Both the position numbers and the translations under genes were made by a program. Shown here one piece after another: positions 1-64,000 of a stretch of DNA of 64,000 nucleotides; position 1 is the stretch's first letter, and every line of letters starts with the position of its first letter. The stretch is from Imbricaverruca yamaguchii. Its lineage: Eukaryota > Arthropoda > Thecostraca > Neoverrucidae. The stretch is from assembly GCA_034440575.1 (NCBI GenBank), contig JAOTOL010001646.1:3400001-3464000 (forward strand), written 5' to 3'. The notes under the pieces are model-generated. The model worked only from the letters and a program-made list of their open reading frames with translations, was not told the origin of the DNA and searched no databases.

Positions 1-57
1 ACTAGCGTCCGCGGCCGGGCGGCGCCCACATCCGGCACACGACCAACCCCCGGGCAG
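1..57. other. Left flank of the 36-bp minisatellite
   Basis: Short GC-rich flank. It holds a sequence (cacacgaccaaccccc followed by ggg) that recurs almost unchanged at the far side of the array near 2252-2268. A larger unit therefore probably flanks or encloses the array. No coding exon is recognised on either strand. Confidence 0.4.
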
Positions 58-2240
58 CAGCCGCCCACTCCGTACCCCGCCCAGGGGAGCTGCCAGCCGC
101 CCACTCTGTACCCCGCCCAGGGGAGCTGCCAGCCGCCCACTCCACACCCCGCCCAGGGGAGCTGCCAGCCGCCCACTCTATACCCCGCCCAGGGGAGCTG
201 CCAGCCGCCCACTCCACACCCCGCCCAGGGAGCTGCCAGCCGCCCACTCTGTACCCCGCCCAGGGGAGCTGCCAGCCGCCCACACCCCGCCCAGGGAGCT
301 GCCAGCCGCCCACTCCACACCCCGCCCAGGGGAGCTGCCAGCCGCCCACTCCACACCCCGCCCAGGGGAGCTGCCAGCCGCCCACCCCTACCCCGCCCAG
401 GGGAGCTGCCAGCCGCCCACTCTACACCCCGCCCAGGGGAGCTGCCAGCCGCCCACTCCACACCCCGCCCAGGGGAGCTGCCAGCCGCCCACTCTGTACA
501 CCCCGCCCAGGGGAGCTGCCAGCCGCCCACTCCACACCCCGCCCAGGGGAGCTGCCACCGCCCACTCAGCCGCCCACTCTGTACCCCGCCCAGGGGAGCT
601 GCCAGCCGCCCACTCCACACCCCGCCCAGGGGAGCTGCCAGCCGCCCACTCCACACCCCGCCCAGGGGAGCTGCCAGCCGCCCACTCTGTACCCCGCCCA
701 GGGGAGCTGCCAGCCGCCCACTCCACACCCAGCCCAGGGGAGCTGCCAGCCGCCCACTCCACACCCCGCCCAGGGGAGCTGCCAGCCGCCCACCCTGTAC
801 CCCGCCCAGGGGAGCTGCCAGCCGCCCACTCCACACCCCGCCCAGGGGAGCTGCCAGCCGCCCACTCCACACCCCGCCCAGGGGAGCTGCCAGCCGCCCA
901 CTCCACACCCCGCCCAGGGGAGCTGCCAGCCGCCCACTCCACACCCCGCCCAGGGAGCTGCCAGCCGCCCACTCTATACCCCGCCCAGGGGAGCTGCCAG
1001 CCGCCCACCCTACCCGCCCAGGGAGCTGCCAGCCGCCCACTCTATACCCGCCCAGGGGAGCTGCCAGCCGCCCACTCCACACCCCCGCCAGGGGAGCTGC
1101 CAGCCGCCCACTCCACACCCCGCCCAGGGAGCTGCCAGCCGCCCACTCCACACCCCGCCCAGGGAGCTGCCAGCCGCCCACTCCACACCCCGCCCAGGGG
1201 AGCTGCCAGCCGCCCACTCCACACCCCGCCCAGGGGAGCTGCCAGCCGCCCACTCCGTGCCCCGCCCAGGGGAGCTGCCAGCCGCCCACTCCACACCCCG
1301 CCCAGGGGAGCTGCCAGCCGCCCACTCCACACCCCGCCCAGGGAGCTGCCAGCCGCCCACTCCACACCCCCGCCCAGGGGAGCTGCCAGCCGCCCACTCC
1401 ACACCCCGCCCAGGGGAGCTGCCAGCCGCCCACTCCACACCCCGCCCAGGGGAGCTGCCAGCCGCCCACTCCACACCCCGCCCAGGGAGCTGCCAGCCGC
1501 CCACTCCACACCCCGCCCAGGGGAGCTGCCAGCCGCCCACCCACACCCCGCCCAGGGGAGCTGCCAGCCGCCCACTCCACACCCCGCCCAGGGGAGCTGC
1601 CAGCCGCCCACTCCACACCCCGCCCAGGGGAGCTGCCAGCCGCCCACTCCACACCCCGCCCAGGGGAGCTGCCAGCCGCCCACTCCATACCCGCCCAGGG
1701 AGCTGCCAGCCGCCCACTCTGTACCCCGCCCAGGGGAGCTGCCAGCCGCCCATCCCACCCCGCCCAGGGAGCTGCCAGCCGCCCACTCCACACCCCGCCC
1801 AGGGGAGCTGCCAGCCGCCCACCCCGTACCCCGCCCAGGGAGCTGCCAGCCGCCCACTCCACACCCCGCCCAGGGGAGCTGCCAGCCGCCCACCCCACAC
1901 CCCGCCCAGGGGAGCTGCCAGCCGCCCACTCCACACCCCGCCCAGGGAGCTGCCAGCCGCCCACTCCACACCCCGCCCAGGGGAGCTGCCAGCCGCCCAC
2001 TCCACACCCCGCCCAGGGGAGCTGCCAGCCGCCCACTCCGTACCCCGCCCAGGGGAGCTGCCAGCCGCCCACTCCACACCCCGCCCAGGGGAGCTGCCAG
2101 CCGCCCACTCCACACCCCGCCCAGGGGAGCTGCCAGCCGCCCACTCCACACCCCGCCCAGGGGAGCTGCCAGCCGCCCACTCCACACCCCGCCCAGGGGA
2201 GCTGCCAGCCGCCCACTCTGTACCCCACCCGGGGGAGCTG
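58..2240. repeat. 36-bp minisatellite, about 60 copies
   Basis: GC-rich tandem array with a 36-bp unit built from CCCGCCCAGGGGAGCTGCC, then AGCCGCCCACTCCACAC. Variants of 33-35 bp lack the GG of AGGGGAG or carry CTGTACC or CTATACC in place of CCACACC. Units are very homogeneous along the whole array, which suggests recent expansion or homogenisation. Long open frames occur in several frames because the main unit length is a multiple of three. They are repeat artefacts, not genes. The array lies downstream of the last visible MCT exon, so it is probably within an intron of that gene. Confidence 0.97.
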
Positions 2241-2296
2241 CGGCTCCTACACACGACCAAACCCCGGGTGATCTCACATCTCAGGAAGTGCACCTA

Positions 2297-3312
2297 TTAA
2301 CCCGCGCACGTCCGGGGGGCAGATATCTTCCCCCTCCGGTTTTTCCTCATTTTCCGCCAAACTAATCGGGTTAGCAAGGTCAAACCACGCATAGCTGTTC
2401 ATTGGTCTTTTTCGCATATCCTCATACATTTTTAATACTGGGTCATCTCAGGTCAGGTAACCAGGTCAGGCGAAGTGACCCAACTACACTCGGAGTTCCA
2501 GGTGGCATAACTTCCACAATAATTAGGCAATTTATTTCAAACGAAAACATGTCATGATCTCATCCGGGACCATAATATGTATATCGTTTTTTTCGTAGCA
2601 TTGACCTTAGGTAAGGTCACGGCCATGGTTTCCCCATTATAGGGTTATGGTAAAATATACAACTGTTTCCTGGTTACATATTTGCGATCGGAATGATCTC
2701 ATAACGGTTGTAGTATGTAGATGGAAGCTATGTTCAATGTTACCACTTACATTTTTCCTCAGTGACCTCACCAAGGTCTCTGAGGTCACCTGAGATCACT
2801 ACACATTTCTGCGCATTATGTCGCACTGCATTGAGCTAGAAGGCTGAAAGTATTGTCATTGTGCGTGTATCGCCAAGACGTGTCGATTGATACATTGCAT
2901 GACCTACCTAGGCGACTTCATGACCTTAACCTGAGGTCATGACTTCATGACCTTAACCTAAGTTTCGGTTGACCTGACCTTAAATTACGCCGCTTATTGT
3001 CGGTAGCGCAATTCAAGGACTGTCGAATAACTTTCGCCGTTTGTTTCTATCTGTTACAAGTCCTGAGATATGTGTCAATATCTGAGTCCCATCTGATCTG
3101 GTCCAATTTGAGCTATGACGGTCCAGTGACCTGAATGTTGACCTGAGCGAAAAAAAAATGACCGGAACACTTTCGATAGAGCCCGTCACCAGCTATCCAA
3201 CGCCGTTTTTCGTTTGTCGCTAGCTAGCATAGTTCCAGAGATCTTAGGGGGCAGACATCTGCCCCCCCTGACATGCGAAGTTGGCGCGGACCGCCGGACG
3301 TGCGAGTGTTAA
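2297..3312. mobile_element. TTAA-flanked non-autonomous DNA transposon, copy 1
   Basis: About 1.0 kb, starting TTAACCCGCGCACGTCCGG and ending CCGGACGTGCGAGTGTTAA, so the ends form an imperfect terminal inverted repeat outlined by TTAA. A second inner inverted repeat (GGGGGCAGATATC/T near the start, AGGGGGCAGACATCTGCCCCC near the end) lies just inside. The interior is rich in GACCT/AGGTC words and has no coding capacity. A copy about 85-90% identical by eye lies at 60874-61894. TTAA target sites are typical of piggyBac-type elements. That assignment is an inference from the ends alone. Confidence 0.75.
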
Positions 3313-3787
3313 ACACATATACAGTTGTTTTAATGTTCACAAAATACACTCCAGACCGAAGCAGGATATGACTATGGTAGAGTATTACTGCAGCACGATG
3401 GGTAAGACATTTGTAACAATAGCATCTAAGATCTGGACATATCTCCACACGCTTATGCGCTACATCTGAAATGTGTGTCTATAAAACAAAGGTGACCTAC
3501 ATGTGTTGAATAATTTCAATTGAACTTAGATACATGCTTCAACATGTTCGATACTTGCGTCTGATCTGTAAGATAGGGCTGTAGGCATATTGCGATGTAG
3601 GGGACGATGGATTGCACTCCATGTGTCACAACATTGACCTACCAGCAAATTGAAGTATGCCATCAGCTTATGCGTCCCGTTACAGCACATATTCTGCTTA
3701 GCGATGACATTCCAGCAGCGGTTCCCACGAGAGGTGCGGGTCACTTGCAGTGCCTCGCCCACGACCCTTCACCCCTCTCCCTTTCAC
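3313..3787. other. MCT intron 5 sequence, nothing recognised
   Basis: Sequence between the TTAA element and the donor of MCT exon 5. Only short open frames without recognisable domains are present. No later MCT exon (TM9-TM12) could be found here. Confidence 0.5.
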
Positions 3788-3928
3788 CTGCTGCAGGGCG
3801 ACCATGTTGAAGCGCGGCATATCGGCGATCCGGCCGAACACGACCCGGCCCAGGCCAGAGGTCAGGCCGAGACAGGGCACCAGCCATGTGCCGTCCTGGT
3901 CGGGAAACGACGTCTTCACGTGTTGGAT
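3788..3928 (-). CDS. MCT8/MCT10-like transporter, coding exon 5 (TM8 region)
   Basis: Minus-strand exon of 141 nt (47 codons, phase 0 at both ends). The acceptor is CTCCGCCAG|ATCCAAC and the donor CTGCAGCAG|GTGAAAG. It begins IQHVKTSFPDQDG, continuing directly from the YFVPYVHL end of exon 4, then reads CLGLTSGLGRVVFGRIAD. That is the conserved TM8 and MFS-type FGRIAD turn of SLC16A2/SLC16A10 proteins. The first 24 exonic bases and the acceptor recur in seven tandem units immediately upstream (3929-4460). I first placed the start at an inner CCGACCAG. The upstream acceptor fits better because it supplies the residues expected between TM7 and TM8 and keeps phase. The following exon is not seen. 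Confidence 0.85.
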
Positions 3929-4460
3929 CTGGCGGAGAGCCGTCCGTCAGGTTATCCATCGGATGGTGCATACCCACACACCACCCAAACGACGTCTTCA
4001 CGTGTTGGATCTGGCGGACAGCCGTCCGTCAGGTTATCCATCGGATGGTGCATACCCACACACCACCCAAACGACGTCTTCACGTGTTGGATCTGGCGGA
4101 GAGCCGTCCGTCAGGTTATCCATCGGATGGTGCATGCCCACACACCGCCCAAACGACGTCTTCACGTGTTGGATCTGGCGGAGAGCCGTCCGTCAGGTTT
4201 CCATTTATCGATGGTGCATACCCACACCCAAACGACGTCTTCACGTGTTGGATCTGGCGGAAGCCGTCCGTCAGGTTATCCATCGGATGGTGCATACCCA
4301 CATGCCACCAAACGACGTCTTACGTGTTGGATCTGGCGGACAGCCGTCCGTCGTCGGATGGTGCATACCCACATGCCACCCAACGACGTCTTCACGTGTT
4401 GTCTGGCGGACAGCCCGGGTAGCCATCCATCGGATGGTGCATACCCACATACCACCCACA
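3929..4460 (-). repeat. 70-82 bp tandem array containing the exon 5 acceptor
   Basis: Seven units with period 82, 82, 82, 79, 80 and 70 bp (anchor ACGACGTCTTCACG at 3907, 3989, 4071, 4153, 4232, 4312 and 4382). Read on the minus strand, most units hold CTCCGCCAG followed by the first 24 nt of exon 5, then about 50 nt of intron-like sequence with CACCATCCGATGG. The copy next to the exon is the authentic junction. Distal copies carry small deletions and substitutions. Period is not a multiple of three, so use of an upstream acceptor would usually shift the frame. Confidence 0.93.
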
Positions 4461-4724
4461 CAGCCCGTGTCGGGAGTTCCGTTTTCCGAACTGTAGTTGG
4501 GGCATTGGTGAGTGGGGCGTGCGACGTGGCGCTCCAGCGACCAATCAGCCAACGCTTCGTTTCCAATCAGTGATGGTAATGCCAGTATCGACAGCAGTAA
4601 TTGTAATGGTAATGGCATAATGCTGAGCGTGGACCGTGCCATTTTCGGTGTCGATGAGAACGGGACAAGCCGGCAGGAAAGGTGAGAGCAGGTCAGGGCT
4701 CAGCCACGCCGCTCCAAAGTGCCG
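4461..4724. other. MCT intron 4 spacer, nothing recognised
   Basis: No supported gene, only short shadow frames. A degenerate run of AATGGTAATGGCA-like words occurs near 4580-4620. Confidence 0.4.
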
Positions 4725-4922
4725 CTGACACCATGTGCCCGCTGACACCATGTGCCCGCTGACACCATGTGCCGGCTGACACCATGGTCCGTTGACACCA
4801 TGTGTCCGTTGACACCATGTACCCACTGACATCATGTGCCCGCTGACACCATGTGCTGGCTGACACCATGTGCCCGCTGACACCATGACCCGCTGACACC
4901 ATGTGTCAGCTGACACCATATG
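4725..4922. repeat. 17-bp minisatellite, about 12 copies
   Basis: Unit GCTGACACCATGTGCCC with single-base variants (TGTGTCC, TGCCGG, GTTGACACC). It lies within MCT intron 4. The 17-bp period rules out a stable reading frame. Confidence 0.92.
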
Positions 4923-6861
4923 ATGTGATGGATGTCGTTCCAGCGTAACACCGATTACACCAGCGTAAGAGAGTGGACTCGTACAAATCGCCCAACTGCG
5001 GTCAAAGCAGGTTACATCGTTCTGGCAGTATACGTTGTCGTAGGTCGTTTGTTTATTGGGGTTTATGGGCGCGTCGACTGCCGTGGTCATGCAGCGCCCA
5101 TTTGTTGTAGCTCGTGTGTAGCTCGAGCCGATATGTACCAAAGCCACAAGAGACACACTAATGCTCATTGGGTCGCGTGCGTTCGAGGGGCACTAGGTCA
5201 AGATCCAACTTGCTGCGCGGTCAACGGCAAACATACGTGCAACACTTAGTTATTCCGTACAAGGTGAAACACTGTCAATCGGAATCGCCTCGATGTCACT
5301 TAGTCAGAGCCGAGCGGTCCCCTGGCGCATGCAACGAAAGCACAAAACGTTGCGGCGTCAGCACGCGACGGTGAAGTCACCACCGGGCCGTATCACACCA
5401 GCTCGGCTCGTGTTGCACCACGCCGTCCGGGCCGCCTCTGCTGGCCACTCAGAAGTGCACAGTTTCGCACCGTGAGGTGCCGGTGCGAGATCCACGGCAC
5501 TCGCGGCACCACAGTCCACAGTGGACAAAAAGCAGGGCAACGTAATAGCGAAATTGACGCCGATGTTTATGTTGGATGTACTGGATGGGTGTCGTTTTGA
5601 TGTTTGCGCCTCACGTTTGATTCGGCGAGTTCAATTATGCTTTTCAAGTTGGAGTAGGCATATTTACTGATAAGCGTCTTTGATCAGCATTAGGCCAACT
5701 GTCGATACTCGAAAGTAGATAAGCGTTCACATTTCAACTGGCTTCCTCCATGTCATATCTCTGGCATCCCGAAGCAGAAAAGCGTAAGTCCCTTGTGCAT
5801 TAATTTCAGCCCACGTCTTTATGTCCGTGGGCAGTTGCAGTGCATAGAGATGCAATTAAGCTAGAAAGTAACGCGATTATCGACCTTATCGATTCTAACC
5901 GATCAAAAGTGAAGACGAAATTGCACTGATCCAAACTGGGCCATGCGCTCTTCTTCATTGGGGCGGTAGCTTTGTGTTACGCCCGTAACTCTCGATGCCT
6001 CCAGAGCCAAGCCATCGCATACCGTTCATGACACAATGCTTCAAATACATCTCAACTAAATCAGCCAAAGGAAATTATCACGTATTTAGGTTACGTCGCA
6101 AGCAAGCGCATAATATTCACCGAATTTCTTGATTCGTGCATCAATGTGAACATCCGGACAGCGCCGACACGTTAGCAGTCGACCTGTCATCTCAGTGGAT
6201 AACCGCTTGTCATTTAGTCACATCCATGAAGTGGAGACTTAGCACTCTTGGGAGAAAAAAGATTCAGAGTGCGTAACTGCATCCTTCTAACATTGGTGAA
6301 TAATGCAGATTTTATTTGCATTCTTATTAAACATTTCCTTGTGGTTTGGAATGAATGAGTGATGAAATGCTTCGCCGACCGGAAAGCGCAACTGCACAAG
6401 AAGCCGTGGCGAAAATAAACGAGAAAACCCGCAGACACTGAGATATCATTCTACCACGGCACTTAAGAAGGCCTGCTCTCAAGTGCCGGACGAGAGCTCG
6501 CACTGCAAATAGTGGTGGGCCCAACCTGAGCCTGGGAATGGCATAGCGGTATGGTCATCCGAGCCACTGATGAGTCATCTCAACCGAGAGAGAAGCGGAC
6601 ACCGTTTCCTGCTGCAGACGGGTCAATGGATCATCCATTGAAGGTGAGCTGGGCGCTGGGTGGCGTGACGACCCTTCACCTCAGCTTGCCTCCAGGTTCT
6701 CTCATCACAGCCGATGAAGTCAGTGGCTGCCCGCCCAGATGGTGCGGGCAGCGGAAAACGTCCAGCCCAGATAGTGTGGGGCGTGGACAACGTCCCGTCT
6801 AGACAGAAGGGGCAATGGGGAGAACTAGCAGTCAGCAATGCGGGCAACATCAATGCGTCAA
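4923..6861. other. MCT intron 4, mostly unrecognised sequence
   Basis: Almost 2 kb of intron. Apart from a short interspersed repeat tail near 5050-5104, nothing is identifiable. Open frames are all below about 105 codons and show no domain. The part at 5160-5540 is more GC-rich than the rest. Confidence 0.4.
5050..5104 (-). mobile_element. SINE/LINE 3' tail fragment (hairpin-tail family)
   Basis: Plus-strand text TTATTGGGGTTTATGGGCG, then CGTCGACTGCCGTGGTCATG, then CAGCGCCCA. The same module occurs near 20209, 25226, 52245 and 59119. GGGCGC and GCGCCC form a stem around a GTCGAC/GTCATG loop. On the minus strand it reads as a 3' tail ending in TAAACCCCAATAA. Confidence 0.55.
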
Positions 6862-7060
6862 GTTAAAAGCCGCAAAACCATGTGCAGTTCAAGCGGCAAG
6901 GCAACAGTTGTAGAGCTATGTACAGAACAAGTAGCAAGGCAACGGTCGCAGGTCCATGTATAGAGCAAGCGGCAAGGCAACCGCTTCAAAACCATGCACA
7001 AAGCAAGCAGTATGGCAACATTTACAGACCTATGCACTGAACAAGCGACAAGCCGACAAG
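6862..7060. repeat. About 40-bp degenerate tandem repeat, 5 copies
   Basis: Repeated block GGCAAGGCAACnG, then TnnAnAnCCATGnACnnAnCAAGCnGC. It sits directly before the 29-bp array in MCT intron 4. Confidence 0.75.
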
Positions 7061-7139
7061 GCAACAGCTCGACACCTTCGGTTTGCTATGGGAAGCAGTT
7101 TGATAGCCTTGTTTATAGCATCTACCGACCACCGAACTC

Positions 7140-7822
7140 CGAGCGCTACACCAGGTGCTGTGCCATATAGCCCAGATGCCGTACACTGCACCAGGTGGTG
7201 ACAGATGCCGTACACTGCACCAGGTGGTGACAGATGTCGTGCGCTGCACCAGGCGATAACAGATGCCGTGCGCTTCACCAGGTGGTACTCAATGCACTGC
7301 ACCAGGTGGTACCAGATGCCGTGCGCTGAAGGTTGTACCAGATGCCGTACACTGCACCAGGTGGTGACAGATGCCGTACACTGCACCAGGTGGTGCCAGA
7401 TGCCGTGCGCTGCACCAGGTGGTGCCAGATGCCGTACACTGCACCAGGTGGTGACAGATGCCGTACGCTGCACCAGGTGGTGACAGATGTCGTGCGCTGC
7501 ATCAGGTACAGTGCTGGATCCTGTGCACTGCACCAGGTGCAATACCAGATGTGGTTGTGCTGCACCAGGGGCAGTACCAGATGACGTGCGCTGCACCAGT
7601 TTGTGCCAGATGCCGTACACTGCACCAGGTGATTACAGATGTCATGCGCGGCACCAGGCGATAACAGATGACGTGCGCTGCACCAGGTGGTGCCAGATGT
7701 CGTGCGCTGCACCAGGTGGTGCCAGATGTCGTGCGCTGCACCAGGTGGTGCCAGATGCCGTACACTGCACCAGGTGGTGCCAGATGTGGTTGTGCCGCAC
7801 CAGGGCCAGTGCCAGATGCTGT
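7140..7822. repeat. 29-bp minisatellite, about 22 copies
   Basis: Unit made of GCACCAGGTGGTGACAGATG and CCGTACACT, with variants (GCCAGATG, TCGTGCGCT). Each unit carries CACCAG|GTGGTG, donor-like on plus, and GGTGCAG on minus, acceptor-like in the sense of the MCT gene. Neither has a supported exon attached. It lies in MCT intron 4. Confidence 0.95.
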
Positions 7823-8381
7823 GCGATGCTCGTCGTGTCGCTGTCGCGCACGTCATTGCCGATAGTCCCGTCGGCGACCGGCACAGAATTACTCGAGCGC
7901 ACAAGTATCCCTCGACACTGTTGTTGCGCATAAAACGTGCGCCCCTGATAGCAGCGAGCACGCGCTCACGGGTACGACGTCGCTATGTTAGCATGTAAGA
8001 TCAAGAACCGTCTCTTTCAGAGTTCAAGGCTGACATTCGCACCCTGAAAATGAGTATTAAACTGTGTGCGTGTGGGTCGTCGATCTCCGTATCCTCATTG
8101 GATGTATTTAAGCTAAACTGCCAAATCCGGTCCCATCAAAATCTGCAAGGCCCAGTACGGGAGTGTTCTACGCAGTCGCAACCCGTCACAGATTCTAGCC
8201 TCCTTATGTACAATCACTTAGATCGTCGTCTGAACCATGGGCACACACTGCTCGGAATTCATCACCACACGTGCAATTGCAGGCGACACCAAATATCCGC
8301 AGTGGTCCTGTCATTCGCCCGATACACAGCGTGGTCCAGCCGGAGAGTCGGACTGAAGGTGTGACGACCTGCCGCGCTCAC
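7823..8381. other. MCT intron 4, 5' part, nothing recognised
   Basis: Intron sequence between the exon 4 donor (GTGAGCG on minus, at 8381-8380) and the 29-bp array. No genes or repeats are supported. Confidence 0.45.
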
Positions 8382-8587
8382 CAGGTGCACGTAGGGGACG
8401 AAGTAGCCGAACAGGCCCAGCGGCACGGCCGCGCACCACACCACGTAGCGCCGGTTCCTCCAGATGTGCACGTTGAACAGCTGGCCGCACAGCACGCCGA
8501 CGCTGCAGTCGCGGAGTGGCGCGGAGCTGTGGCCGGCGTGGCGGGAGCGGAACAGCAGCACGGCGGGCGCCAGACAGCCCACCATCG
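8382..8587 (-). CDS. MCT8/MCT10-like transporter, coding exon 4 (TM6 end, loop, TM7)
   Basis: Minus-strand exon of 206 nt. The acceptor is CCGTTGCAG|CGATGG and the donor GTGCACCTG|GTGAGCG. With the single G carried over from exon 3 it gives 69 codons (entry phase 1, exit phase 0). It starts AMVGCLAPAVLLFRSR (end of TM6), has a short cytoplasmic loop (RHAGHSSAPLRDCSVGVLCG), then WRNRRYVVWCAAVPLGLFGY and FVPYVHL. The last part matches TM7 of MCT8/MCT10. The central loop is short. The first 13 nt (CGATGGTGGGCTG) plus about 20 nt of upstream intron form the unit of the huge adjacent array. Confidence 0.88.
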
Positions 8588-11500
8588 CTGCAACGGGTCA
8601 CGGTCGTCAGCCCACCATCCTGTAACGGGTCACGGTCGTCAGCCCACCATCAGTTGTAGTCGCCCACATCGCTGTAACGGGTCACAGTCGTCAGCCCACC
8701 ATCGCTGTAACGGGTCACAGTCGTCAGCCCACCATCGCTGTAACGGGCACAGTGAGGTCAGCCCACCATCGCTGTAACGGGTCACAGTGTACCCAGTCGT
8801 CAGCCCACCATCGCTGTAACGGGTCACGGTCGTCAGCCCACCATCAGTCGTCAGCCCACCATCGCTGTAACGGATCACAGTCGTCAGCCACAGTCGTCAG
8901 CCCACCATCGCTGTAACGGGTCACGGTCGTCAGCCCACCATCGCTGTAACGGGTCACATGGCCACAGTCGTCAGCCCACCATCGCTGTAACGGGTCACAG
9001 TCGTCAGCCCACCATCGCTGTAACGGGTCATGGCGTGTCAGCCCACCATCGCTGTAACGGGTCACAGTCGTCAGCCCACCATCGCTGTAACGTAGCTGTA
9101 ACTCTCAGTCGTCAGCCCACCATCGCTATAACGGGTCACAGTCGTCAGCCCACCATCGCTATAACGGGTCACAGTGGTCAGCCCACCATCAGTCGTCAGC
9201 CCACCATCGCTGTAACGGGTCACGGTCGTCAGCCCACCATCGCTGTAACGGGTCACGGTCGTCAGCCCACCATCGCTGTAATGGGTCACAGTCGTCAGCC
9301 CACCATCGCTGTAACGGGTCACAGTCGTCAGCCCACCATCGCTGTAACGGGTGGTCACAGTCGTCAGCCCACCATCCTGTAACGGGTCACAGTCGTCAGC
9401 CCACCATCGCTGTAACGGGTCACAGTCGTCAGCCCACCATCATCGCTGTAACGGGTCACAGTCGACAGCCCACCATTGCTGTAACAGGTCACAGTCGTCA
9501 GCCCACCATCGCTGTAACGGGTCACAGTCGTCAGCCCACCATCGCTGTAACGGGTCACAGTCGTCAGCCACAGTCGTCAGCCCACCATCGCTGTAACGGG
9601 TCACGGTCGTCAGCCCACCATCGCTGTAACGGGTCACAGTCGTCAGCCCACCATCACTGTAACGGGTCACAGTCGTCAGCCCACCATTGCTGTAACGGGT
9701 CACAGTCGTCAGCCCACCATCGCTGTAACGGGTCACAGTCGTCAGCCCACCATCAGTCGTCAGCCCACCATCGCTGTAACGGGTCACAGTCGTCAGCCCA
9801 CCATCGCTGTAACGGGTCACAGTCGTCAGCCCACCATCGCTGTAACGGGTCACAGTCGTCAGCCACAGTCGTCAGCCCACCATCGCTGTAACGGGTCACA
9901 GTCGTCAGCCCACCATCGCTGTAACGGGTCACAGTCGTCAGCCACAGTCGTCAGCCCACCATCGCTGTAACGGGTCACAGTCGTCAGCCCACCATCAGTC
10001 GTCAGCCCACCATCGCTGTAACGGGTCACAGTCGTCAGCCCACCATCAGTCGTCAGCCCACCATCGCTGTAACGGGTCACAGTCGTCAGCCCACCATCGC
10101 TGTAACGGGTCACAGTCGTCAGCCCACCATCGCTGTAACGGGTCACAGTCGTCAGCCCACCATCGCTGTAACGGGTCACAGTCGTCAGCCCACCATCGCT
10201 GTAACGGGTCACAGTCGTCAGCCCACCATCGCTGTAACGGGTCACAGTCGTCAGCCCACCATCAGTCGTCAGCCCACCATCGCTGTAACGGGTCACAGTC
10301 GTCAGCCCACCATCGCTGTAACGGGTCACAGTCGTCAGCCCACCATCGCTGTAACGGGTCACAGTCGTCAGCCCACCATCGCTGTAACGGGTCACAGTCG
10401 TCAGCCACAGTCGTCAGCCCACCATCAGTCGTCAGCCCACCATTGCTGTAACGGGTCGCAGTCGTCAGCCACAGTCGTCAGCCCACCATCGCTGTAACGG
10501 GTCACAGTCGTCAGCCCACCATCGCTGTAACGGATCACAGTCGTCAGCCCACCATCGCTGTAACGGGTCAGTCGTCAGCCCACCATTGCTGTAACGGGTC
10601 ACAGTGTGCCACAGTCGTCAGCCCACCATCGCTGTAACGGGTCACAGTCGTCAGCCCACCATTGCTGTAATCAGTCGTCAGCCCCACAGTCGTCAGCCCA
10701 CCATCGCTGTAACGGGTCAAGTCGTCAGCCCACCATCGCTGTAACGGGTCACAGTCGTCAGCCCATCCAGTCGTCAGCCCACCATCGCTGTAACGGGTCA
10801 CAGTCGTCAGCCCACCATGTATCAGTCGTCAGCCCACCATCGCTGTAACGGGTCACAGTCGTCAGCCCACCATCTGTAAGGTCAGTCGTCAGCCCACCAT
10901 CGCTGTAACGGGTCACAGTCGTCAGCCCACCATCGCTGTAACGGGTCACAGTCGTCAGCCCACCATCGCTGTAACGGATCACAGTCGTCAGCCCACCATC
11001 GCTGTAACGGGTCACAGTCGTCAGCCCACCATCGCTGTAACGGGTCACAGTCGTCAGCCCACCATTTCTGTAATGGGTCACAGTCGTCAGCCCACCATCG
11101 CTGTAACGGGTCACAGTCGTCAGCCCACCATCGCTGTAACGGGTCACAGTCGTCAGCCACAGTCGTCAGCCCACCATCAGTCGTCAGCCCACCATTGCTG
11201 TAACGGGTCACAGTCGTCAGCCCACCATCGCTGTAACGGGTCACAGTCGTCAGCCCACCATCAGTCGTCAGCCCACCATCAGTCGTCAGCCCACCATCGC
11301 TGTAACGGGTCACAGTCGTCAGCCCACCATCGCTGTAACGGGTCACAGTCGTCAGCCCACCATCGCTGTAACGGGTCACAGTCGTCAGCCCACCATCAGT
11401 CGTCAGCCCACCATCGCTGTAACGGGTCACAGTCGTCAGCCCACCATCGCTGTAACGGGTCACAGTCGTCAGCCCACCATCGCTGTAACGGGTCACAGTC

Positions 11501-11990
11501 GTCAGCCCACCATCGCTGTAACGGGTCACAGTCGTCAGCCCACCATCGCTGTAACGGGTCACAGTCGTCAGCCCACCATCACTGTAACGGGTCACGGTCG
11601 TCAGCCCACCATCGCTGTAACGGGTCACAGTCGTCAGCCCACCATTCTGTAACGGGTCACAGTCGTCAGCCCACCATCACTGTAACGGGTCACAGTCGTC
11701 AGCCCACCATCGCTGTAACGGGTCACAGTCGTCAGCCCACCATCGCTGTAACGGGTCACAGTCGTCAGCCCACCATTGCTGTAACGGGTCACAGTCGTCA
11801 GCCCACCATCAGTCGTCAGCCCACCATTGCTGTAATGGGTCATAGTCGTCAGCCCACCATCGCTGTAACGGGTCACAGTCGTCAGCCCACCATTGCTGTA
11901 ACGGGTCACAGTCGTCAGCCCACCATCGCTGTAACGGGTCACAGTCGTCAGCCCACCATCGCTGTAACGGGTCACGGTCGTCAGGCGCTG
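8588..11990 (-). repeat. 33-bp array of the exon 4 acceptor, roughly 85-100 units
   Basis: Minus-strand unit is ACGACTGTGACCCGTTACAG followed by CGATGGTGGGCTG. The first 20 nt match the intron end and the last 13 nt match the start of exon 4, so every full unit contains a complete CCGTTACAG|CGATGG acceptor. Shorter 15-18 bp units (CAGCCCACCATCAGTCGT on plus) lack the acceptor and recur irregularly. Homogeneity is high. The array fills almost all of intron 3. In the exon 4 frame each extra unit contains TGA, so using an upstream acceptor would give a premature stop. The long open frames in the array are in other frames. Confidence 0.97.
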
Positions 11991-12044
11991 CTGACGGCCG
12001 TCCGCAGCCACCCCTGGCGGTGACTGACAGGCAGCGGGTCTGGC

Positions 12045-12270
12045 ACATCCAGCACGACGTGAACGGACCGCACGTGTCGCGACCCGGTCTGGCAGGGTCC
12101 CGCCTGCCACCGGCTGACCCGACCCGACACGACCTGGCAGGGTCCCGCCGCCTAACACCGGCTGAGCCGACCCCACACGACATGGCAGGGTCCCGCACGC
12201 CTTTCACCGGCTGACCCGACCCGACACGACCTGACACCGGCCGACCCGACCCGATACGCGCCAACACGAC
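12045..12270. repeat. About 45-bp degenerate tandem repeat beside the exon 3 donor
   Basis: About five imperfect copies of CCGACCCGACACGACCTG, then GCAGGGTCCCGCC, then an ACCGGCTGA stretch. On the minus strand some copies carry CTGCCAGGTCGTGTCGGG, which resembles the exon 3 donor region CTGGCAG|GTGTGTCGCG immediately next door. The resemblance is weak and may be chance in GC-rich sequence. Confidence 0.7.
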
Positions 12271-12279
12271 GCGACACAC

Positions 12280-12502
12280 CTGCCAGCACCAGCAGCGTGC
12301 CCTTGATGGCCACCGTCATCAGCAGGTGCTTCATCACGAACGGCATGACGAACGTGAACACGGACGAGCCCATGGTGCAGACGCCGTTGACCAGGCCCAG
12401 CCGGCGCTCGAAGTAGTGGCCGAGCACGACCAGCGACGGCGTGTAGACCAACGACGCGCCGGCGCCGAACACCAGGCCGTAGGTGACCAGCAGCAGCTCA
12501 AA
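12280..12502 (-). CDS. MCT8/MCT10-like transporter, coding exon 3 (TM4-TM5)
   Basis: Minus-strand exon of 223 nt. The acceptor is CATGTCGACAG|TTTGAG and the donor GTGCTGGCAG|GTGTGT. It holds 74 codons plus one base (entry phase 0, exit phase 1). The translation begins FELLLVTYGLVFGAGASLVY, continues with TPSLVVLGHYFERRLGLVNG, then VCTMGSSVFTFVMPFVMKHL and LVLA. The PSLVVLGHYFERRLGLVNG block is the most diagnostic SLC16 segment in the window, covering TM4, the TM4-TM5 turn and TM5. It is flanked on both sides by tandem arrays, 27 nt upstream of the acceptor and about 10 nt beyond the donor. Confidence 0.9.
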
Positions 12503-12529
12503 CTGTCGACATGCGCCGCGCCGCCGTCA

Positions 12530-12890
12530 CCGACACGACACGGCACCGACACGACACGGCACCGACACGACACGGCACCGACACGACACGGCACCGACAC
12601 GACACGGCACCGACACGACACGGCACCGACACGACACGGCACCGACACGACACGGCACCGACACGACACGGCACCGACACGACACGGCACCGACACGACA
12701 CGGCACCGACACGACACGGCACCGACACGACACGGCACCGGCACGACACGGCACCGGCACGACACGGCACCGACACGACACGGCACCGACACGACACGGC
12801 ACCGACACGACACGGCACCGACACGACACGGCACCGACACGACACGGCACCGACACGACACGGCACCGACACGACACGGCACCGGCTCAG
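12530..12890. repeat. 16-bp minisatellite, about 22 copies
   Basis: Near-perfect CGACACGACACGGCAC units, with two GGCACGACACGGCAC variants near 12737-12766. It begins about 27 nt upstream of the exon 3 acceptor of the MCT gene. Unlike the exon 2, 4 and 5 arrays, it does not include exonic bases. Confidence 0.97.
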
Positions 12891-15330
12891 CAGCTGCGGG
12901 TGTGCGCGTCACGCCGCACGCACGTGGTAAATATTTAACGCCTAGCTTCACTGGCTAATGTCAGCGGTGGTGCAGGCGTGCCACCGTTCGTGAAGGCTCG
13001 CATGACAGATGGGGTAGATGTCCCGCCGGATGTGCAAAGCACAAACTTGTATTATAGTCATATGGTGCTGCATAGACAGGAACGGCTTCAGAACGGTTCA
13101 TGTCTGTCCAGATTTGCCAAGGTCCATGCACTTTTGTGGCTGTGGCGGCCAAGTCAAACCGAGCAGGATCTTTTTTGTAAGGAATAGAGGGACAGAAAAA
13201 ATAAACACCAGATGGCAGGGCAAAATTAGTTTGGAATGTGGGAGGGTTGAAGGTGCCATCGCGCCTTCTACAAAGACGTATTTTCCTCTCTAGGGGGCAT
13301 CTTTGACTGAAGCATCGTTCAGTGCGTGTGGCGGAAGTTGGAGGTTGGGTGCTGGTGACTATTTTCAGATTTTGTGGTTAAGAAAACAAAATTTCGATCC
13401 GTAAGACGGTTGGACCGGGTCACCTTAGTCCCCCGCCGTGCTCCTATGCTTGTCTTCACTTCCACTCTCATTTCTTGGCCTTGATTGATATCGGTGAATC
13501 TCGACATGATCACCCGTTATGTGGGGTAAGAGTGGAACTTGTGTACTGGGGGGGGGGGGGCTTAAGTCAAGCGTGACGCTGGCTGCGCTACTGTTGCTAA
13601 CACACAAAGATGCTCGCGAAAAAGGTAGGTGAGAATATCAACGGGGAGCTTTCCACACAGCGTTACGGTGAAGCTGGCTGTCTTCTAATTCATCAAGTCC
13701 ATACTGCGTTATGTCTCAAGTTCATAGGCGTTATGCATAACGCCTCAAGTACATACTGCATAGCGCATCAAATCACACTACATACCACATACTAGAGCCA
13801 GCTCAAGTTCCACATTACCAGTCGCCGAACGTTTTAATCCTACTTCGCGTATCAGCCATTTCAATCGATATTTTACGAGATAACATAAAAGTAAGTCGTT
13901 TGTCTTGTGTGGACGAGAATAAGTTTAAAAAATAAGACAAGAATAATTTGCAAAGAAAATAAGTTACTTGCGGTCATCTGTATTGATTAGGCAGCTTTGC
14001 GGTCCTCGCCTTTGAAAATAGGGCATATAAGTGCGAAAAGTCTTTGAACAGGGTCCTATCTTAACTTCTCGCACGGTGATAAGGTGCTTAAATGGTGGCT
14101 TCATTAATATAATTTAATAAATGACTACCTGCTAAGCCATAGATGCACTTTTGCCATCGGAAATAGGATGGACGCATTCGTTGGCGAGATATAGGATAGT
14201 CGAAGGATTACTTGAAGTATCGTATGAACCGCGCAGCGCTCCACTTGTATGAAAAGGGCGTTAGTGTGCAAAAGGTCACGTTGCTGCCAGCCGGCACGAG
14301 TACCATCAAAATGGAAAAGGGATTTTCACCGGATCTATGAATATTGGTGTTGATCTTCCGAACATATTTGAACTGTCAATCTCAAGAATATGGTTTTCCA
14401 ATGCCGCAAATAGTGTGCCAGCAAATAAGAACACCCATTTCCTTCACCTTTCACATACACACAAGCACACACACATACAACGCGACATATTTGTCATCAT
14501 TCCCTTAACTTCCATCTCACACGCACTCACACAACGCAACATATTTGTCACCTCTTCCCTCACACATCCTTTGCAGTGAATAAAGTCATCAACTTGACAC
14601 TTTCTGGGATCGCAGGAAGGTCATCAGCCGATGGACTACGCAGTGAACTGCGTCCTGGTCTAAACTCAGCGTGAGGTCGACATTAGTATGTCACCATCCC
14701 GGCGGCGATAAAAATACATCGGACGCCTGCCAAGGTTCCATCGGCGAGGGCGGCGACGGCGGCACATCATTAGATAGCGGTGACGATGTGACGCCCATTT
14801 CACGGTCGCCACGCCCATTTCACGGTCGCCACATCACCGGCAGGTATTCACTATTGATTTCAGAGGAGCATGACTTAAACAGAAACAGAAGCCCCTTTTA
14901 GCCCACAGTTTCTGTGCAAACGCATAAATCCACCTGCCGACAGGTCGCTGGTGGCCAGTTCGGTCTGGACTGCCCGGCAGCCATGGCCGGAGGTTCGCGC
15001 CAACGGCTTGGCGTTCGCACAGCTGGCACGGGTCCAGTGATTCTCTGGACCACATTCCACCATGGCAAAGGCCAACCGACACCATGAACAAGGCCGGCCC
15101 ACCACATACCATTCGCATGCCGCAACGGTGCATCATGTACATGTTGTTGCTGCATAGTGCTTTCGGTGAGAACGTGATTATCGCTTAGTCAGGACGGTGA
15201 GTGTATGCTGGCAGACTTACACGGATTAATTGTGTACGAACCGGAGACGACTATAAAAAGAACTCCAATCAACATATTAAGTAATAATCCAACTTACTGA
15301 AGGAGATACATTTATATTCGAAATATTAGG
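12891..15330. other. MCT intron 2, unrecognised sequence
   Basis: Intron without supported genes. Visible details are a poly-G run near 13549-13560, degenerate CAAGTnCATACTGC repeats at about 13695-13810, CACA-rich words at 14445-14575, and a direct 21-nt duplication of the CACGCCCATTTCACGGTCGC block near 14800-14830. Confidence 0.4.
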
Positions 15331-15337
15331 ATGCGAC

Positions 15338-16060
15338 CAGTGGCGTCGCCAAACATTTTTTTCTTGTAGTGAACAAGAATCAAAGGGGGCCTCCTGCCCC
15401 ACATGAAAAGGGAGAGCCAATTGCTTTAGGGGCCTCCTATTGATTTTCCCTCATGCTGTGCCTTGCATGTCTTGGGGCCTCGTATTCTGTCCTGGGCCCT
15501 ACTATAACCCGTTGTTTCGAAGAACTCCTTTGTTCAGCCACGTATGCCTCTTTTTCTCTTCTAGAGGCCTCCTTTTCCAAATTAAAGGCCTTCTCTCGTG
15601 TCTTGGGGGTCTCCTCCTCTGTATTTGGGGCCTCTCTATTTAACTCCTCTTCTCTACCAGGGGCTTCCTCTGTCCAATTATGGGCTTATTTCCTATATCA
15701 GGGGTGTACTCTCATTTCCTGGGCGCCTTCTTCACCCCACTTCCAGTACGATCGTCTTCACCTCCCGAACAAATGCCTAGATATAGCCCGAACATGGATA
15801 GAGTGCTTCTTTAGCAAGGACCTCTGGGATCTTCCTGAGATCTCCTACACAGATGAGCCTGGTTCATCTAAGATTTTCATTTTCTGAATTATAGCCATTC
15901 TTAGTGGAAGCCTTTCACCTTGAAGGCGCTTCAATTGTTGGCATTTGCAGGCAGGAGCCCCTCAAACGTCAAGGGGCGAGACGCTGCCTGCCTCTGTACA
16001 CAGGTTGTGGTGACTGTCCCCGCTGCCCCCCCCCCCCCCCCCCGGTGGCGACGCCACAAC
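15338..16060. mobile_element. hAT-like non-autonomous DNA transposon with 7-bp target duplication
   Basis: About 723 bp bounded by CAGTGGCGTCGCCA at the left and TGGCGACGCCAC near the right, an inverted repeat with a perfect 12-bp core. ATGCGAC directly precedes the element (15331-15337) and directly follows it (16061-16067), fitting an 8-bp target duplication with one decayed base. The interior has degenerate GGGGCCTC-spaced repeats (15430-15730) and a poly-C run at 16027-16043. There is no transposase frame. The hAT assignment rests on TIR style and duplication length. Confidence 0.7.
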
Positions 16061-16225
16061 ATGCGACACAAACAGCTGGTGGTCTGCTTCAGCAAAGCAT
16101 TCTGGCACGAACCGAATCGACGAACAAGCAATGTTTAATGTCGGCACTATTTAACAAACCCGGGACAAATATGCGCGAGGGGGCACCCGACACACCTGCC
16201 GAGAACCACCGTCCAGGCGGTGTGA

Positions 16226-16420
16226 CTCTTATTATTCATTTCACGATACATGCCCTCCACGTGCAGTGGCCATTATGGACAGTCTGGGTATAACTCACAG
16301 ATATTTACAAAGAAAGGATATATGTGTGGTCAATAGCGGGAGTAGATGCGCAACAAAAATTCGTACATCAACAAAATGCAACACCCATATCACTCTCTGC
16401 ACTACACACACACCGTGCTT
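16226..16420 (-). mobile_element. Non-LTR retrotransposon 3' end, copy a
   Basis: About 85% identical by eye to 20581-20775 (shared landmarks: GCCCTCCACGTGCAGTGGC, ACTCACAGATATTTACA, GTGTGGTCAATAG). On the minus strand it ends in an A-rich tail (GTGAAATGAATAATAAGAG). This fits a 5'-truncated LINE or SINE inserted in the minus orientation. Confidence 0.55.
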
Positions 16421-16680
16421 GCAACACGAGGTATAAACGAGTAGTTTCTGGAAGTGATAGGAAAGCGATGGCCTAAAGGTGAGTTCATAGTGTACACACA
16501 TCCAATGTGCAAGTGTTTTTTTGTGTGACTAGTGTTGTTCGTGGAGATAAGCTAGTGCATGTGGTGGTGTCTGTGCAGGGGGTGGTGGGGGCCGTTGGCT
16601 CTCCACTCCCACGCCTCGCCGCTACTGAGCACGTGCACCAGCGCTGACGATGTGCTGGCTGGGCTGGTGTTGGCAGCATT

Positions 16681-17085
16681 GTTGACAGCTCGGTGTGTGT
16701 TGTCGGGCAGGGTCGGTGTGACATTGTTGACAGCTCGGTGTGTGTTGTCGGGCAGGATCGGTGTGACATTGTTGACAGCTCGATGTGCGTTGTCGGGCAG
16801 GATCGGTGTGACATTTTTGACAGCTGGATGTGCGTTGTCGGCCAGAATCGGTGTGACATTGTTGATGGTTCAGTGGTGTGTTGTCTGGCAGGGTCGGTGT
16901 GGCATTGTTGACGGCTCAGTCGTGAGTTATTAGGCAGCGTTGGAGTGACACTGTTGACGGCTCGGTCGTGAGTTATCGGGCAGTGTTGGGGTGACACTGT
17001 TGACGGCTCGGTGGTGAATTATCGGGCAGTGTTGGGGTGACACTGTTGACGGCTCGGTGGTGAATTATCGGGCAGTGTTGGGGTG
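16681..17085. repeat. 45-46 bp minisatellite, 9 copies
   Basis: Unit anchored by GTTGACAGCTCGGTGTGTGT and TGTCGGGCAGGGTCGGTGTG. Left units carry GACAGCTCG and right units GACGGCTCGG, showing two sub-families and sequential spread. It lies in MCT intron 2. Confidence 0.93.
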
Positions 17086-17197
17086 ACAGTCGGTGGCCGC
17101 CGGCCAGCGACGGACGCCAGCAGTGGCCGAAGCCGTTGAGCCAAGATCGATTCGCAGTTCCGAGCGGCGCCACTTCGGCTTCGGGACGGCTTCGGCT

Positions 17198-17590
17198 TTG
17201 GAACGGTCTCGGGGCGGTCTCGGGGCGGTCTCGGGCGGTCTCGGGGCGGTCTCGGGGCGGTCTCGGGGCGGTCTCGGGGCGGTCTCGGGGCGGTCTCGGG
17301 GCGGTCTCGGGCGGTCTCGGGGCGGTCTCGGGGCGGTCTCGGGGCGGTCTCGGGGCGGTCTCGGGGCGGTCTCGGGGCGGTCTCGGGGCGGTCTCGGGGC
17401 GGTCTCGGGGCGGTCTCGGGACGGTCTCGGGACGGTCTCGGGACGGTCTCGGGGCGGTCTCGGGGCGGTCTCTGGCGGTCTCGGGGCGGTCTCGGGCGGT
17501 CTCGGGGCGGTCTCGGGGCGGTCTCGGGGCGGTCTCGGGGCGGTCTCGGGCGGTCTCGGAGAGGTCTCGGGGCGGTCTCGGGACGATTTA
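17198..17590. repeat. 11-bp minisatellite, about 35 copies
   Basis: Tandem GGTCTCGGGGC with 10-bp (GGTCTCGGGC) and GGTCTCGGGAC variants. The open frames rich in RDRPETAP or GGLGAVSGRS are by-products of the repeat. Confidence 0.96.
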
Positions 17591-18347
17591 TGGACGATCT
17601 CGGGACGCAAGACGTTGTCACGACCGACACCACCCTAGCGCAAGTGTCTATACGGACCTGGCTCGATGTTCTCGCAAGTTCCTGGGAATGTGCTACGATA
17701 CGATGCTACACTGCAGTGCTACGATGACGTACTCCTGTGTGTGCTACGGGTGGGATGAGACATTGTTAAAGCTCTTGCATGGGCTGAGTCTTGCTGTGCT
17801 TGAATGACCTTGGATAATTCCGCTGCTAAGCGCCTTACAATATCAAATATATTGACGTGCACTTTGTTAGCGCATCCCCTATGCACATTGAAATATCATA
17901 AGAGTATTAAACGGATTGACAACAAAATATGCACATATTCATAAATGTCGTGCACTTGTGCACTTTTGAAATATGAATATGTAGAAGACTGACTATGCTG
18001 TCAAACGTTTATGAAGGGCATGCTTGTCTTAGACATGATGAAAATAATATTTCACGTGGGAATTATGTTTTAAAAAATGGAGCCTTAAGAAAATGAAGCC
18101 TACATGAAAATTGCATTCCAGCTTTCACCGGTCAACAACCTTTGCTTGGACCACTTCACAAGTGCGGCATTCATAATCCACGCGCCACGTCACCGACTGA
18201 TAGCCGCCGCCGCATACCGACTGATAGCCGACAGCTGAGGGGGAGGGGGCATGATTTTTAGAGGCGTCCCGAACCATAAAGGTAATTTGCGCTGCCTTTA
18301 AAGCAAGTGTGCTTAGCAAGCAAAGTTAAGGCAAGTGCATATTTACG
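17591..18347. other. MCT intron 2, nothing recognised
   Basis: AT-rich intron sequence without supported features. A short direct repeat, ACCGACTGATAGCCG, occurs twice near 18190-18230. Confidence 0.4.
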
Positions 18348-19140
18348 TTAACTCGCGCCGTCTTTCCGGCCAAATCCTCCCACCCTGTCTCGGGGGGGGG
18401 GGGCGGTTGAAGACCCCATTCTAAAATCTAAACTAAGCGTCGCACGAAAATGAACGAAAAAAAATTCCCAAAAATGACGTCACCCGGGGGCTAGATTTCC
18501 ACGACTTTTCACGGTTTACATCATGTTTTTGACTCTGGGGAGTTCATTTTGGGGATATATGAAAAAAATGGAATGAGAAAAGGACAGCGAAATTGACCAG
18601 GGCTACAATTTTTTTGGTCCCCCAAAAATAATTTTATTTTTCTTGAAATTTCAAAAATTTGAGTTGTCAAGTTTTCTTAAATTTTCCTTTTCCTATGGGT
18701 ATGGCAGACTGCGAAACGTTGTTGGAAGTGAACTTGCCCTATTAAAAAATGCTTACGTTAGCCAGAATCCTTTGTTTTAACTACAATTTGGCAAATACGC
18801 AAAATTTATATATATAGTCAAAAACGAAAAAAATGAAAAATTCCAATCGTACGTTCTATTGCATCCGTAAAGATAACCAAACGTTGAAAGTTCATTAAAA
18901 TATCTGTATCCGTTAAAGCGTGACGACTGTTTGAACTTTTTTGGAGGTGACCTCACTTGACCTTGACTAACTGGTTGACCCTAGATAACCTGACCTAAAA
19001 ATTTTGAATCAGCATGTCAGATTGATGTGGGGAAAAGGTATGCAAAATTTGGGCGCGCTGCCACGCGCTGTTCGTCCGCTATCCGCGAAAAACCTGAGGG
19101 GGGGCGGTTGAAGACCCCCCCCCGAGACGGGACGGGTTAA
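18348..19140. mobile_element. TTAA-flanked non-autonomous DNA transposon, second family
   Basis: About 793 bp from TTAACTCGCGCCGTC at the left to GAGACGGGACGGGTTAA at the right. Near both ends GTCTCGGGGGGG and GCGGTTGAAGACCCC occur, in inverted order at the right end. The first bases TTAACnCGCGC resemble the family at 2297 and 60874, suggesting related mobilising machinery. The AT-rich interior with GACCT words has no coding capacity. Confidence 0.65.
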
Positions 19141-20311
19141 GGGATACCGGTGTTATATGATAGTGTGTGCGTGATGTTTTAGGCACTGAAGGCGGGGGCT
19201 GGGTGGAAGACATCTCCCGGACGTCTAAATGGTTTTAGTTTTACTTTACTCCTCCGCAAGACGCCTGCAGCCGGTGTGTGGGTGGGGAGGTGATTTTGAG
19301 AGAAAGTGACGAGAAAGTCGATCGTGCCAGGGTACCGGTATTTGCCTATTTTTGTCGAAGAGCACCGAGGTGTCTTTACCGTGCGACAAAGGAGGTCCAC
19401 GCCGCCTATCATGCCGGCCGCTGCATGATAATTGTTAGTAGAGGGTTCGTCTGTGCTTGCTATGCAGGGCTGCCAGTGGAGTTAGTACGATGTTTGATAA
19501 TTCGGCTCATTTATGTCCGCTGTGCTTCTGGATAGCCGTGTTGGGTTATGAGCTGCAATGTAATTCAGGTCATTTACATACAACGTCTCCTCTGGGTAGT
19601 TGTTTCAGGTTATCTGAATTTTTCCTTTCTGTCTTGTTTTTGTAAAGCAAGTCGGCTCATGTATGTCCGACGGTACCGCTAAATAACAACACATTTCTAC
19701 CTGGAAAACAAAATGACTCGTGTACGTCCGACGCCATGCTGGGATGGCTATTTACGTGATTCCTACGAGTGTACCGCGGGCATGCATTGCATGTTCAGGC
19801 TGGCGTTGGTGGTGTGGTGTCTGCAGTACCGCTGCTAGTTTTTCGGCGAACAGATGTAAAACAGCGATTTAAGGCGCTCCTTAAATCGCTTGAAACGTTT
19901 AACTCAGAACCCAACCGCTTTGCCAGCCACATTTGAATACCACCGCCGATCGGTGTTGCAGAGGGACGGAGTACCGCGGGCAGAGGGAGGAGCGGCATGA
20001 CGTCACCGCAGACATCTCCTACCGGATGTTCGGGGTGGTGCACGTGCGACAAACGCGAGAGAAAGGTGTTGAAAGTTGTTGGTGTCTGTATTGCGGCGGT
20101 GCACTGGAATGAACTGGGTCGAGTGAGACACGAGGGGAAAAAACCGCCGAGTGTCGCGTGAAGGACATGGCTGGGTGTTGTCGTGTTAGTTAGTTAGTTA
20201 GTTAGTTAGTTATTAGGGCTTTAGGGCGCATCGGGTGTTGTCGTGTACGGACCCATGGAGCGCAATGAACGTGACATGGACGAATGCAATAATCGTGACA
20301 TCCAATGATCT
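19141..20311. other. MCT intron 2, mostly unrecognised
   Basis: No supported genes. A TTAG microsatellite (about six units) lies at 20186-20211 and is followed by a degraded hairpin-tail repeat fragment (20209-20246). Confidence 0.4.
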
Positions 20312-20335
20312 GATGAGTAGCGTTCACATCAACTC

Positions 20336-20507
20336 GTGAAGAAGCTCACGCGCGTGCAGACGGTTAAACTCCAGGATGACACGCGGCGCACTTCAAAAAC
20401 GCTTCTCGACATCGCAATATTCAACGCCACCGACACAATTTTGGCTTGTGACGTCATGGAGGTGCACATCAGTGACCACCGGGCAGTCACAGTCACAGCT
20501 AAATATT
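20336..20507 (+). pseudogene. Non-LTR retrotransposon endonuclease fragment
   Basis: Frame reads SKTLLDIAIFNATDTILAC, then DVMEVHISDHRAVTV. The SDHxxV motif is the C-terminal signature of the APE-type endonuclease of non-LTR retrotransposons. The fragment is cut on its right side by the end of a TTAA-family element (20507-20581). No reverse transcriptase follows, so it is a dead remnant inside MCT intron 2. Confidence 0.6.
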
Positions 20508-20581
20508 TTAGAAGGGGGTCTTCAACCACCCCTCCCCCCGAGACGGGGTGGGGGGATTTGACCGGAAAGACGGCGCGGGTT
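20507..20581 (-). mobile_element. Terminal fragment of the second TTAA-family element
   Basis: On the minus strand it reads AACCCGCGCCGTCTTTCCGG, then a CCCCGTCTCGGGG block and GGTTGAAGACCCCC. This is the left end of the element at 18348-19140 in opposite orientation, about 75 bp long with no matching partner end. Confidence 0.65.
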
Positions 20582-20775
20582 ATTATTTCTTTATTTATTT
20601 ATTTAACAATACGTGCCCTCCACGTGCAGTGGCTGTTACGGACAGTCAGGGTTGAACTCACAGATATTTACAGAGAAAGGATAGATGTGTGGTCAATAGT
20701 GGGAGCAGATGCGCAACAAACATTCGTACGCCAACATAATACAATATCCATATCATTTTCCGCACTGCATACACC
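20581..20775 (-). mobile_element. Non-LTR retrotransposon 3' end, copy b
   Basis: Counterpart of 16226-16420. On the minus strand it ends GTTAAATAAATAAATAAAG, an A-rich 3' tail. The adjacent stretch to 20942 ends in TTGAATTGAATTGAATTG on plus, which looks like the tail of a different, plus-oriented insertion. Confidence 0.55.
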
Positions 20776-20942
20776 TGAATGAGGCGCTGAGAAGAGCTGC
20801 ACGTGAGAATGTTTGAGTAATGTATGCATGTGTTTCTTAATGTTTTAGTAGCCTCCTGTCCCAACCATTTTTAAGCGTTTTTTGACATTTGATGCTGAGT
20901 GTCTCTTGGGACCAATACAAAGATTGAATTGAATTGAATTGA

Positions 20943-23908
20943 TTATCGATGAAAAGCTCACTTTTGCAGCCCAAATATATACCATTGTGAGATAAGCTAA
21001 TAGATGGTCAGGACTCCTGCCGAGATCATTCCGAGCAAGCAAGCACGGACATCGCTCCATGAATGTGACATAAAATCGACACCACTCCCATATGTGGGAT
21101 CCAACTTCTTGTGTTCCAACTCCAACTTAGCAAATGTGTGGTCCAACTTAAACATTTGCAGCATTGTTTGGGGACGTACAGCCGATGTGCATGTACTCAG
21201 AATAAGCGTATTCAGCATACATTTATCGTGCGGTTGTATAGCCGAAACCAGACAATAGATGTATATCTGCATTACGACCCCTCGCTACAATACCCACCCT
21301 GGCGGCACGACACAAACAGCATGACGCCATGTTCATTCGAAAAGTGCATGGCCAAAGCATTGATTCATCGTTTCTGCTGAAAACAAATGTCCGTTAGCCG
21401 TACTTCCTCGGATTTTCGTGCCGCGACACTTTCACATTCCATTTGCTCGAGTCAGTGCGGCTAAGTAAAGAATATTCTCCAGAATCCCGAGACTGTGCAA
21501 CAAACTCTTGCATAGCAACCGCGAAATTGATACTTGGCACCACATCAGGTCTGAATTGAAAATGCCGGTGGTCACGTAAGTGCGTGGAAAATAAATACTC
21601 TGCTTGTGTGTGGTCTGAACAGTGGAGTGTTTACTGATCCGTCATGAAGTGTGCATGTGTGTGTGCCACAAAGTTTATTTCTTATATTTACCTGATTATC
21701 TGCCGCTGGGTTCCAATACCGTAGATACTATGCAACTTAAGTAAACTAAACTACGGTAAATAATTCACTCGTGATACAGTTTTGAAAGTGCGTATGTGAA
21801 ACCATCATCTTAGCTTCCGTGCATTCATTTCCATACAGTGGGAAATCATCCTACAAGTAGCCACCAATCAATGCAGCGTTGATAATACTTATTGCAAACG
21901 AATCACACCATCGCACGGAGATGTTGTGATTTGGAGATGCTGAGCATCACATCATACCCACATCTGACATACCAGGTATCCGTGACAGGCAATGTTTTCT
22001 GAACAGCACTGAAGATTTCGGCGCGTATTCTAGTGTGTTTCAATTCATCGGCACCAGGACAAATGGAGTAACCGTCCATCAGTTGTACTGTCGTTGCGAT
22101 TCCTTTGGTTTCTGGCAATATTTGTCACACGATGTATTCAATACGTATCTACTTTGAGTATGATTTGACATCTACTTCTTTCGCATCAATTGTGCCTTAC
22201 ATGCGGATTGGATAAGCAAGTTTTTCGTGCCACCCCAATTTCCCTCGCGCCATGACTATCAACTCATTTCTTCCTTTGCGAATATGGTGTTCATCTTTGC
22301 ACAGAGAACAAATTCGGAATCATTTCAAGATGCAACACGAAGGAAATATGAAGATATTAACATCATGCTTGGAACTGGGAGGGAGTTGGCAGCATCCGTC
22401 TTATCGAGCCCGTCCCATCCAAGTTAGCAAAGGCGACCATGACGTGTGAACGATGTCTGACCAGCAAGCCCACTAGACCCAGCGCCACACAGCAGAAAAG
22501 TCACTATCCGTTCGCAGAAACGCAGGTAGGATGATGAAGCCAACGCCAAAGGAGGGACAATTGCTGGCACCGGGACCTTCGAAAGAAAAATGTCGGCCCC
22601 ATTTGGGAGCAATCATCCCGCCTCTCCTGGATGCACCCTAACCAATGTACCCTAACCGATGCGCCCCTCCTGGATGCACCCTATGCCCGTGCCCTAACCA
22701 ATGGATAAGGAGCGTTCAAAGAAGGGAAGTCATCTCTTAGCATAGTCCTCCCTAGCAACATCCGCAAGGTCGATGTATTCAGGTGCCGGCAAATGTGTGT
22801 GTGTGGAGGGGGTGGAGTGGGGGTGCATCGGCCACCTGTAGTCCTCTTCTGCTCCAACACTCATGGCCCGGCCAACTATAACAGTGTTCTGACGTCATTA
22901 GAAAACCAGTTCGTCGCTGTCAACTTTGCGTGACGCGAAGAGCGATATTCCTGCCTGTTGAAGAGGGAAAACGGAAGATAGGATCATTCTGGCCCAATTA
23001 TTGCGTCCGTTAGCTTTTCATGACGGCCATTTGTCCATGTAAGAGCCAGCTGCCTTTTGGTGAACAAAAAGCCAGATTTTATCAGCTGAGGCGGCAGAGT
23101 TGTGACCGCAGAACGCATTTATGGAGGAATGTGGACTAAATTTTACGCATCGGTGAAGAATCCGCATGCGGACTCTGTGCCATATGAACAGGCGAGAACA
23201 AGCGTTGTCGGGTTTCCGACGCCGATCCAATGGACTCATACTGGGTAATCAGAGGAAAAATGCATTGCTCTTAAGCTCCTGAAAACTGGATAAACACCAT
23301 CCACGGAATCCACACGCAGCAGTGTGGATAATGTTAGGAATGACGACGAAATGTAATGCAAGTACGCTGCTCCTAGATGGCGTTTCCCGTGGTTCTTGGT
23401 GGTGTAGCATTTTCTCCAGTAATGAACATCACGACCACCATCTTCAGTCCGAGAAAGCGGGCATGTCGACGGTGCACAAATGTTTGTCCAAACAATCATC
23501 CAGACCGGAGAATGTCAAGATTTTCAGCGATGAAAAGAGAACGGAATCATTCTCGGACAACAAATGCAAACCCAAATCGCCTTGCTCAAAACACTCGGGG
23601 CCGCCGTATACTTCCGCATACGCGTGCTAGCCATGGGAGCACATACCCGAGAGAAGAAGGCTATCTTCCAAAGATGCAAACAAAAGGCAAAATATATGCA
23701 TAAATGTCAAAAGAGTAAATCACTGCTGGTAGATACACTGAGGACTGAAAATCTTTCTGGTGCTTTTTGTGTTATCGATTTCTCGAAACAGCATGTGAAT
23801 ATTGAAAGCAACGGGTGGTCAAGTGTCACATCAGCCATGAAACGCCCCGCCAAACAGCAGCGCAGTGTGACGGCCCGTCGTTCCGCCAGCGGCCGACGAG
23901 CCGGCTAC
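20943..23908. other. MCT intron 2, 5' part, nothing recognised
   Basis: Roughly 3 kb of unique-looking intron. Open frames stay below about 110 codons. Small local repeats of CCnTAACCnATG occur at 22620-22710. Confidence 0.4.
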
Positions 23909-24060
23909 CTGTCCGGCGACGAAGGCAGACACGAGCAGGCCGAGGAAGGCGACGACAGCGCCGCAGCAGGCGGTCCGCCGCAGGCCCACGTGGTCGGCCA
24001 GCACCCCGGAGGCCGCCGACGCCAGGAAGGTCATCCCCGTGCAGAGCGATCCAGCCAGCG
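23909..24060 (-). CDS. MCT8/MCT10-like transporter, coding exon 2 (TM2-TM3)
   Basis: Minus-strand exon of 152 nt. The acceptor is CGTCCTCAG|CGCTGG and the donor GCCGGACAG|GTAGCC. With the T carried from exon 1 it gives 51 codons (entry phase 1, exit phase 0). The translation is SLAGSLCTGMTFLASAASG, VLADHVGLRRTACCGAVVA and FLGLLVSAFVAGQ. It contains TM2, the conserved LADHVGLRR turn (an MFS motif A equivalent) and TM3, aligning with the AWVGALxMGMIFF region of MCT8/10. About 43 nt of its start are repeated upstream in five decaying copies. Confidence 0.87.
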
Positions 24061-24505
24061 CTGAGGACGCGAGGTCACATCAGGAGGCCACATCAGGAGG
24101 TCACATCAGGTCACATCAGGAGGTGACGCCAGGAAGATCATCCCCATGCAGAGCGATCCAGCCAGCGCTGAGGACGCGAGGTCACATCAGGAGGTCACAT
24201 CAGGAGGTCACATCAGGTCACATCAGGAGGTGACGCCAGGAACGTCATCCCGTGCAGAGCGATCCGGCCAACGCTGAGGAGGCGAGGTCACATCAGGAGG
24301 TCACATCAGGAGTCACCAGGAGCATCATCCCTGTGTAGAGTGATCCAGCCAGCGCTGAGGACGCGAGGTCACATCAGGAGGAGACATCAGGAGCACCATC
24401 CCCGTGTGGAGCGATTCGGCCAGCGTTGGGGGCAAGAGGTCATATCAGGAGGAGATATCAGGAGCACCATCCCCTTGTAGAGCGATTCAAACGGCAGTGA
24501 GGTCA
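24061..24505 (-). repeat. 71-107 bp tandem copies of the exon 2 acceptor region
   Basis: Copies of the exon 2 start (CGCTGGCTGGATCGCTCTGC onward) occur with junction equivalents at about 24167, 24273, 24354, 24425 and 24495, separated by 107, 106, 81, 71 and 70 bp from the real one at 24060. Between them lie 15-bp sub-repeats of GGTCACATCAGGA on plus. The nearest copy matches about 42 of 44 exonic bases. The fourth has CAA instead of the CAG acceptor and the fifth is much degraded, so similarity falls with distance from the exon. Confidence 0.92.
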
Positions 24506-26585
24506 CGATGTCACATAGGAAGGAGATGCCAGGATATATGCATATATATATATTGGCTGTTCTCCCGTGAGCGGTTTGTGCAAGTGACTCAGACCTGGAA
24601 GCCCAGCCAGGAGACATACCCCATACCCCATAACAAAAGCAAAATACAGGAGATCAAACAAGAAATTGTGGGATTTGCACCACCCCAAACCTGACATCGT
24701 CAGCGGATACCACGCACCGAAATCGTTATCCGTGAAATTGTTTCTTTTTGGTCGCCCCTTCAGAAAATCCTGGCTGCGCCGTTGCTCAAACTGGATGCCA
24801 GTGTCTGACAAGTGAGATCTCATGTGAGCTTGCGTCACACATTTGTGTTGCTTGCTGTTTGTATGTTCTGTATGTTTGCTGCAAACATGGTGTGTACTGA
24901 GATGCACCAACATGTAAATCCAGTAAAAAGGCATATATTGTTATTTCTGTCAATGCAGTTTAACCAAGATCGCATGTCCCAGAACTGCTGAATGCCGTTC
25001 TGTGCGCTAAAATTGGCCGATTAGCTTCCGAGCTATGCACTTCTGATCAGCCCGACCTAATACGACCTTGACCTTTCTGATCTTCCTCTTTCACCCCTGC
25101 AGGTGAAACCTACACAGCTGCGGCGTATGTAGCATGTGTCAATAAATCGTACCAATTTGACAGGCACGCTTCCATTAAAAACCGTGATATGCATGTATCA
25201 ATGCGTAGGTGCTTTGATTGATTGGCCTATTATTCGGGCTTAGGGGCGCATCAACTGCTACTGGATATGCAACGCCCATGTTGAGGTGCTTTGAAATTCA
25301 TGCACAGCCATCAGCGTTCTGGAAGGCTTGCCATTTTACAACATCTTGCGACATGTGCACTTGTGCGTGCATGCGTGTGTGTGTGTGTTGTTTTTAATAA
25401 GCATGATATGCATGCTTGCTGAGACGGTTGTAGGCATCACAAATGTTCATGCTAAAAGCGGTGTGAAGGACATAGGCACAAATGTGTCCAAAAACGATGT
25501 AGATCCTGAATGTTCTTCGATAACAGAACTTGATTGTTTCCCCACGTTACCTGAGCCAGACATTCATCGAGGGAAGCTGAGGTCAGGTGGGGAAATACGC
25601 CCGATATATTTCACACATTTGAATTGAAATTGTCCCGTTGCTAGCAACCCGAACATCCTCAAGTTGCCAACACGTAACGATGCCGCTTCAAGTGAAAGCA
25701 TGCAAAGACGAAAATGTACGCATGCGCAGTTCGTACGAAGCGAAACAAGAAAGTGTTTTCAAAGGAGAATAGAAGTCATTGCTGATCTTGATCCCGATCT
25801 TGGGTGGCAGACATTTAAAAAAAAATGTTATTCATTGGAAATGTGCCGCAAAGCTACATTTAGGCGTCAAGTAATCTACGTCGGCGTTGTCAACGTCCAC
25901 CGCATGGGGCCCTAGCTACATTTCAACCTCGAGCCACGCACTAAGCGACAAATCAGTGGCCTGGCACGAGAGCAGTGTGGACCTGGCCCACACCAGACAG
26001 GTCCGGTGTCACTGAGCTGTGCGCTGCGCCGATGCAGATCCTTTGTTTTCGTTGGCTCGGGTAACGTAGGTCAAATACAACCCGTCGTCGAGGTTGAGCC
26101 GCAACATCGGCAATTCGTGCTTAAAACTCGTGCAGAATACCACTACCGATACGGTGTTCTTCAATAGCTTCGATTCCGGCATGGTAAACACGAACAGCGC
26201 GCCAATTTTGAGTATGGCTTGTTATTAGACGTAGTCTTCTTCCAGAATACGGGAATCGGGACACTAGATGTTGCCTCAAGTTGCGTCTGGACATTTTATG
26301 CCGAATCTGGGTCACATACTTCATGAAATGAGGAACAATTTACTATTAACTGACATTACTCCCAGTATCAGTTCGGCATCTTTAATGACTTGCCACATCA
26401 CACCTGAGTAAAACAGCCAGTACACATCTGTAAATTTTGGCAATACCACGCGACTGAATGGCATCACCATTCCTCTCCCACGAAGAATTACTCGGTGGCA
26501 CTGCTCTCAGTCGACGCTGGTGACTGGATTATCCTGCGGTGTGTGTTACAAGGAGGTCTTCCAGTATCGTGGCGTGCGTGTGCCA
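24506..26585. other. MCT intron 1, mostly unrecognised
   Basis: Contains a short TA repeat near 24536-24552, a GTGTGT run near 25375, and a hairpin-tail repeat at 25226-25280. No genes are supported. Confidence 0.4.
25226..25280 (-). mobile_element. SINE/LINE 3' tail fragment (hairpin-tail family)
   Basis: Plus text TATTATTCGGGCTTAGGGGC, then GCATCAACTG and ATATGCAACGCCCATG. It is the same module as at 5050, 52245 and 59119, with GGGGCGC pairing imperfectly with ACGCCC. Confidence 0.5.
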
Positions 26586-26589
26586 GACA

Positions 26590-27600
26590 GACGTGCGGGT
26601 CATACTCCGCTGGGGAAGTCGTGCGGGTCATACTCCGCCGGGGAAGTCGTGCGGGTCATACTCCGCTGGGGAAGTCGTGCGGGTCATACTCCGCTGGGGA
26701 AGTGTGCGGGTCATACTCCGCTGGGGAAGTCGTGCGGGTCATACTCCGCTGGGGAAGTCGTGCGGGTCATACTCCGCTGGGGAAGTCGTGCGGGTCATAC
26801 TCCGCTGGGGAAGTCGTGCGGGTCATACTCCGCTGGGGAAGTCGTGCGGGTCATACTCCGCTGGGGAAGTCGTGCGGGTCATACTCCGCTGGGGAAGTCG
26901 TGCGGGTCATACTCCGCCGGGGAAGTCGTGCGGGTCATACTCCGCTGGGGAAGTCGTGCGGGTCATACTCCGCTGGGGAAGTCGTGCGGGTCATACTCCG
27001 CTGGGGAAGTCGTGCGGGTCATACTCCGCTGAAGAAGTGTACGGGTCATACTTCCACCAAGGAAGTCGTACGGGTCATACTCCGCTGAGGAAGTGTGTGG
27101 GTCATACTCCGCTGGGGAAGTCGTGCGGGTCATACTCCGCTGAGGAAGTGTGTGGGTCATACTCCGCCGGGGAAGTCGTGCGGGTCATACTCCGCTGAGG
27201 AAGTGTGCGGGTCATACTCCGCTGAGGAAGTGTGCGGGTCATACTTCCACCAAGGAAGTCGTGCGGGTCATACTCCGCCGAGGAAGTCGTGCGGGTCATA
27301 CTCCCACCAAGGAAGTCGTGCGGGTCATACTCCCGCCGAGGAAGTGTGCGGGTCATACTCCCCGGGGAAGTCGTGCGGGTCATACTCCGCTGAGGAAGTG
27401 TACGGGTCATACTCCGCTGAGGAAGTGTACGGGTCATACTTCCACCAGGGAAGTCGTATGGGTCATACTCCGCTGAGGAAGTGTACGGGTCATACGCCCA
27501 TCAAGGAAGTGCACGGGTGGGTCACACTCCGCTGAGGAAGTCGTGCGGGTCATACTCCCACCAAGGAAGTCGTGCGGGTCATACTCCCTCCGAGGCAGTC
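26590..27600. repeat. 28-bp minisatellite, about 36 copies
   Basis: Unit GTCGTGCGGGTCATACTCCG followed by CTGGGGAA. Right-hand units diversify to CTGAGGAAGTGT, CCACCAAGGAAG and CCGAGGAAG. On the minus strand, the sense of the MCT gene, each unit reads ACTTCCCCAG|CGGAGTATG or ACTTCCTCAG|CGGAGTATG, a credible 3' splice site motif. No exon is recognised beside it. It lies in MCT intron 1. Confidence 0.96.
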
Positions 27601-28633
27601 GTGAGCGTTATACTCCTACCGACTTCCAGACCTGGATAGCCTTCATCAAGACATGCTGTCGTCAGCCATGCAGATCATTTGAAGCAGCTTAAAGGCACGG
27701 CCCAGCACGACGTGTACGCTAACATGAGAGCGGTGTGTCTCAATTTAACGATGCTGGCTCTGATTCGCAGCACTAGTACAGCAACATCGGCCACGAAAAC
27801 CCCGCATGCTTTAATCAGTATGGCCTGACGGGCATCCGGCTCAGTTCACTGCGTCTACTGTAATGCTCACTAAATAATGCAGGTGCATAAACAGGAAGAT
27901 CGGGTTCCAGTTTTGTCAGTCCTCCAGCAGGATTGGCCGCGTGACTGACAGGAAGTCATTGCCGACGGAACGCTAAGCCACGAGGTCTTCTTGCGCACAG
28001 CCGGCTGAGTTTTACTTGCAGTGCAGCCGTGTGCCAGTAACTTCTTGGCCGTAGTTCCGTGTACTTACTGGGATGCTGTGTTACCTGTCTACTCAAAGCT
28101 GATTCACACTGATAATTGGCATGCGGGTGAAGTCCGAGGTGCCGCGTATGCCACGCATTTGGCCATTTTCCCACTCTGTCAGAGCCATATCGGTGCTGCT
28201 CCTTGGAGTTGCAGCAACGAAATATACAAACTCGAAACAGCGGAATGTATGGAACCGTAACGTCGAAATCTATGAACTTGAAAGAGCGACACACATGCGT
28301 CGAAATTGTTTACATTTCCTCCGTATCGTGTTCTATTGTTATAACTTGCTTAGAACTCGCACGTATCGACGTGGCCACTGTTGCACACGATGCGGTACTC
28401 ACTCAAGCTCTGCACCAACTGGATGCACTGTAATGAAAACAAGCACCCAGGATTGGTTTGTGTTGGCACGCATTTAAAGGCCATACACAAACGGGGAGAA
28501 GGTGGTGCTAATCAGTACAATGAGATGGCAATTTGCTGCGAGATGACTGCGCGTGGGAAGATTCCGACAGAGTCCGCACTGACACGTGCTGCATCGTAAT
28601 GAACATGCTCCCAGCCGCTGGCAGAGTACTCAC
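27601..28633. other. MCT intron 1, 5' part, nothing recognised
   Basis: Intron sequence from the exon 1 donor GTGAGTACT (28633) leftwards. No supported features. Confidence 0.45.
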
Positions 28634-28931
28634 AGCACTTGAAGGCAGCGTTGGTGACCCCGTTCTCCTCCATCTGCTGCAGGAACGCCACGTACAGCAC
28701 GCCGTAGCAGTTGATGATGCCGAAGATGACGCCGTTGCAGAGGAAGCTCACCAGCACCACGAAGTAGCCGGCGGCTCCGCGATCCTTCTCCAGCTGCAGC
28801 GCCTCGGGGCTGGGCTGCGGCCGGGTCAGGTCGGTCAGCTTCGGCGGCGAGCCGTCTGGCGTCAGTGAGCGCGACATGTCGGGAGTGGCCCGGCCGCGGC
28901 CACGGCCACGGTCAGCCGTCTGCGGGGGCAT
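28634..28931 (-). CDS. MCT8/MCT10-like transporter, first coding exon (TM1)
   Basis: Minus-strand exon ending TTCAAGTGCT|GTGAGTACT (exit phase 1). Two ATGs are available. The one at 28931 gives MPPQTADRGRGRGRATPD upstream of MSRSLTPDG, and the one at 28877 starts at MSRSLTPDG. I list the longer form, with the start unresolved. After a proline-rich cytoplasmic N-terminus comes GYFVVLVSFLCNGVIFGIIN and CYGVLYVAFLQQMEENG, the TM1 of MCT8/MCT10-type SLC16 carriers (CNGxxFGIxNxxGVL). The usual GGWGW-like signature before TM1 is degenerate here (DRGAAGYF). The product should be a 12-TM plasma-membrane transporter. The MCT8/10 branch carries thyroid hormones or aromatic amino acids in vertebrates, but the substrate here is unknown. 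Confidence 0.85.
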
Positions 28932-29545
28932 CGAGAGCGCGCCGCGGCGGTGCCGGCCGCTGGCCGCCGCTCCGCTCCGAAGATAGCTCCGACGGCGACT
29001 GGTCGATGGCGCCGGCGCAGGCAGCCGACGGCCGCTCGGCGCTGTCGCCCGGCCGTGCTAGGCAACCGGCCGCGGGCGGGGGCGGGGGCGGCGGCGGCCG
29101 CCGCCGCGGCAGCGACCAATCTCGGCCAGAGACAGCTGATCGGCGCGCCCTGATCGAAGTTTCGGCTCCGGCTATGATGTCGGCGGCGGAAAGCGCCGCC
29201 GCTCCTAATCGAGCTCCGCATGCCGATGCCAATCGAGCTCCACATGCCAATCCCAATCGAGCTCCACATGCCAATCCCAATCGAGCTCCATATTGCCGAT
29301 CCCAATTGAGTTCCACATGCCGATCCCAATCGAGCTCCGCATGCCAATCCAAATCGAGCTCCGCATCAACTTGGCAGCGATCGCGTCGCGCGCCGGCGTG
29401 CGGTCTGGGCATCCTCGAGCCACTCGCCCTGGAGTTCGGCTCCAGACACGCGGTGTCGGAGTACCGGTCAGACGCACAAGAGTGCCAGAACCAGACAACC
29501 AGGGGCAGCCCACCGCTGGAGTTATCCCTCATCGGCGCGCTTACC
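28932..29545 (-). other. GC-rich upstream region of the MCT gene, possible 5' UTR
   Basis: Strongly GC- and CpG-rich stretch upstream of the first coding exon. On the minus strand a good donor, GGTCCAG|GTAAGCG, lies at 29545/29544 and could end a short non-coding first exon. No single acceptor before 28931 stands out. Long open frames on both strands here are composition artefacts. Confidence 0.35.
29210..29365. repeat. 24-bp minisatellite, about 6-7 copies
   Basis: Unit AATCGAGCTCCACATGCC plus AATCCC, with GATCCC and CCGCATG variants. It lies upstream of the first MCT coding exon. Confidence 0.88.
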
Positions 29546-29565
29546 TGGACCGCAGCTATGCTCAC

Positions 29566-29593
29566 TGAACGGCCTCAACGGGCCGCCTTTATG
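29566..29593 (-). promoter_or_regulatory. Candidate core promoter of the MCT gene
   Basis: On the minus strand CATAAAG (29593-29587) lies 27 nt upstream of the A in GTTCAGTG (A at 29566). TCAGT is the arthropod initiator motif and the spacing suits a TATA-like box. A donor (CCAG|GTAAGC) follows 21 nt later. Each motif alone is weak, and the call rests on the spacing and position. Confidence 0.25.
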
Positions 29594-30182
29594 TCGGTTT
29601 TATGGCTCATCAGACTCATCAGATACCCGGCCGTCGCCGCCGACCAATGTCAGATGACCGTTAACACGCTATTTATGAGTATTGTCAACAGGAAACGATA
29701 CACCGATTGCAGTGAGGAGGGGGTTGTCCCACCCCGGTAGTTCGTAAGTGGCCTTCAATAACAGAACGTCATGAGGAGGGGTTGGGGTTGTCCCACCCCG
29801 GTAGTTCGTTAGTGGCCGTCAATGACGTCATGAGCCAAACTGAGCATATCACCACGACTTCACAAACTGTTTGCGGTAATTGGCTACATCATTACTGCAC
29901 AGTGGCCAGACCGGTGACCGGTGCACAGTGACCATTAATGCACAGTAACCATTGATCATTGACCGGTGACCAGTGCACAGTGACCAGTAATGCACAGTAA
30001 CAATTGAATAGTGAACAGTGATCAGTGTACAGTGACCAGTTTAGTGATCTTCAGACACTTCAGACATGGGCGGTAAACATGGACATGGGAACGAATCGCC
30101 AGACGCTATTACCTCACAGTAAGCGAGGCCATCTGTCGCTGTGTAGGCCACAGAAGGAGAGCGGAACACATCTCGGTGTGAG
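29594..30182. other. Intergenic, small local duplications
   Basis: A direct repeat of about 60 bp (GGGGTTGTCCCACCCCGGTA blocks near 29719 and 29782) and irregular GTGACCAnT / GCACAGTAAC repeats (29890-30040). No gene. Confidence 0.5.
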
Positions 30183-30988
30183 TTGGTGCAGCCCTGCTGC
30201 CCCACAGCTGACCTTGCTGCCCCACAGCTGCCCCTGCTGGTCCACAGCTGACCCCTGCTGCTCCACAGCTGACCCTGCTGCCCCACAGCTGACCCTGCTG
30301 CTCCACAGCTGACCCTGCTGCCCCACAGCTGACCCTGCTGCCCCACAGCTGACCCTGCTGCTCCACAGCTGACCCTGCTGGTCCACAGCTGACCCTGCTG
30401 CTCCACAGCTGACCCTGCTGCTCCACAGCTGACCCTGCTGCTCCACAGCTGACCCTGCTGCCCCACAGCTGACCCTGCTGGTCCACAGCTGACCCTGCTG
30501 CCCCACAGCTGACCCTGCTGCTCCACAGCTGACCCTGCTGGTCCACAGCTGACCCTGCTGGTCCACAGCTGCCCCTGCTGCTCCACAGCTGACCTGCTCC
30601 TGCTGCCCACAGCTGACCCTGCTGCCCTCCACAGCTGCCCTGCTGTCCACAGCTGCCCCTGCTGCTCCACAGCTGACCCTGCTGCCCCACAGCTGACCCT
30701 GCTGCTCCACAGCTGCCCCTGCTGCTCCACAGCTGCCCCTGCTGCTCCACAGCTGCCCCTGCTGCCCCACAGCTGACCCTGCTGGTCCACAGCTGACCCT
30801 GCTGCCCCACAGCTGACCCTGCTGGTCCACAGCTGACCCTGCTGGTCCACAGCTGCCCCTGCTGCTCCACAGCTGCCCCTGCTGCCCCACAGCTGCCCCT
30901 GCTGCTCCACAGCTGCCCCTGCTGGTCCACAGCTGCCCCTGCTGCCCCACAGCTGACCCTGCTGGTCCACAGCTGCCCCTGCTGCTCC
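30183..30988. repeat. 20-bp minisatellite, about 40 copies
   Basis: Unit CCTGCTGCTCCACAGCTGAC with CCCC or GGTC in place of CTCC and CCCC for GACC. Each unit has CCACAG|CTG, a good plus-strand acceptor motif, and the E-box CAGCTG. Deletion-bearing units cluster at 30595-30650. The very long minus-strand frame (repeating SCGAAGAAVEQQGQLW) is an effect of the repeat. Confidence 0.96.
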
Positions 30989-30990
30989 TC

Positions 30991-31146
30991 GCCGCCACAC
31001 TCGAGGCCGCGCCACAGCTGGCGGCACCCGCACCCTACCACGCCGCCACACTCGAGGCCGCGCCACAGCTGGCGGCACCCGCACCCTATCACGCCGCCAC
31101 ACTCGAGGCCGCGCCACAGCTGGCGGCACCCGCACCCTACCACGCG
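30991..31146. repeat. 51-bp repeat, three copies
   Basis: Perfect or near-perfect 51-bp units starting GCCGCCACACTCGAGGCCGC at 30991, 31042 and 31093, each with CCACAGCTGGCGGCACCCGC. It is contiguous with the 20-bp array. On plus it is open in frame (17 residues per unit), but no gene structure supports coding. Confidence 0.9.
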
Positions 31147-33845
31147 CCACGCGGCGTCGTGAGCAGTGTTTAGAACAAGTCTGCGCGATGGGGAATTTTC
31201 GAGGCACCGGAAGGGAATCAACGCCTACACGACAAAAACATCCGCAAAATACAGACGATATTTGCATTCAGCACGCCTTATTGACCAAGACAAGAAGCAC
31301 GGCATCTAGCGTTCAGCAGCTTATCACACAAATTCAGCGATATCACATGCTAATCCTTCGGTAGAGCCGAGGCGAAAGCCGGGAGCTGATTCGGTGCAGT
31401 AATCCTATGCTTCAGCGGCAAATTGCGGGGTATCAGTATCACAGTGTTTCAGCAGGCAATTGTGCGTATTGGTAATGCAGTGCTTCAGCAGACAATTGCG
31501 GGGTATCAGTAATGCTGTGTTTCAGTAGGCAATTGCGGGGTATCAGGAAAGATTGGATGTGATATTATTTTGGCAAAGCAATCGGGGCTGGATTTGATTT
31601 ACGGCTTATCTCGAAGCAGGAGCTCTGCTTGTTGAACCAAACATTTTGTTAGCACATAAGATTTGGATTGCCGTCCTGGTTTTCAATGGATTCCGATTGA
31701 ATTTGGGTTGACCTTCACAAACCTGAAATGACATAGATTAAGGAATCCCAACCCATGTTAAGTTCTACTTCTGACTGATCACCAGAAGAAGAAGCATAAT
31801 GAGATTTGAATATGCAAGACACATAGCATTGCATTATATAACATGACATTACAGAAGAGCAAGTGCAGGTTAAAGTCAAGGTCAAAGTTGGTCGCACAGC
31901 CTGTTGCAATGCAGAATTAAATAAGCAATGGCCATGTTGGACACCAATTTACACTTGACGAGTGCATACAAAGTATTGACCAGCACACCTGCACATTAGA
32001 ATGGGCCGACCAAAAGATTTAGCATTTGTTCGGTGAAATTATCACAGGATGGATCACAATGAGCTTACATGACCCTTTTGGTAGATTTTCAGAACGTGTT
32101 TAGAGGTGGCCCTATCGTTTTCTAAACCGATGTTGTCGATTTTTCAGATTATGACGGTTCTAAGTATGATCATATTCTTCCAAGTTCCCGATATTTACAT
32201 TTTTAGTAGCCCACATGGCCGTCCATAAATGGTGCAAGTTTCATGTCTACGGCTTACGCTTTTGACGCTATTCAGCTGACTCAAGCTAGCCGATTGCGCC
32301 GTCATGTGTGGAGCGAAAATGTGAGCACTTGAAAACAAATGAGCTCTTTTTCTTGGCTTCAAATAAGGTGAATGACCGTAGAGGCCAAAAAAACACAAGC
32401 GAAGCAGCAAGCCAATTAGGGGGACGGTCGCGTTTTTATTCACCGCGGCGTCTGATGTACGGTGTCCGGTGGCCTTCCACAAATGACACAAATAATGAGC
32501 TATGGTAATCCGGGATTCAAGCCAATAGAATCGCTGTAAGAGTGAAATATGGACCTTTTAGAGGGCGCAACCTAATGCCACCTATAGGCTATCCATTTTA
32601 TTTCATCTACCTTTCATCGACTTATCCCATCGTCAGCACCAACCTACCTCGAAAGCGGAGTAGATTGGTGAACCGATGGTTGCACGATGTTTTGCTCTCT
32701 GGTGGAGACCCCAGAAGATATGGGGGAAAATTATCATCCTGGGTGATATTAGAATGCTTGAGCTTGATATTGGAGCCTTTGAGCCTAGGTGCAGCTATCT
32801 CCTCGCTATCACTCCAAAGTGATGAGTTATTTTGGATATGGACAAAATTGTATTAACTGGCACCCGGTCTCTCATATTTATTGTCGGTGCGGATGGGATA
32901 GTTGTTGCGACTAGAAAATCCAGTGGTGTGTGCCGCTTGTGTGAATATTTTGATGGTGAACCAGTTCATTGATTCACATGCCAGTTTCACTCAAATAAGG
33001 AAATTTCGCTAGATCTTTTTACTAAACTTGATGGTGTCACAACAAGCCAGTAATCATTCAGTGGTCCAATTCGAGAAAAAAACTGGCGGGTGTTTATAAT
33101 TGGTAATCCAGGCAAGAAAGGTCACACCATTCGAGACCTCGCGTGGTCACGCGCGGGAGTTGAGCACGGACGCGCTTGAGGGGTTATGCTCAGGTCAGCC
33201 GATTTTGTACAACCTTACAAAATCAGTCTTCAGAATGGCGGGATTCAAGGTGACATATCGGTCAGGAAGATAATTTCCATGAAAATAGTCAGATGCTGAC
33301 GCATATTCCACGCATTTTGTGTTTGTATATATCTACGTCCTCCCCAATGAAAACCGGAAAACCCTGGTGAATTGCATACTCGATCATTATGTGCCTGTGC
33401 AGTTTGATATTAAATTACCTTCAAATGCACAGAAGGGGCAGAACAACTGCACCTGAAGTCGCAATATAGAGCTCATTGGAGAACTTACATCATCTGTACA
33501 GGAAATAACTCGCCCAGTTATCCAACGCAATAAACGCGGGTTACTCTGAAGCTCTGCTTCAGGCCACGGTTTCCGATACCAACATAGCGATGCTGGAATA
33601 TCCTGTGGCTGGAACAGTTGAGTGTCGCCGGAAGGTTACGGAGGAGGTTAGGCCATGTCGCTCTCCCGTAGTCATTTCTGAAGTATCACGCTACAGGCCT
33701 GATCGATTAGACGAATTAATTAAACACGGAGCCACGGCTGACGATTTCTACCAACCAATCGGATCTCGTAGCAACGGGTGATAAAGTGCCACTCTGCTCC
33801 GCTGATGCGTGCAGGCAGTGGAATAAGCGGTGCAGCTTGTGACCC
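31147..33845. other. Intergenic, no gene recognised
   Basis: About 2.7 kb of AT-richer DNA. There is a threefold degenerate repeat of about 47 bp (GCnAATTGCGGGGTATCAG) at 31418-31545. Remaining frames are under about 105 codons and show no domain. Confidence 0.45.
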
Positions 33846-33849
33846 AGGT

Positions 33850-35010
33850 GGCGGTAGCAGTCGTGAGGCGGGCCGTGAGGCGGGTCATGAGGCGGGACGT
33901 GAGGCGGGACGTGAGGCGTGACGTGAGGCGGGACGTGAGGACGGGACGTGAGGCGGGACGTGACGTGAGGCGGGACGTGAGGCGGGACGTGAGGCGGGAC
34001 GTGAGGGGGGACGTGAGGCGGGACGTGAGGAGGGACGTGAGGGGGGAGCGGGACGTGAGGCGGACGTGACGTGAGGCGGGACGTGACGTGAGGCGGAGGC
34101 GGACGTGAGGCGGGACGTGACGTGAGGCGGGACGTGAGGCGGGACGTGAGGAGGGACGTGAGGCGGGACGTGACGTGAGGCGGGACGTGACGTGAGGCGG
34201 GACGTGAGGCGGGACGTGAGGCGGGACGTGAGGCGGGACGTGAGGCGGGACGTGAGGCGGGACGTGAGGCGGGACGTGAGGCGGGACGTGAGGCGGGACG
34301 TGAGGCGGGACGTGAGGCGGGACGTGAGGCGGGACGTGAGGCGGGACGTGAGGCGTGACGTGAGGAGGGACGTGAGGCGGGGCGTGAGGCGAGACGTGAC
34401 GTGAGGCGGGACGTGAGGCGAGACGTGAGGCGGGACGTGACGTGAGGCGGGACGTGAGGCGTGGGACGTGAGGTGGGACGTGAGGCGGGACGTGAGGCGG
34501 GACGTGAGGCGAGACGTGAGGCGGGACGTGAGGCGAGGCGGGACGTGAGGCGGGACGTGAGGCGGGACGTGAGGCGGGACGTGACGTGAGGCGGGACGTG
34601 ACGTGAGGCGAGACGTGACGTGAGGCGAGACGTGACGTGAGGCGGGACGTGAGGCGGGACGTGAGGCGGGACGTGAGGCGAGACGTGAGGCGGGACGTGA
34701 GGCGGGACGTGACGTGAGGCGGGACGTGAGGCGTGACGTGAGGCGGGACGTGAGGCGAGACGTGAGGTGGGACGTGAGGTGGGACGTGAGGCGGGACGTG
34801 AGGGCGGGACGTGAGGCGGGACGTGAGGCGGGACGTGAGGCGGGACGTGAGGCGGGACGTGAGGCGGGACGTGAGGCGGGACGTGAGGTGGGACGTGAGG
34901 CGGGACGTGAGGCGGGACGTGAGGCGGGACGTGAGGCGGGACGTGAGGCGGGACGTGAGGCGGGACGTGAGGCGGGACGTGAGGCGGGACGTGAGGCGGG
35001 ACGTGGTGTG
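33850..35010. repeat. 12-bp minisatellite, about 95 copies
   Basis: Unit GGCGGGACGTGA with GAGACGTGA, GTGACGTGA and GGAGGGACGTGA variants and internal GACGTGACGTGA junctions. Both strands stay open over hundreds of codons because 12 is a multiple of three. That is not evidence of coding. Confidence 0.97.
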
Positions 35011-35868
35011 AGGCAGGTCGGGACGAGCTACACGTGTACGTAGGCATTACTATGAGGCATCGACAAGCGATGGCTTCCTTCGATTAAAGAAGGATTTCCA
35101 TTTTCGTGAAGGTGACTTTATCTTCCCATGCCCTCAAATGCGTATGTTCTTAGCGTCGCTGTGCAAGTGCTGGAAATTTGAGTGATTGATGATAAAAAAT
35201 ATTTTTAGCTGTGTAACTTGTGATGGTTGGACTGTGGTAATACATTCACGACTGGCTTGTTGTCATTTGCGTTGCTTTCCGAAGCTGATATAAAGTTCCC
35301 ATTATGTGTTGCGGATGAAAACGATACACGGATCCTTGCACAAATGGAAAAGCTAGTGAGAATGTAAGGGTTTCGATAGCATTGCACCTGACACAGGTAA
35401 AGCCAACATGCACGAGTGGATCCCATGGCCAGATCGTAGGGCGTCACCTGTAAGCACGTCTTAAAAATCCACAATACAAACTTGTGTAAGCTTACAAAAA
35501 GTTACCCCATATGTTCGCTACTATGGTTGAATATCTGCCAAACAGTATTTTGCTGACCTTCCCTCGTGTGCATACGAAGGCCATTTTAAGCCAATGGCAA
35601 GATTAACTCCATACTCAACTCCTACAGCATCTGTAGTGTAGATATAGTATTCCAACTGTCCATTTTCATCACCGTTTAAGAATAGCCCCTATCAAACCAT
35701 CGGAGAAGCGATAATAACTTGGCAAGACCTGATCGTCTGAATACAAATACTATCTAGTCTTCCAGACGACATGGACAATACCTGCCGCAAGTGACAGAGC
35801 ACAGTGCAGTCTCAGAGGAAGACGGACAAGATCGGCCTGACGGGAAGAATCCGCAGTGTGTAGCTGCC
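35011..35868. other. Intergenic between two large arrays
   Basis: No gene recognised. The last part (35764-35870) ends GTAGCTGCCTG|GTAAGTGG on plus, so it could be a non-coding exon with a donor at the array edge. Nothing else supports this. Confidence 0.35.
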
Positions 35869-35869
35869 T

Positions 35870-38800
35870 GGTAAGTGGCTGGCTGGTAAGTAGCTGGTAA
35901 GTGGCTGGCTGGTAAGTGGCTGGTAAGTGGCTGGCTGTGTGGCTGGCTGGTAAGTGGCTGGCTGGTAAGTGGCTGGCTGGCTGTGTGGCTGGCTGGTAAG
36001 TGGCTGGCTGTGTGGCTGGCTGGTAAGTGGCTGGCTGTGTGGCTGGCTGGTAAATGGTGCTGGCTGGCTGTGTGGCTGGCTGGTAGTGGCTGGCTGTGTG
36101 GCTGGCTGGTAAGTGGCTGGCTGGCTGTGTGGCTGGCTGGTAAGTGGCTGGCTGTGTGGCTGGCTGGTAAGTGGCTGGCTGGTAAGTGGCTGGCTGTGTG
36201 GCTGGCTGTGTGGCTGGCTGTAGTGGCTGGCTGTGTGGTTGGCTGGTGTGGCTGGCTGTGTGGCTGGCTTGGCTGGTGGCTGGCTGTGTGGCTGGCTGTG
36301 TGGCTGGCTGTGTGGCTGGCTGTGTGGCTGGCTGGTAAGTGGCTGGCTGTGTGGCTGGCTGGTAAGTGGCTGGCTGTGTGGCTGGCTGTGTGGCTGGCTG
36401 TGTGGCTGGCTGTGTGGCTGGCTGTGTGGCTGGCTGTGTGGCTGGCTGTGTGGCTGGCTGTGTGGTTGGCTGTGTGGCTGGCTGTTGGCTGGCTGTGTGG
36501 CTGGCTGTGTGGCTGGCTGTGTGGTGGCTGGCTGGTGAGTGGCTGGCTGTGTGGCTGGCTGGCTGTGTGGCTGGCTGTTGTGGTGGCTGGCTGGTATGTG
36601 GTGGCTGGTGTGTGGCTGGCTGGCTGTGTGGCTGGCTGGTAAGTGGCTGGCTGGTAAGTGGCTGGCTGGTGTGGTGGCTGGCTGGTAAGTGGCTGGCTGT
36701 GTGGCTGGCTGTGTGGCTGGCTGTGTGGCTGGCTGGTAAGTGGCTGGCTGTGTGGCTGGCTGGCTGGTAAGTGGCTGGCTGTGTGGCTGGCTGGTGTGTG
36801 GCTGGCTGGTAAGTGGCTGGCTGTGTGGCTGGCTGGTAAGTGGCTGGCTGTGTGGCTGGCTTTGTGGCTGGCTGTGTGGCTGGCTGTGTGGCTGGCTGGT
36901 GTGGCTGGCTTTTGGCTGGTAAGTGGCTGGCTGTGTGGCTGGCTGGTAAGTGGCTGGCTGTGTGGCTGGCTGTAGTGGCTGGCTGTGTGGCTGGCTGGTA
37001 AGTGGCTGGCTGTGTGGCTGGCTGGTAAGTGGCTGGCTGTGTGGCTGTGGTATGGCTGGCTGTGTGGCTGGCTGGTAAGTGGTTGGCTGTGTGGCTGGCT
37101 GGTAAGTGGTTGGCTGTGTGGCTGGCTGTGTGGCTGGCTGGCTGTGTGGCTGGCTGTGTGGCTGGCTGGCTGGTAAGTGGTGGCTGGCTGTGTGGCTGGC
37201 TGTGTTGGCTGGCTGGTGGTGGCTGGTGTGTGGCTGGCTGGTAGTTGGCTGGCTGTGTGGCTGGCTGTGTGGCTGGCTGTGTGGCTGGCTTTGGTTGGTG
37301 TGGTGGCTTTGTGGTTGGCTGGCTGGTAAGTGGTTGGCTGTGTGGCTGTGGCTGGTGTGTGGCTGGCTGGTAAGTGGTTGGCTGTGTGGCTGGCTGGTAA
37401 GTGGTTGGCTTGTGTGGCTGGCTGGTAAGTGGCTGGCTGTGTGGCTGGCTGGTAAGTGGCTGGCTGTGTGGCTGGCTGTGTGGCTGGCTGGTAAGTGGCT
37501 GGCTGTGTGGCTGGCTGGTGGCTGGTGGCTGGTGGTTGGCTGTGTGGCTGGCTGTGTGGTGGCTGGTGTGTGGCTGGTGTGGCTGGCTGTGTGGCTGGCT
37601 GTGTGGTGGCTGGTGTGTGGCTGGTTGTTGGCTGGTGGCTGGCTGTGTGGTTGGCTGTGTGGCTGGCTGTGTGGCTGTGTGGTGGCTGGCTGTGTGGCTG
37701 GCTGTGTGGCTGGCTGGTTGGTTGGCTGTGTGGCTGGCTGGTAAGTGGTGGCTGGCTGTGTGGCTGGCTGGTAAGTGGCTGGCTGTGTGGCTGGCTGGTA
37801 AGTGGCTGGCTGTGTGGCTGGCTGTGTGGCTGGCTGTGTGGCTGGCTGTGTAGTGGCTGGCTGGTAAGTGTGGCTGGCTGGTAAGTGGCTGGCTGTGTGG
37901 CTGGCTGGTAAGTGGCTGGCTGTGTGGCTGGCTGTGTGGTGGCTGGCTGTGTGGCTGGCTGTGTGGCTGGCTGTGGCTGGCTGTAAGTGGCTGGCTGTGT
38001 GGCTGGCTGGTAAGTGGTTGGCTGTGTGGCTGGCTGTGTGGCTGGCTGGTAAGTGGCTGGCTGTGTGGCTGGCTGGTAAGTGGCTGGCTGTGTGGCTGGC
38101 TGTGTGGCTGGCTGTGTGGTGGTGGCTGGCTGTGTGGCTGGCTGGTAAGTGGCTGGCTGTGTGGCTGGCTGGTAAGTGGCTGGCTGTGTGGCTGGCTGGT
38201 AAGTGGCTGGCTGGCTGTGTGGCTGGCTGGTAAGTGGCTGGCTGGTAGTGGCTGGCTGGTAAGTGGCTGGCTGTGTGGCTGGCTGTGTGGCTGGCTGTGT
38301 TGTGGTGGCTGGCTGTGTGGCTGGCTGGTAAGTGGCTGGCTGTGTGGCTGGCTGGTAAGTGGCTGGCTGTGTGGCTGGCTGGTAAGTGGCTGGCTGTGTG
38401 GCTGGCTGGTAAGTGGCTGGCTGTGTGGCTGGCTGGTAAGTGGCTGGCTGGTAAGTGGCTGGCTGTTGGCTGGCTGGTGGCTTGGCTGGTGTGGCTGGCT
38501 GTGTGGCTGGCTGGTAAGTGGCTGGCTGGTGGCTGGCTGTGTGGCTGGCTGGTAAGTGGCTGGCTGTGTGGCTGGCTGGTAAGTGGCTGGCTGTGTGGCT
38601 GGCTGGTAAGTGGCTGGCTGGTAAGTGGCTGGCTGGTGTGGCTGGCTGTGTGGCTGGCTGGTAAGTGGCTGGCTGTGTGGCTGGCTGGTAAGTGGCTGGC
38701 TGTGTGGCTGGCTGTGTGGCTGGCTGGTAAGTGGCTGGCTGGTAAGTGGCTGGCTGTGTGGCTGGCTGGTAAGTGGCTGGCTGTGTGGCTGGCTGGTAAG

Positions 38801-39536
38801 TGGCTGGCTTGTGTGGCTGGTGTGTGGCTGGCTGTGTGGCTGGCTGTGTGGCTGGCTGTGTGGCTGGCTGGCTGTGTGGCTGGCTGGTAAGTGGTTGGCT
38901 GTGTGGCTGGCTGTGTGGCTGGCTGGTAAGTGGCTGGCTGTGTGGCTGGCTGGTAAGTGGTTGGCTGTGTGGCTGGCTGGTAAGTGGCTGGCTGTGTGGC
39001 TGGCTGTGTGGCTGGCTGTGTGGCTGGTGGCTGGCTGTGTGGCTGGCTGTGTGGCTGGCTGGTAAGTGGCTGGCTGTGTGGCTGGCTGGTAAGTGGCTGG
39101 CTGTGTGGCTGGCTGTTGTGGTTGGCTGTGTGGCTGGCTGGTAAGTGGCTGGCTGTGTGGCTGGCTGTGTGGCTGGCTGGTTGGTGGCTGGCTGTGTGGC
39201 TGGCTGGTGTGGTGGCTGGCTGGTAAGTGGCTGGCTGGTAAGTGGTTGGCTGTGTGGCTGGCTGGTAAGTGGCTGGCTGTGTGGCTGGCTGTGTGGCTGG
39301 CTGGTAAGTGGCTGGCTGGTGTGTGGCTGGCTGGTAAGTGGCTGGCTGGTAAGTGGCTGGCTGTGTGGCTGGCTGGTAAGTGGTTGGCTGTGTGGCTGGC
39401 TGGTAAGTGGCTGGCTGTGTGGCTGGCTGGTAAGTGGTTGGCTGTGTGGCTGGCTGGTAAGTGGTTGGCTGTGTGGCTGGCTGGTAAGTGGCTGGCTGTG
39501 TGGCTGGCTGGTAAGTGGTTGGCTGTGTGGCTGGCT
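35870..39536. repeat. 12/15-bp compound minisatellite, 3.7 kb
   Basis: Built from two modules, CTGGCTGTGTGG (12 bp) and CTGGCTGGTAAGTGG (15 bp), mostly alternating as 27-bp units but also in runs of one module (runs of the 12-bp type near 36280-36530). The 15-bp module contains CTG|GTAAGT, a near-consensus plus-strand 5' splice site, present many dozens of times. The minus strand carries a 1248-codon open frame (QPATYQPATQP-like). It is a repeat artefact with no flanking gene features. Confidence 0.97.
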
Positions 39537-41037
39537 GGGTGAATTTAAAAGTTAACAAAAAACTGATTACCTATGGTCGATGATCACCGTGTTCTCTCGA
39601 TCGCCAGTACAGTATGTGTAGGTCATGAGTCCTTGAGTTATGTTGGAATATATCTCCAGGTTGTTTATTGTTAAGCTAAGAACTTGACAAGAATGCATTA
39701 TTAATGGGCATGCACGTCATAAAGCTCGTAAGTCGCGTTTTATCATATCATTGAGACATAAATATTGAGAAAAACAATTCTTGCACCAAGGGCCTAGACT
39801 TGACCTCGTGGTACAAGCTAATGTCGCGTGTAAATTTATATCATCGATTATTTACCCACCATGAACATGTTCGTTGCTCATTTGAACTTATATTTGGGTA
39901 GACTTACTAGAAGATATCACAATTGGCTTAATATAGGGCTCTAAACTTGGGTGCGGCAAAACCGCTTTCGACCTACTCCGTGACTGCGCGTGACGTTTGC
40001 GAATTTTATCTCCAGAAGTTCAGTTTGACAGAGTTCAGATCTTCATTCAATGTCCTCAGTTTATGTTTCATGTACTTCAGATGAGTCCGAAGCTCTGAAA
40101 ACTTCGGTTAACTGAAAGCGACCTCCGTCGTTTTGTAAGGATGAACGCAGCTGAGATTTGAGAACCTCACCTGTCTTGGCCGGCGGCCGTCGTTCAGATG
40201 CTACAGATGAATGGCATCAATGGAAGGCCCAGACAGTACTCCAGTCCTCGGATCGCAGCTCGTCCCTACCAGCGGTGTCGGTCAGCGCAATGTCGAACAG
40301 TACTCGACGCGATCGCACACAATGGACTCGCGATCAGTGATAAGGCACCGCGGCGTCGACGGCTGATGACGTACGGGGGGGGGGCGACGTGCGTACAGGG
40401 GTGTAACCATTGGGGAGCTGGAGGACATGTCCCCGCCCCAATTTCTGAAACGTAGCGATTTGTCCCTCCCCCCCCCATTTTTCCGTATCCCCAAGCTTCG
40501 CTACCTGAGTATCATTGTCGCAAAATTATACCTATTCATTTATAGAGTAAACATCTATACGCAAGTAAAATATATATCAGCTGTCAGCGCAATATCGAAC
40601 AGCACACGACGCGATATACACACAATGGTCTCACGATTAGTGATAAGGCACCGCGGAGTCGACGGCTGATGACGTACATACCTGTCTTAAGGTCACAGCA
40701 GAGTGGTTTAGTCGGACTTCGCTGGCGCCCGTGACCTCCACGTTGATTGGATTTTCAACCAACACTTAATGTTCATGGTGGCGCCGATATGATCAGACCA
40801 GTTGAGTTCGTAAACTTCAGTTTTAGTGAACACAACGGCATTAATAAAGCCATCTTGAGGTGAGCTATACGAATCGCGAGGGCGTGGTGTAATACGACCA
40901 AGCGTCATGAGTTGAACGTGACAGCGATTTACTATCGGATATGGCAGTGGTCTAATTTTAGATGCGGTAAGAGTGTAACTTTGGATACGACTGAATACTG
41001 TGCTGGAAATACTGTCTGCACAAAACGAACCCGTAAC
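39537..41037. other. Intergenic with a transposon fragment and flanking duplication
   Basis: No gene. A block of about 95 bp (landmarks GTCAGCGCAATnTCGAACAG, GTGATAAGGCACCGCGG and GTCGACGGCTGATGACGTAC) occurs at 40271-40374 and again at 40583-40678. Between them lies sequence beginning CAGGGGTGTAACCATTGGGG, which looks like a DNA transposon end. Confidence 0.5.
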
Positions 41038-41990
41038 TGGCTCACGGACTTCACCAACACGGGACTCGTGTCTCGTCACGCATCACTCTCATCTCTGGTG
41101 GCTCACGGACTTCACCAACACGGGACTCGTGTCTCGTCACGCATCACTCTCATCTCTGGTGGCTCACGGACTTCACCACACGGGACTCGTGTCTCGTCAC
41201 GCATCACTCTCATCTCTGGTGGCTCACGGACTTCACCAACACGGGACTCGTGTCTCGTCACGCATCACTCTCATCTCTGGTGGCTCACGGACTTCACCAC
41301 ACGGGACTCGTGTCTCGTCACGCATCACTCTCATCTCTGGCGGCTCACGGACTTCACCACCGCGGGACTCGTGTCTCGTCACGCATCACTCTCATCTCTG
41401 GTGGCTCACGGACTTCACCAACACGGGACTCGTGTCTCGTCACGCATCACTCTCATCTCTGGTGGCTCACGGACTTCACCAACACGGGACTCGTGTCTCG
41501 TCACGCATCACTCTCATCTCTGGCGGCTCACGGACTTCACCACCACGGGACTCGTGTCTCGTCACGCATCACTCTCATCTCTGGTGGCTCACGGACTTCA
41601 CCACCACGGGACTCGTGTCTCGTCACTCATCTCTGGTGGCTCACGGACTTCACCAACACGGGACTCGTGTCTCGTCACGCATCACTCTCATCTCTGGTGG
41701 CTCACGGACTTCACCAGCACGGGACTCGTGTCTCGTCACGTATCACTCTCATCTCTGGTGGTTCACGGACTTCACCAACACGGGACTCGTGTCTCGTCAC
41801 GCATCACTCTCATCTCTGGTGGCTCACGGACTTCACCAGCACGGGACTCGTGTCTCGTCACGCATCACTCTCATCTCTGGTGGCTCACGGACTTCACCAG
41901 CACGGGACCCGTGTCTCGTCACGCATCACTCTCATCTCTGGTGGCTCACGGACTTCACCAACACGGGACTCGTGTCTCGCCACGTATCAC
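41038..41990. repeat. 61-bp minisatellite, about 16 copies
   Basis: Unit CTCACGGACTTCACCAACAC, GGGACTCGTGTCTCGTCACG, CATCACTCTCATCTCTGGTG, G. Variants include CACCAC, CACCAGCAC and one unit with an internal 10-bp deletion near 41625. Homogeneity is high. No adjoining exon recognised. Confidence 0.97.
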
Positions 41991-44240
41991 GCCCATCCCC
42001 GATGCATGCAGTGCACACAACCAGGGACGCAACTATGCTTTTCTTTTCTTCCGGGGGCCCAGGTGTGAGATGTCGCAGCGATTACGGTAGAATGTCGAAA
42101 TTCGCAATGGAAATAATTTATCTTCAAATGGCTATCGTTTAAGACTTTCAAGCTTAATTTTGAGCCCATAGCGAACTCATGAGTGAACGTTGTTGGTATA
42201 TTTTAGTATACACCTAGCATTGGGATACCTATACCCATATCTATCAATATTAACGAAAATGATAACAAGACTATCCGATGAATAAATAGCATGGTAAAAC
42301 AGACCACATTGTGGACAATTATTTTACTTAGAATTGTGCTAGAATTGTGCCGCTAGAAATGTTTGTGCATCACAACACGCAATGGTAAGCATAAGCACGA
42401 CACGTATACACGAGACACTGCTGAAAACCAACCATGCATAATCGCATCAAGAGGCACCATGGCGGTACCTCATCGGGAATGACGTCTATTCATTGTTCAG
42501 AAAGTCCATTGTTCGCGCACCCCATTTCGCGAACACTCTGCCACCGCCGAGGTGTCAGCCATTGTGGCGCTCCCGCGAAATCCGCAGCCACTCACCGACT
42601 CTTTACGTCAGCCGGAACGCGATTCCAACTGGCTGGCGATCAGTGGACAAAGGACCTTTTAGCCGGCTCCGTGTGCACTCCTGGCGGCTGCAGCAGGCCA
42701 ACAGGGACGTCGCGCGAGCCACGAGTTGCCACGCCACTCCGGATTCACCACTCGGTCCGGCAGTGTCGGGAGTGCCGGGGGATGGTGCAGTATGCGGCAC
42801 ATCACTAGCGGGTCCTGCTCCGACATCAGGTCAACGACAGTCGGCCATGTAAGGTCACGCGAGAGGCGGCACGTGATCGGTCGAGCTTACGGTAGCATGA
42901 AACTATAACACGTGCATGAATTTTGCGGGCTTCGTTCGATAGGTGTCCCTCATTATGTACGGCCACAAATCACAGCATATCATATTACGGCGGTTTTCCT
43001 TTGTTGGAACTAAGTCAAGACATCAACAGACCATATCGACAATGATCAGCGTACCCGACACTGGAAGGATTTTCCGAGTATTGGTGCGCACGCAGACTGG
43101 TTACCACGCAATGTTCGCAGCGTCGACCTCGAGATACTTCACACGCACTTTTTGGTTGGTGTCGTTGAACCCGTCCTGCACCAATCAGCACAATCATGTG
43201 TCGCATTTCGAGTCATGCCCTGGCGCGTGCAAGCACTTTATTAAAAAAAACATCTGCACAGTCGCACACGATAAAAAAGTCGAATGTAGGTCGAAACGCC
43301 ACCAGAAGTGAGTGCGCAGGTAAATTTTTGTATAAGGTTTGCATGGTATCATAGAACTTGACAAGACAACGCACGTTCCAGTATACTTAAGGCTATGTGG
43401 AGGAAAAGGGCAACTCATGCCATTCAGCTTTGATGTAATCACTAAAATCATGCGTATTTTGCTTCCACTGCGCAACGGGGTCCCGAATTCTGGTATACAG
43501 GATGCAGCTACACCTGTACTGTTCCTACTGCTGTTTGTTTTCATTCGACTTCCTGATGATAAATTATACAGAAACGCAACTGAAATGCATTCCGAACTAC
43601 TGATGCTGAATATCAAAAGCAATTTTGCAACCACCCGCAGCCAGAACGCTGTGGCATAAGAGAAGCCAGCAGGTTCCTGTGCAGCGATGTACATAAACGG
43701 AATATGTAGGATCTTGCAGGTCAATGATGTAATGGACATGAGAGAAAAGTACTTACAATTGGTCGCTTACAAACCAAAAGCTAGAAAGAACGTTTGAACA
43801 CTATAAAACATTACTAATATAGAACTTAAAGGACAGCTATCTCCAAAATGCGATAGAAATGCGCCATAATATCATAGTTCAGTCATATACAACTAGCAAA
43901 GATATCAGAATTCGCGACTCACCATATCGCAAATGAGTTTGTAAGTGATCTGATTCCACCGCGGGCAACTACAGCTACCTTCATATCTAGCTTTAAGTTG
44001 TGTTAAATATTAATAATCTCAATGAATATACCACTTAACGCTGTATTCATCAACATAAGCGCAAGCGATCATCGGTAAGCCAGAGAGAACAATTGCACAA
44101 CATATTTGAAAAACAATGCATACAAAACGACATGTATATATTACATTTGCTGAAACTCCTGATGCAGGGCAAACATTTACGATGTTAGTTCAAAGAGAAT
44201 GTTGCAGCGAAGGACGATGTGAAGCAGTACAGCGGGCAAA
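41991..44240. other. Intergenic 3' side of TTI1, nothing recognised
   Basis: No gene recognised; open frames of up to about 180 codons lack domains. On the minus strand AATAAA occurs at 43243-43238. It is a possible but distant polyadenylation signal for TTI1, 1.2 kb beyond the stop. Confidence 0.4.
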
Positions 44241-44440
44241 CACTCGGCTGTCAAATATCACAGTCGTCAATGCTGACACACCTGATCCTCGACCTCTCGT
44301 GAATGTCGGCACACCTGATCCACATTATCAGCACACCTGATCGCCGCCCTCCTCGTCAAAATTGGCATGCCCGACTCCCGCCCACGCCAAAATCGGCATA
44401 CCCTGCCCACCAACATCGACACACCATACCCTCGCCCTTC
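44241..44440. repeat. Degenerate repeat of about 30-35 bp after the TTI1 stop
   Basis: Irregular repeats of CGGCACACCTGATCC / CGGCATACCCTGCCC words lie just beyond the TTI1 stop codon, probably in its 3' UTR. Confidence 0.5.
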
Positions 44441-44456
44441 ATCGTCTCTCAGCCGG

Positions 44457-47400
44457 CTACGACGAGTTGCTGCCTGGGACGGTCGCTGAGGCAGGGACAG
44501 GCGCCGGCTCGACACCCACGGCATCGAGCACGTCGAACACGCCTCTCGCGTTGTCGTACAGCGGCTGGAGGTCGGCATCTGCGGCGGAGTCGTCCAACAG
44601 CCGCCGCAGACACAGCCACACCGTGTCCGAGTCGTACTGGGCGGTGGCGAGCAGCAGCCGGGCCGCGGCCGTCTGCAGCTCGTCCGGCTGGCGGCAACTG
44701 AGGTAAGGCAGCGCGGCCAGCACCAGCTCCTCCACCTGCAGCACGTCCAGTCGCAGCCGCGCCGCTATCTCGCCCAGCAGCCGCAGGCACGTCGCCTGCA
44801 GCTTGTACGTCTGCGAGTGGGCCAGGTTCGCCGTGGCGCCGCGGGTGGCGCTGGCGTCGGCCTGCGCGCGCAGCCAGCTGAGCAGCGGCCGCAGCGGGCC
44901 GGTGGTGACGCGGTGTCGCAGGAAGTCGCCGGCGCAGCAGACGACCGCGTGCAGCGCCGTCAGCGCGTGCCGCAGCAGCAGCGGCTGCTGCCGGGCGGCG
45001 CAGCAGCGCACCAGCGGCTGCCAGCAGCGGGCGGCCAGCGGCAGCAGCTCGTCGGGCCAGGCGGCCAGCAGCCGGCTGCCGGCGGCCAGCGTCGCCAGGA
45101 CGTCCACCTGCACGGCTATCTGGTCGCAGTCGAGGAAGTGGACCGCCTGCAGCACCACGTCTCGCACCAGCTGCAGGTGCGGCGGCACGGCACGCTTCTG
45201 TTCCGCGTCTGCGTCGCGCTGCGTCTCCGGCGCCGGGTCGGCGGGCGCGTCCTCCGGCGCGCTCCAGTGCTGCCGAAACTCTGCCTCCGCCTCTTCCGGC
45301 GGCTCCTCGACGGCGGCGAGAGCCAGCTCACGACGCAGCGCCATCAGGCGCCGGTGGTGCGCCAGCAGCCGCTGGGCAGCCGGCGGCGGCGGCGGTGGGT
45401 CGTCGGCTGGCGCCGGCTCCGGCGGGTACCAGCGCGCGACGGCGTCGACGGTGCGCCGCAGCGCCGACAGACACGCCGCGCCGCAGTGTTCGTAGTCCTC
45501 GTCCAGAGCGCGCATCACCGGCCGCACCATGTCCTCCAGGTAGGGCAGCGCGTCCGCCATCCCCGGCTCGGAGAGCTGCAGCACGGCGGCCACCAGCAGC
45601 GGCGCCACCTGGCGGCCGCGCCGGCACGCCAGCCGCGTGCGCACGTGCACCGCCAGCCGGCCGACGTTGGCGAGGATCAGCGCCGGCACGCCGCGCTCGC
45701 CCGCCATGGCGGTGACCGTGGCGCGCGCCGCCTCCGGAACCAGGCCGTCGGCGCCGCCGGCCGCCTCCAGCACCGGACACAGCGCCAGCAGGTGCAGCGC
45801 CCACTGGCGGCCAGGCGTAACACGCGCCAAGTGGGCGAGGCCCTGCAGGCCGAGGCAGCGACACACGGCCGACCGTTCCGGCTCGATGAGCAGCAGCAGC
45901 GGCTCGGGGTCGATCAACTGCTCCAGCTCCGGCAGCTGTTGCACCCGGCGCGCCGACAGCAGAGCCGGCTCCTGACCCAGCACCAGCTGGTTCCAGATGA
46001 CGCGGTCCTCGTCCGAGTCGCCGGCGTCGAGCAGGTCAAGCAGCGTGATCAGGTCGCCGTGGCAACCAAGCAGGCGACACGCCGAGCAGATGCGCCGCCA
46101 CACCTCCGAGTCGTCGAAGTGCTTGAACCGCAGGAACTCCGGGAACCGAGTCGGTCCGCCGATTGGTCCGTGTGGCGTGACGTAGGCCACGACGGCGGCG
46201 TCCGACCGCAGCTCCACCAGCTGCGTCAGGCAGCTGATCAGCCGGCGCACGTGCGCCGACGACCCGGTCAGCTGGCGCACCCGGGGGCCCAGCAGGTGGA
46301 GGTAGCCCTCGAGCAGCGACAGCTGCACCAGGCCGGCCGTTGTGTCGTGGCTGCGCACGACGGTCGGCAGTCGCGTCACCAGCGCGTACAGGTCCTCCTC
46401 CACCACCTCGACCAGCGTCTTGGTCAGCGCCCGCTCCTGGACGGCCCGCAGCGCCGTGTCGGCCGCGGCGCGCACGGCGGCCAGCTCGTCGCACGACACC
46501 AGGATCAGCAGCTGCAGCAGCGGCGAGGCGCAGTCGGCCAGCGTGCCGGCGCACTGCGTCAGCACGCGCCTGCCCAGCTCGACCAGCGCGAGTCTGACGT
46601 CCGGCTGGTGGTGGCGCGTCAGCGGGCTCAGCGCCGACACCATCGGCAGCAGGCGGGCCGACACCGAGCCCAGCCACGCCTCGGAGCGCTCCAGGCTGGG
46701 CAGACGCGGGTCGGCCGGCGACGCGGCCGGCTCGCGCGCAGCGGCGTCCCGCACGGCGTCGTCCGACAGCACGTGGCAGACGAGCGCCGTCCAGGCGTGC
46801 AGCGCGCGCGCCATCAGCCGGTGGCCGTGCTTCAGGTCGCCGGCGAACACGGCGTGCAGCGCGCTCAGCACGCCCGGCAGCAGCGCCACGAACAGGCGCG
46901 AGCTGCGCCGGCGCAGCGCCGCCGGCAGCTGCTGCTCGGCCCGCTCCGTGCCGGCGCACGCCAGCAGACAGTCGACGGCGGCCAGCCGCAGCTGCCGGCT
47001 GCGCTCGCCGCGCACGGCCGCCACCAGGTGGAACACGGCGTGGCCCAGCGCCAGCCGGCCGCGCTCCGAGTAGAGCGCCTCCAGCGCCGCCGGCCGGCAG
47101 CTCAGCACCAGCGCCGTGCCGCAGCGCAGCACGGCCATGCGCAGCTCCTCGCTGGTGGCCGGCGGCGTCGGGTCACCGGCGCCGGCGCCCAGCAGCAGGA
47201 ACACGCGCTGGAACAGGTCGAGCGCCAGCGGCGCGCTGTCGGCGCCGGTCCGCTCCAACACGGACGTGGCCAGCTCCAGGGCGGCTATGGTGAGCCGCTC
47301 GTCCCGACCATGCGCGCGGATCACCGTGTACACTGGGAAGAGGATGTACTCCTGGAGACCCTCCAGCGTACCGGCGTCCGCCTCGGCCAGCGCCTCCTGC

Positions 47401-47498
47401 AGCTGCTGCACATTTTTGTACGTCGGGTCGTTAATCAGGCAGACGCAGGTTGGCTGAATGCGGAGAAATAGTGGAGACTTTTTTGGTGTGGACTTCAT
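44457..47498 (-). CDS. TTI1: TELO2-interacting protein 1 homologue
   Basis: Open frame of 1013 codons, close to the roughly 1090 residues of vertebrate TTI1. TTI1 is an alpha-solenoid (HEAT/ARM) scaffold of the TTT complex (TELO2-TTI1-TTI2), which with R2TP and HSP90 matures PIKK kinases such as mTOR, ATM and ATR in the cytoplasm. Diagnostic regions are the N-terminal QEYILFPVYTVI (residues 50-61), and in the C-terminal half a HEAT pair around VHFLDCDQIAVQVDVL, then CCAGDFLRHRV, YKLQATCLRLLGEIAARLRL and LPYLSCRQPDELQ. A proline/acidic linker separates the halves. No intron interrupts the frame. The true N-terminus is uncertain: CTATTTCTCCGCATTCAG|CCAACCTGC at codons 15-16 looks like an acceptor, so an upstream exon may replace MKSTPKKSPLFLRIQ. 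Codon use is strongly GC-rich. Confidence 0.92.
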   Translation of the reverse strand: MKSTPKKSPLFLRIQPTCVCLINDPTYKNVQQLQEALAEADAGTLEGLQEYILFPVYTVIRAHGRDERLTIAALELATSVLERTGADSAPLALDLFQRVFLLLGAGAGDPTPPATSEELRMAVLRCGTALVLSCRPAALEALYSERGRLALGHAVFHLVAAVRGERSRQLRLAAVDCLLACAGTERAEQQLPAALRRRSSRLFVALLPGVLSALHAVFAGDLKHGHRLMARALHAWTALVCHVLSDDAVRDAAAREPAASPADPRLPSLERSEAWLGSVSARLLPMVSALSPLTRHHQPDVRLALVELGRRVLTQCAGTLADCASPLLQLLILVSCDELAAVRAAADTALRAVQERALTKTLVEVVEEDLYALVTRLPTVVRSHDTTAGLVQLSLLEGYLHLLGPRVRQLTGSSAHVRRLISCLTQLVELRSDAAVVAYVTPHGPIGGPTRFPEFLRFKHFDDSEVWRRICSACRLLGCHGDLITLLDLLDAGDSDEDRVIWNQLVLGQEPALLSARRVQQLPELEQLIDPEPLLLLIEPERSAVCRCLGLQGLAHLARVTPGRQWALHLLALCPVLEAAGGADGLVPEAARATVTAMAGERGVPALILANVGRLAVHVRTRLACRRGRQVAPLLVAAVLQLSEPGMADALPYLEDMVRPVMRALDEDYEHCGAACLSALRRTVDAVARWYPPEPAPADDPPPPPPAAQRLLAHHRRLMALRRELALAAVEEPPEEAEAEFRQHWSAPEDAPADPAPETQRDADAEQKRAVPPHLQLVRDVVLQAVHFLDCDQIAVQVDVLATLAAGSRLLAAWPDELLPLAARCWQPLVRCCAARQQPLLLRHALTALHAVVCCAGDFLRHRVTTGPLRPLLSWLRAQADASATRGATANLAHSQTYKLQATCLRLLGEIAARLRLDVLQVEELVLAALPYLSCRQPDELQTAAARLLLATAQYDSDTVWLCLRRLLDDSAADADLQPLYDNARGVFDVLDAVGVEPAPVPASATVPGSNSS

Positions 47499-48064
47499 CC
47501 TGGAAGAGGCGAGAACTGTTCATCACTACTACACGTTGCAGATGGCCTTCACGCCCACCCACATCACCAATGGCACACCGAATGATGTGGTGAATGGTAA
47601 TACTCGTGTTACCGGGGCAGCATTGGCTTCGGAAACCATGACATGACAAGTCAGACCATCAGACAAGTCGATGTGGTAGCTTTTCGAAAAACCGTTGTAC
47701 ATCATGGAAAAAAATGTTTTTGTTATCAACGCATCACTGTGAAGATTCAGGACTGTACACGATGTCATGTACTCCTAATCCATAATCCCGCACAAGTGAC
47801 GGATAAACAACTCCTGGAGGCAGTTGCGAAGAGCAGTCGAGCGTCAACATGGTGCATCCCATTCGCTACACAACATGGCTGCACCGTTTCTGAGGCGTAA
47901 CCGGTGGCTATGGCCAGGCATCACCGATCACGAGCGCAAGTCGTCACGCTCATCGACAAGCATATAGTAAACAACGGTATTGGACGTATTCATAATGTGT
48001 TGTATTGCTACAATGCAGACGGATTACACATTCGCCAGCCCACAAACACCCCAAAAAAGCACGC
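47499..48064. other. Spacer between NSUN4 and TTI1
   Basis: 566 nt between the NSUN4 stop and the TTI1 start on the same strand. It should hold the NSUN4 3' end and the TTI1 5' UTR or a first exon. No consensus AATAAA was seen on the minus strand. Short frames here have no recognised domain. Confidence 0.4.
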
Positions 48065-49498
48065 CTACTTCACTCTGACAATCTTGGCAAAGTACGTCGG
48101 ACCGTAGTTGTTCAGCACGGACGGCAAGACCTGCTGGCCGTACTTGATTCCCACACCTCGCGCGAACCACATCGAGCCGTAGAAGGGCTGCATGGCGTGC
48201 TCCATGTCCTTCACCACCACCTGGATGTCGGTATCCTCCCACAGCTGCTTGAGCGCCATGTGCACGACGCCGTCGTTCTGCACGGGCGACAGAGTGCACG
48301 TCGAGTACACGACAGTGCCGCCCGGCCGCACCGCCTCCACCGCGCGCCGCAGCAGGTTCGTCTGCACCTGCGGCAGCATGATCCGCTCGCGCGACCGACG
48401 CACGCTGAACAGACTGTTGTCGTCCTCGGCCAGCGAGTGACGGTCCGCGAAGCACGGCACGTCCACCAGCACCCTGTCGTAGGCGTCCCGCTCGGGCAGA
48501 CTCTGGCCGTCGCGCCGGCTGACTGTGACCGTGCACGGCCAGTCGGCCGGCGGCAGGTAGTCCAGCAGCACCTGCCGCAGCCGCCGCAGCCGGCCCGACT
48601 GCGTGTCGTGGCACACCAGCGAGCCGGGCCGCAGCGTCTGCAGGATGGCCAGCGCCTTGCCGCCGGGCGCGGCGCACATGTCCAGCACGGCGTCGCCCGG
48701 CTGCACGTCCAGCGCCAGCACGGGCAGCAGCGACGCGCCGTCCAGCGGGTAGTAGTCGGTGGCGCCGGACGCGGCGCGCCGTGGCCGCGGGAACAGCGAC
48801 ACGTCGCCGCTCGGGAAGGCGAGCACGCGCAGCGCGTCCGGCAGCGCCAGGCACACCTCGCGCTGCAGCGCCACCTTGAGACTGCCGTCGTCCTGGCCGA
48901 ACTGGAAGTAGTCGCCCTCCTCCAGCCAGTCGTCGTCGCCGTGCAGCTGCGACGCCGGCACGTAGTCGTGCAGCACGGGCGCCGCCAGCTCCGACGGCTG
49001 CACCACGCGCAGCCGGCCGGCCGCCGCCGCGTCGGCCTCCGCCTGCGCCGCCGCCGCGTCAGCTGCCGTCTGCGCCGTCTCCGCCGCGTCGGTCGGCGCT
49101 GCGGCCGCGCGGGTGGGCGGCGGCGCGTGGGCGGCGGTCGGTCGGCGCGACAGCCGCTCCTGGCGTTCGTCGGTGCGCCGCCGCAGCTCGGCGGTCAGGT
49201 CGAGCGCGCCGGCGGCCGTCAGCCGGGCGACCGTGTCGGCCACGCCGCCGTAGTGGTTGACGAGCGCCGTCGGCTTGGCGCGGCACAGCAGCGCCAGCCG
49301 CATCGAGCGCCAGCGCGGCCCGTACGTCTCCGGGTAGAAGTGGTCAAAGTGCTTCATGGCCAGCGCCGAGCCGGACTGGTTCTGCCGCACGGCCGCCCAG
49401 TGGTCGGCCTTCCTGCCCTTCCAGCGGCGGCCAGCCTGCGCCCACGCTCGGGTACAGCGTGTGCACAGCTCCTTCACATTCGCAGCGCGTCGGTTCAT
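48065..49498 (-). CDS. NSUN4: NSUN4-like mitochondrial rRNA m5C methyltransferase
   Basis: 477 codons without an intron. NSUN4 methylates a cytosine of mitochondrial small-subunit rRNA and partners with MTERF4 in mitoribosome assembly. The N-terminal part (residues 48-90, KHFDHFYPETYGPRWRSMRL, LVNHYGGVADTVARL) matches the NSUN4-specific region. Residues about 118-165 are an alanine-rich insertion making the protein longer than the human enzyme (384 residues). The Rossmann methyltransferase core has the SAM-binding CAAPGGK (275-281), the DVPC motif with C349 and the STC motif with C401, the two cysteines of the m5C mechanism. The end, NNYGPTYFAKIVRVK, matches the family C-terminus. The basic N-terminus MNRRAANVKELCTRCTRAW could be a mitochondrial targeting sequence. 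Confidence 0.93.
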   Translation of the reverse strand: MNRRAANVKELCTRCTRAWAQAGRRWKGRKADHWAAVRQNQSGSALAMKHFDHFYPETYGPRWRSMRLALLCRAKPTALVNHYGGVADTVARLTAAGALDLTAELRRRTDERQERLSRRPTAAHAPPPTRAAAAPTDAAETAQTAADAAAAQAEADAAAAGRLRVVQPSELAAPVLHDYVPASQLHGDDDWLEEGDYFQFGQDDGSLKVALQREVCLALPDALRVLAFPSGDVSLFPRPRRAASGATDYYPLDGASLLPVLALDVQPGDAVLDMCAAPGGKALAILQTLRPGSLVCHDTQSGRLRRLRQVLLDYLPPADWPCTVTVSRRDGQSLPERDAYDRVLVDVPCFADRHSLAEDDNSLFSVRRSRERIMLPQVQTNLLRRAVEAVRPGGTVVYSTCTLSPVQNDGVVHMALKQLWEDTDIQVVVKDMEHAMQPFYGSMWFARGVGIKYGQQVLPSVLNNYGPTYFAKIVRVK

Positions 49499-50079
49499 CG
49501 TGCTCAGTCGTAATAAGCCCTGTGCAATAGATTCGGTGGTTCTTATTGGCTACTAGTCGACGGCCAGCAGAAACACGTCTATGCTGTCATATGTATGCAT
49601 CAAACGCGTCTTGCGACACACCATCTATCCTATTACTGCTTTTTACAGAGTCGTGTCTAGTCCTGGAAAACATCCACGTATGCAGGTTAACGGAGCCGCA
49701 AACAACAACGGTCACTCACAGTAGGTCCTAACTCTAACTAGGGACATCATTTATTCTCAGCGTCCTGAAATTGACTTTTTGTAGAGTGGGGGATAACAGG
49801 GGTGATATAAAAAAGCCAACATTGTGTAAGAATGTGTAAACACGTATAGATAATGCCTACTAATGAGTGATCATCTATGATCTTTACTGTAGTGGTTGAG
49901 TTAGCCGTCAGTAGATGTCACCGCTGTCGCCCCCTCAGCTGAGCTATGTGAGCCCAATACAATTCTCGTTCTGACTTCCCCGCATGGTTAAAATATTGGT
50001 TTTTTGCTAGGTATGAGATGTCGAAACGGGCAAGGAAAAGAAAAGGGAATGTGGGGCCAGTTTCACCTTATGTTTGGCT
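49499..50079. other. NSUN4 upstream region
   Basis: On the minus strand TAGCCAATAAG lies about 50 nt upstream of the NSUN4 start and could be a CCAAT-type element. Nothing else is recognised. Confidence 0.3.
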
Positions 50080-50310
50080 GGGGTCAATTTCACCTAATGG
50101 TTGGCTGGGGTCAATTTGACCCTATGGTTGACTAGAGTCAATTTTTCCTTATGGTTTGCTGGAGTCAATTTGACCTGATGGTTGGCTGGGGTCAATTTGG
50201 CCTTATGGTTGACTGGGGTCAATTTGACCTTATGGTTGACTGGGGTCAATTTGACCTTATGGTTGACTGGGGTCAATTTGACCTTATGGCTGGCCAGGGT
50301 CAATTTGACC
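50080..50310. repeat. 27-bp minisatellite, about 8 copies
   Basis: Unit GGTTGACTGGGGTCAATTTG plus ACCTTAT with point variants (GGTTTGCTGGAG, GGCTGGCCAGGG). AT-richer than the other arrays. The 27-bp period keeps frames open on both strands. Confidence 0.94.
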
Positions 50311-52049
50311 TACAAGATCACAAATTGGACATCCTAGAAAGATGAAAAATTGAGCCTGCTGCAGCTGACATGTCATTTTGAATGGTTTCCTTTTAAAGTT
50401 TGTTTCAGCTGGTGACCTTCAACTGGGGCAAAAGGAAGCATTTGATGAGTTTGAACATATTTTTACCATAGGAGCTAATAACTGCCATATATCTGGCTAA
50501 GCCAGGTATCTCCATCTTTCATTATTTTCCTCGCTCCTGACATTGCTTTCTTGAATCTGATACCTAACTCTATTTTGGTCTTAGTGTGCCTCCATTGCTT
50601 GCACAAATCCAACAGCAAAATTAACCATTCAGGGAGCAAATTGAAACAATAATTTCCTAGGGAGGGTAATATTGAAGACTGCAAGAATCCAAGACCATAT
50701 TGTTTTTGCATGCCTGCCATGCACTAACTTGTGCAGCATTCCCTCATTTTCAATAATTGCATTGCAAAACTGGCTCCAAGCACCAACTTGGTTCCTGCAT
50801 GACTTCATATATTAGAACTATATCATAAAAGCTTGCTTATCATGCTTGGACATTGCTTCAATACTTTATAAACACAACAAAAATGCATTTCAGCTGCATT
50901 GAGGAACAGGGCACAAAGTTCCTCATTGTATGGTTTTTGTTGTCTATAGCTCCATAATGTTTGGGAGGATTTCCTTAACCATGGTGACTGAACCTGACAC
51001 TATTTTGTACAAGACTTGCTAATTTCTGACCTGTCTACCCTGATGAGAGACAGCTCCAGGAGTTCTGCAAGGTATGAGATTGTATCTTCAACAATATTTG
51101 TCTTGTTCATGGTCTTGTTTTCTCTGGAGCTTGGCAGGAGCAAGGAAAACATGCTTGTAATCAGTTTGTTAATTTTGGAACCTTGGCAAACCATATCATG
51201 TTCCATAGCTTCAGCCAACAAACTACCAATACATGAAAACAGCCTTCCTTTTATGATATTACCCACCCAAAAAAAAAACAATTAATGATATTAGGGAAAG
51301 ATGGAATTCACCTTTCATGATGTTCCCTGGTCAGTCAGGCTGCAAAGCATGGCAAACTGCTTGATGAGCCACACCAGCCATGGAAATAAGTATGCACTGA
51401 AATGCACAGGGAAAGAAAACATCTGCAAAAAAAAGAAATTGGATACATGCACCAAATGCAAAAAAATCAGGTGCCCTTGTTTGTCCAGTGCAAGGCACAT
51501 ATTGACACCCAATACTAGTGCTACTTATACAAGAAAGGGAGTGCATTCTTGAATGGATAGAATTCAGTTTCTCTCTGAAATTTTGTTGACGACTTGGTTG
51601 AGAGGAAGCTGAATTATTATTTCGGCATTATATAACATTTTTCATTATATTTGACATTGAAGTCGTCTGGAAACATTTTTCCAATAAAAAGCACAATGTA
51701 CTGATGCTCTATGAGGACGTAACGCGCGGTGAACAATTGCAAGGCAACTGTACCGCTACATCCACAAATATGAACCTAGGTAGGTGGGTACTTACCTACC
51801 TACCCACCCACTTATACGGCCTTGCCACCCACCTTGGAATCACGGGAAGCACGTTAACACAAGACGTGAGGGTTGAAATGTGGCATGCGGTTTTCGGCCT
51901 TGGCACGACCAAAGCGATGTATACGGCTATTGGGCACGACTATTGAAATGCTAATGTAACAAAAGCGGAAATTCTGCCGCATGTTCCCAGGGTTTTGGGA
52001 TACCATATTTAGAAGTTTTACCTTTGCACAAAGTGGTTGTTATTTTTCT
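50311..52049. other. CpG-poor intergenic sequence, no gene recognised
   Basis: From 50340 to about 51560 CG dinucleotides are scarce compared with the rest of the window. Frames at 51000-51281 (minus, 93 codons) and 51301-51552 (plus, 83 codons, with CTKCKKIRCPC) may be transposon remnants. I could not assign them. Confidence 0.35.
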
Positions 52050-52240
52050 TTACTTTGATTGGTTGGTTGGTTATTGGGTTGGTTGGTTACTGGTTTTACG
52101 ACACATCGACCGTTGAGTCATGCAGCGTCGCCAATCTCCCACACCGATTGGTCGCGGGCGAAGAGTAGCGACAGGTGAGAATCGAACCCACAACCTTTCG
52201 ATTGTGAGACGAGCAACTTACCCCTAGGCCACTCGTCCCC
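52050..52240 (-). mobile_element. tRNA-derived SINE
   Basis: Minus strand starts GGGGACGAGTGGCCTAGGGG (A box GTGGCCTAGGGGT) and carries GTGGGTTCGATTCTCAC, a perfect B box in a 5-bp T-stem. The anticodon region CTCACAATCGAAAGG resembles tRNA-Val(CAC), but stem mismatches make it a derived or dead tRNA rather than a functional gene. The body continues to CGCTGCATGACTCAACGG and TCGATGTGTCGTAAAACC, ending in AACC repeats. That 3' part resembles the hairpin-tail module found next to it and at four other places. Confidence 0.75.
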
Positions 52241-52300
52241 GTTGGTTATTGGGGTTTAGGGGCGCATCGACTACGTCGGTCATGTAGCGCCCATTACTTC
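52241..52300 (-). mobile_element. SINE/LINE 3' tail fragment (hairpin-tail family)
   Basis: Plus text TTGGTTATTGGGGTTTAGGG, GCGCATCGACTACGTCGGTC, ATGTAGCGCCCATT. It is the best-preserved copy of the module, with GGGGCGC and GCGCCC able to pair. It directly abuts the SINE head at 52240. Confidence 0.6.
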
Positions 52301-52414
52301 GTCACTCAAACAGTAAAATGCAAACTAAAGTCAGTCAGAATGACATGCACGAGGTGAAGTACGGATGTGATGCGATGCCTTGCTACGAATCATATTTTGT
52401 TGGTTTTAGAAGAA

Positions 52415-53160
52415 TCAGTTAGCTGCATATGTTACAGAAAACGTGATTGTTGATAGGAATCGGAAAAGCTGTCCCGATTGAACTATGGGAGACTCGTTGC
52501 ACAGAGCTTCTCTAAGGGAGAGAGAGACACTCCCAAAGTGGCGTCTTCGCTCATTGTTAAGTTGGCGACAGGAAATCAATACATGCCGTACTGACAGTGC
52601 GTCGTGGCACCTTGGACATATCAGTTTGTCGCTACCGGTCAGAAGGTAATAACGTGTGTCGTAGGTGTGCCCAATTCGCAAGCGGCACAGTGCAACCTCG
52701 TTCCGTCTATTTGCGTGTGATGACGAAGACCATTCACCAAGGGATGGTTTGACTTCTCTCAGTTTGTTGCCTATCATGGCGTCCCAATGGGGCTGCCACT
52801 TCTTGAAGAGTAGGCCCTTAATTTTTGGATAGAAGTCGGAGGATGGGAGGGAGAGAATTCGTGTTTAAGGAGCCTGAGCAGCACGCTTTGCTGCAGCATC
52901 AGCGGCCTCGTTGCCACAAATTCCAACATGACTCGGAATCCAGCAGAAAACTACTTCCTTGCCACTGATGGTCAAAGAACTAAGTCTGACCAGGATTTCT
53001 TGTACTATTGGGTTTAGTGGATAAAGCCCTCCCAGCGCGATCAGGCAGCTGAGCGAGTCGCTGCGTTCAGCATCGGTTGATTCGATAAAACTCAGTGCTT
53101 TACTTTGGTAATTGAACACACTAGGACAATTTATCTTGGCAGCTTCCTCGTGACCTTCCT
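52415..53160 (-). pseudogene. Non-LTR retrotransposon remnant: RNase H and C-terminal region
   Basis: Two minus-strand frames. The upstream one (53119-52865) reads SDSLSCLIALGGLYPLNP, then VVFCWIPSHVGICGNEAADA, the RNase H motif with HVGxxGNExAD of Jockey/I-type LINEs. The downstream one (52777-52415) has VALCRLRIGHTYDTRYYLL, then CPRCHDALSVRHVLISC, the cysteine/histidine C-terminal region that follows RNase H. A stop and frame change separate them and the reverse transcriptase is missing. This is a 5'-truncated dead copy. Confidence 0.8.
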
Positions 53161-55955
53161 AGCATAACCTGAACCCTAACCCATACCCCAACCCAATCTG
53201 CGGACGTTGGGTCACGTAAAACCTACAGACGTTGGATCCTAATCGCGTAAAACCTACGGATGTTGGACCGTGACCTGGGGATAAAGCTTCATGTGCTGAC
53301 ATCGCATCAAACTTACAAAAGCTTGACCGCGTGGGGCCTACAGATGATGGATCTATGGGTGTTGATTACTGATAGTTATTTGGGATTGGGGTACAATACA
53401 TGAAGATAATGGGCAAACCGAAATTGATTGGGGATACACTACATAGGGTCACGTGTTAAAGGTTTAAATTATTGAGGACCGAAGTCAATATTGAGGGAAC
53501 ACTCACTCCCTTTAAAGTATATCAAAACAGAACACCTGGTTCGATCATGTAAAACCCACAGATGCTCCATCGTGCAAATTCTCCCACATAAGCAGTAAAG
53601 GTTGCTCTTTTAACATAACGGAATCTCTCTACGCTCCTTGTGTGCCATATGGGCTTCCGTGCCATTTTGGAATTCATGCTTCTGGTTTAGACGGTATTGT
53701 TTTTCGTGTGCATTTTTGCTCCCCGTACGTTCTCATTGAGGATTGCTCTGTCCCTCAAAGAAGTTGAGGGGGTAACTGCGAAGGTAAGTTTGCAGGTTCA
53801 GATAATTTTTGAATTCTTGGAGTTTCTGGTGCAATGTTTGTGAATGTGGTTAGCACTTATATGATGCAATCACTCATTTCCTCTCCCAATGCAAACTTCA
53901 TTTGGGAGACAAAATACCTTCCATCTAAAAAGGGGCGTCGAGTTTCGTAGGCAATATACCTAGCATACAAAGTAAGGTTCAACATAAAGAAAACATGGAA
54001 CACAACCTAGCCTAATCTAGCCTAACCTATGGAAAAAAAAACATTGTTAATGGAAAAAAAAATGTCATATTGCATTTTGGGATGTCCACAAGATGATTTA
54101 CTCGCATTGTACTTCCATGATGCCAGTAAATGGGTTTGATTTGGTTAGTTTTGGTTAGAGTTTTGTTTTAAGTGATACAAATTTTCTCTTTTTTTGGTGA
54201 AATGTTTTCTTTAATATTTTATTTCTTTTTGGTAAGTTTGGTAAGTAGTAGTTTAGTGTAATTTCTGATCTCTTTGATTTTTTATAGGAATGTTTATGAA
54301 TGTGCTGTGCATGATGTGATCACCTATTTACTGTACAAATCCATGCTTTTCAGTTTGGGGTCAAAATAATGTTAAATTTGAAGATAAGGAAAATTTGATT
54401 GTTTTGATTTGTTAAATGTGACGTTTCTTGCTTGGTTAAAACAATATGACCATCCATTTTCTCCACAAATGCTTACTTCTAAGTCAAATGCTGTCAATGA
54501 AACTGATGACATAAGTACAGTACTCATGAAATGTGCTATAATATTAATGGTATTTTGAGTTAATGCTGCACATATTTATACACATTAACATGGCCAAATC
54601 CATGCACTCCTCCAGTTTTTATACATAACTCCAGATTTTACCAGTAAATGTGTGCCATTTTGTGTGTACCTGCTCAGAAATGTTGCCAACTGGAATGTTG
54701 TCATGCATGTAAATGACTGTCATGTGATTGATGCCACTTTGCATGTTACTCCCTACACATCCTGAAAACTAATGTTGTCATTGTGTCCCTAAGCCTTTTC
54801 ATACCTTATTTACATACTTCACTCCTTTGTGAAGCTGAATGCAATGAGCCACCCAACAGAGCAGTTGGGTGGGCAGCCAGGTTATGGTAATTGGAGCAGG
54901 TTCTGACCTGATAAAGTGCTGCTATATAGGTGACCTGAGGTCAAAGGCTGGTCTAGCATCTGTATTGCATCATCATTAATGTCCAAAAAATCATTGATGC
55001 CCACTTTGAAGCATTTAAACACAAGCATAGTGATCTGTAACAAGGACAAGCCTAGCCACACAAAACCAGAACATTTTGACATTTTGACCTCATTTGACCT
55101 TGGAGATATTGACCTGAGGTCATGCAATTTGTGCACAATGGAGTTCACTACAGTACCTACTCACCCTGCAAATTGTTTCTCCATCTTTAATAGGAGCTGA
55201 AATCTTGGGGGCAGAATCTGCCCCCTGCAGTGCACATACTATTCAGAGGTCCTCCAGGGCACATGTTTATGGGATTGTCAAGGCTGTGGCTCATCCATTT
55301 GTACCTCAGTGTTGTTGGACTGGCCAGCATTGCTTTCAGACCCAGGTTTAGAAAGCTTTGATGCTTCAAGAAGGAACTCATGAATTTTGCACCCATAGAA
55401 TTCCTTAAAAACATTCTGGCAGATCTTTGAATAATTTGAGCAAATGAGCATAACATAGCCTTGTAGCAGAACGCACCAGCGCTCGCCAGTCGCACCAGCA
55501 CTTGACAGTCTGCTGCTGTGAGCAAGTGTTGCCATTTATTGGATGACCTGGTGTATTTAAGGTTTGCCCTTTGACATGTAAGATGACAGTTTTGATAATC
55601 GTGCTTAACCTCGTCAATTAAAGTTTGTTCCTTATCTCTTATGCTCTGTATCCACAGCCATCTGACACAATAGCTGTCTGCTTCACTTAACTGGCTGGTC
55701 TGTATGCTTTCACAAATGTATGAGCCTTTATGTACCTTTGAACTTCAATGGCCCAGCATTCCAAAAATAGAAACAAATACAGCATTGGTGATCACTTGAA
55801 GCAGGTTCTGCCATCCACTGTACAATTTCCGCAAGTAGCCCTCCATCGAATCCTCCCTTCTCCCATTTTGGTACATTAATCACCCCAAACTTGAGTATCT
55901 CTTTTGCACAACAAAAAACTGCTTAGCCCCAAGGACATTCAGGACAAATTATTTT
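53161..55955. other. Intergenic, largely CpG-poor
   Basis: CTAACCC-like words and three GTTGGA/CGTAAAACC(C/T)AC repeats occur at 53165-53260. From about 53760 to 55470 CG dinucleotides are rare. The block 54880-55260 resembles a very diverged TTAA-family element (GGGGGCAGAATCTGCCCCC at 55209-55227 and GACCTGAGGTCA words). No gene is supported. Confidence 0.4.
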
Positions 55956-56890
55956 AATATTAGGAGGCCCACCCACAACACACCTTTTGCGCCGATGACT
56001 CACTTGCCAGTAATGGCATGGGCACTGCTTGGTGCAGTGGGCCTAACACCAGCAAAATCAAATTTACATTGCATCACTTGGTATACACAGCAGAACTACT
56101 AGCTACTTACCTCAAACAACATAGCACTCAAACAACACTCAAACAATACAACACGTGCCTCAAATGCATCGTCCCACGACACATCACTACCCCTACCACA
56201 ATTTGTACTGACTCACGATCCCCCATTGACGCCCTAGCAGCCATACACAACACCACCCACCCCACACTCCACACCATGCAACACCTCTTCCATAACCACC
56301 ACACACACCTGCAGCTCGCCCTGCTCTGGATCCCTGACCACGTGGGTATCCCGGGCAATGAGCAGCAATAGACCTCCCAGAATATAATCATACCCCAGTA
56401 CCACCCGGTGATCTTCTTACCCTAAACAATATGTTATTCCGTAAATACGTACAGACATGCTGGGCATAGGACACCAGACACCTACACACCATAAAGCCCA
56501 CGTTGGACAACTGGCCCTCTTTCCACCAACACTCCTGGTTGTATGAGGTATCACTCGCCAGGGTTCGCCTTGGACACACAAAATTTACACATAATTATAT
56601 TTTTACTGGAACATGTCAACTCCCAAATTGCACCACATGTGTTCGTCTCACTATCGCCCATGTATTACTTACATGTACAGCATATGTTCCTCATCGCCAC
56701 GCTATTCTCCAGTATTTCAACTGCAACCATCAACAGATTTCGCTCCAGGCATTACCCGGGGATGATCACCGGCACTCCTCGAACTTCTATTTCGTTTTCT
56801 ACAAGAAACCCAACTTGCAGAACTAATCTGATTCTCTTTCACATTTTCACACTTCCTCATTCAACTCGACCTGAAATAAAGCTGAAAGAC
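55956..56890 (+). pseudogene. Second non-LTR retrotransposon remnant: RNase H and C-terminal region
   Basis: The plus-strand frame from 56018 contains ICTDSRSPIDALAAIH and ALLWIPDHVGIPGNE, RNase H motifs, then a stop. After about 130 nt another frame reads VSLARVRLGHTKFTHNYIF, then CQLPNCTTCVRLTIAHVLLTC, the usual post-RNase H cysteine/histidine region. It ends near an AATAAA at 56875. It differs from the copy at 52.4 kb in sequence and strand, so it is an independent insertion. Frameshifts and stops make it non-functional. Confidence 0.75.
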
Positions 56891-58048
56891 ACAAGATGCG
56901 TGCTACACCTTCTGTTATCTGTGTGCCTGCATAACACCTGTTCTCCTCTCTGACGTTTGAAAAACATACATATACGATGCTTTATACTAGGTAGGTAGGG
57001 ACTGATCCAATTTGACCAAAACGGATGGTGCTCCTTATAAATTGTGCTTGATTTTCACCTACAGGTTTTCCAAGCTGCTTGGTTTTTCTTCTACATGGGT
57101 TTTTCCAAGCCTTAGCTAAACCATACACCTACACATACCAGGTCGGGCCCGGCGCCTACGATTCGCCCTAGGCGCCGGGCCTCTGCTTCGCTTTTTAGGT
57201 CGTAGGTGGGCGGTGGAGCCTCTCCGCAGGTTTCGATCCTGCCCACCCCCCAAAGTGTACTTCGAAGTGTCATGTCTGTAACCATGTATGTGCATGTGTC
57301 AGCCATTACTCCATGTTCTTTGCTTGCCGGCATCTCATATTTTCTTGCTTTCTTATGTGTTATAACCAGATGCCACATAAGCCGATTAAAGTAACTATTC
57401 CTTAAAGTAGCGGCAGATGGCACTTTGCCTCTGCAATTTAAAAAGAAAAAGATTAATGAATATTCCATATGCTTTGGGATTACCCCTCACTGGAGGTCGA
57501 CGATAATGAGGTGGAGGTGTATGATCTAATTGTAGGTCGTGCACTTCATAGGTGTTAACTAGTGATGTGGCCTCCCTGGCTTCAGACCACCCAGTGGTAC
57601 CTTTCATCTATTGCCAGACCTCTACCACCTTCCACTCATTACCTGACCACTACCACCTTACCTTTTGTTCATTGCCTGACCGATATCATGGTAGCCTGGT
57701 GGCTTTCCCAGATGCCTGGTGCCTCGCCCACACACCTAGGCACTAAGACCTAACCAGAACCCCAGAATCATTCCAAACAAATTTTTTAGCCACAATGTCA
57801 TCAAATCTAGGTATTATTTTTAGCGCTCCTATGGATGTTAACAGCATTGCCCCTTGCCTTGCTATGCTATTTTTACTATTGTTGCTGCTTCCCCTCTGCA
57901 TGCACATTTTTTGCAATGCCCAAATATATCATGTTGTTGAATTTTCACGGTTGTTGACCAATGTAAGATGTTGACTCGATGTTTTTACACCATAGTTGGA
58001 TAACTATAATGCATCTTTTTTCAGACTGCATCTTTCTATATCTCCAGG
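56891..58048. other. Upstream of MED15 exon 1; hairpin-bearing sequence
   Basis: No gene is supported. A perfect 13-bp inverted repeat lies at 57146-57158/57169-57181. A T-arm-like sequence, GCAGGTTTCGATCCTGC, inside a GGTGGGC..GCCCACC stem follows at 57205-57247. The ACCTC/CATTGCCTGACC repeats at 57580-57690 are weak. The MED15 promoter or 5' UTR exon is probably further left but not identifiable. Confidence 0.4.
57146..57181. repeat. Perfect 13-bp inverted repeat (hairpin)
   Basis: GGCCCGGCGCCTA (57146-57158) and its exact reverse complement (57169-57181) surround a 10-nt loop. It is GC-rich within a CpG-poor, AT-richer neighbourhood. Confidence 0.8.
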
Positions 58049-58117
58049 ATGGCTGAAGACCCAAATGAATGGAAAAGTCCAGCCTACAGGCAGAAGGCAA
58101 GGCAACACATTGAAGAT
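58049..58117 (+). CDS. MED15: MED15, first coding exon
   Basis: 69 nt (23 codons, exit phase 0). ATG follows an acceptor-like TATCTCCAG directly, so a non-coding exon may precede it. The donor is GAAGAT|GTAAGTT. The peptide begins MAEDPNEWKSPAYRQKARQH and ends IED, the start of the KIX domain of Mediator subunit 15 (W-K-x-P-x-[FY]-R-Q pattern). MED15 is a tail subunit of Mediator that binds activators through KIX in the nucleus. Too short to be caught as a long open frame; assigned because it joins exon 2 in phase and completes KIX helix 1. Confidence 0.85.
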
Positions 58118-59118
58118 GTAAGTTGCTGAGATAAATGTCAGATCTGGTCTTCATTGGACAATGCATGCATGTGTTGCATGCACCAGGATGCTGTGCCAAC
58201 TGTTGTTTGTTGCTAACCTGTGCCATAAGTAAGTCAAATGTTTCACGGAAACCTGCATGGGGGTTAATATGTACACCAATAACTGAATTAAAGTCATAAA
58301 GTGTTAAGGATTAATCAGAGCCACAAGGGCACAACTGAGTCAAGTATTTTAGGGGAAGATGGGGCCAGACTAGAAAACATGATGATGGGACACCCCAATC
58401 AGCCAATCCCAAGTTCTGAAGAAGCCATCTATCCCAAGATCTAGCCCTTTCACTTGATTTCGCGTAGCATGCGGTTCCTTCCTAACAGTTGAATATCAAA
58501 ACAAATGATGAAGGTACAAACATTGGCTCAAATTTAAGTCTGAAAAACATCAAAGGCACTTGGAATGATACTACTTTCATGACAAATTCCGACATCCTAC
58601 CGTGCTCGTTTCGACATCTCACACCTAACGAAAAACCAATATTTTAACACTTGTGTGGGCATGTGATTTGTGACAAAACGGGCCGCGACGCCATGGCACC
58701 CATGGTCATCGAACAGTTTGTATGTAAGTCGACAGTTTGCATGTGAGCCTGAGGTACGCACACCGTATTCGGCATACGGGCTACATTTCGGCACGAGTGT
58801 CGCCAATTTCGGCTGAGCCAGATGGCCTTTAAGTGCGAATGTGCCGACATTTGAGGCAATGTTTCTGCAATCGGGCTCCTCTGCCGAACATTAGAACACA
58901 TCCCAACTTTGAATGCATTGTGCCTTATTGTCGAAATGGGTTTTACTTGTCTGAAATTTCTGCGCTTTCGCTTGTATGAACGGAATAAGGTATATGCTTT
59001 TCATGGACAGCTAAGAGAGTATGGTTGTTCTACAACCACAAGTTGCGTGGTATGGTGCCTGCTGTTGTACCAGCTGCTTGAATCGTATAGCTCTTGCCGA
59101 CGCTCATCCAACGCCCGG

Positions 59119-59170
59119 AGTTATTTGGGGTTTAGGCCGCATCGACCATGTTGATCATATATCACCCATT
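59119..59170 (-). mobile_element. SINE/LINE 3' tail fragment (hairpin-tail family)
   Basis: Plus text GAGTTATTTGGGGTTTAGGC, CGCATCGACCATGTTGATC, then ATCACCCATT. It is another degraded copy of the module at 52245. An opposite-orientation tail (CCCTTAAACCCAAATAATCAA) lies at 59214-59238. Confidence 0.5.
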
Positions 59171-59611
59171 GCATTACCCTTAAACGGACGCAAAATGACC
59201 TAGTAGTCGGCCCGCCCTTAAACCCAAATAATCAATCAACAATCTATTGCCCTTAATAGCGCCTTAAGCTAGCATGATGTGGTCAGTTAAATTTCTGCCT
59301 GTAGAACTCCTACTTTCTCGATGAAAGTAGTTTGCTTTAAAAAGGACATCACCTACCGTTGTGCCGAAAACGCTTATTTATTATTTTATCTCCCAAAATT
59401 ATGCTAGCAAAGTGACACTCACTTGGCTGCTTCTTGTGCTTATTTTTGGGCTTGATAGGAAATGTCTATTATCAAATGCGCTCCATTCGTCTTCCCCATG
59501 AATTTGAGCTCCCTAGCTAAGATATGCATCTCTATTTCCGCAATCGACATTCCCATGATGTGTAAACAGTACACGCTCGCGCTCATATACACCTGCACAC
59601 ATACACACTAC

Positions 59612-59761
<150 letters not shown>

Positions 59762-59803
59762 CCTTATTGCTCAGATGATCTCATGCTTTGCTCCGAACCG
59801 CAG

Positions 59804-60499
59804 GTTATCCGCCAATCAGGCAACCCGACCAATAAGACCAGCTTCGAGATGGAGAACCACGTCTTCCAGCGTGCCAAGAGTCGTGAGGAATACGTCGGAT
59901 TCCTCAGCCGGCTGATTCTGCACATCGATAAGTTCAAGCAAGCGGGCGACCCGATACACGCGCTACAGAGCATGGCCGGTCCGCAACAGGTGTCCGGCAT
60001 GATGCAACAACAGCCGCCACAGCAGCAGCAGCAACAGCAGCAACAGCAGCAGGACCAGACGGCCATGCTGTCCAGCATGGCGGTGCGCGGCCAGATGATG
60101 CAGCAGCAGCAGCAGCAGCAGCAGCCGGGCCTGCACGCGCTGCAGCTGCAGCAGCAGCGCATGCAGACGCAGATGATGATGCAGGGCGGCGGCCAGATGA
60201 GCATGCTGCCGCAGATGGGCGGCATGGCGCGGCAGCCGGCGGCGGCCGTCCCGCGCGGCATGGTGGCCTCGCCGGGCGCGCTGGCCGGCATGATCAAGCA
60301 GCAGCCGTCGCCGGCGTTCGCGGCGCCGTCGCCGGGCGGCGGCCTGGGCCAGTCGCCGATGGCGGCCGGCTCGGTCAAGGTGGCCAGCCAGATGAGCGCG
60401 CCGTCGCCGCAGATGCACACGCCGGCCGGGCCCGCCAACACGACGCCCTCGCCGCGCAACCAGAGCGACGACAACCAGTACATGGAGAAGGTCAAGCAG
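59804..60499 (+). CDS. MED15: MED15, coding exon 2 (KIX end and Gln/Met-rich region)
   Basis: 696 nt (232 codons, phase 0 both ends), residues 24-255. The acceptor is GAACCGCAG|GTTATC and the donor GTCAAGCAG|GTGAGG. It begins [20 protein letters not shown], then [20 protein letters not shown], the rest of the KIX domain (helices 1-3, about residues 8-75). Next come DPIHALQSM, two polyglutamine tracts (60017-60054 and 60102-60124), long Gln/Met/Gly-rich low complexity, and NQYMEKVKQ, the start of the conserved central region. The architecture matches MED15 of arthropods and vertebrates. Confidence 0.92.
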
Positions 60500-62391
60500 G
60501 TGAGGCTCGGCCGCGCGCGCGGCTCCGGCCGGCAGTCGGCGCCTTGTGGTGAGGCGGCGCTTCTGGGCCGGTCCGACTCACCGCCCGGCAGACTTTCCAG
60601 ATGCGCTGGCGAGGTGTTTAACTTGTTGGTTGGGTATGAGGCGGGCTTCATCTGACGGAGAATGTCCGGCTATGGTTTGAGTAATATTCTCCATGTGGTC
60701 GCTCCAGTTTCGTTTGTATTTTTGTTTAATGTAAAAGTGAAATAAGAATTGACGATTGATGGTGCACAAGCAGTGCGTGTGTGCCTTCTGACTTGCTTAA
60801 ATGAGGCAAAATTCTGACTGCCAGCGCGATATCCATTCGCAAAATGTGAAGTCATTGCGGAAAGTCTGTCATCTTAACACGCGCACGTCCGAGGGACAGA
60901 TATCTGCCCCCTCCGGTTTTTCCTCATGTGCCGCCAAACTATTCGGGTTAGCAAGGGCAAACCTCGCGTAGCTGTTCATTGGTCTTTTCCGCATATCCTC
61001 ATGCATTTTTAATCCTGGGTCATCTCAGGTCAGGTCACCAGGTCTGCGAAGTGACCCAATTACACTCAGAGTTCTAGGTGGCCTATGTTCCACTATAATT
61101 GGGCGATTGATTGCAAACTTATAACATGCCATGATCTCATCAGGGACATAATATGTATATCGTTTTTTTCCTATCATTGACCTTAGGTCAGGTCGCGGCC
61201 ATGGCTTCCCCATTATAGGGCAATGGTAAAATATACAAATGTTTCCTGGTTACATATTTGCGCTCAGAATGATCTCACAACGGTTGTGGCATGTAGATGG
61301 AAGCTATATTTTAATGATTTGGATAGGGGGATTAAAAAAAAAAAAAGCTCAATGTTACCGCTGACATTTTTGCTCAGTGACCTCACCAAGGTCTCTGAGG
61401 TCACCTGAGATCACTACACCTTTCTGCGCATTATATCGCACTGCATTGATCTCAAAGGCCGAAATTACCGTCATTGTGCTTGTATCGCCAAGACGTGTCG
61501 ATTGATACATTACACGACCTCCCTAGGCGACTTCATGACCTTGACCTGAGTTTCGGTTGACCTGACCTTAAATTGCACCGCCTATTGTCGCTGGCGCATT
61601 TCAATGACTGTCGAATGGCGTTCGCCGTTTGTTTCTATCGGGTCCTGAGCTATGTGTCAATATCTGCGTCCCACCTGATCTGGTCGAATTTGACCTACGA
61701 TGACCCAGTGACCTGAATGTTGACCTGAGCGAAAAAAAAGACCCAACCACTTTCAATAGAGCCCGTCGCCAGCTATCCAACGCCGTTTTCCGTTTGTCGC
61801 TAGCTAGCATAGTTCTAGAGATCTCAGGGGGCAGACATCTGCCCCCCTCCCAACATGCGAAGTTGGCGCGGACCTCCGGACGTGCGAGTGTTACGGGATT
61901 ATGAAGATGTGGTATGCTGGTCTCCATGATGGGCACTCACACGATCCTTCCTTCAGCCAACTTTGGTCACCCAACATTTCTGGAATATGCTGTTGTATGA
62001 CATCAGCTTTTTCTTCTCTCTTGTAAGAATACTTGATCCATTAGTGAGCAATGTGGAGATTGGTGGTTTGGGGAAGTTCATCATGTAGTGCATATTGAGA
62101 AAATACTATTTGCTCAAGGTATGCATAGGTATTCGTCATACTCCAACCATAAAAGATGGTGTTGTGAGTGCACTAATGTAGTGTTTGATGGCTGCAGTTC
62201 ACCATGGTTGCAGCTGTGTCACTGAACCGCCATTTTCCCGTTGCTCTTCCTTGCTCTGTGGATAATAGTATAACCAACAAACAAATAATGCTGCCTAAAG
62301 CCGGAACCACCCTCTATCCAAGCAGGTTATCAGTCATTTTGGTATTGTGCAATCAGGTAGTGTCTGACATGCTGATTCTCCCGCTCGCCAG
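60500..62391. other. MED15 intron 2
   Basis: Intron carrying the second copy of the 1-kb TTAA-flanked element (60874-61894). The rest is unrecognised. Confidence 0.7.
60874..61894. mobile_element. TTAA-flanked non-autonomous DNA transposon, copy 2
   Basis: Collinear with 2297-3312 along its whole length. It starts TTAACACGCGCACGTCCG and ends CCGGACGTGCGAGTGTTAC, so the right TTAA has decayed to TTAC. The inner GGGGGCAGACATCTGCCCCC palindrome is conserved. Inserted in the same orientation within MED15 intron 2. A run of A's near 61335-61346 is specific to this copy. Confidence 0.75.
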
Positions 62392-62628
62392 CTGAGTAAG
62401 TACATCGAGCCCATCAAGCGGATGATCGAGAACACGAGTCAGCAGGACACGGCCAAGTTGAGCAAGATGAAAAAGCTGCTCGACATTCTGGAGAACCCGA
62501 GCCGCCAATTCCCCGTTGATCTCCTTATCAAGTGCGAGCAGGTGTTGGAAAAGCTGGAGATCAACCAGCACGGCGATGCTGGCCACGGCCATAGTCAGCA
62601 GCAACACACCACCCACAAGGAGTACCAG
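62392..62628 (+). CDS. MED15: MED15, coding exon 3 (central conserved domain)
   Basis: 237 nt (79 codons, phase 0), residues 256-334. The acceptor is CCGCTCGCCAG|CTGAGT and the donor GAGTACCAG|GTGAGCG. It begins LSKYIEPIKRMIENTSQQDT, then AKLSKMKKLLDILENPSRQF and DLLIKCEQVLEKLEINQ. This is the MED15 central segment that follows NQYMEKVKQ without a gap in homologues. It ends in a histidine/glutamine-rich HGHSQQQHTTHKEYQ. The last roughly 45 nt with the donor are tandemly repeated for the remaining 1.4 kb of the window, so the true position of the exon 3 donor is ambiguous. The gene continues beyond 64000. Confidence 0.9.
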
Positions 62629-64000
62629 GTGAGCGTGACACCGACCATAGCCATAGTCAGCAGCAACACACCACTCACAAGGAGTACCAGGTGAGCGTGA
62701 CACCGACCATAGTCAGCAGCAACACACCACCCACAAGGAGTACCAGGTGAGCGTGACCCCGACCATAGCCATAGTCAGCAGCAGCACACCACCCACAAGG
62801 AGTACCAGGTGAGCGTGACACCGACCATAGTCAGCAGCAGCACACCACCCACAAGGAGTACCAGGTGAGCGTGACACCGACTAGCATAGTCAGCAGCAGC
62901 ACACCACCCACAGAGTACCAGGTGACTGACCATAGCCATAGTCAGCAGCAGCACACCACCCACAAGGAGTACCAGGTGAGCGTGACCCCGACCATAGCCA
63001 TAGTCAGCAGCAGCACACCACTCACAAGGAGTACCAGGTGAGCGTGACCCCGACCATAGCCATAGTCAGCAGCAACACACCACCCACAAGGAGTACCAGG
63101 TGAGCGTGACCCTGACCATAGCCATAGTCAGCAGCAACACACCACCCACAAGGAGTACCAGGTGAGCGTGACCCTGACCATAGTCAGCAGCAGCACACCA
63201 CCCACAAGGAGTACCAGGTGAGCGTGACACCGACCATAGCCATAGTCAGCAGCAACACACCACCCACAAGGAGTACCAGGTGAGCGTGACCCTGACCATA
63301 GTCAGCAGCAACACACCACCCACAAGGAGTACCAGGTGAGCGTGACCCCGACCATAGCCATAGTCAGCAGCAACACACCACCCACAAGGAGTACCAGGTG
63401 AGCGTGACACCGACCATAGTCAGCAGCAACACACCACCCACAAGGAGTACCAGGTGAGCGTGACCCTGACCATAGTCAGCAGCAACACACCACCCACAAG
63501 GAGTACCAGGTGAGCGTGACCTGACCATAGTCAGCAGCAGCACACCACCCACAAGGAGTACCAGGTGAGCGTGACCCTGACCATAGTCAGCAGCAACACA
63601 CCACCCACAAGGAGTACCAGGTGAGCGTGACCCTGACCATAGCCATAGTCAGCAGCAACACACCACCCACAAGGAGTACCAGGTGAGCGTGACCCTGACC
63701 ATAGTCAGCAGCAGCACACCACCCACAAGGAGTACCAGGTGAGCGCGACACCGACCATAGTCAGCAGCAACACACCACCCACAAGGAGTACCAGGTGAGC
63801 GTGACCCTGACCATAGCCATAGTCAGCAGCAACACACCACCCACAAGGAGTACCAGGTGAGCGTGACCCTGACCATAGCCATAGTCAGCAGCAACACACC
63901 ACCCACAAGGAGTACCAGGTGAGCGTGACCCGACCATAGTCAGCAGCAACACACCACCCACAAGGAGTACCAGGTGAGCGTGACCCCGACCATAGCCATA
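62584..64000 (+). repeat. MED15: 54-62 bp array of the MED15 exon 3 end and its donor, 24 donors
   Basis: Unit contains CATAGTCAGCAGCAACACAC, CACCCACAAGGAGTACCAG and the donor GTGAGCGTGAC, then a linker ACCGACCATAGC. Period is mostly 62 or 56 bp depending on one extra CATAGC, with a few units of about 54-55. I count 24 donor positions from 62629 to 63973. All but one (62922, GTGACT) keep GTGAGC. The first unit is the real exon end. The array runs off the right edge, so its length is unknown. Use of a later donor would usually shift the frame or meet a TGA. Confidence 0.96.

Follow-up and report, generated by a model that had tools for sequence, protein, structure and literature searches.

Results

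The MCT10-like and MED15 genes of the window

The window, which is the whole 64,000-nt stretch of Imbricaverruca yamaguchii DNA that was analyzed, contains an MCT10-like gene on the minus strand and a MED15 gene on the plus strand. The barnacle genome carrying it is 767 Mb in size. Tandem arrays were called with TRF, splice junctions were placed, and the overlaps between the two were computed; after merging, 35 arrays cover 30.7% of the window.

In the MCT10-like gene (all features on the minus strand; a slash marks the junction), exon 1 (28634..28877, coding from the ATG) has the donor GTGAGT and no array at its junction. Exon 2 (23909..24060) starts at 24060, and its acceptor, CCTCAG/CGCTGG, is located within an array with a period of 107 bp (24018..24534), which includes 43 exon nucleotides and has three close decoy acceptors; further into this array, TRF rows of 71 to 81 bp are found. 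The acceptor of exon 3 (12280..12502), at 12502, is outside any array: a nearby 16-bp array (12528..12884; 22 copies, 99% match) stops 25 nt upstream of it, and the junction is not included. The acceptor of exon 4 (8382..8587; donor CTG/GTGAGC), GTTGCAG/CGATGG at 8587, is covered by a 33-bp repeat of about 3.4 kb (8575..11984), with 13 exon nucleotides and 85 close decoy acceptors. This repeat consists of a TRF row at 8575-8651, a 10-nt break at 8652-8661, and then more rows up to 11984. The authentic copy reads GTTGCAG, and nearly all internal copies read GTTACAG. Exon 5 (3788..3928) has its acceptor, CGCCAG/ATCCAAC (3928), within an 82-bp array (3905..4458) with 24 exon nucleotides and five close decoy acceptors.

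The MED15 gene (plus strand) starts with exon 1 (MAEDPNEWKSPAYRQ...; 58049..58117, donor GTAAGT), followed by exon 2 (59804..60499, donor GTGAGG), which encodes the Med15 N-terminal KIX domain and a polyQ stretch, and exon 3 (Med15_M; 62392..62628). The donor of exon 3, CAG/GTGAGC, with the exon ending at 62628, lies within an array with units of mostly 56 and 62 bp (62588..64000), which includes 41 exon nucleotides. This array extends about 4.07 kb beyond the window (L033:1-4067), being about 5.5 kb in all, and contains 89 close donor copies, 87 of them with an intact GT.

Four splice junctions are embedded in arrays

When a junction is required to have at least 10 exon nt and at least 10 intron nt within an array, four of the 14 junctions of the two genes qualify, each with the exon edge, the splice site, and intron sequence in the repeat unit: three acceptors (MCT exons 2, 4, and 5) and one donor (MED15 exon 3). 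This is in agreement with the original prediction, in which the same four cases were named, among about 11 boundaries instead of the 14 placed here. It had also been predicted that chance would rarely produce four such cases, and this is borne out: when whole arrays are moved at random within the window with an exon tolerance of 46 nt, a mean of 0.30 junctions is covered, and four or more are covered in none of 3000 shuffles (mean 0.43 and P 0.0007 at a tolerance of 60 nt). Since the window was picked for its junction arrays, the test is post hoc, and with that qualification chance placement is rejected. A single repeat family or mobile element was also considered and rejected, as the units of the window arrays appear, by inspection, to be unrelated.

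The outermost copy is indicated as the authentic junction

The spliced reading frames of both genes join across the array junctions. The spliced MCT protein aligns to human MCT10 across them, and the MED15 join (...HTTHKEYQ/VILDTVNG) aligns across the array junction to an Amphibalanus amphitrite protein as well as to a protein of 86% identity encoded on a 1306-nt contig. The exon part of the MED15 unit, HKEYQVILDTVN, is also present in the more distant homologue P0127. The match to the P. pollicipes MCT model ends just after junction 3 and is thus silent on MCT exons 4 and 5. Together, the homologous proteins point to the outermost copy as the probable authentic junction, in line with the earlier suggestion, as one possible cause, of selection preserving only this copy.

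Among the 182 close decoy copies in the four window arrays, the AG or GT is intact in 180, and 174 have scores equal to or above that of the authentic site; up to 87 intact decoys are present at one junction (MED15 exon 3). The use of a decoy is predicted to cause an in-frame stop in 180 cases and a frameshift in two. The AG/GT columns vary in at most 2% of the units that pass the length filter (75 of 104 cuts for MCT exon 4; 83 of 88 for MED15). This intactness is what would be expected if the extra copies were kept by selection, strengthening or regulating splicing at the junction. Such a role is nevertheless unlikely, since several adjacent intron columns are equally invariant, as expected from recent homogenization, and since all 182 close decoys lead to a stop or a frameshift if used.

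Junction arrays occur in two other gene families

The survey covers 95 exons, with 190 ends, from two other, unrelated families: myosin (72 matches, 70 retrieved, 69 exons counted) and SLC6 (97 matches, 30 retrieved, 26 counted). One long single-frame match (L002) and four near-identical paralogue copies (L090-L093) were left out before counting. Two of the 138 myosin ends lack a pickable site; these are outside the probe set of 136 but inside the 190. The reading of the very long open frames among the myosin matches as stop-free introns was rejected, a stop occurring at most 20 codons ahead of the exon in the case checked (L021).

The junction is duplicated, with at least 10 exon nt and the splice site, at 12 of 190 exon ends (6%, CI 3-11%), these being four of 95 acceptors and eight of 95 donors; the other 178 ends have no accepted copy. 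Up to 46 nt of exon are included in the accepted TRF arrays. Since these ends belong to two other families, junction arrays are not peculiar to the window, and the idea of a recurrent process with unrelated units is strengthened. The L082 donor was counted after a wider scan and inspection. Three apparent hits, the L016 acceptor, the L037 acceptor (in-frame stops), and the L062 donor, are rejected, the junction pick being wrong or doubtful on inspection, and three borderline cases with 5 to 9 exon nt (L057 donor, L063 donor, and L084 acceptor) are uncounted. Also uncounted are the wider-scan acceptors of L016, L017, L021, L037, L042, L050, L051, L055, L067, L069, L076, L082, and L096, together with the donor of L085, whose offsets appear, from the scan output alone, to fall in intronic arrays or off the homology edge.

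Junctions compared with introns and exon interiors

Junction-spanning probes are copied at 13 of the 136 myosin ends (on vetting, eight accepted, two borderline, and three rejected), as compared with 18 to 30 of 136 (unvetted) at intron positions 60 to 500 nt from the junction and one of 136 in the exon interior at +60 nt. Reversed probes are copied at none of the 136 junctions and at two to six of 136 of these intron positions. Array coverage, calculated for 97 myosin junctions, is 0.18 to 0.25 on the intron side as far as 60 nt short of the junction; nearer to it the values are 0.20, 0.16, 0.09, 0.08, and 0.05, and then about 0.01 within the exon. The control comparison proposed with the original prediction, run here on probes, shows junction overlap to be lower than that of intron positions. 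The prediction that amplification starts at, or is tolerated at, junctions is supported in its second part; the first, in its strong sense, is not supported, because junction probes are copied less than intron positions. Most of the junction arrays can be accounted for by tolerance, given how rich the genome is in minisatellites.

A weaker form of the first part survives. Between -60 and +20 nt, 31 array ends are observed versus 12.9 expected from GC-matched introns (2.4-fold; Poisson P ~1e-5; 136 junctions of myosin exons only, with neighboring loci overlapping in places), which exceeds the prediction of pure tolerance and leaves room for a junction-proximal bias. Exon-facing array ends amount to 5.4 per unique kb at -20 to 0 nt versus 0.96 per kb at distances above 100 nt; farther out, there are 1.7 per kb at -100 to -60 nt and 17 in about 20.1 kb of unique sequence at -300 to -100 nt. 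For the 190 ends, 10 straddling arrays have TRF support, versus 2.9 expected if at most one unit is taken from the exon (P 0.0009) and about 9.7 if ends are uniform per nucleotide (P 0.50).

It is possible, although doubtful, that exon edges are true hotspots of tandem duplication, at which breaks linked to transcription or splicing, R-loops, or fork stalling seed arrays more than elsewhere. The excess of array ends, mainly in the last 60 nt, is in agreement with this, as is one SLC6 junction that bears different units in two paralogues. As the straddling expectation is model-dependent, this reading depends chiefly on the array-end test, which was carried out on myosin exons with some overlapping loci. 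Against it, straddling probes are rarer than probes at intron positions; arrays that once extended over a junction would lose detectable similarity on the constrained exon side, such that ends would gather at the edge without a hotspot; and the deep-intron background may contain recent transposon insertions, too young for arrays.

At one SLC6 junction, the intron predates the arrays

Introns are reportedly gained by tandem duplication that includes splice signals, as in the Rogers model and the internal duplications of Gao and Lynch. The window arrays could be relics of such a birth, in which exon segments with AG/GT were tandemly duplicated to give the introns. The units hold exon and splice site, as this model requires, and such an origin is proposed for mirages by the amphioxus authors (PMC3087553). 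It is, however, very improbable here. At the SLC6 junction, the intron is common to five paralogues, and junction arrays are found in two of these, with unrelated units of 49 and 88 bp; among the paralogues that lack such an array, the sites are well placed in L089 and L101, and L102 is a weak pick. The intron therefore predates the arrays at this junction, the sole one compared, and intron creation by duplication is not observed there. Moreover, the exon segments within the units encode conserved protein sequence, as seen for the MED15 segment shared with P0127.

Tandem arrays are also a known source of misassembly, but it is very unlikely that they arose in this way here: the copies in an array are not identical to each other, junction arrays are found on numerous contigs, which in some cases are several Mb long, and homologous junctions bear different units.

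Discussion

The window arrays are probably junction-spanning minisatellites ("mirages") that grow on the intron side and leave the mRNA unaltered. Tandem duplications would occur in and around the introns of this minisatellite-rich genome, and when a duplicated segment includes a junction and little exon (up to 46 nt), copies would accumulate on the intron side. If the splicing machinery, as expected under exon definition, keeps the exon paired with its outermost site, the one nearest the exon, the mRNA would be unaltered and the array free to grow. Homologues conserve the exon edge. We infer exon-proximal choice in Imbricaverruca yamaguchii and the neutrality of the arrays. There is also a hint, but no proof, of a modest added tendency for arrays to arise or persist within 60 nt of exon edges. 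More speculatively, exon edges might be a birth hotspot for minisatellites, with a rate two to three times that of GC-matched positions, and each array might act as a natural competition among as many as 88 near-identical splice sites, decided by position alone.

The arrays lend themselves directly to tests of exon definition, having many near-identical sites of which one is expected to be in use, and in barnacle annotation they may give rise to gene models that are truncated or wrong.

Intron gain by tandem duplication, as in the Rogers model and in Gao and Lynch, likewise duplicates splice signals; in the barnacle, however, duplication lengthens an intron and makes no new one, the intron predating the array at the SLC6 junction. 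The 38-bp repeat of TERT intron 6 is also an intronic minisatellite (VNTR), but the start of its abstract mentions no splice junction in the unit. No report of junction-spanning minisatellites in barnacles is present among the matches listed (titles and starts of abstracts), which for two of the lists were 25 of 242 and 12 of 7,771.

The barnacle junction arrays are of the same known kind as the amphioxus mirages. Mirages are known from Adh3 and the globin genes BflGb6 and BflGb9, many repeats retain AG/GT, and edge copies escape homogenization (PMC3087553). Shared with these are a unit consisting of exon edge, splice site, and intron (33-107 bp in the window), the retention of AG/GT in many repeats (180 of 182 close copies here), and the involvement of both acceptor and donor sides (three and one in the window, four and eight in the survey). 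The host differs, being a barnacle and not a cephalochordate, and so does the scale, with an array of about 5.5 kb and 87 intact decoys versus three to six repeat units in the BflGb6 example. In amphioxus, splicing and somatic instability were assayed, whereas here a frequency is obtained from 190 exon ends. Mirages, known from a few genes in amphioxus, are thereby extended to an arthropod, in several of its gene families, with a frequency of about 6% of the exon ends examined.

Genes and repeats of the window

Minisatellites occur throughout the window, as found with Tandem Repeats Finder (TRF) and by direct reading, and 35 merged arrays with a period of at least 8 make up 30.7% of it; the assembly containing the window comprises 767 Mb in 1430 contigs. 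The five exons of MCT, a monocarboxylate transporter gene of the MCT8/MCT10 type on the minus strand, are joined in frame, and the 322-residue product aligns to the PDB MCT10 chain over all four junctions (E 3.5e-65), with 74% identity to Pollicipes pollicipes across 63% of the MCT length. In MED15, on the plus strand, Med15 domains are found; its five-exon reading extends beyond the window, and residues 250-499 are 82% identical to Amphibalanus amphitrite. Judged by such identities the sequence is from a barnacle, apparently one other than P. pollicipes and A. amphitrite. Between these genes, on the minus strand, TTI1 (44457-47519, 1020 aa, 60% identity to A. amphitrite) and an RsmB/F-type methyltransferase (48065-49549) each form one long GC-rich open frame, and no introns were seen in either frame within the window. 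The stretches 2260-3330 and 60870-61900, which blastn aligns over 583 nt at 84.6% identity, are copies of one interspersed repeat.

Splice junctions inside tandem arrays

When a qualifying junction is taken as one whose array includes at least 10 exon nt and at least 10 intron nt, 4 of the 14 placed junctions lie inside arrays, and these are the four sites of the original prediction. On the minus strand they are the acceptors of MCT exon 2 (43 exon nt in the array, period 107), exon 4 (13 exon nt, period 33) and exon 5 (24 exon nt, period 82), and on the plus strand the donor of MED15 exon 3 (41 exon nt, units of 56/62). The expectation that chance placement would rarely give four such junctions agrees with shuffling of the arrays (mean 0.30; at least four in 0 of 3000 shuffles), a test that is not unbiased, because the window was picked for this feature. 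A further MCT case is likely just outside the window, in the array L032:2-656 of the adjoining stretch (minus strand; G000:C1413:3390001-3400000, in which 5000 bases are N), where the end of the next exon, ...ALGDALEPHQ/GTGAGG, is a putative donor that appears to lie inside the array (unit roughly 64 bp) and is followed by eight more copies of the site spaced 64-73 nt apart. Beyond the other end of the window, an array (L033:5911-6139) starts where the MED15 coding sequence ends; this puts the region of the stop codon, too, on the edge of an array, here without a splice site.

The homologues indicate which copy is authentic. In A. amphitrite, as in a protein of 86% identity encoded on a 1306-nt contig, MED15 reads ...TTHKEYQVILDTVNG or similar, uninterrupted across the junction, with VNC as the A. 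amphitrite variant, and a more distant homologue (P0127) retains HKEYQVILDTVN. Since homologues read through this junction, the exon edge is the conserved sequence and the array is the derived copy. The P. pollicipes MCT is joined across junctions 1 and 2, and the MCT exon 4-5 junction is covered by the alignments of PDB MCT10 and other homologues. The match of the P. pollicipes model (P0005) ends just past the exon 3-4 junction, the site of the 3.4-kb array of the window; perhaps arrays break gene prediction in this MCT10-like gene too.

Among 182 close internal copies in the four window arrays, AG/GT is intact in 180, and the scores of 174 equal or exceed that of the authentic site; use of these decoys is predicted to give an in-frame stop in 180 cases and to shift the frame in the other 2. 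For the protein to be the same as that of the relatives, the spliceosome would have to choose the outermost site, by position or by exon context, and the obvious candidate for such a choice is exon definition.

Recurrence in other gene families

The survey, from which the discovery genes are absent, covers 190 ends of 69 myosin head (PF00063) and 26 SLC6 transporter (PF00209) exons located by Pfam models, with junctions chosen close to where the homology match ends, on the basis of splice-site score, blind to arrays and without annotation. At 12 of the 190 ends (6.3%, exact 95% CI 3.3-10.8%) the splice site is copied locally together with at least 10 exon nt, a count that includes the wider scan and in which some matches were vetted by eye. 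This agrees with the claim of a process recurring beyond one repeat family and one window, as ends in two other gene families are duplicated likewise. The accepted acceptors are at the survey exons L044, L073, L100 and L103, and the donors at L003, L021, L027, L030, L042, L050, L082 and L084; ten of the twelve are TRF arrays, and the L021 and L030 donors have one extra copy each, found by the scan. At the L100 donor (629-686), a two-copy 29-bp array opens exactly at the GT, with zero exon bases.

In the SLC6 family, the acceptor at the start of the ...GG(M/I)YV.../AGPYIL exon is common to five paralogues; two have junction arrays, with unrelated units of 49 and 88 bp, and such an array is absent in the other three, one of which has a weakly scored junction pick. 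A second junction seems common to several paralogues, within two codons by our reading. One paralogue has there an array in which a 35-bp unit is repeated about 17 times, a borderline case because its exon part is just about 7 nt. Four near-identical paralogues have the exon start copied only once, in decayed form, and in L090 this copy lies 83 nt up the intron. The sequences indicate that at these SLC6 junctions the introns predate the arrays, which arose later, more than once. Similar copies of SLC6 genes are also found paired in inverted orientation (C1377:507124-528158 and C1156:840490-858320), apparently recent duplications, which are useful for dating arrays.

Targeting or tolerance

It had been proposed that amplification either starts at junctions or is tolerated there. 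Copies of 40-nt probes (at least 28/40 matching within 950 nt of intron) were sought at 136 myosin junctions. Junction-centred probes are copied at 4 acceptors and 9 donors (none for reversed probes); of these 13 cases, 8 stand after inspection by eye, 2 are borderline and 3 were rejected. The unvetted counts are 28-30 for intron probes 60-300 nt from the junction, 23 and 18 at 400 and 500 nt (reversed controls at 60-500 nt, 2-6), and 1 for probes 60 nt inside the exon. Array coverage at 97 myosin junctions is 0.18-0.25 until 60 nt before the junction, then declines across it and reaches about 0.01 within the exon, and no peak was found at the junction, so junctions are struck less than introns.

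Exon-facing array ends are in excess between -60 and +20 (31 observed versus 12.9 expected from GC-matched intron positions more than 100 nt away; 136 myosin junctions, Poisson P about 1e-5). This excess, measured like coverage on myosin exons alone, may come partly from arrays that once spanned the junction and whose similarity has since faded on the exon side, which is under constraint, and partly from a background that holds recent insertions. The excess of straddling arrays depends on the model: over the 190 ends, 10 are seen versus 2.9 expected (P 0.0009) when an array can include no more than one unit of exon, and versus about 9.7 (P 0.50) when array ends are spread evenly over nucleotides. 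Given the lower junction coverage, the end excess and this model dependence, we take tolerance as the main cause of the junction arrays, and a modest bias toward junction proximity is possible.

Comparison with known structures

The same structure is named 'mirages' in amphioxus Adh3 and is also described in two globin genes. Splicing is reported there as normal, on the strength of Adh3 data and of RT-PCR for the globins, and instability in somatic cells is reported at Adh3 (PMC3087553, whose reference list includes the original Adh paper of 2002). No barnacle report of such structures was found among the matches listed in the literature searched (titles and abstract starts), nor was one found in passages of the P. 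pollicipes genome paper, which gives 3.2% repeats by RepeatMasker, almost all of the simple or low-complexity class (PMC8917513). By this amphioxus account, the mirages and the barnacle junction arrays are alike in structure; the barnacle arrays described here come from one genome assembly.
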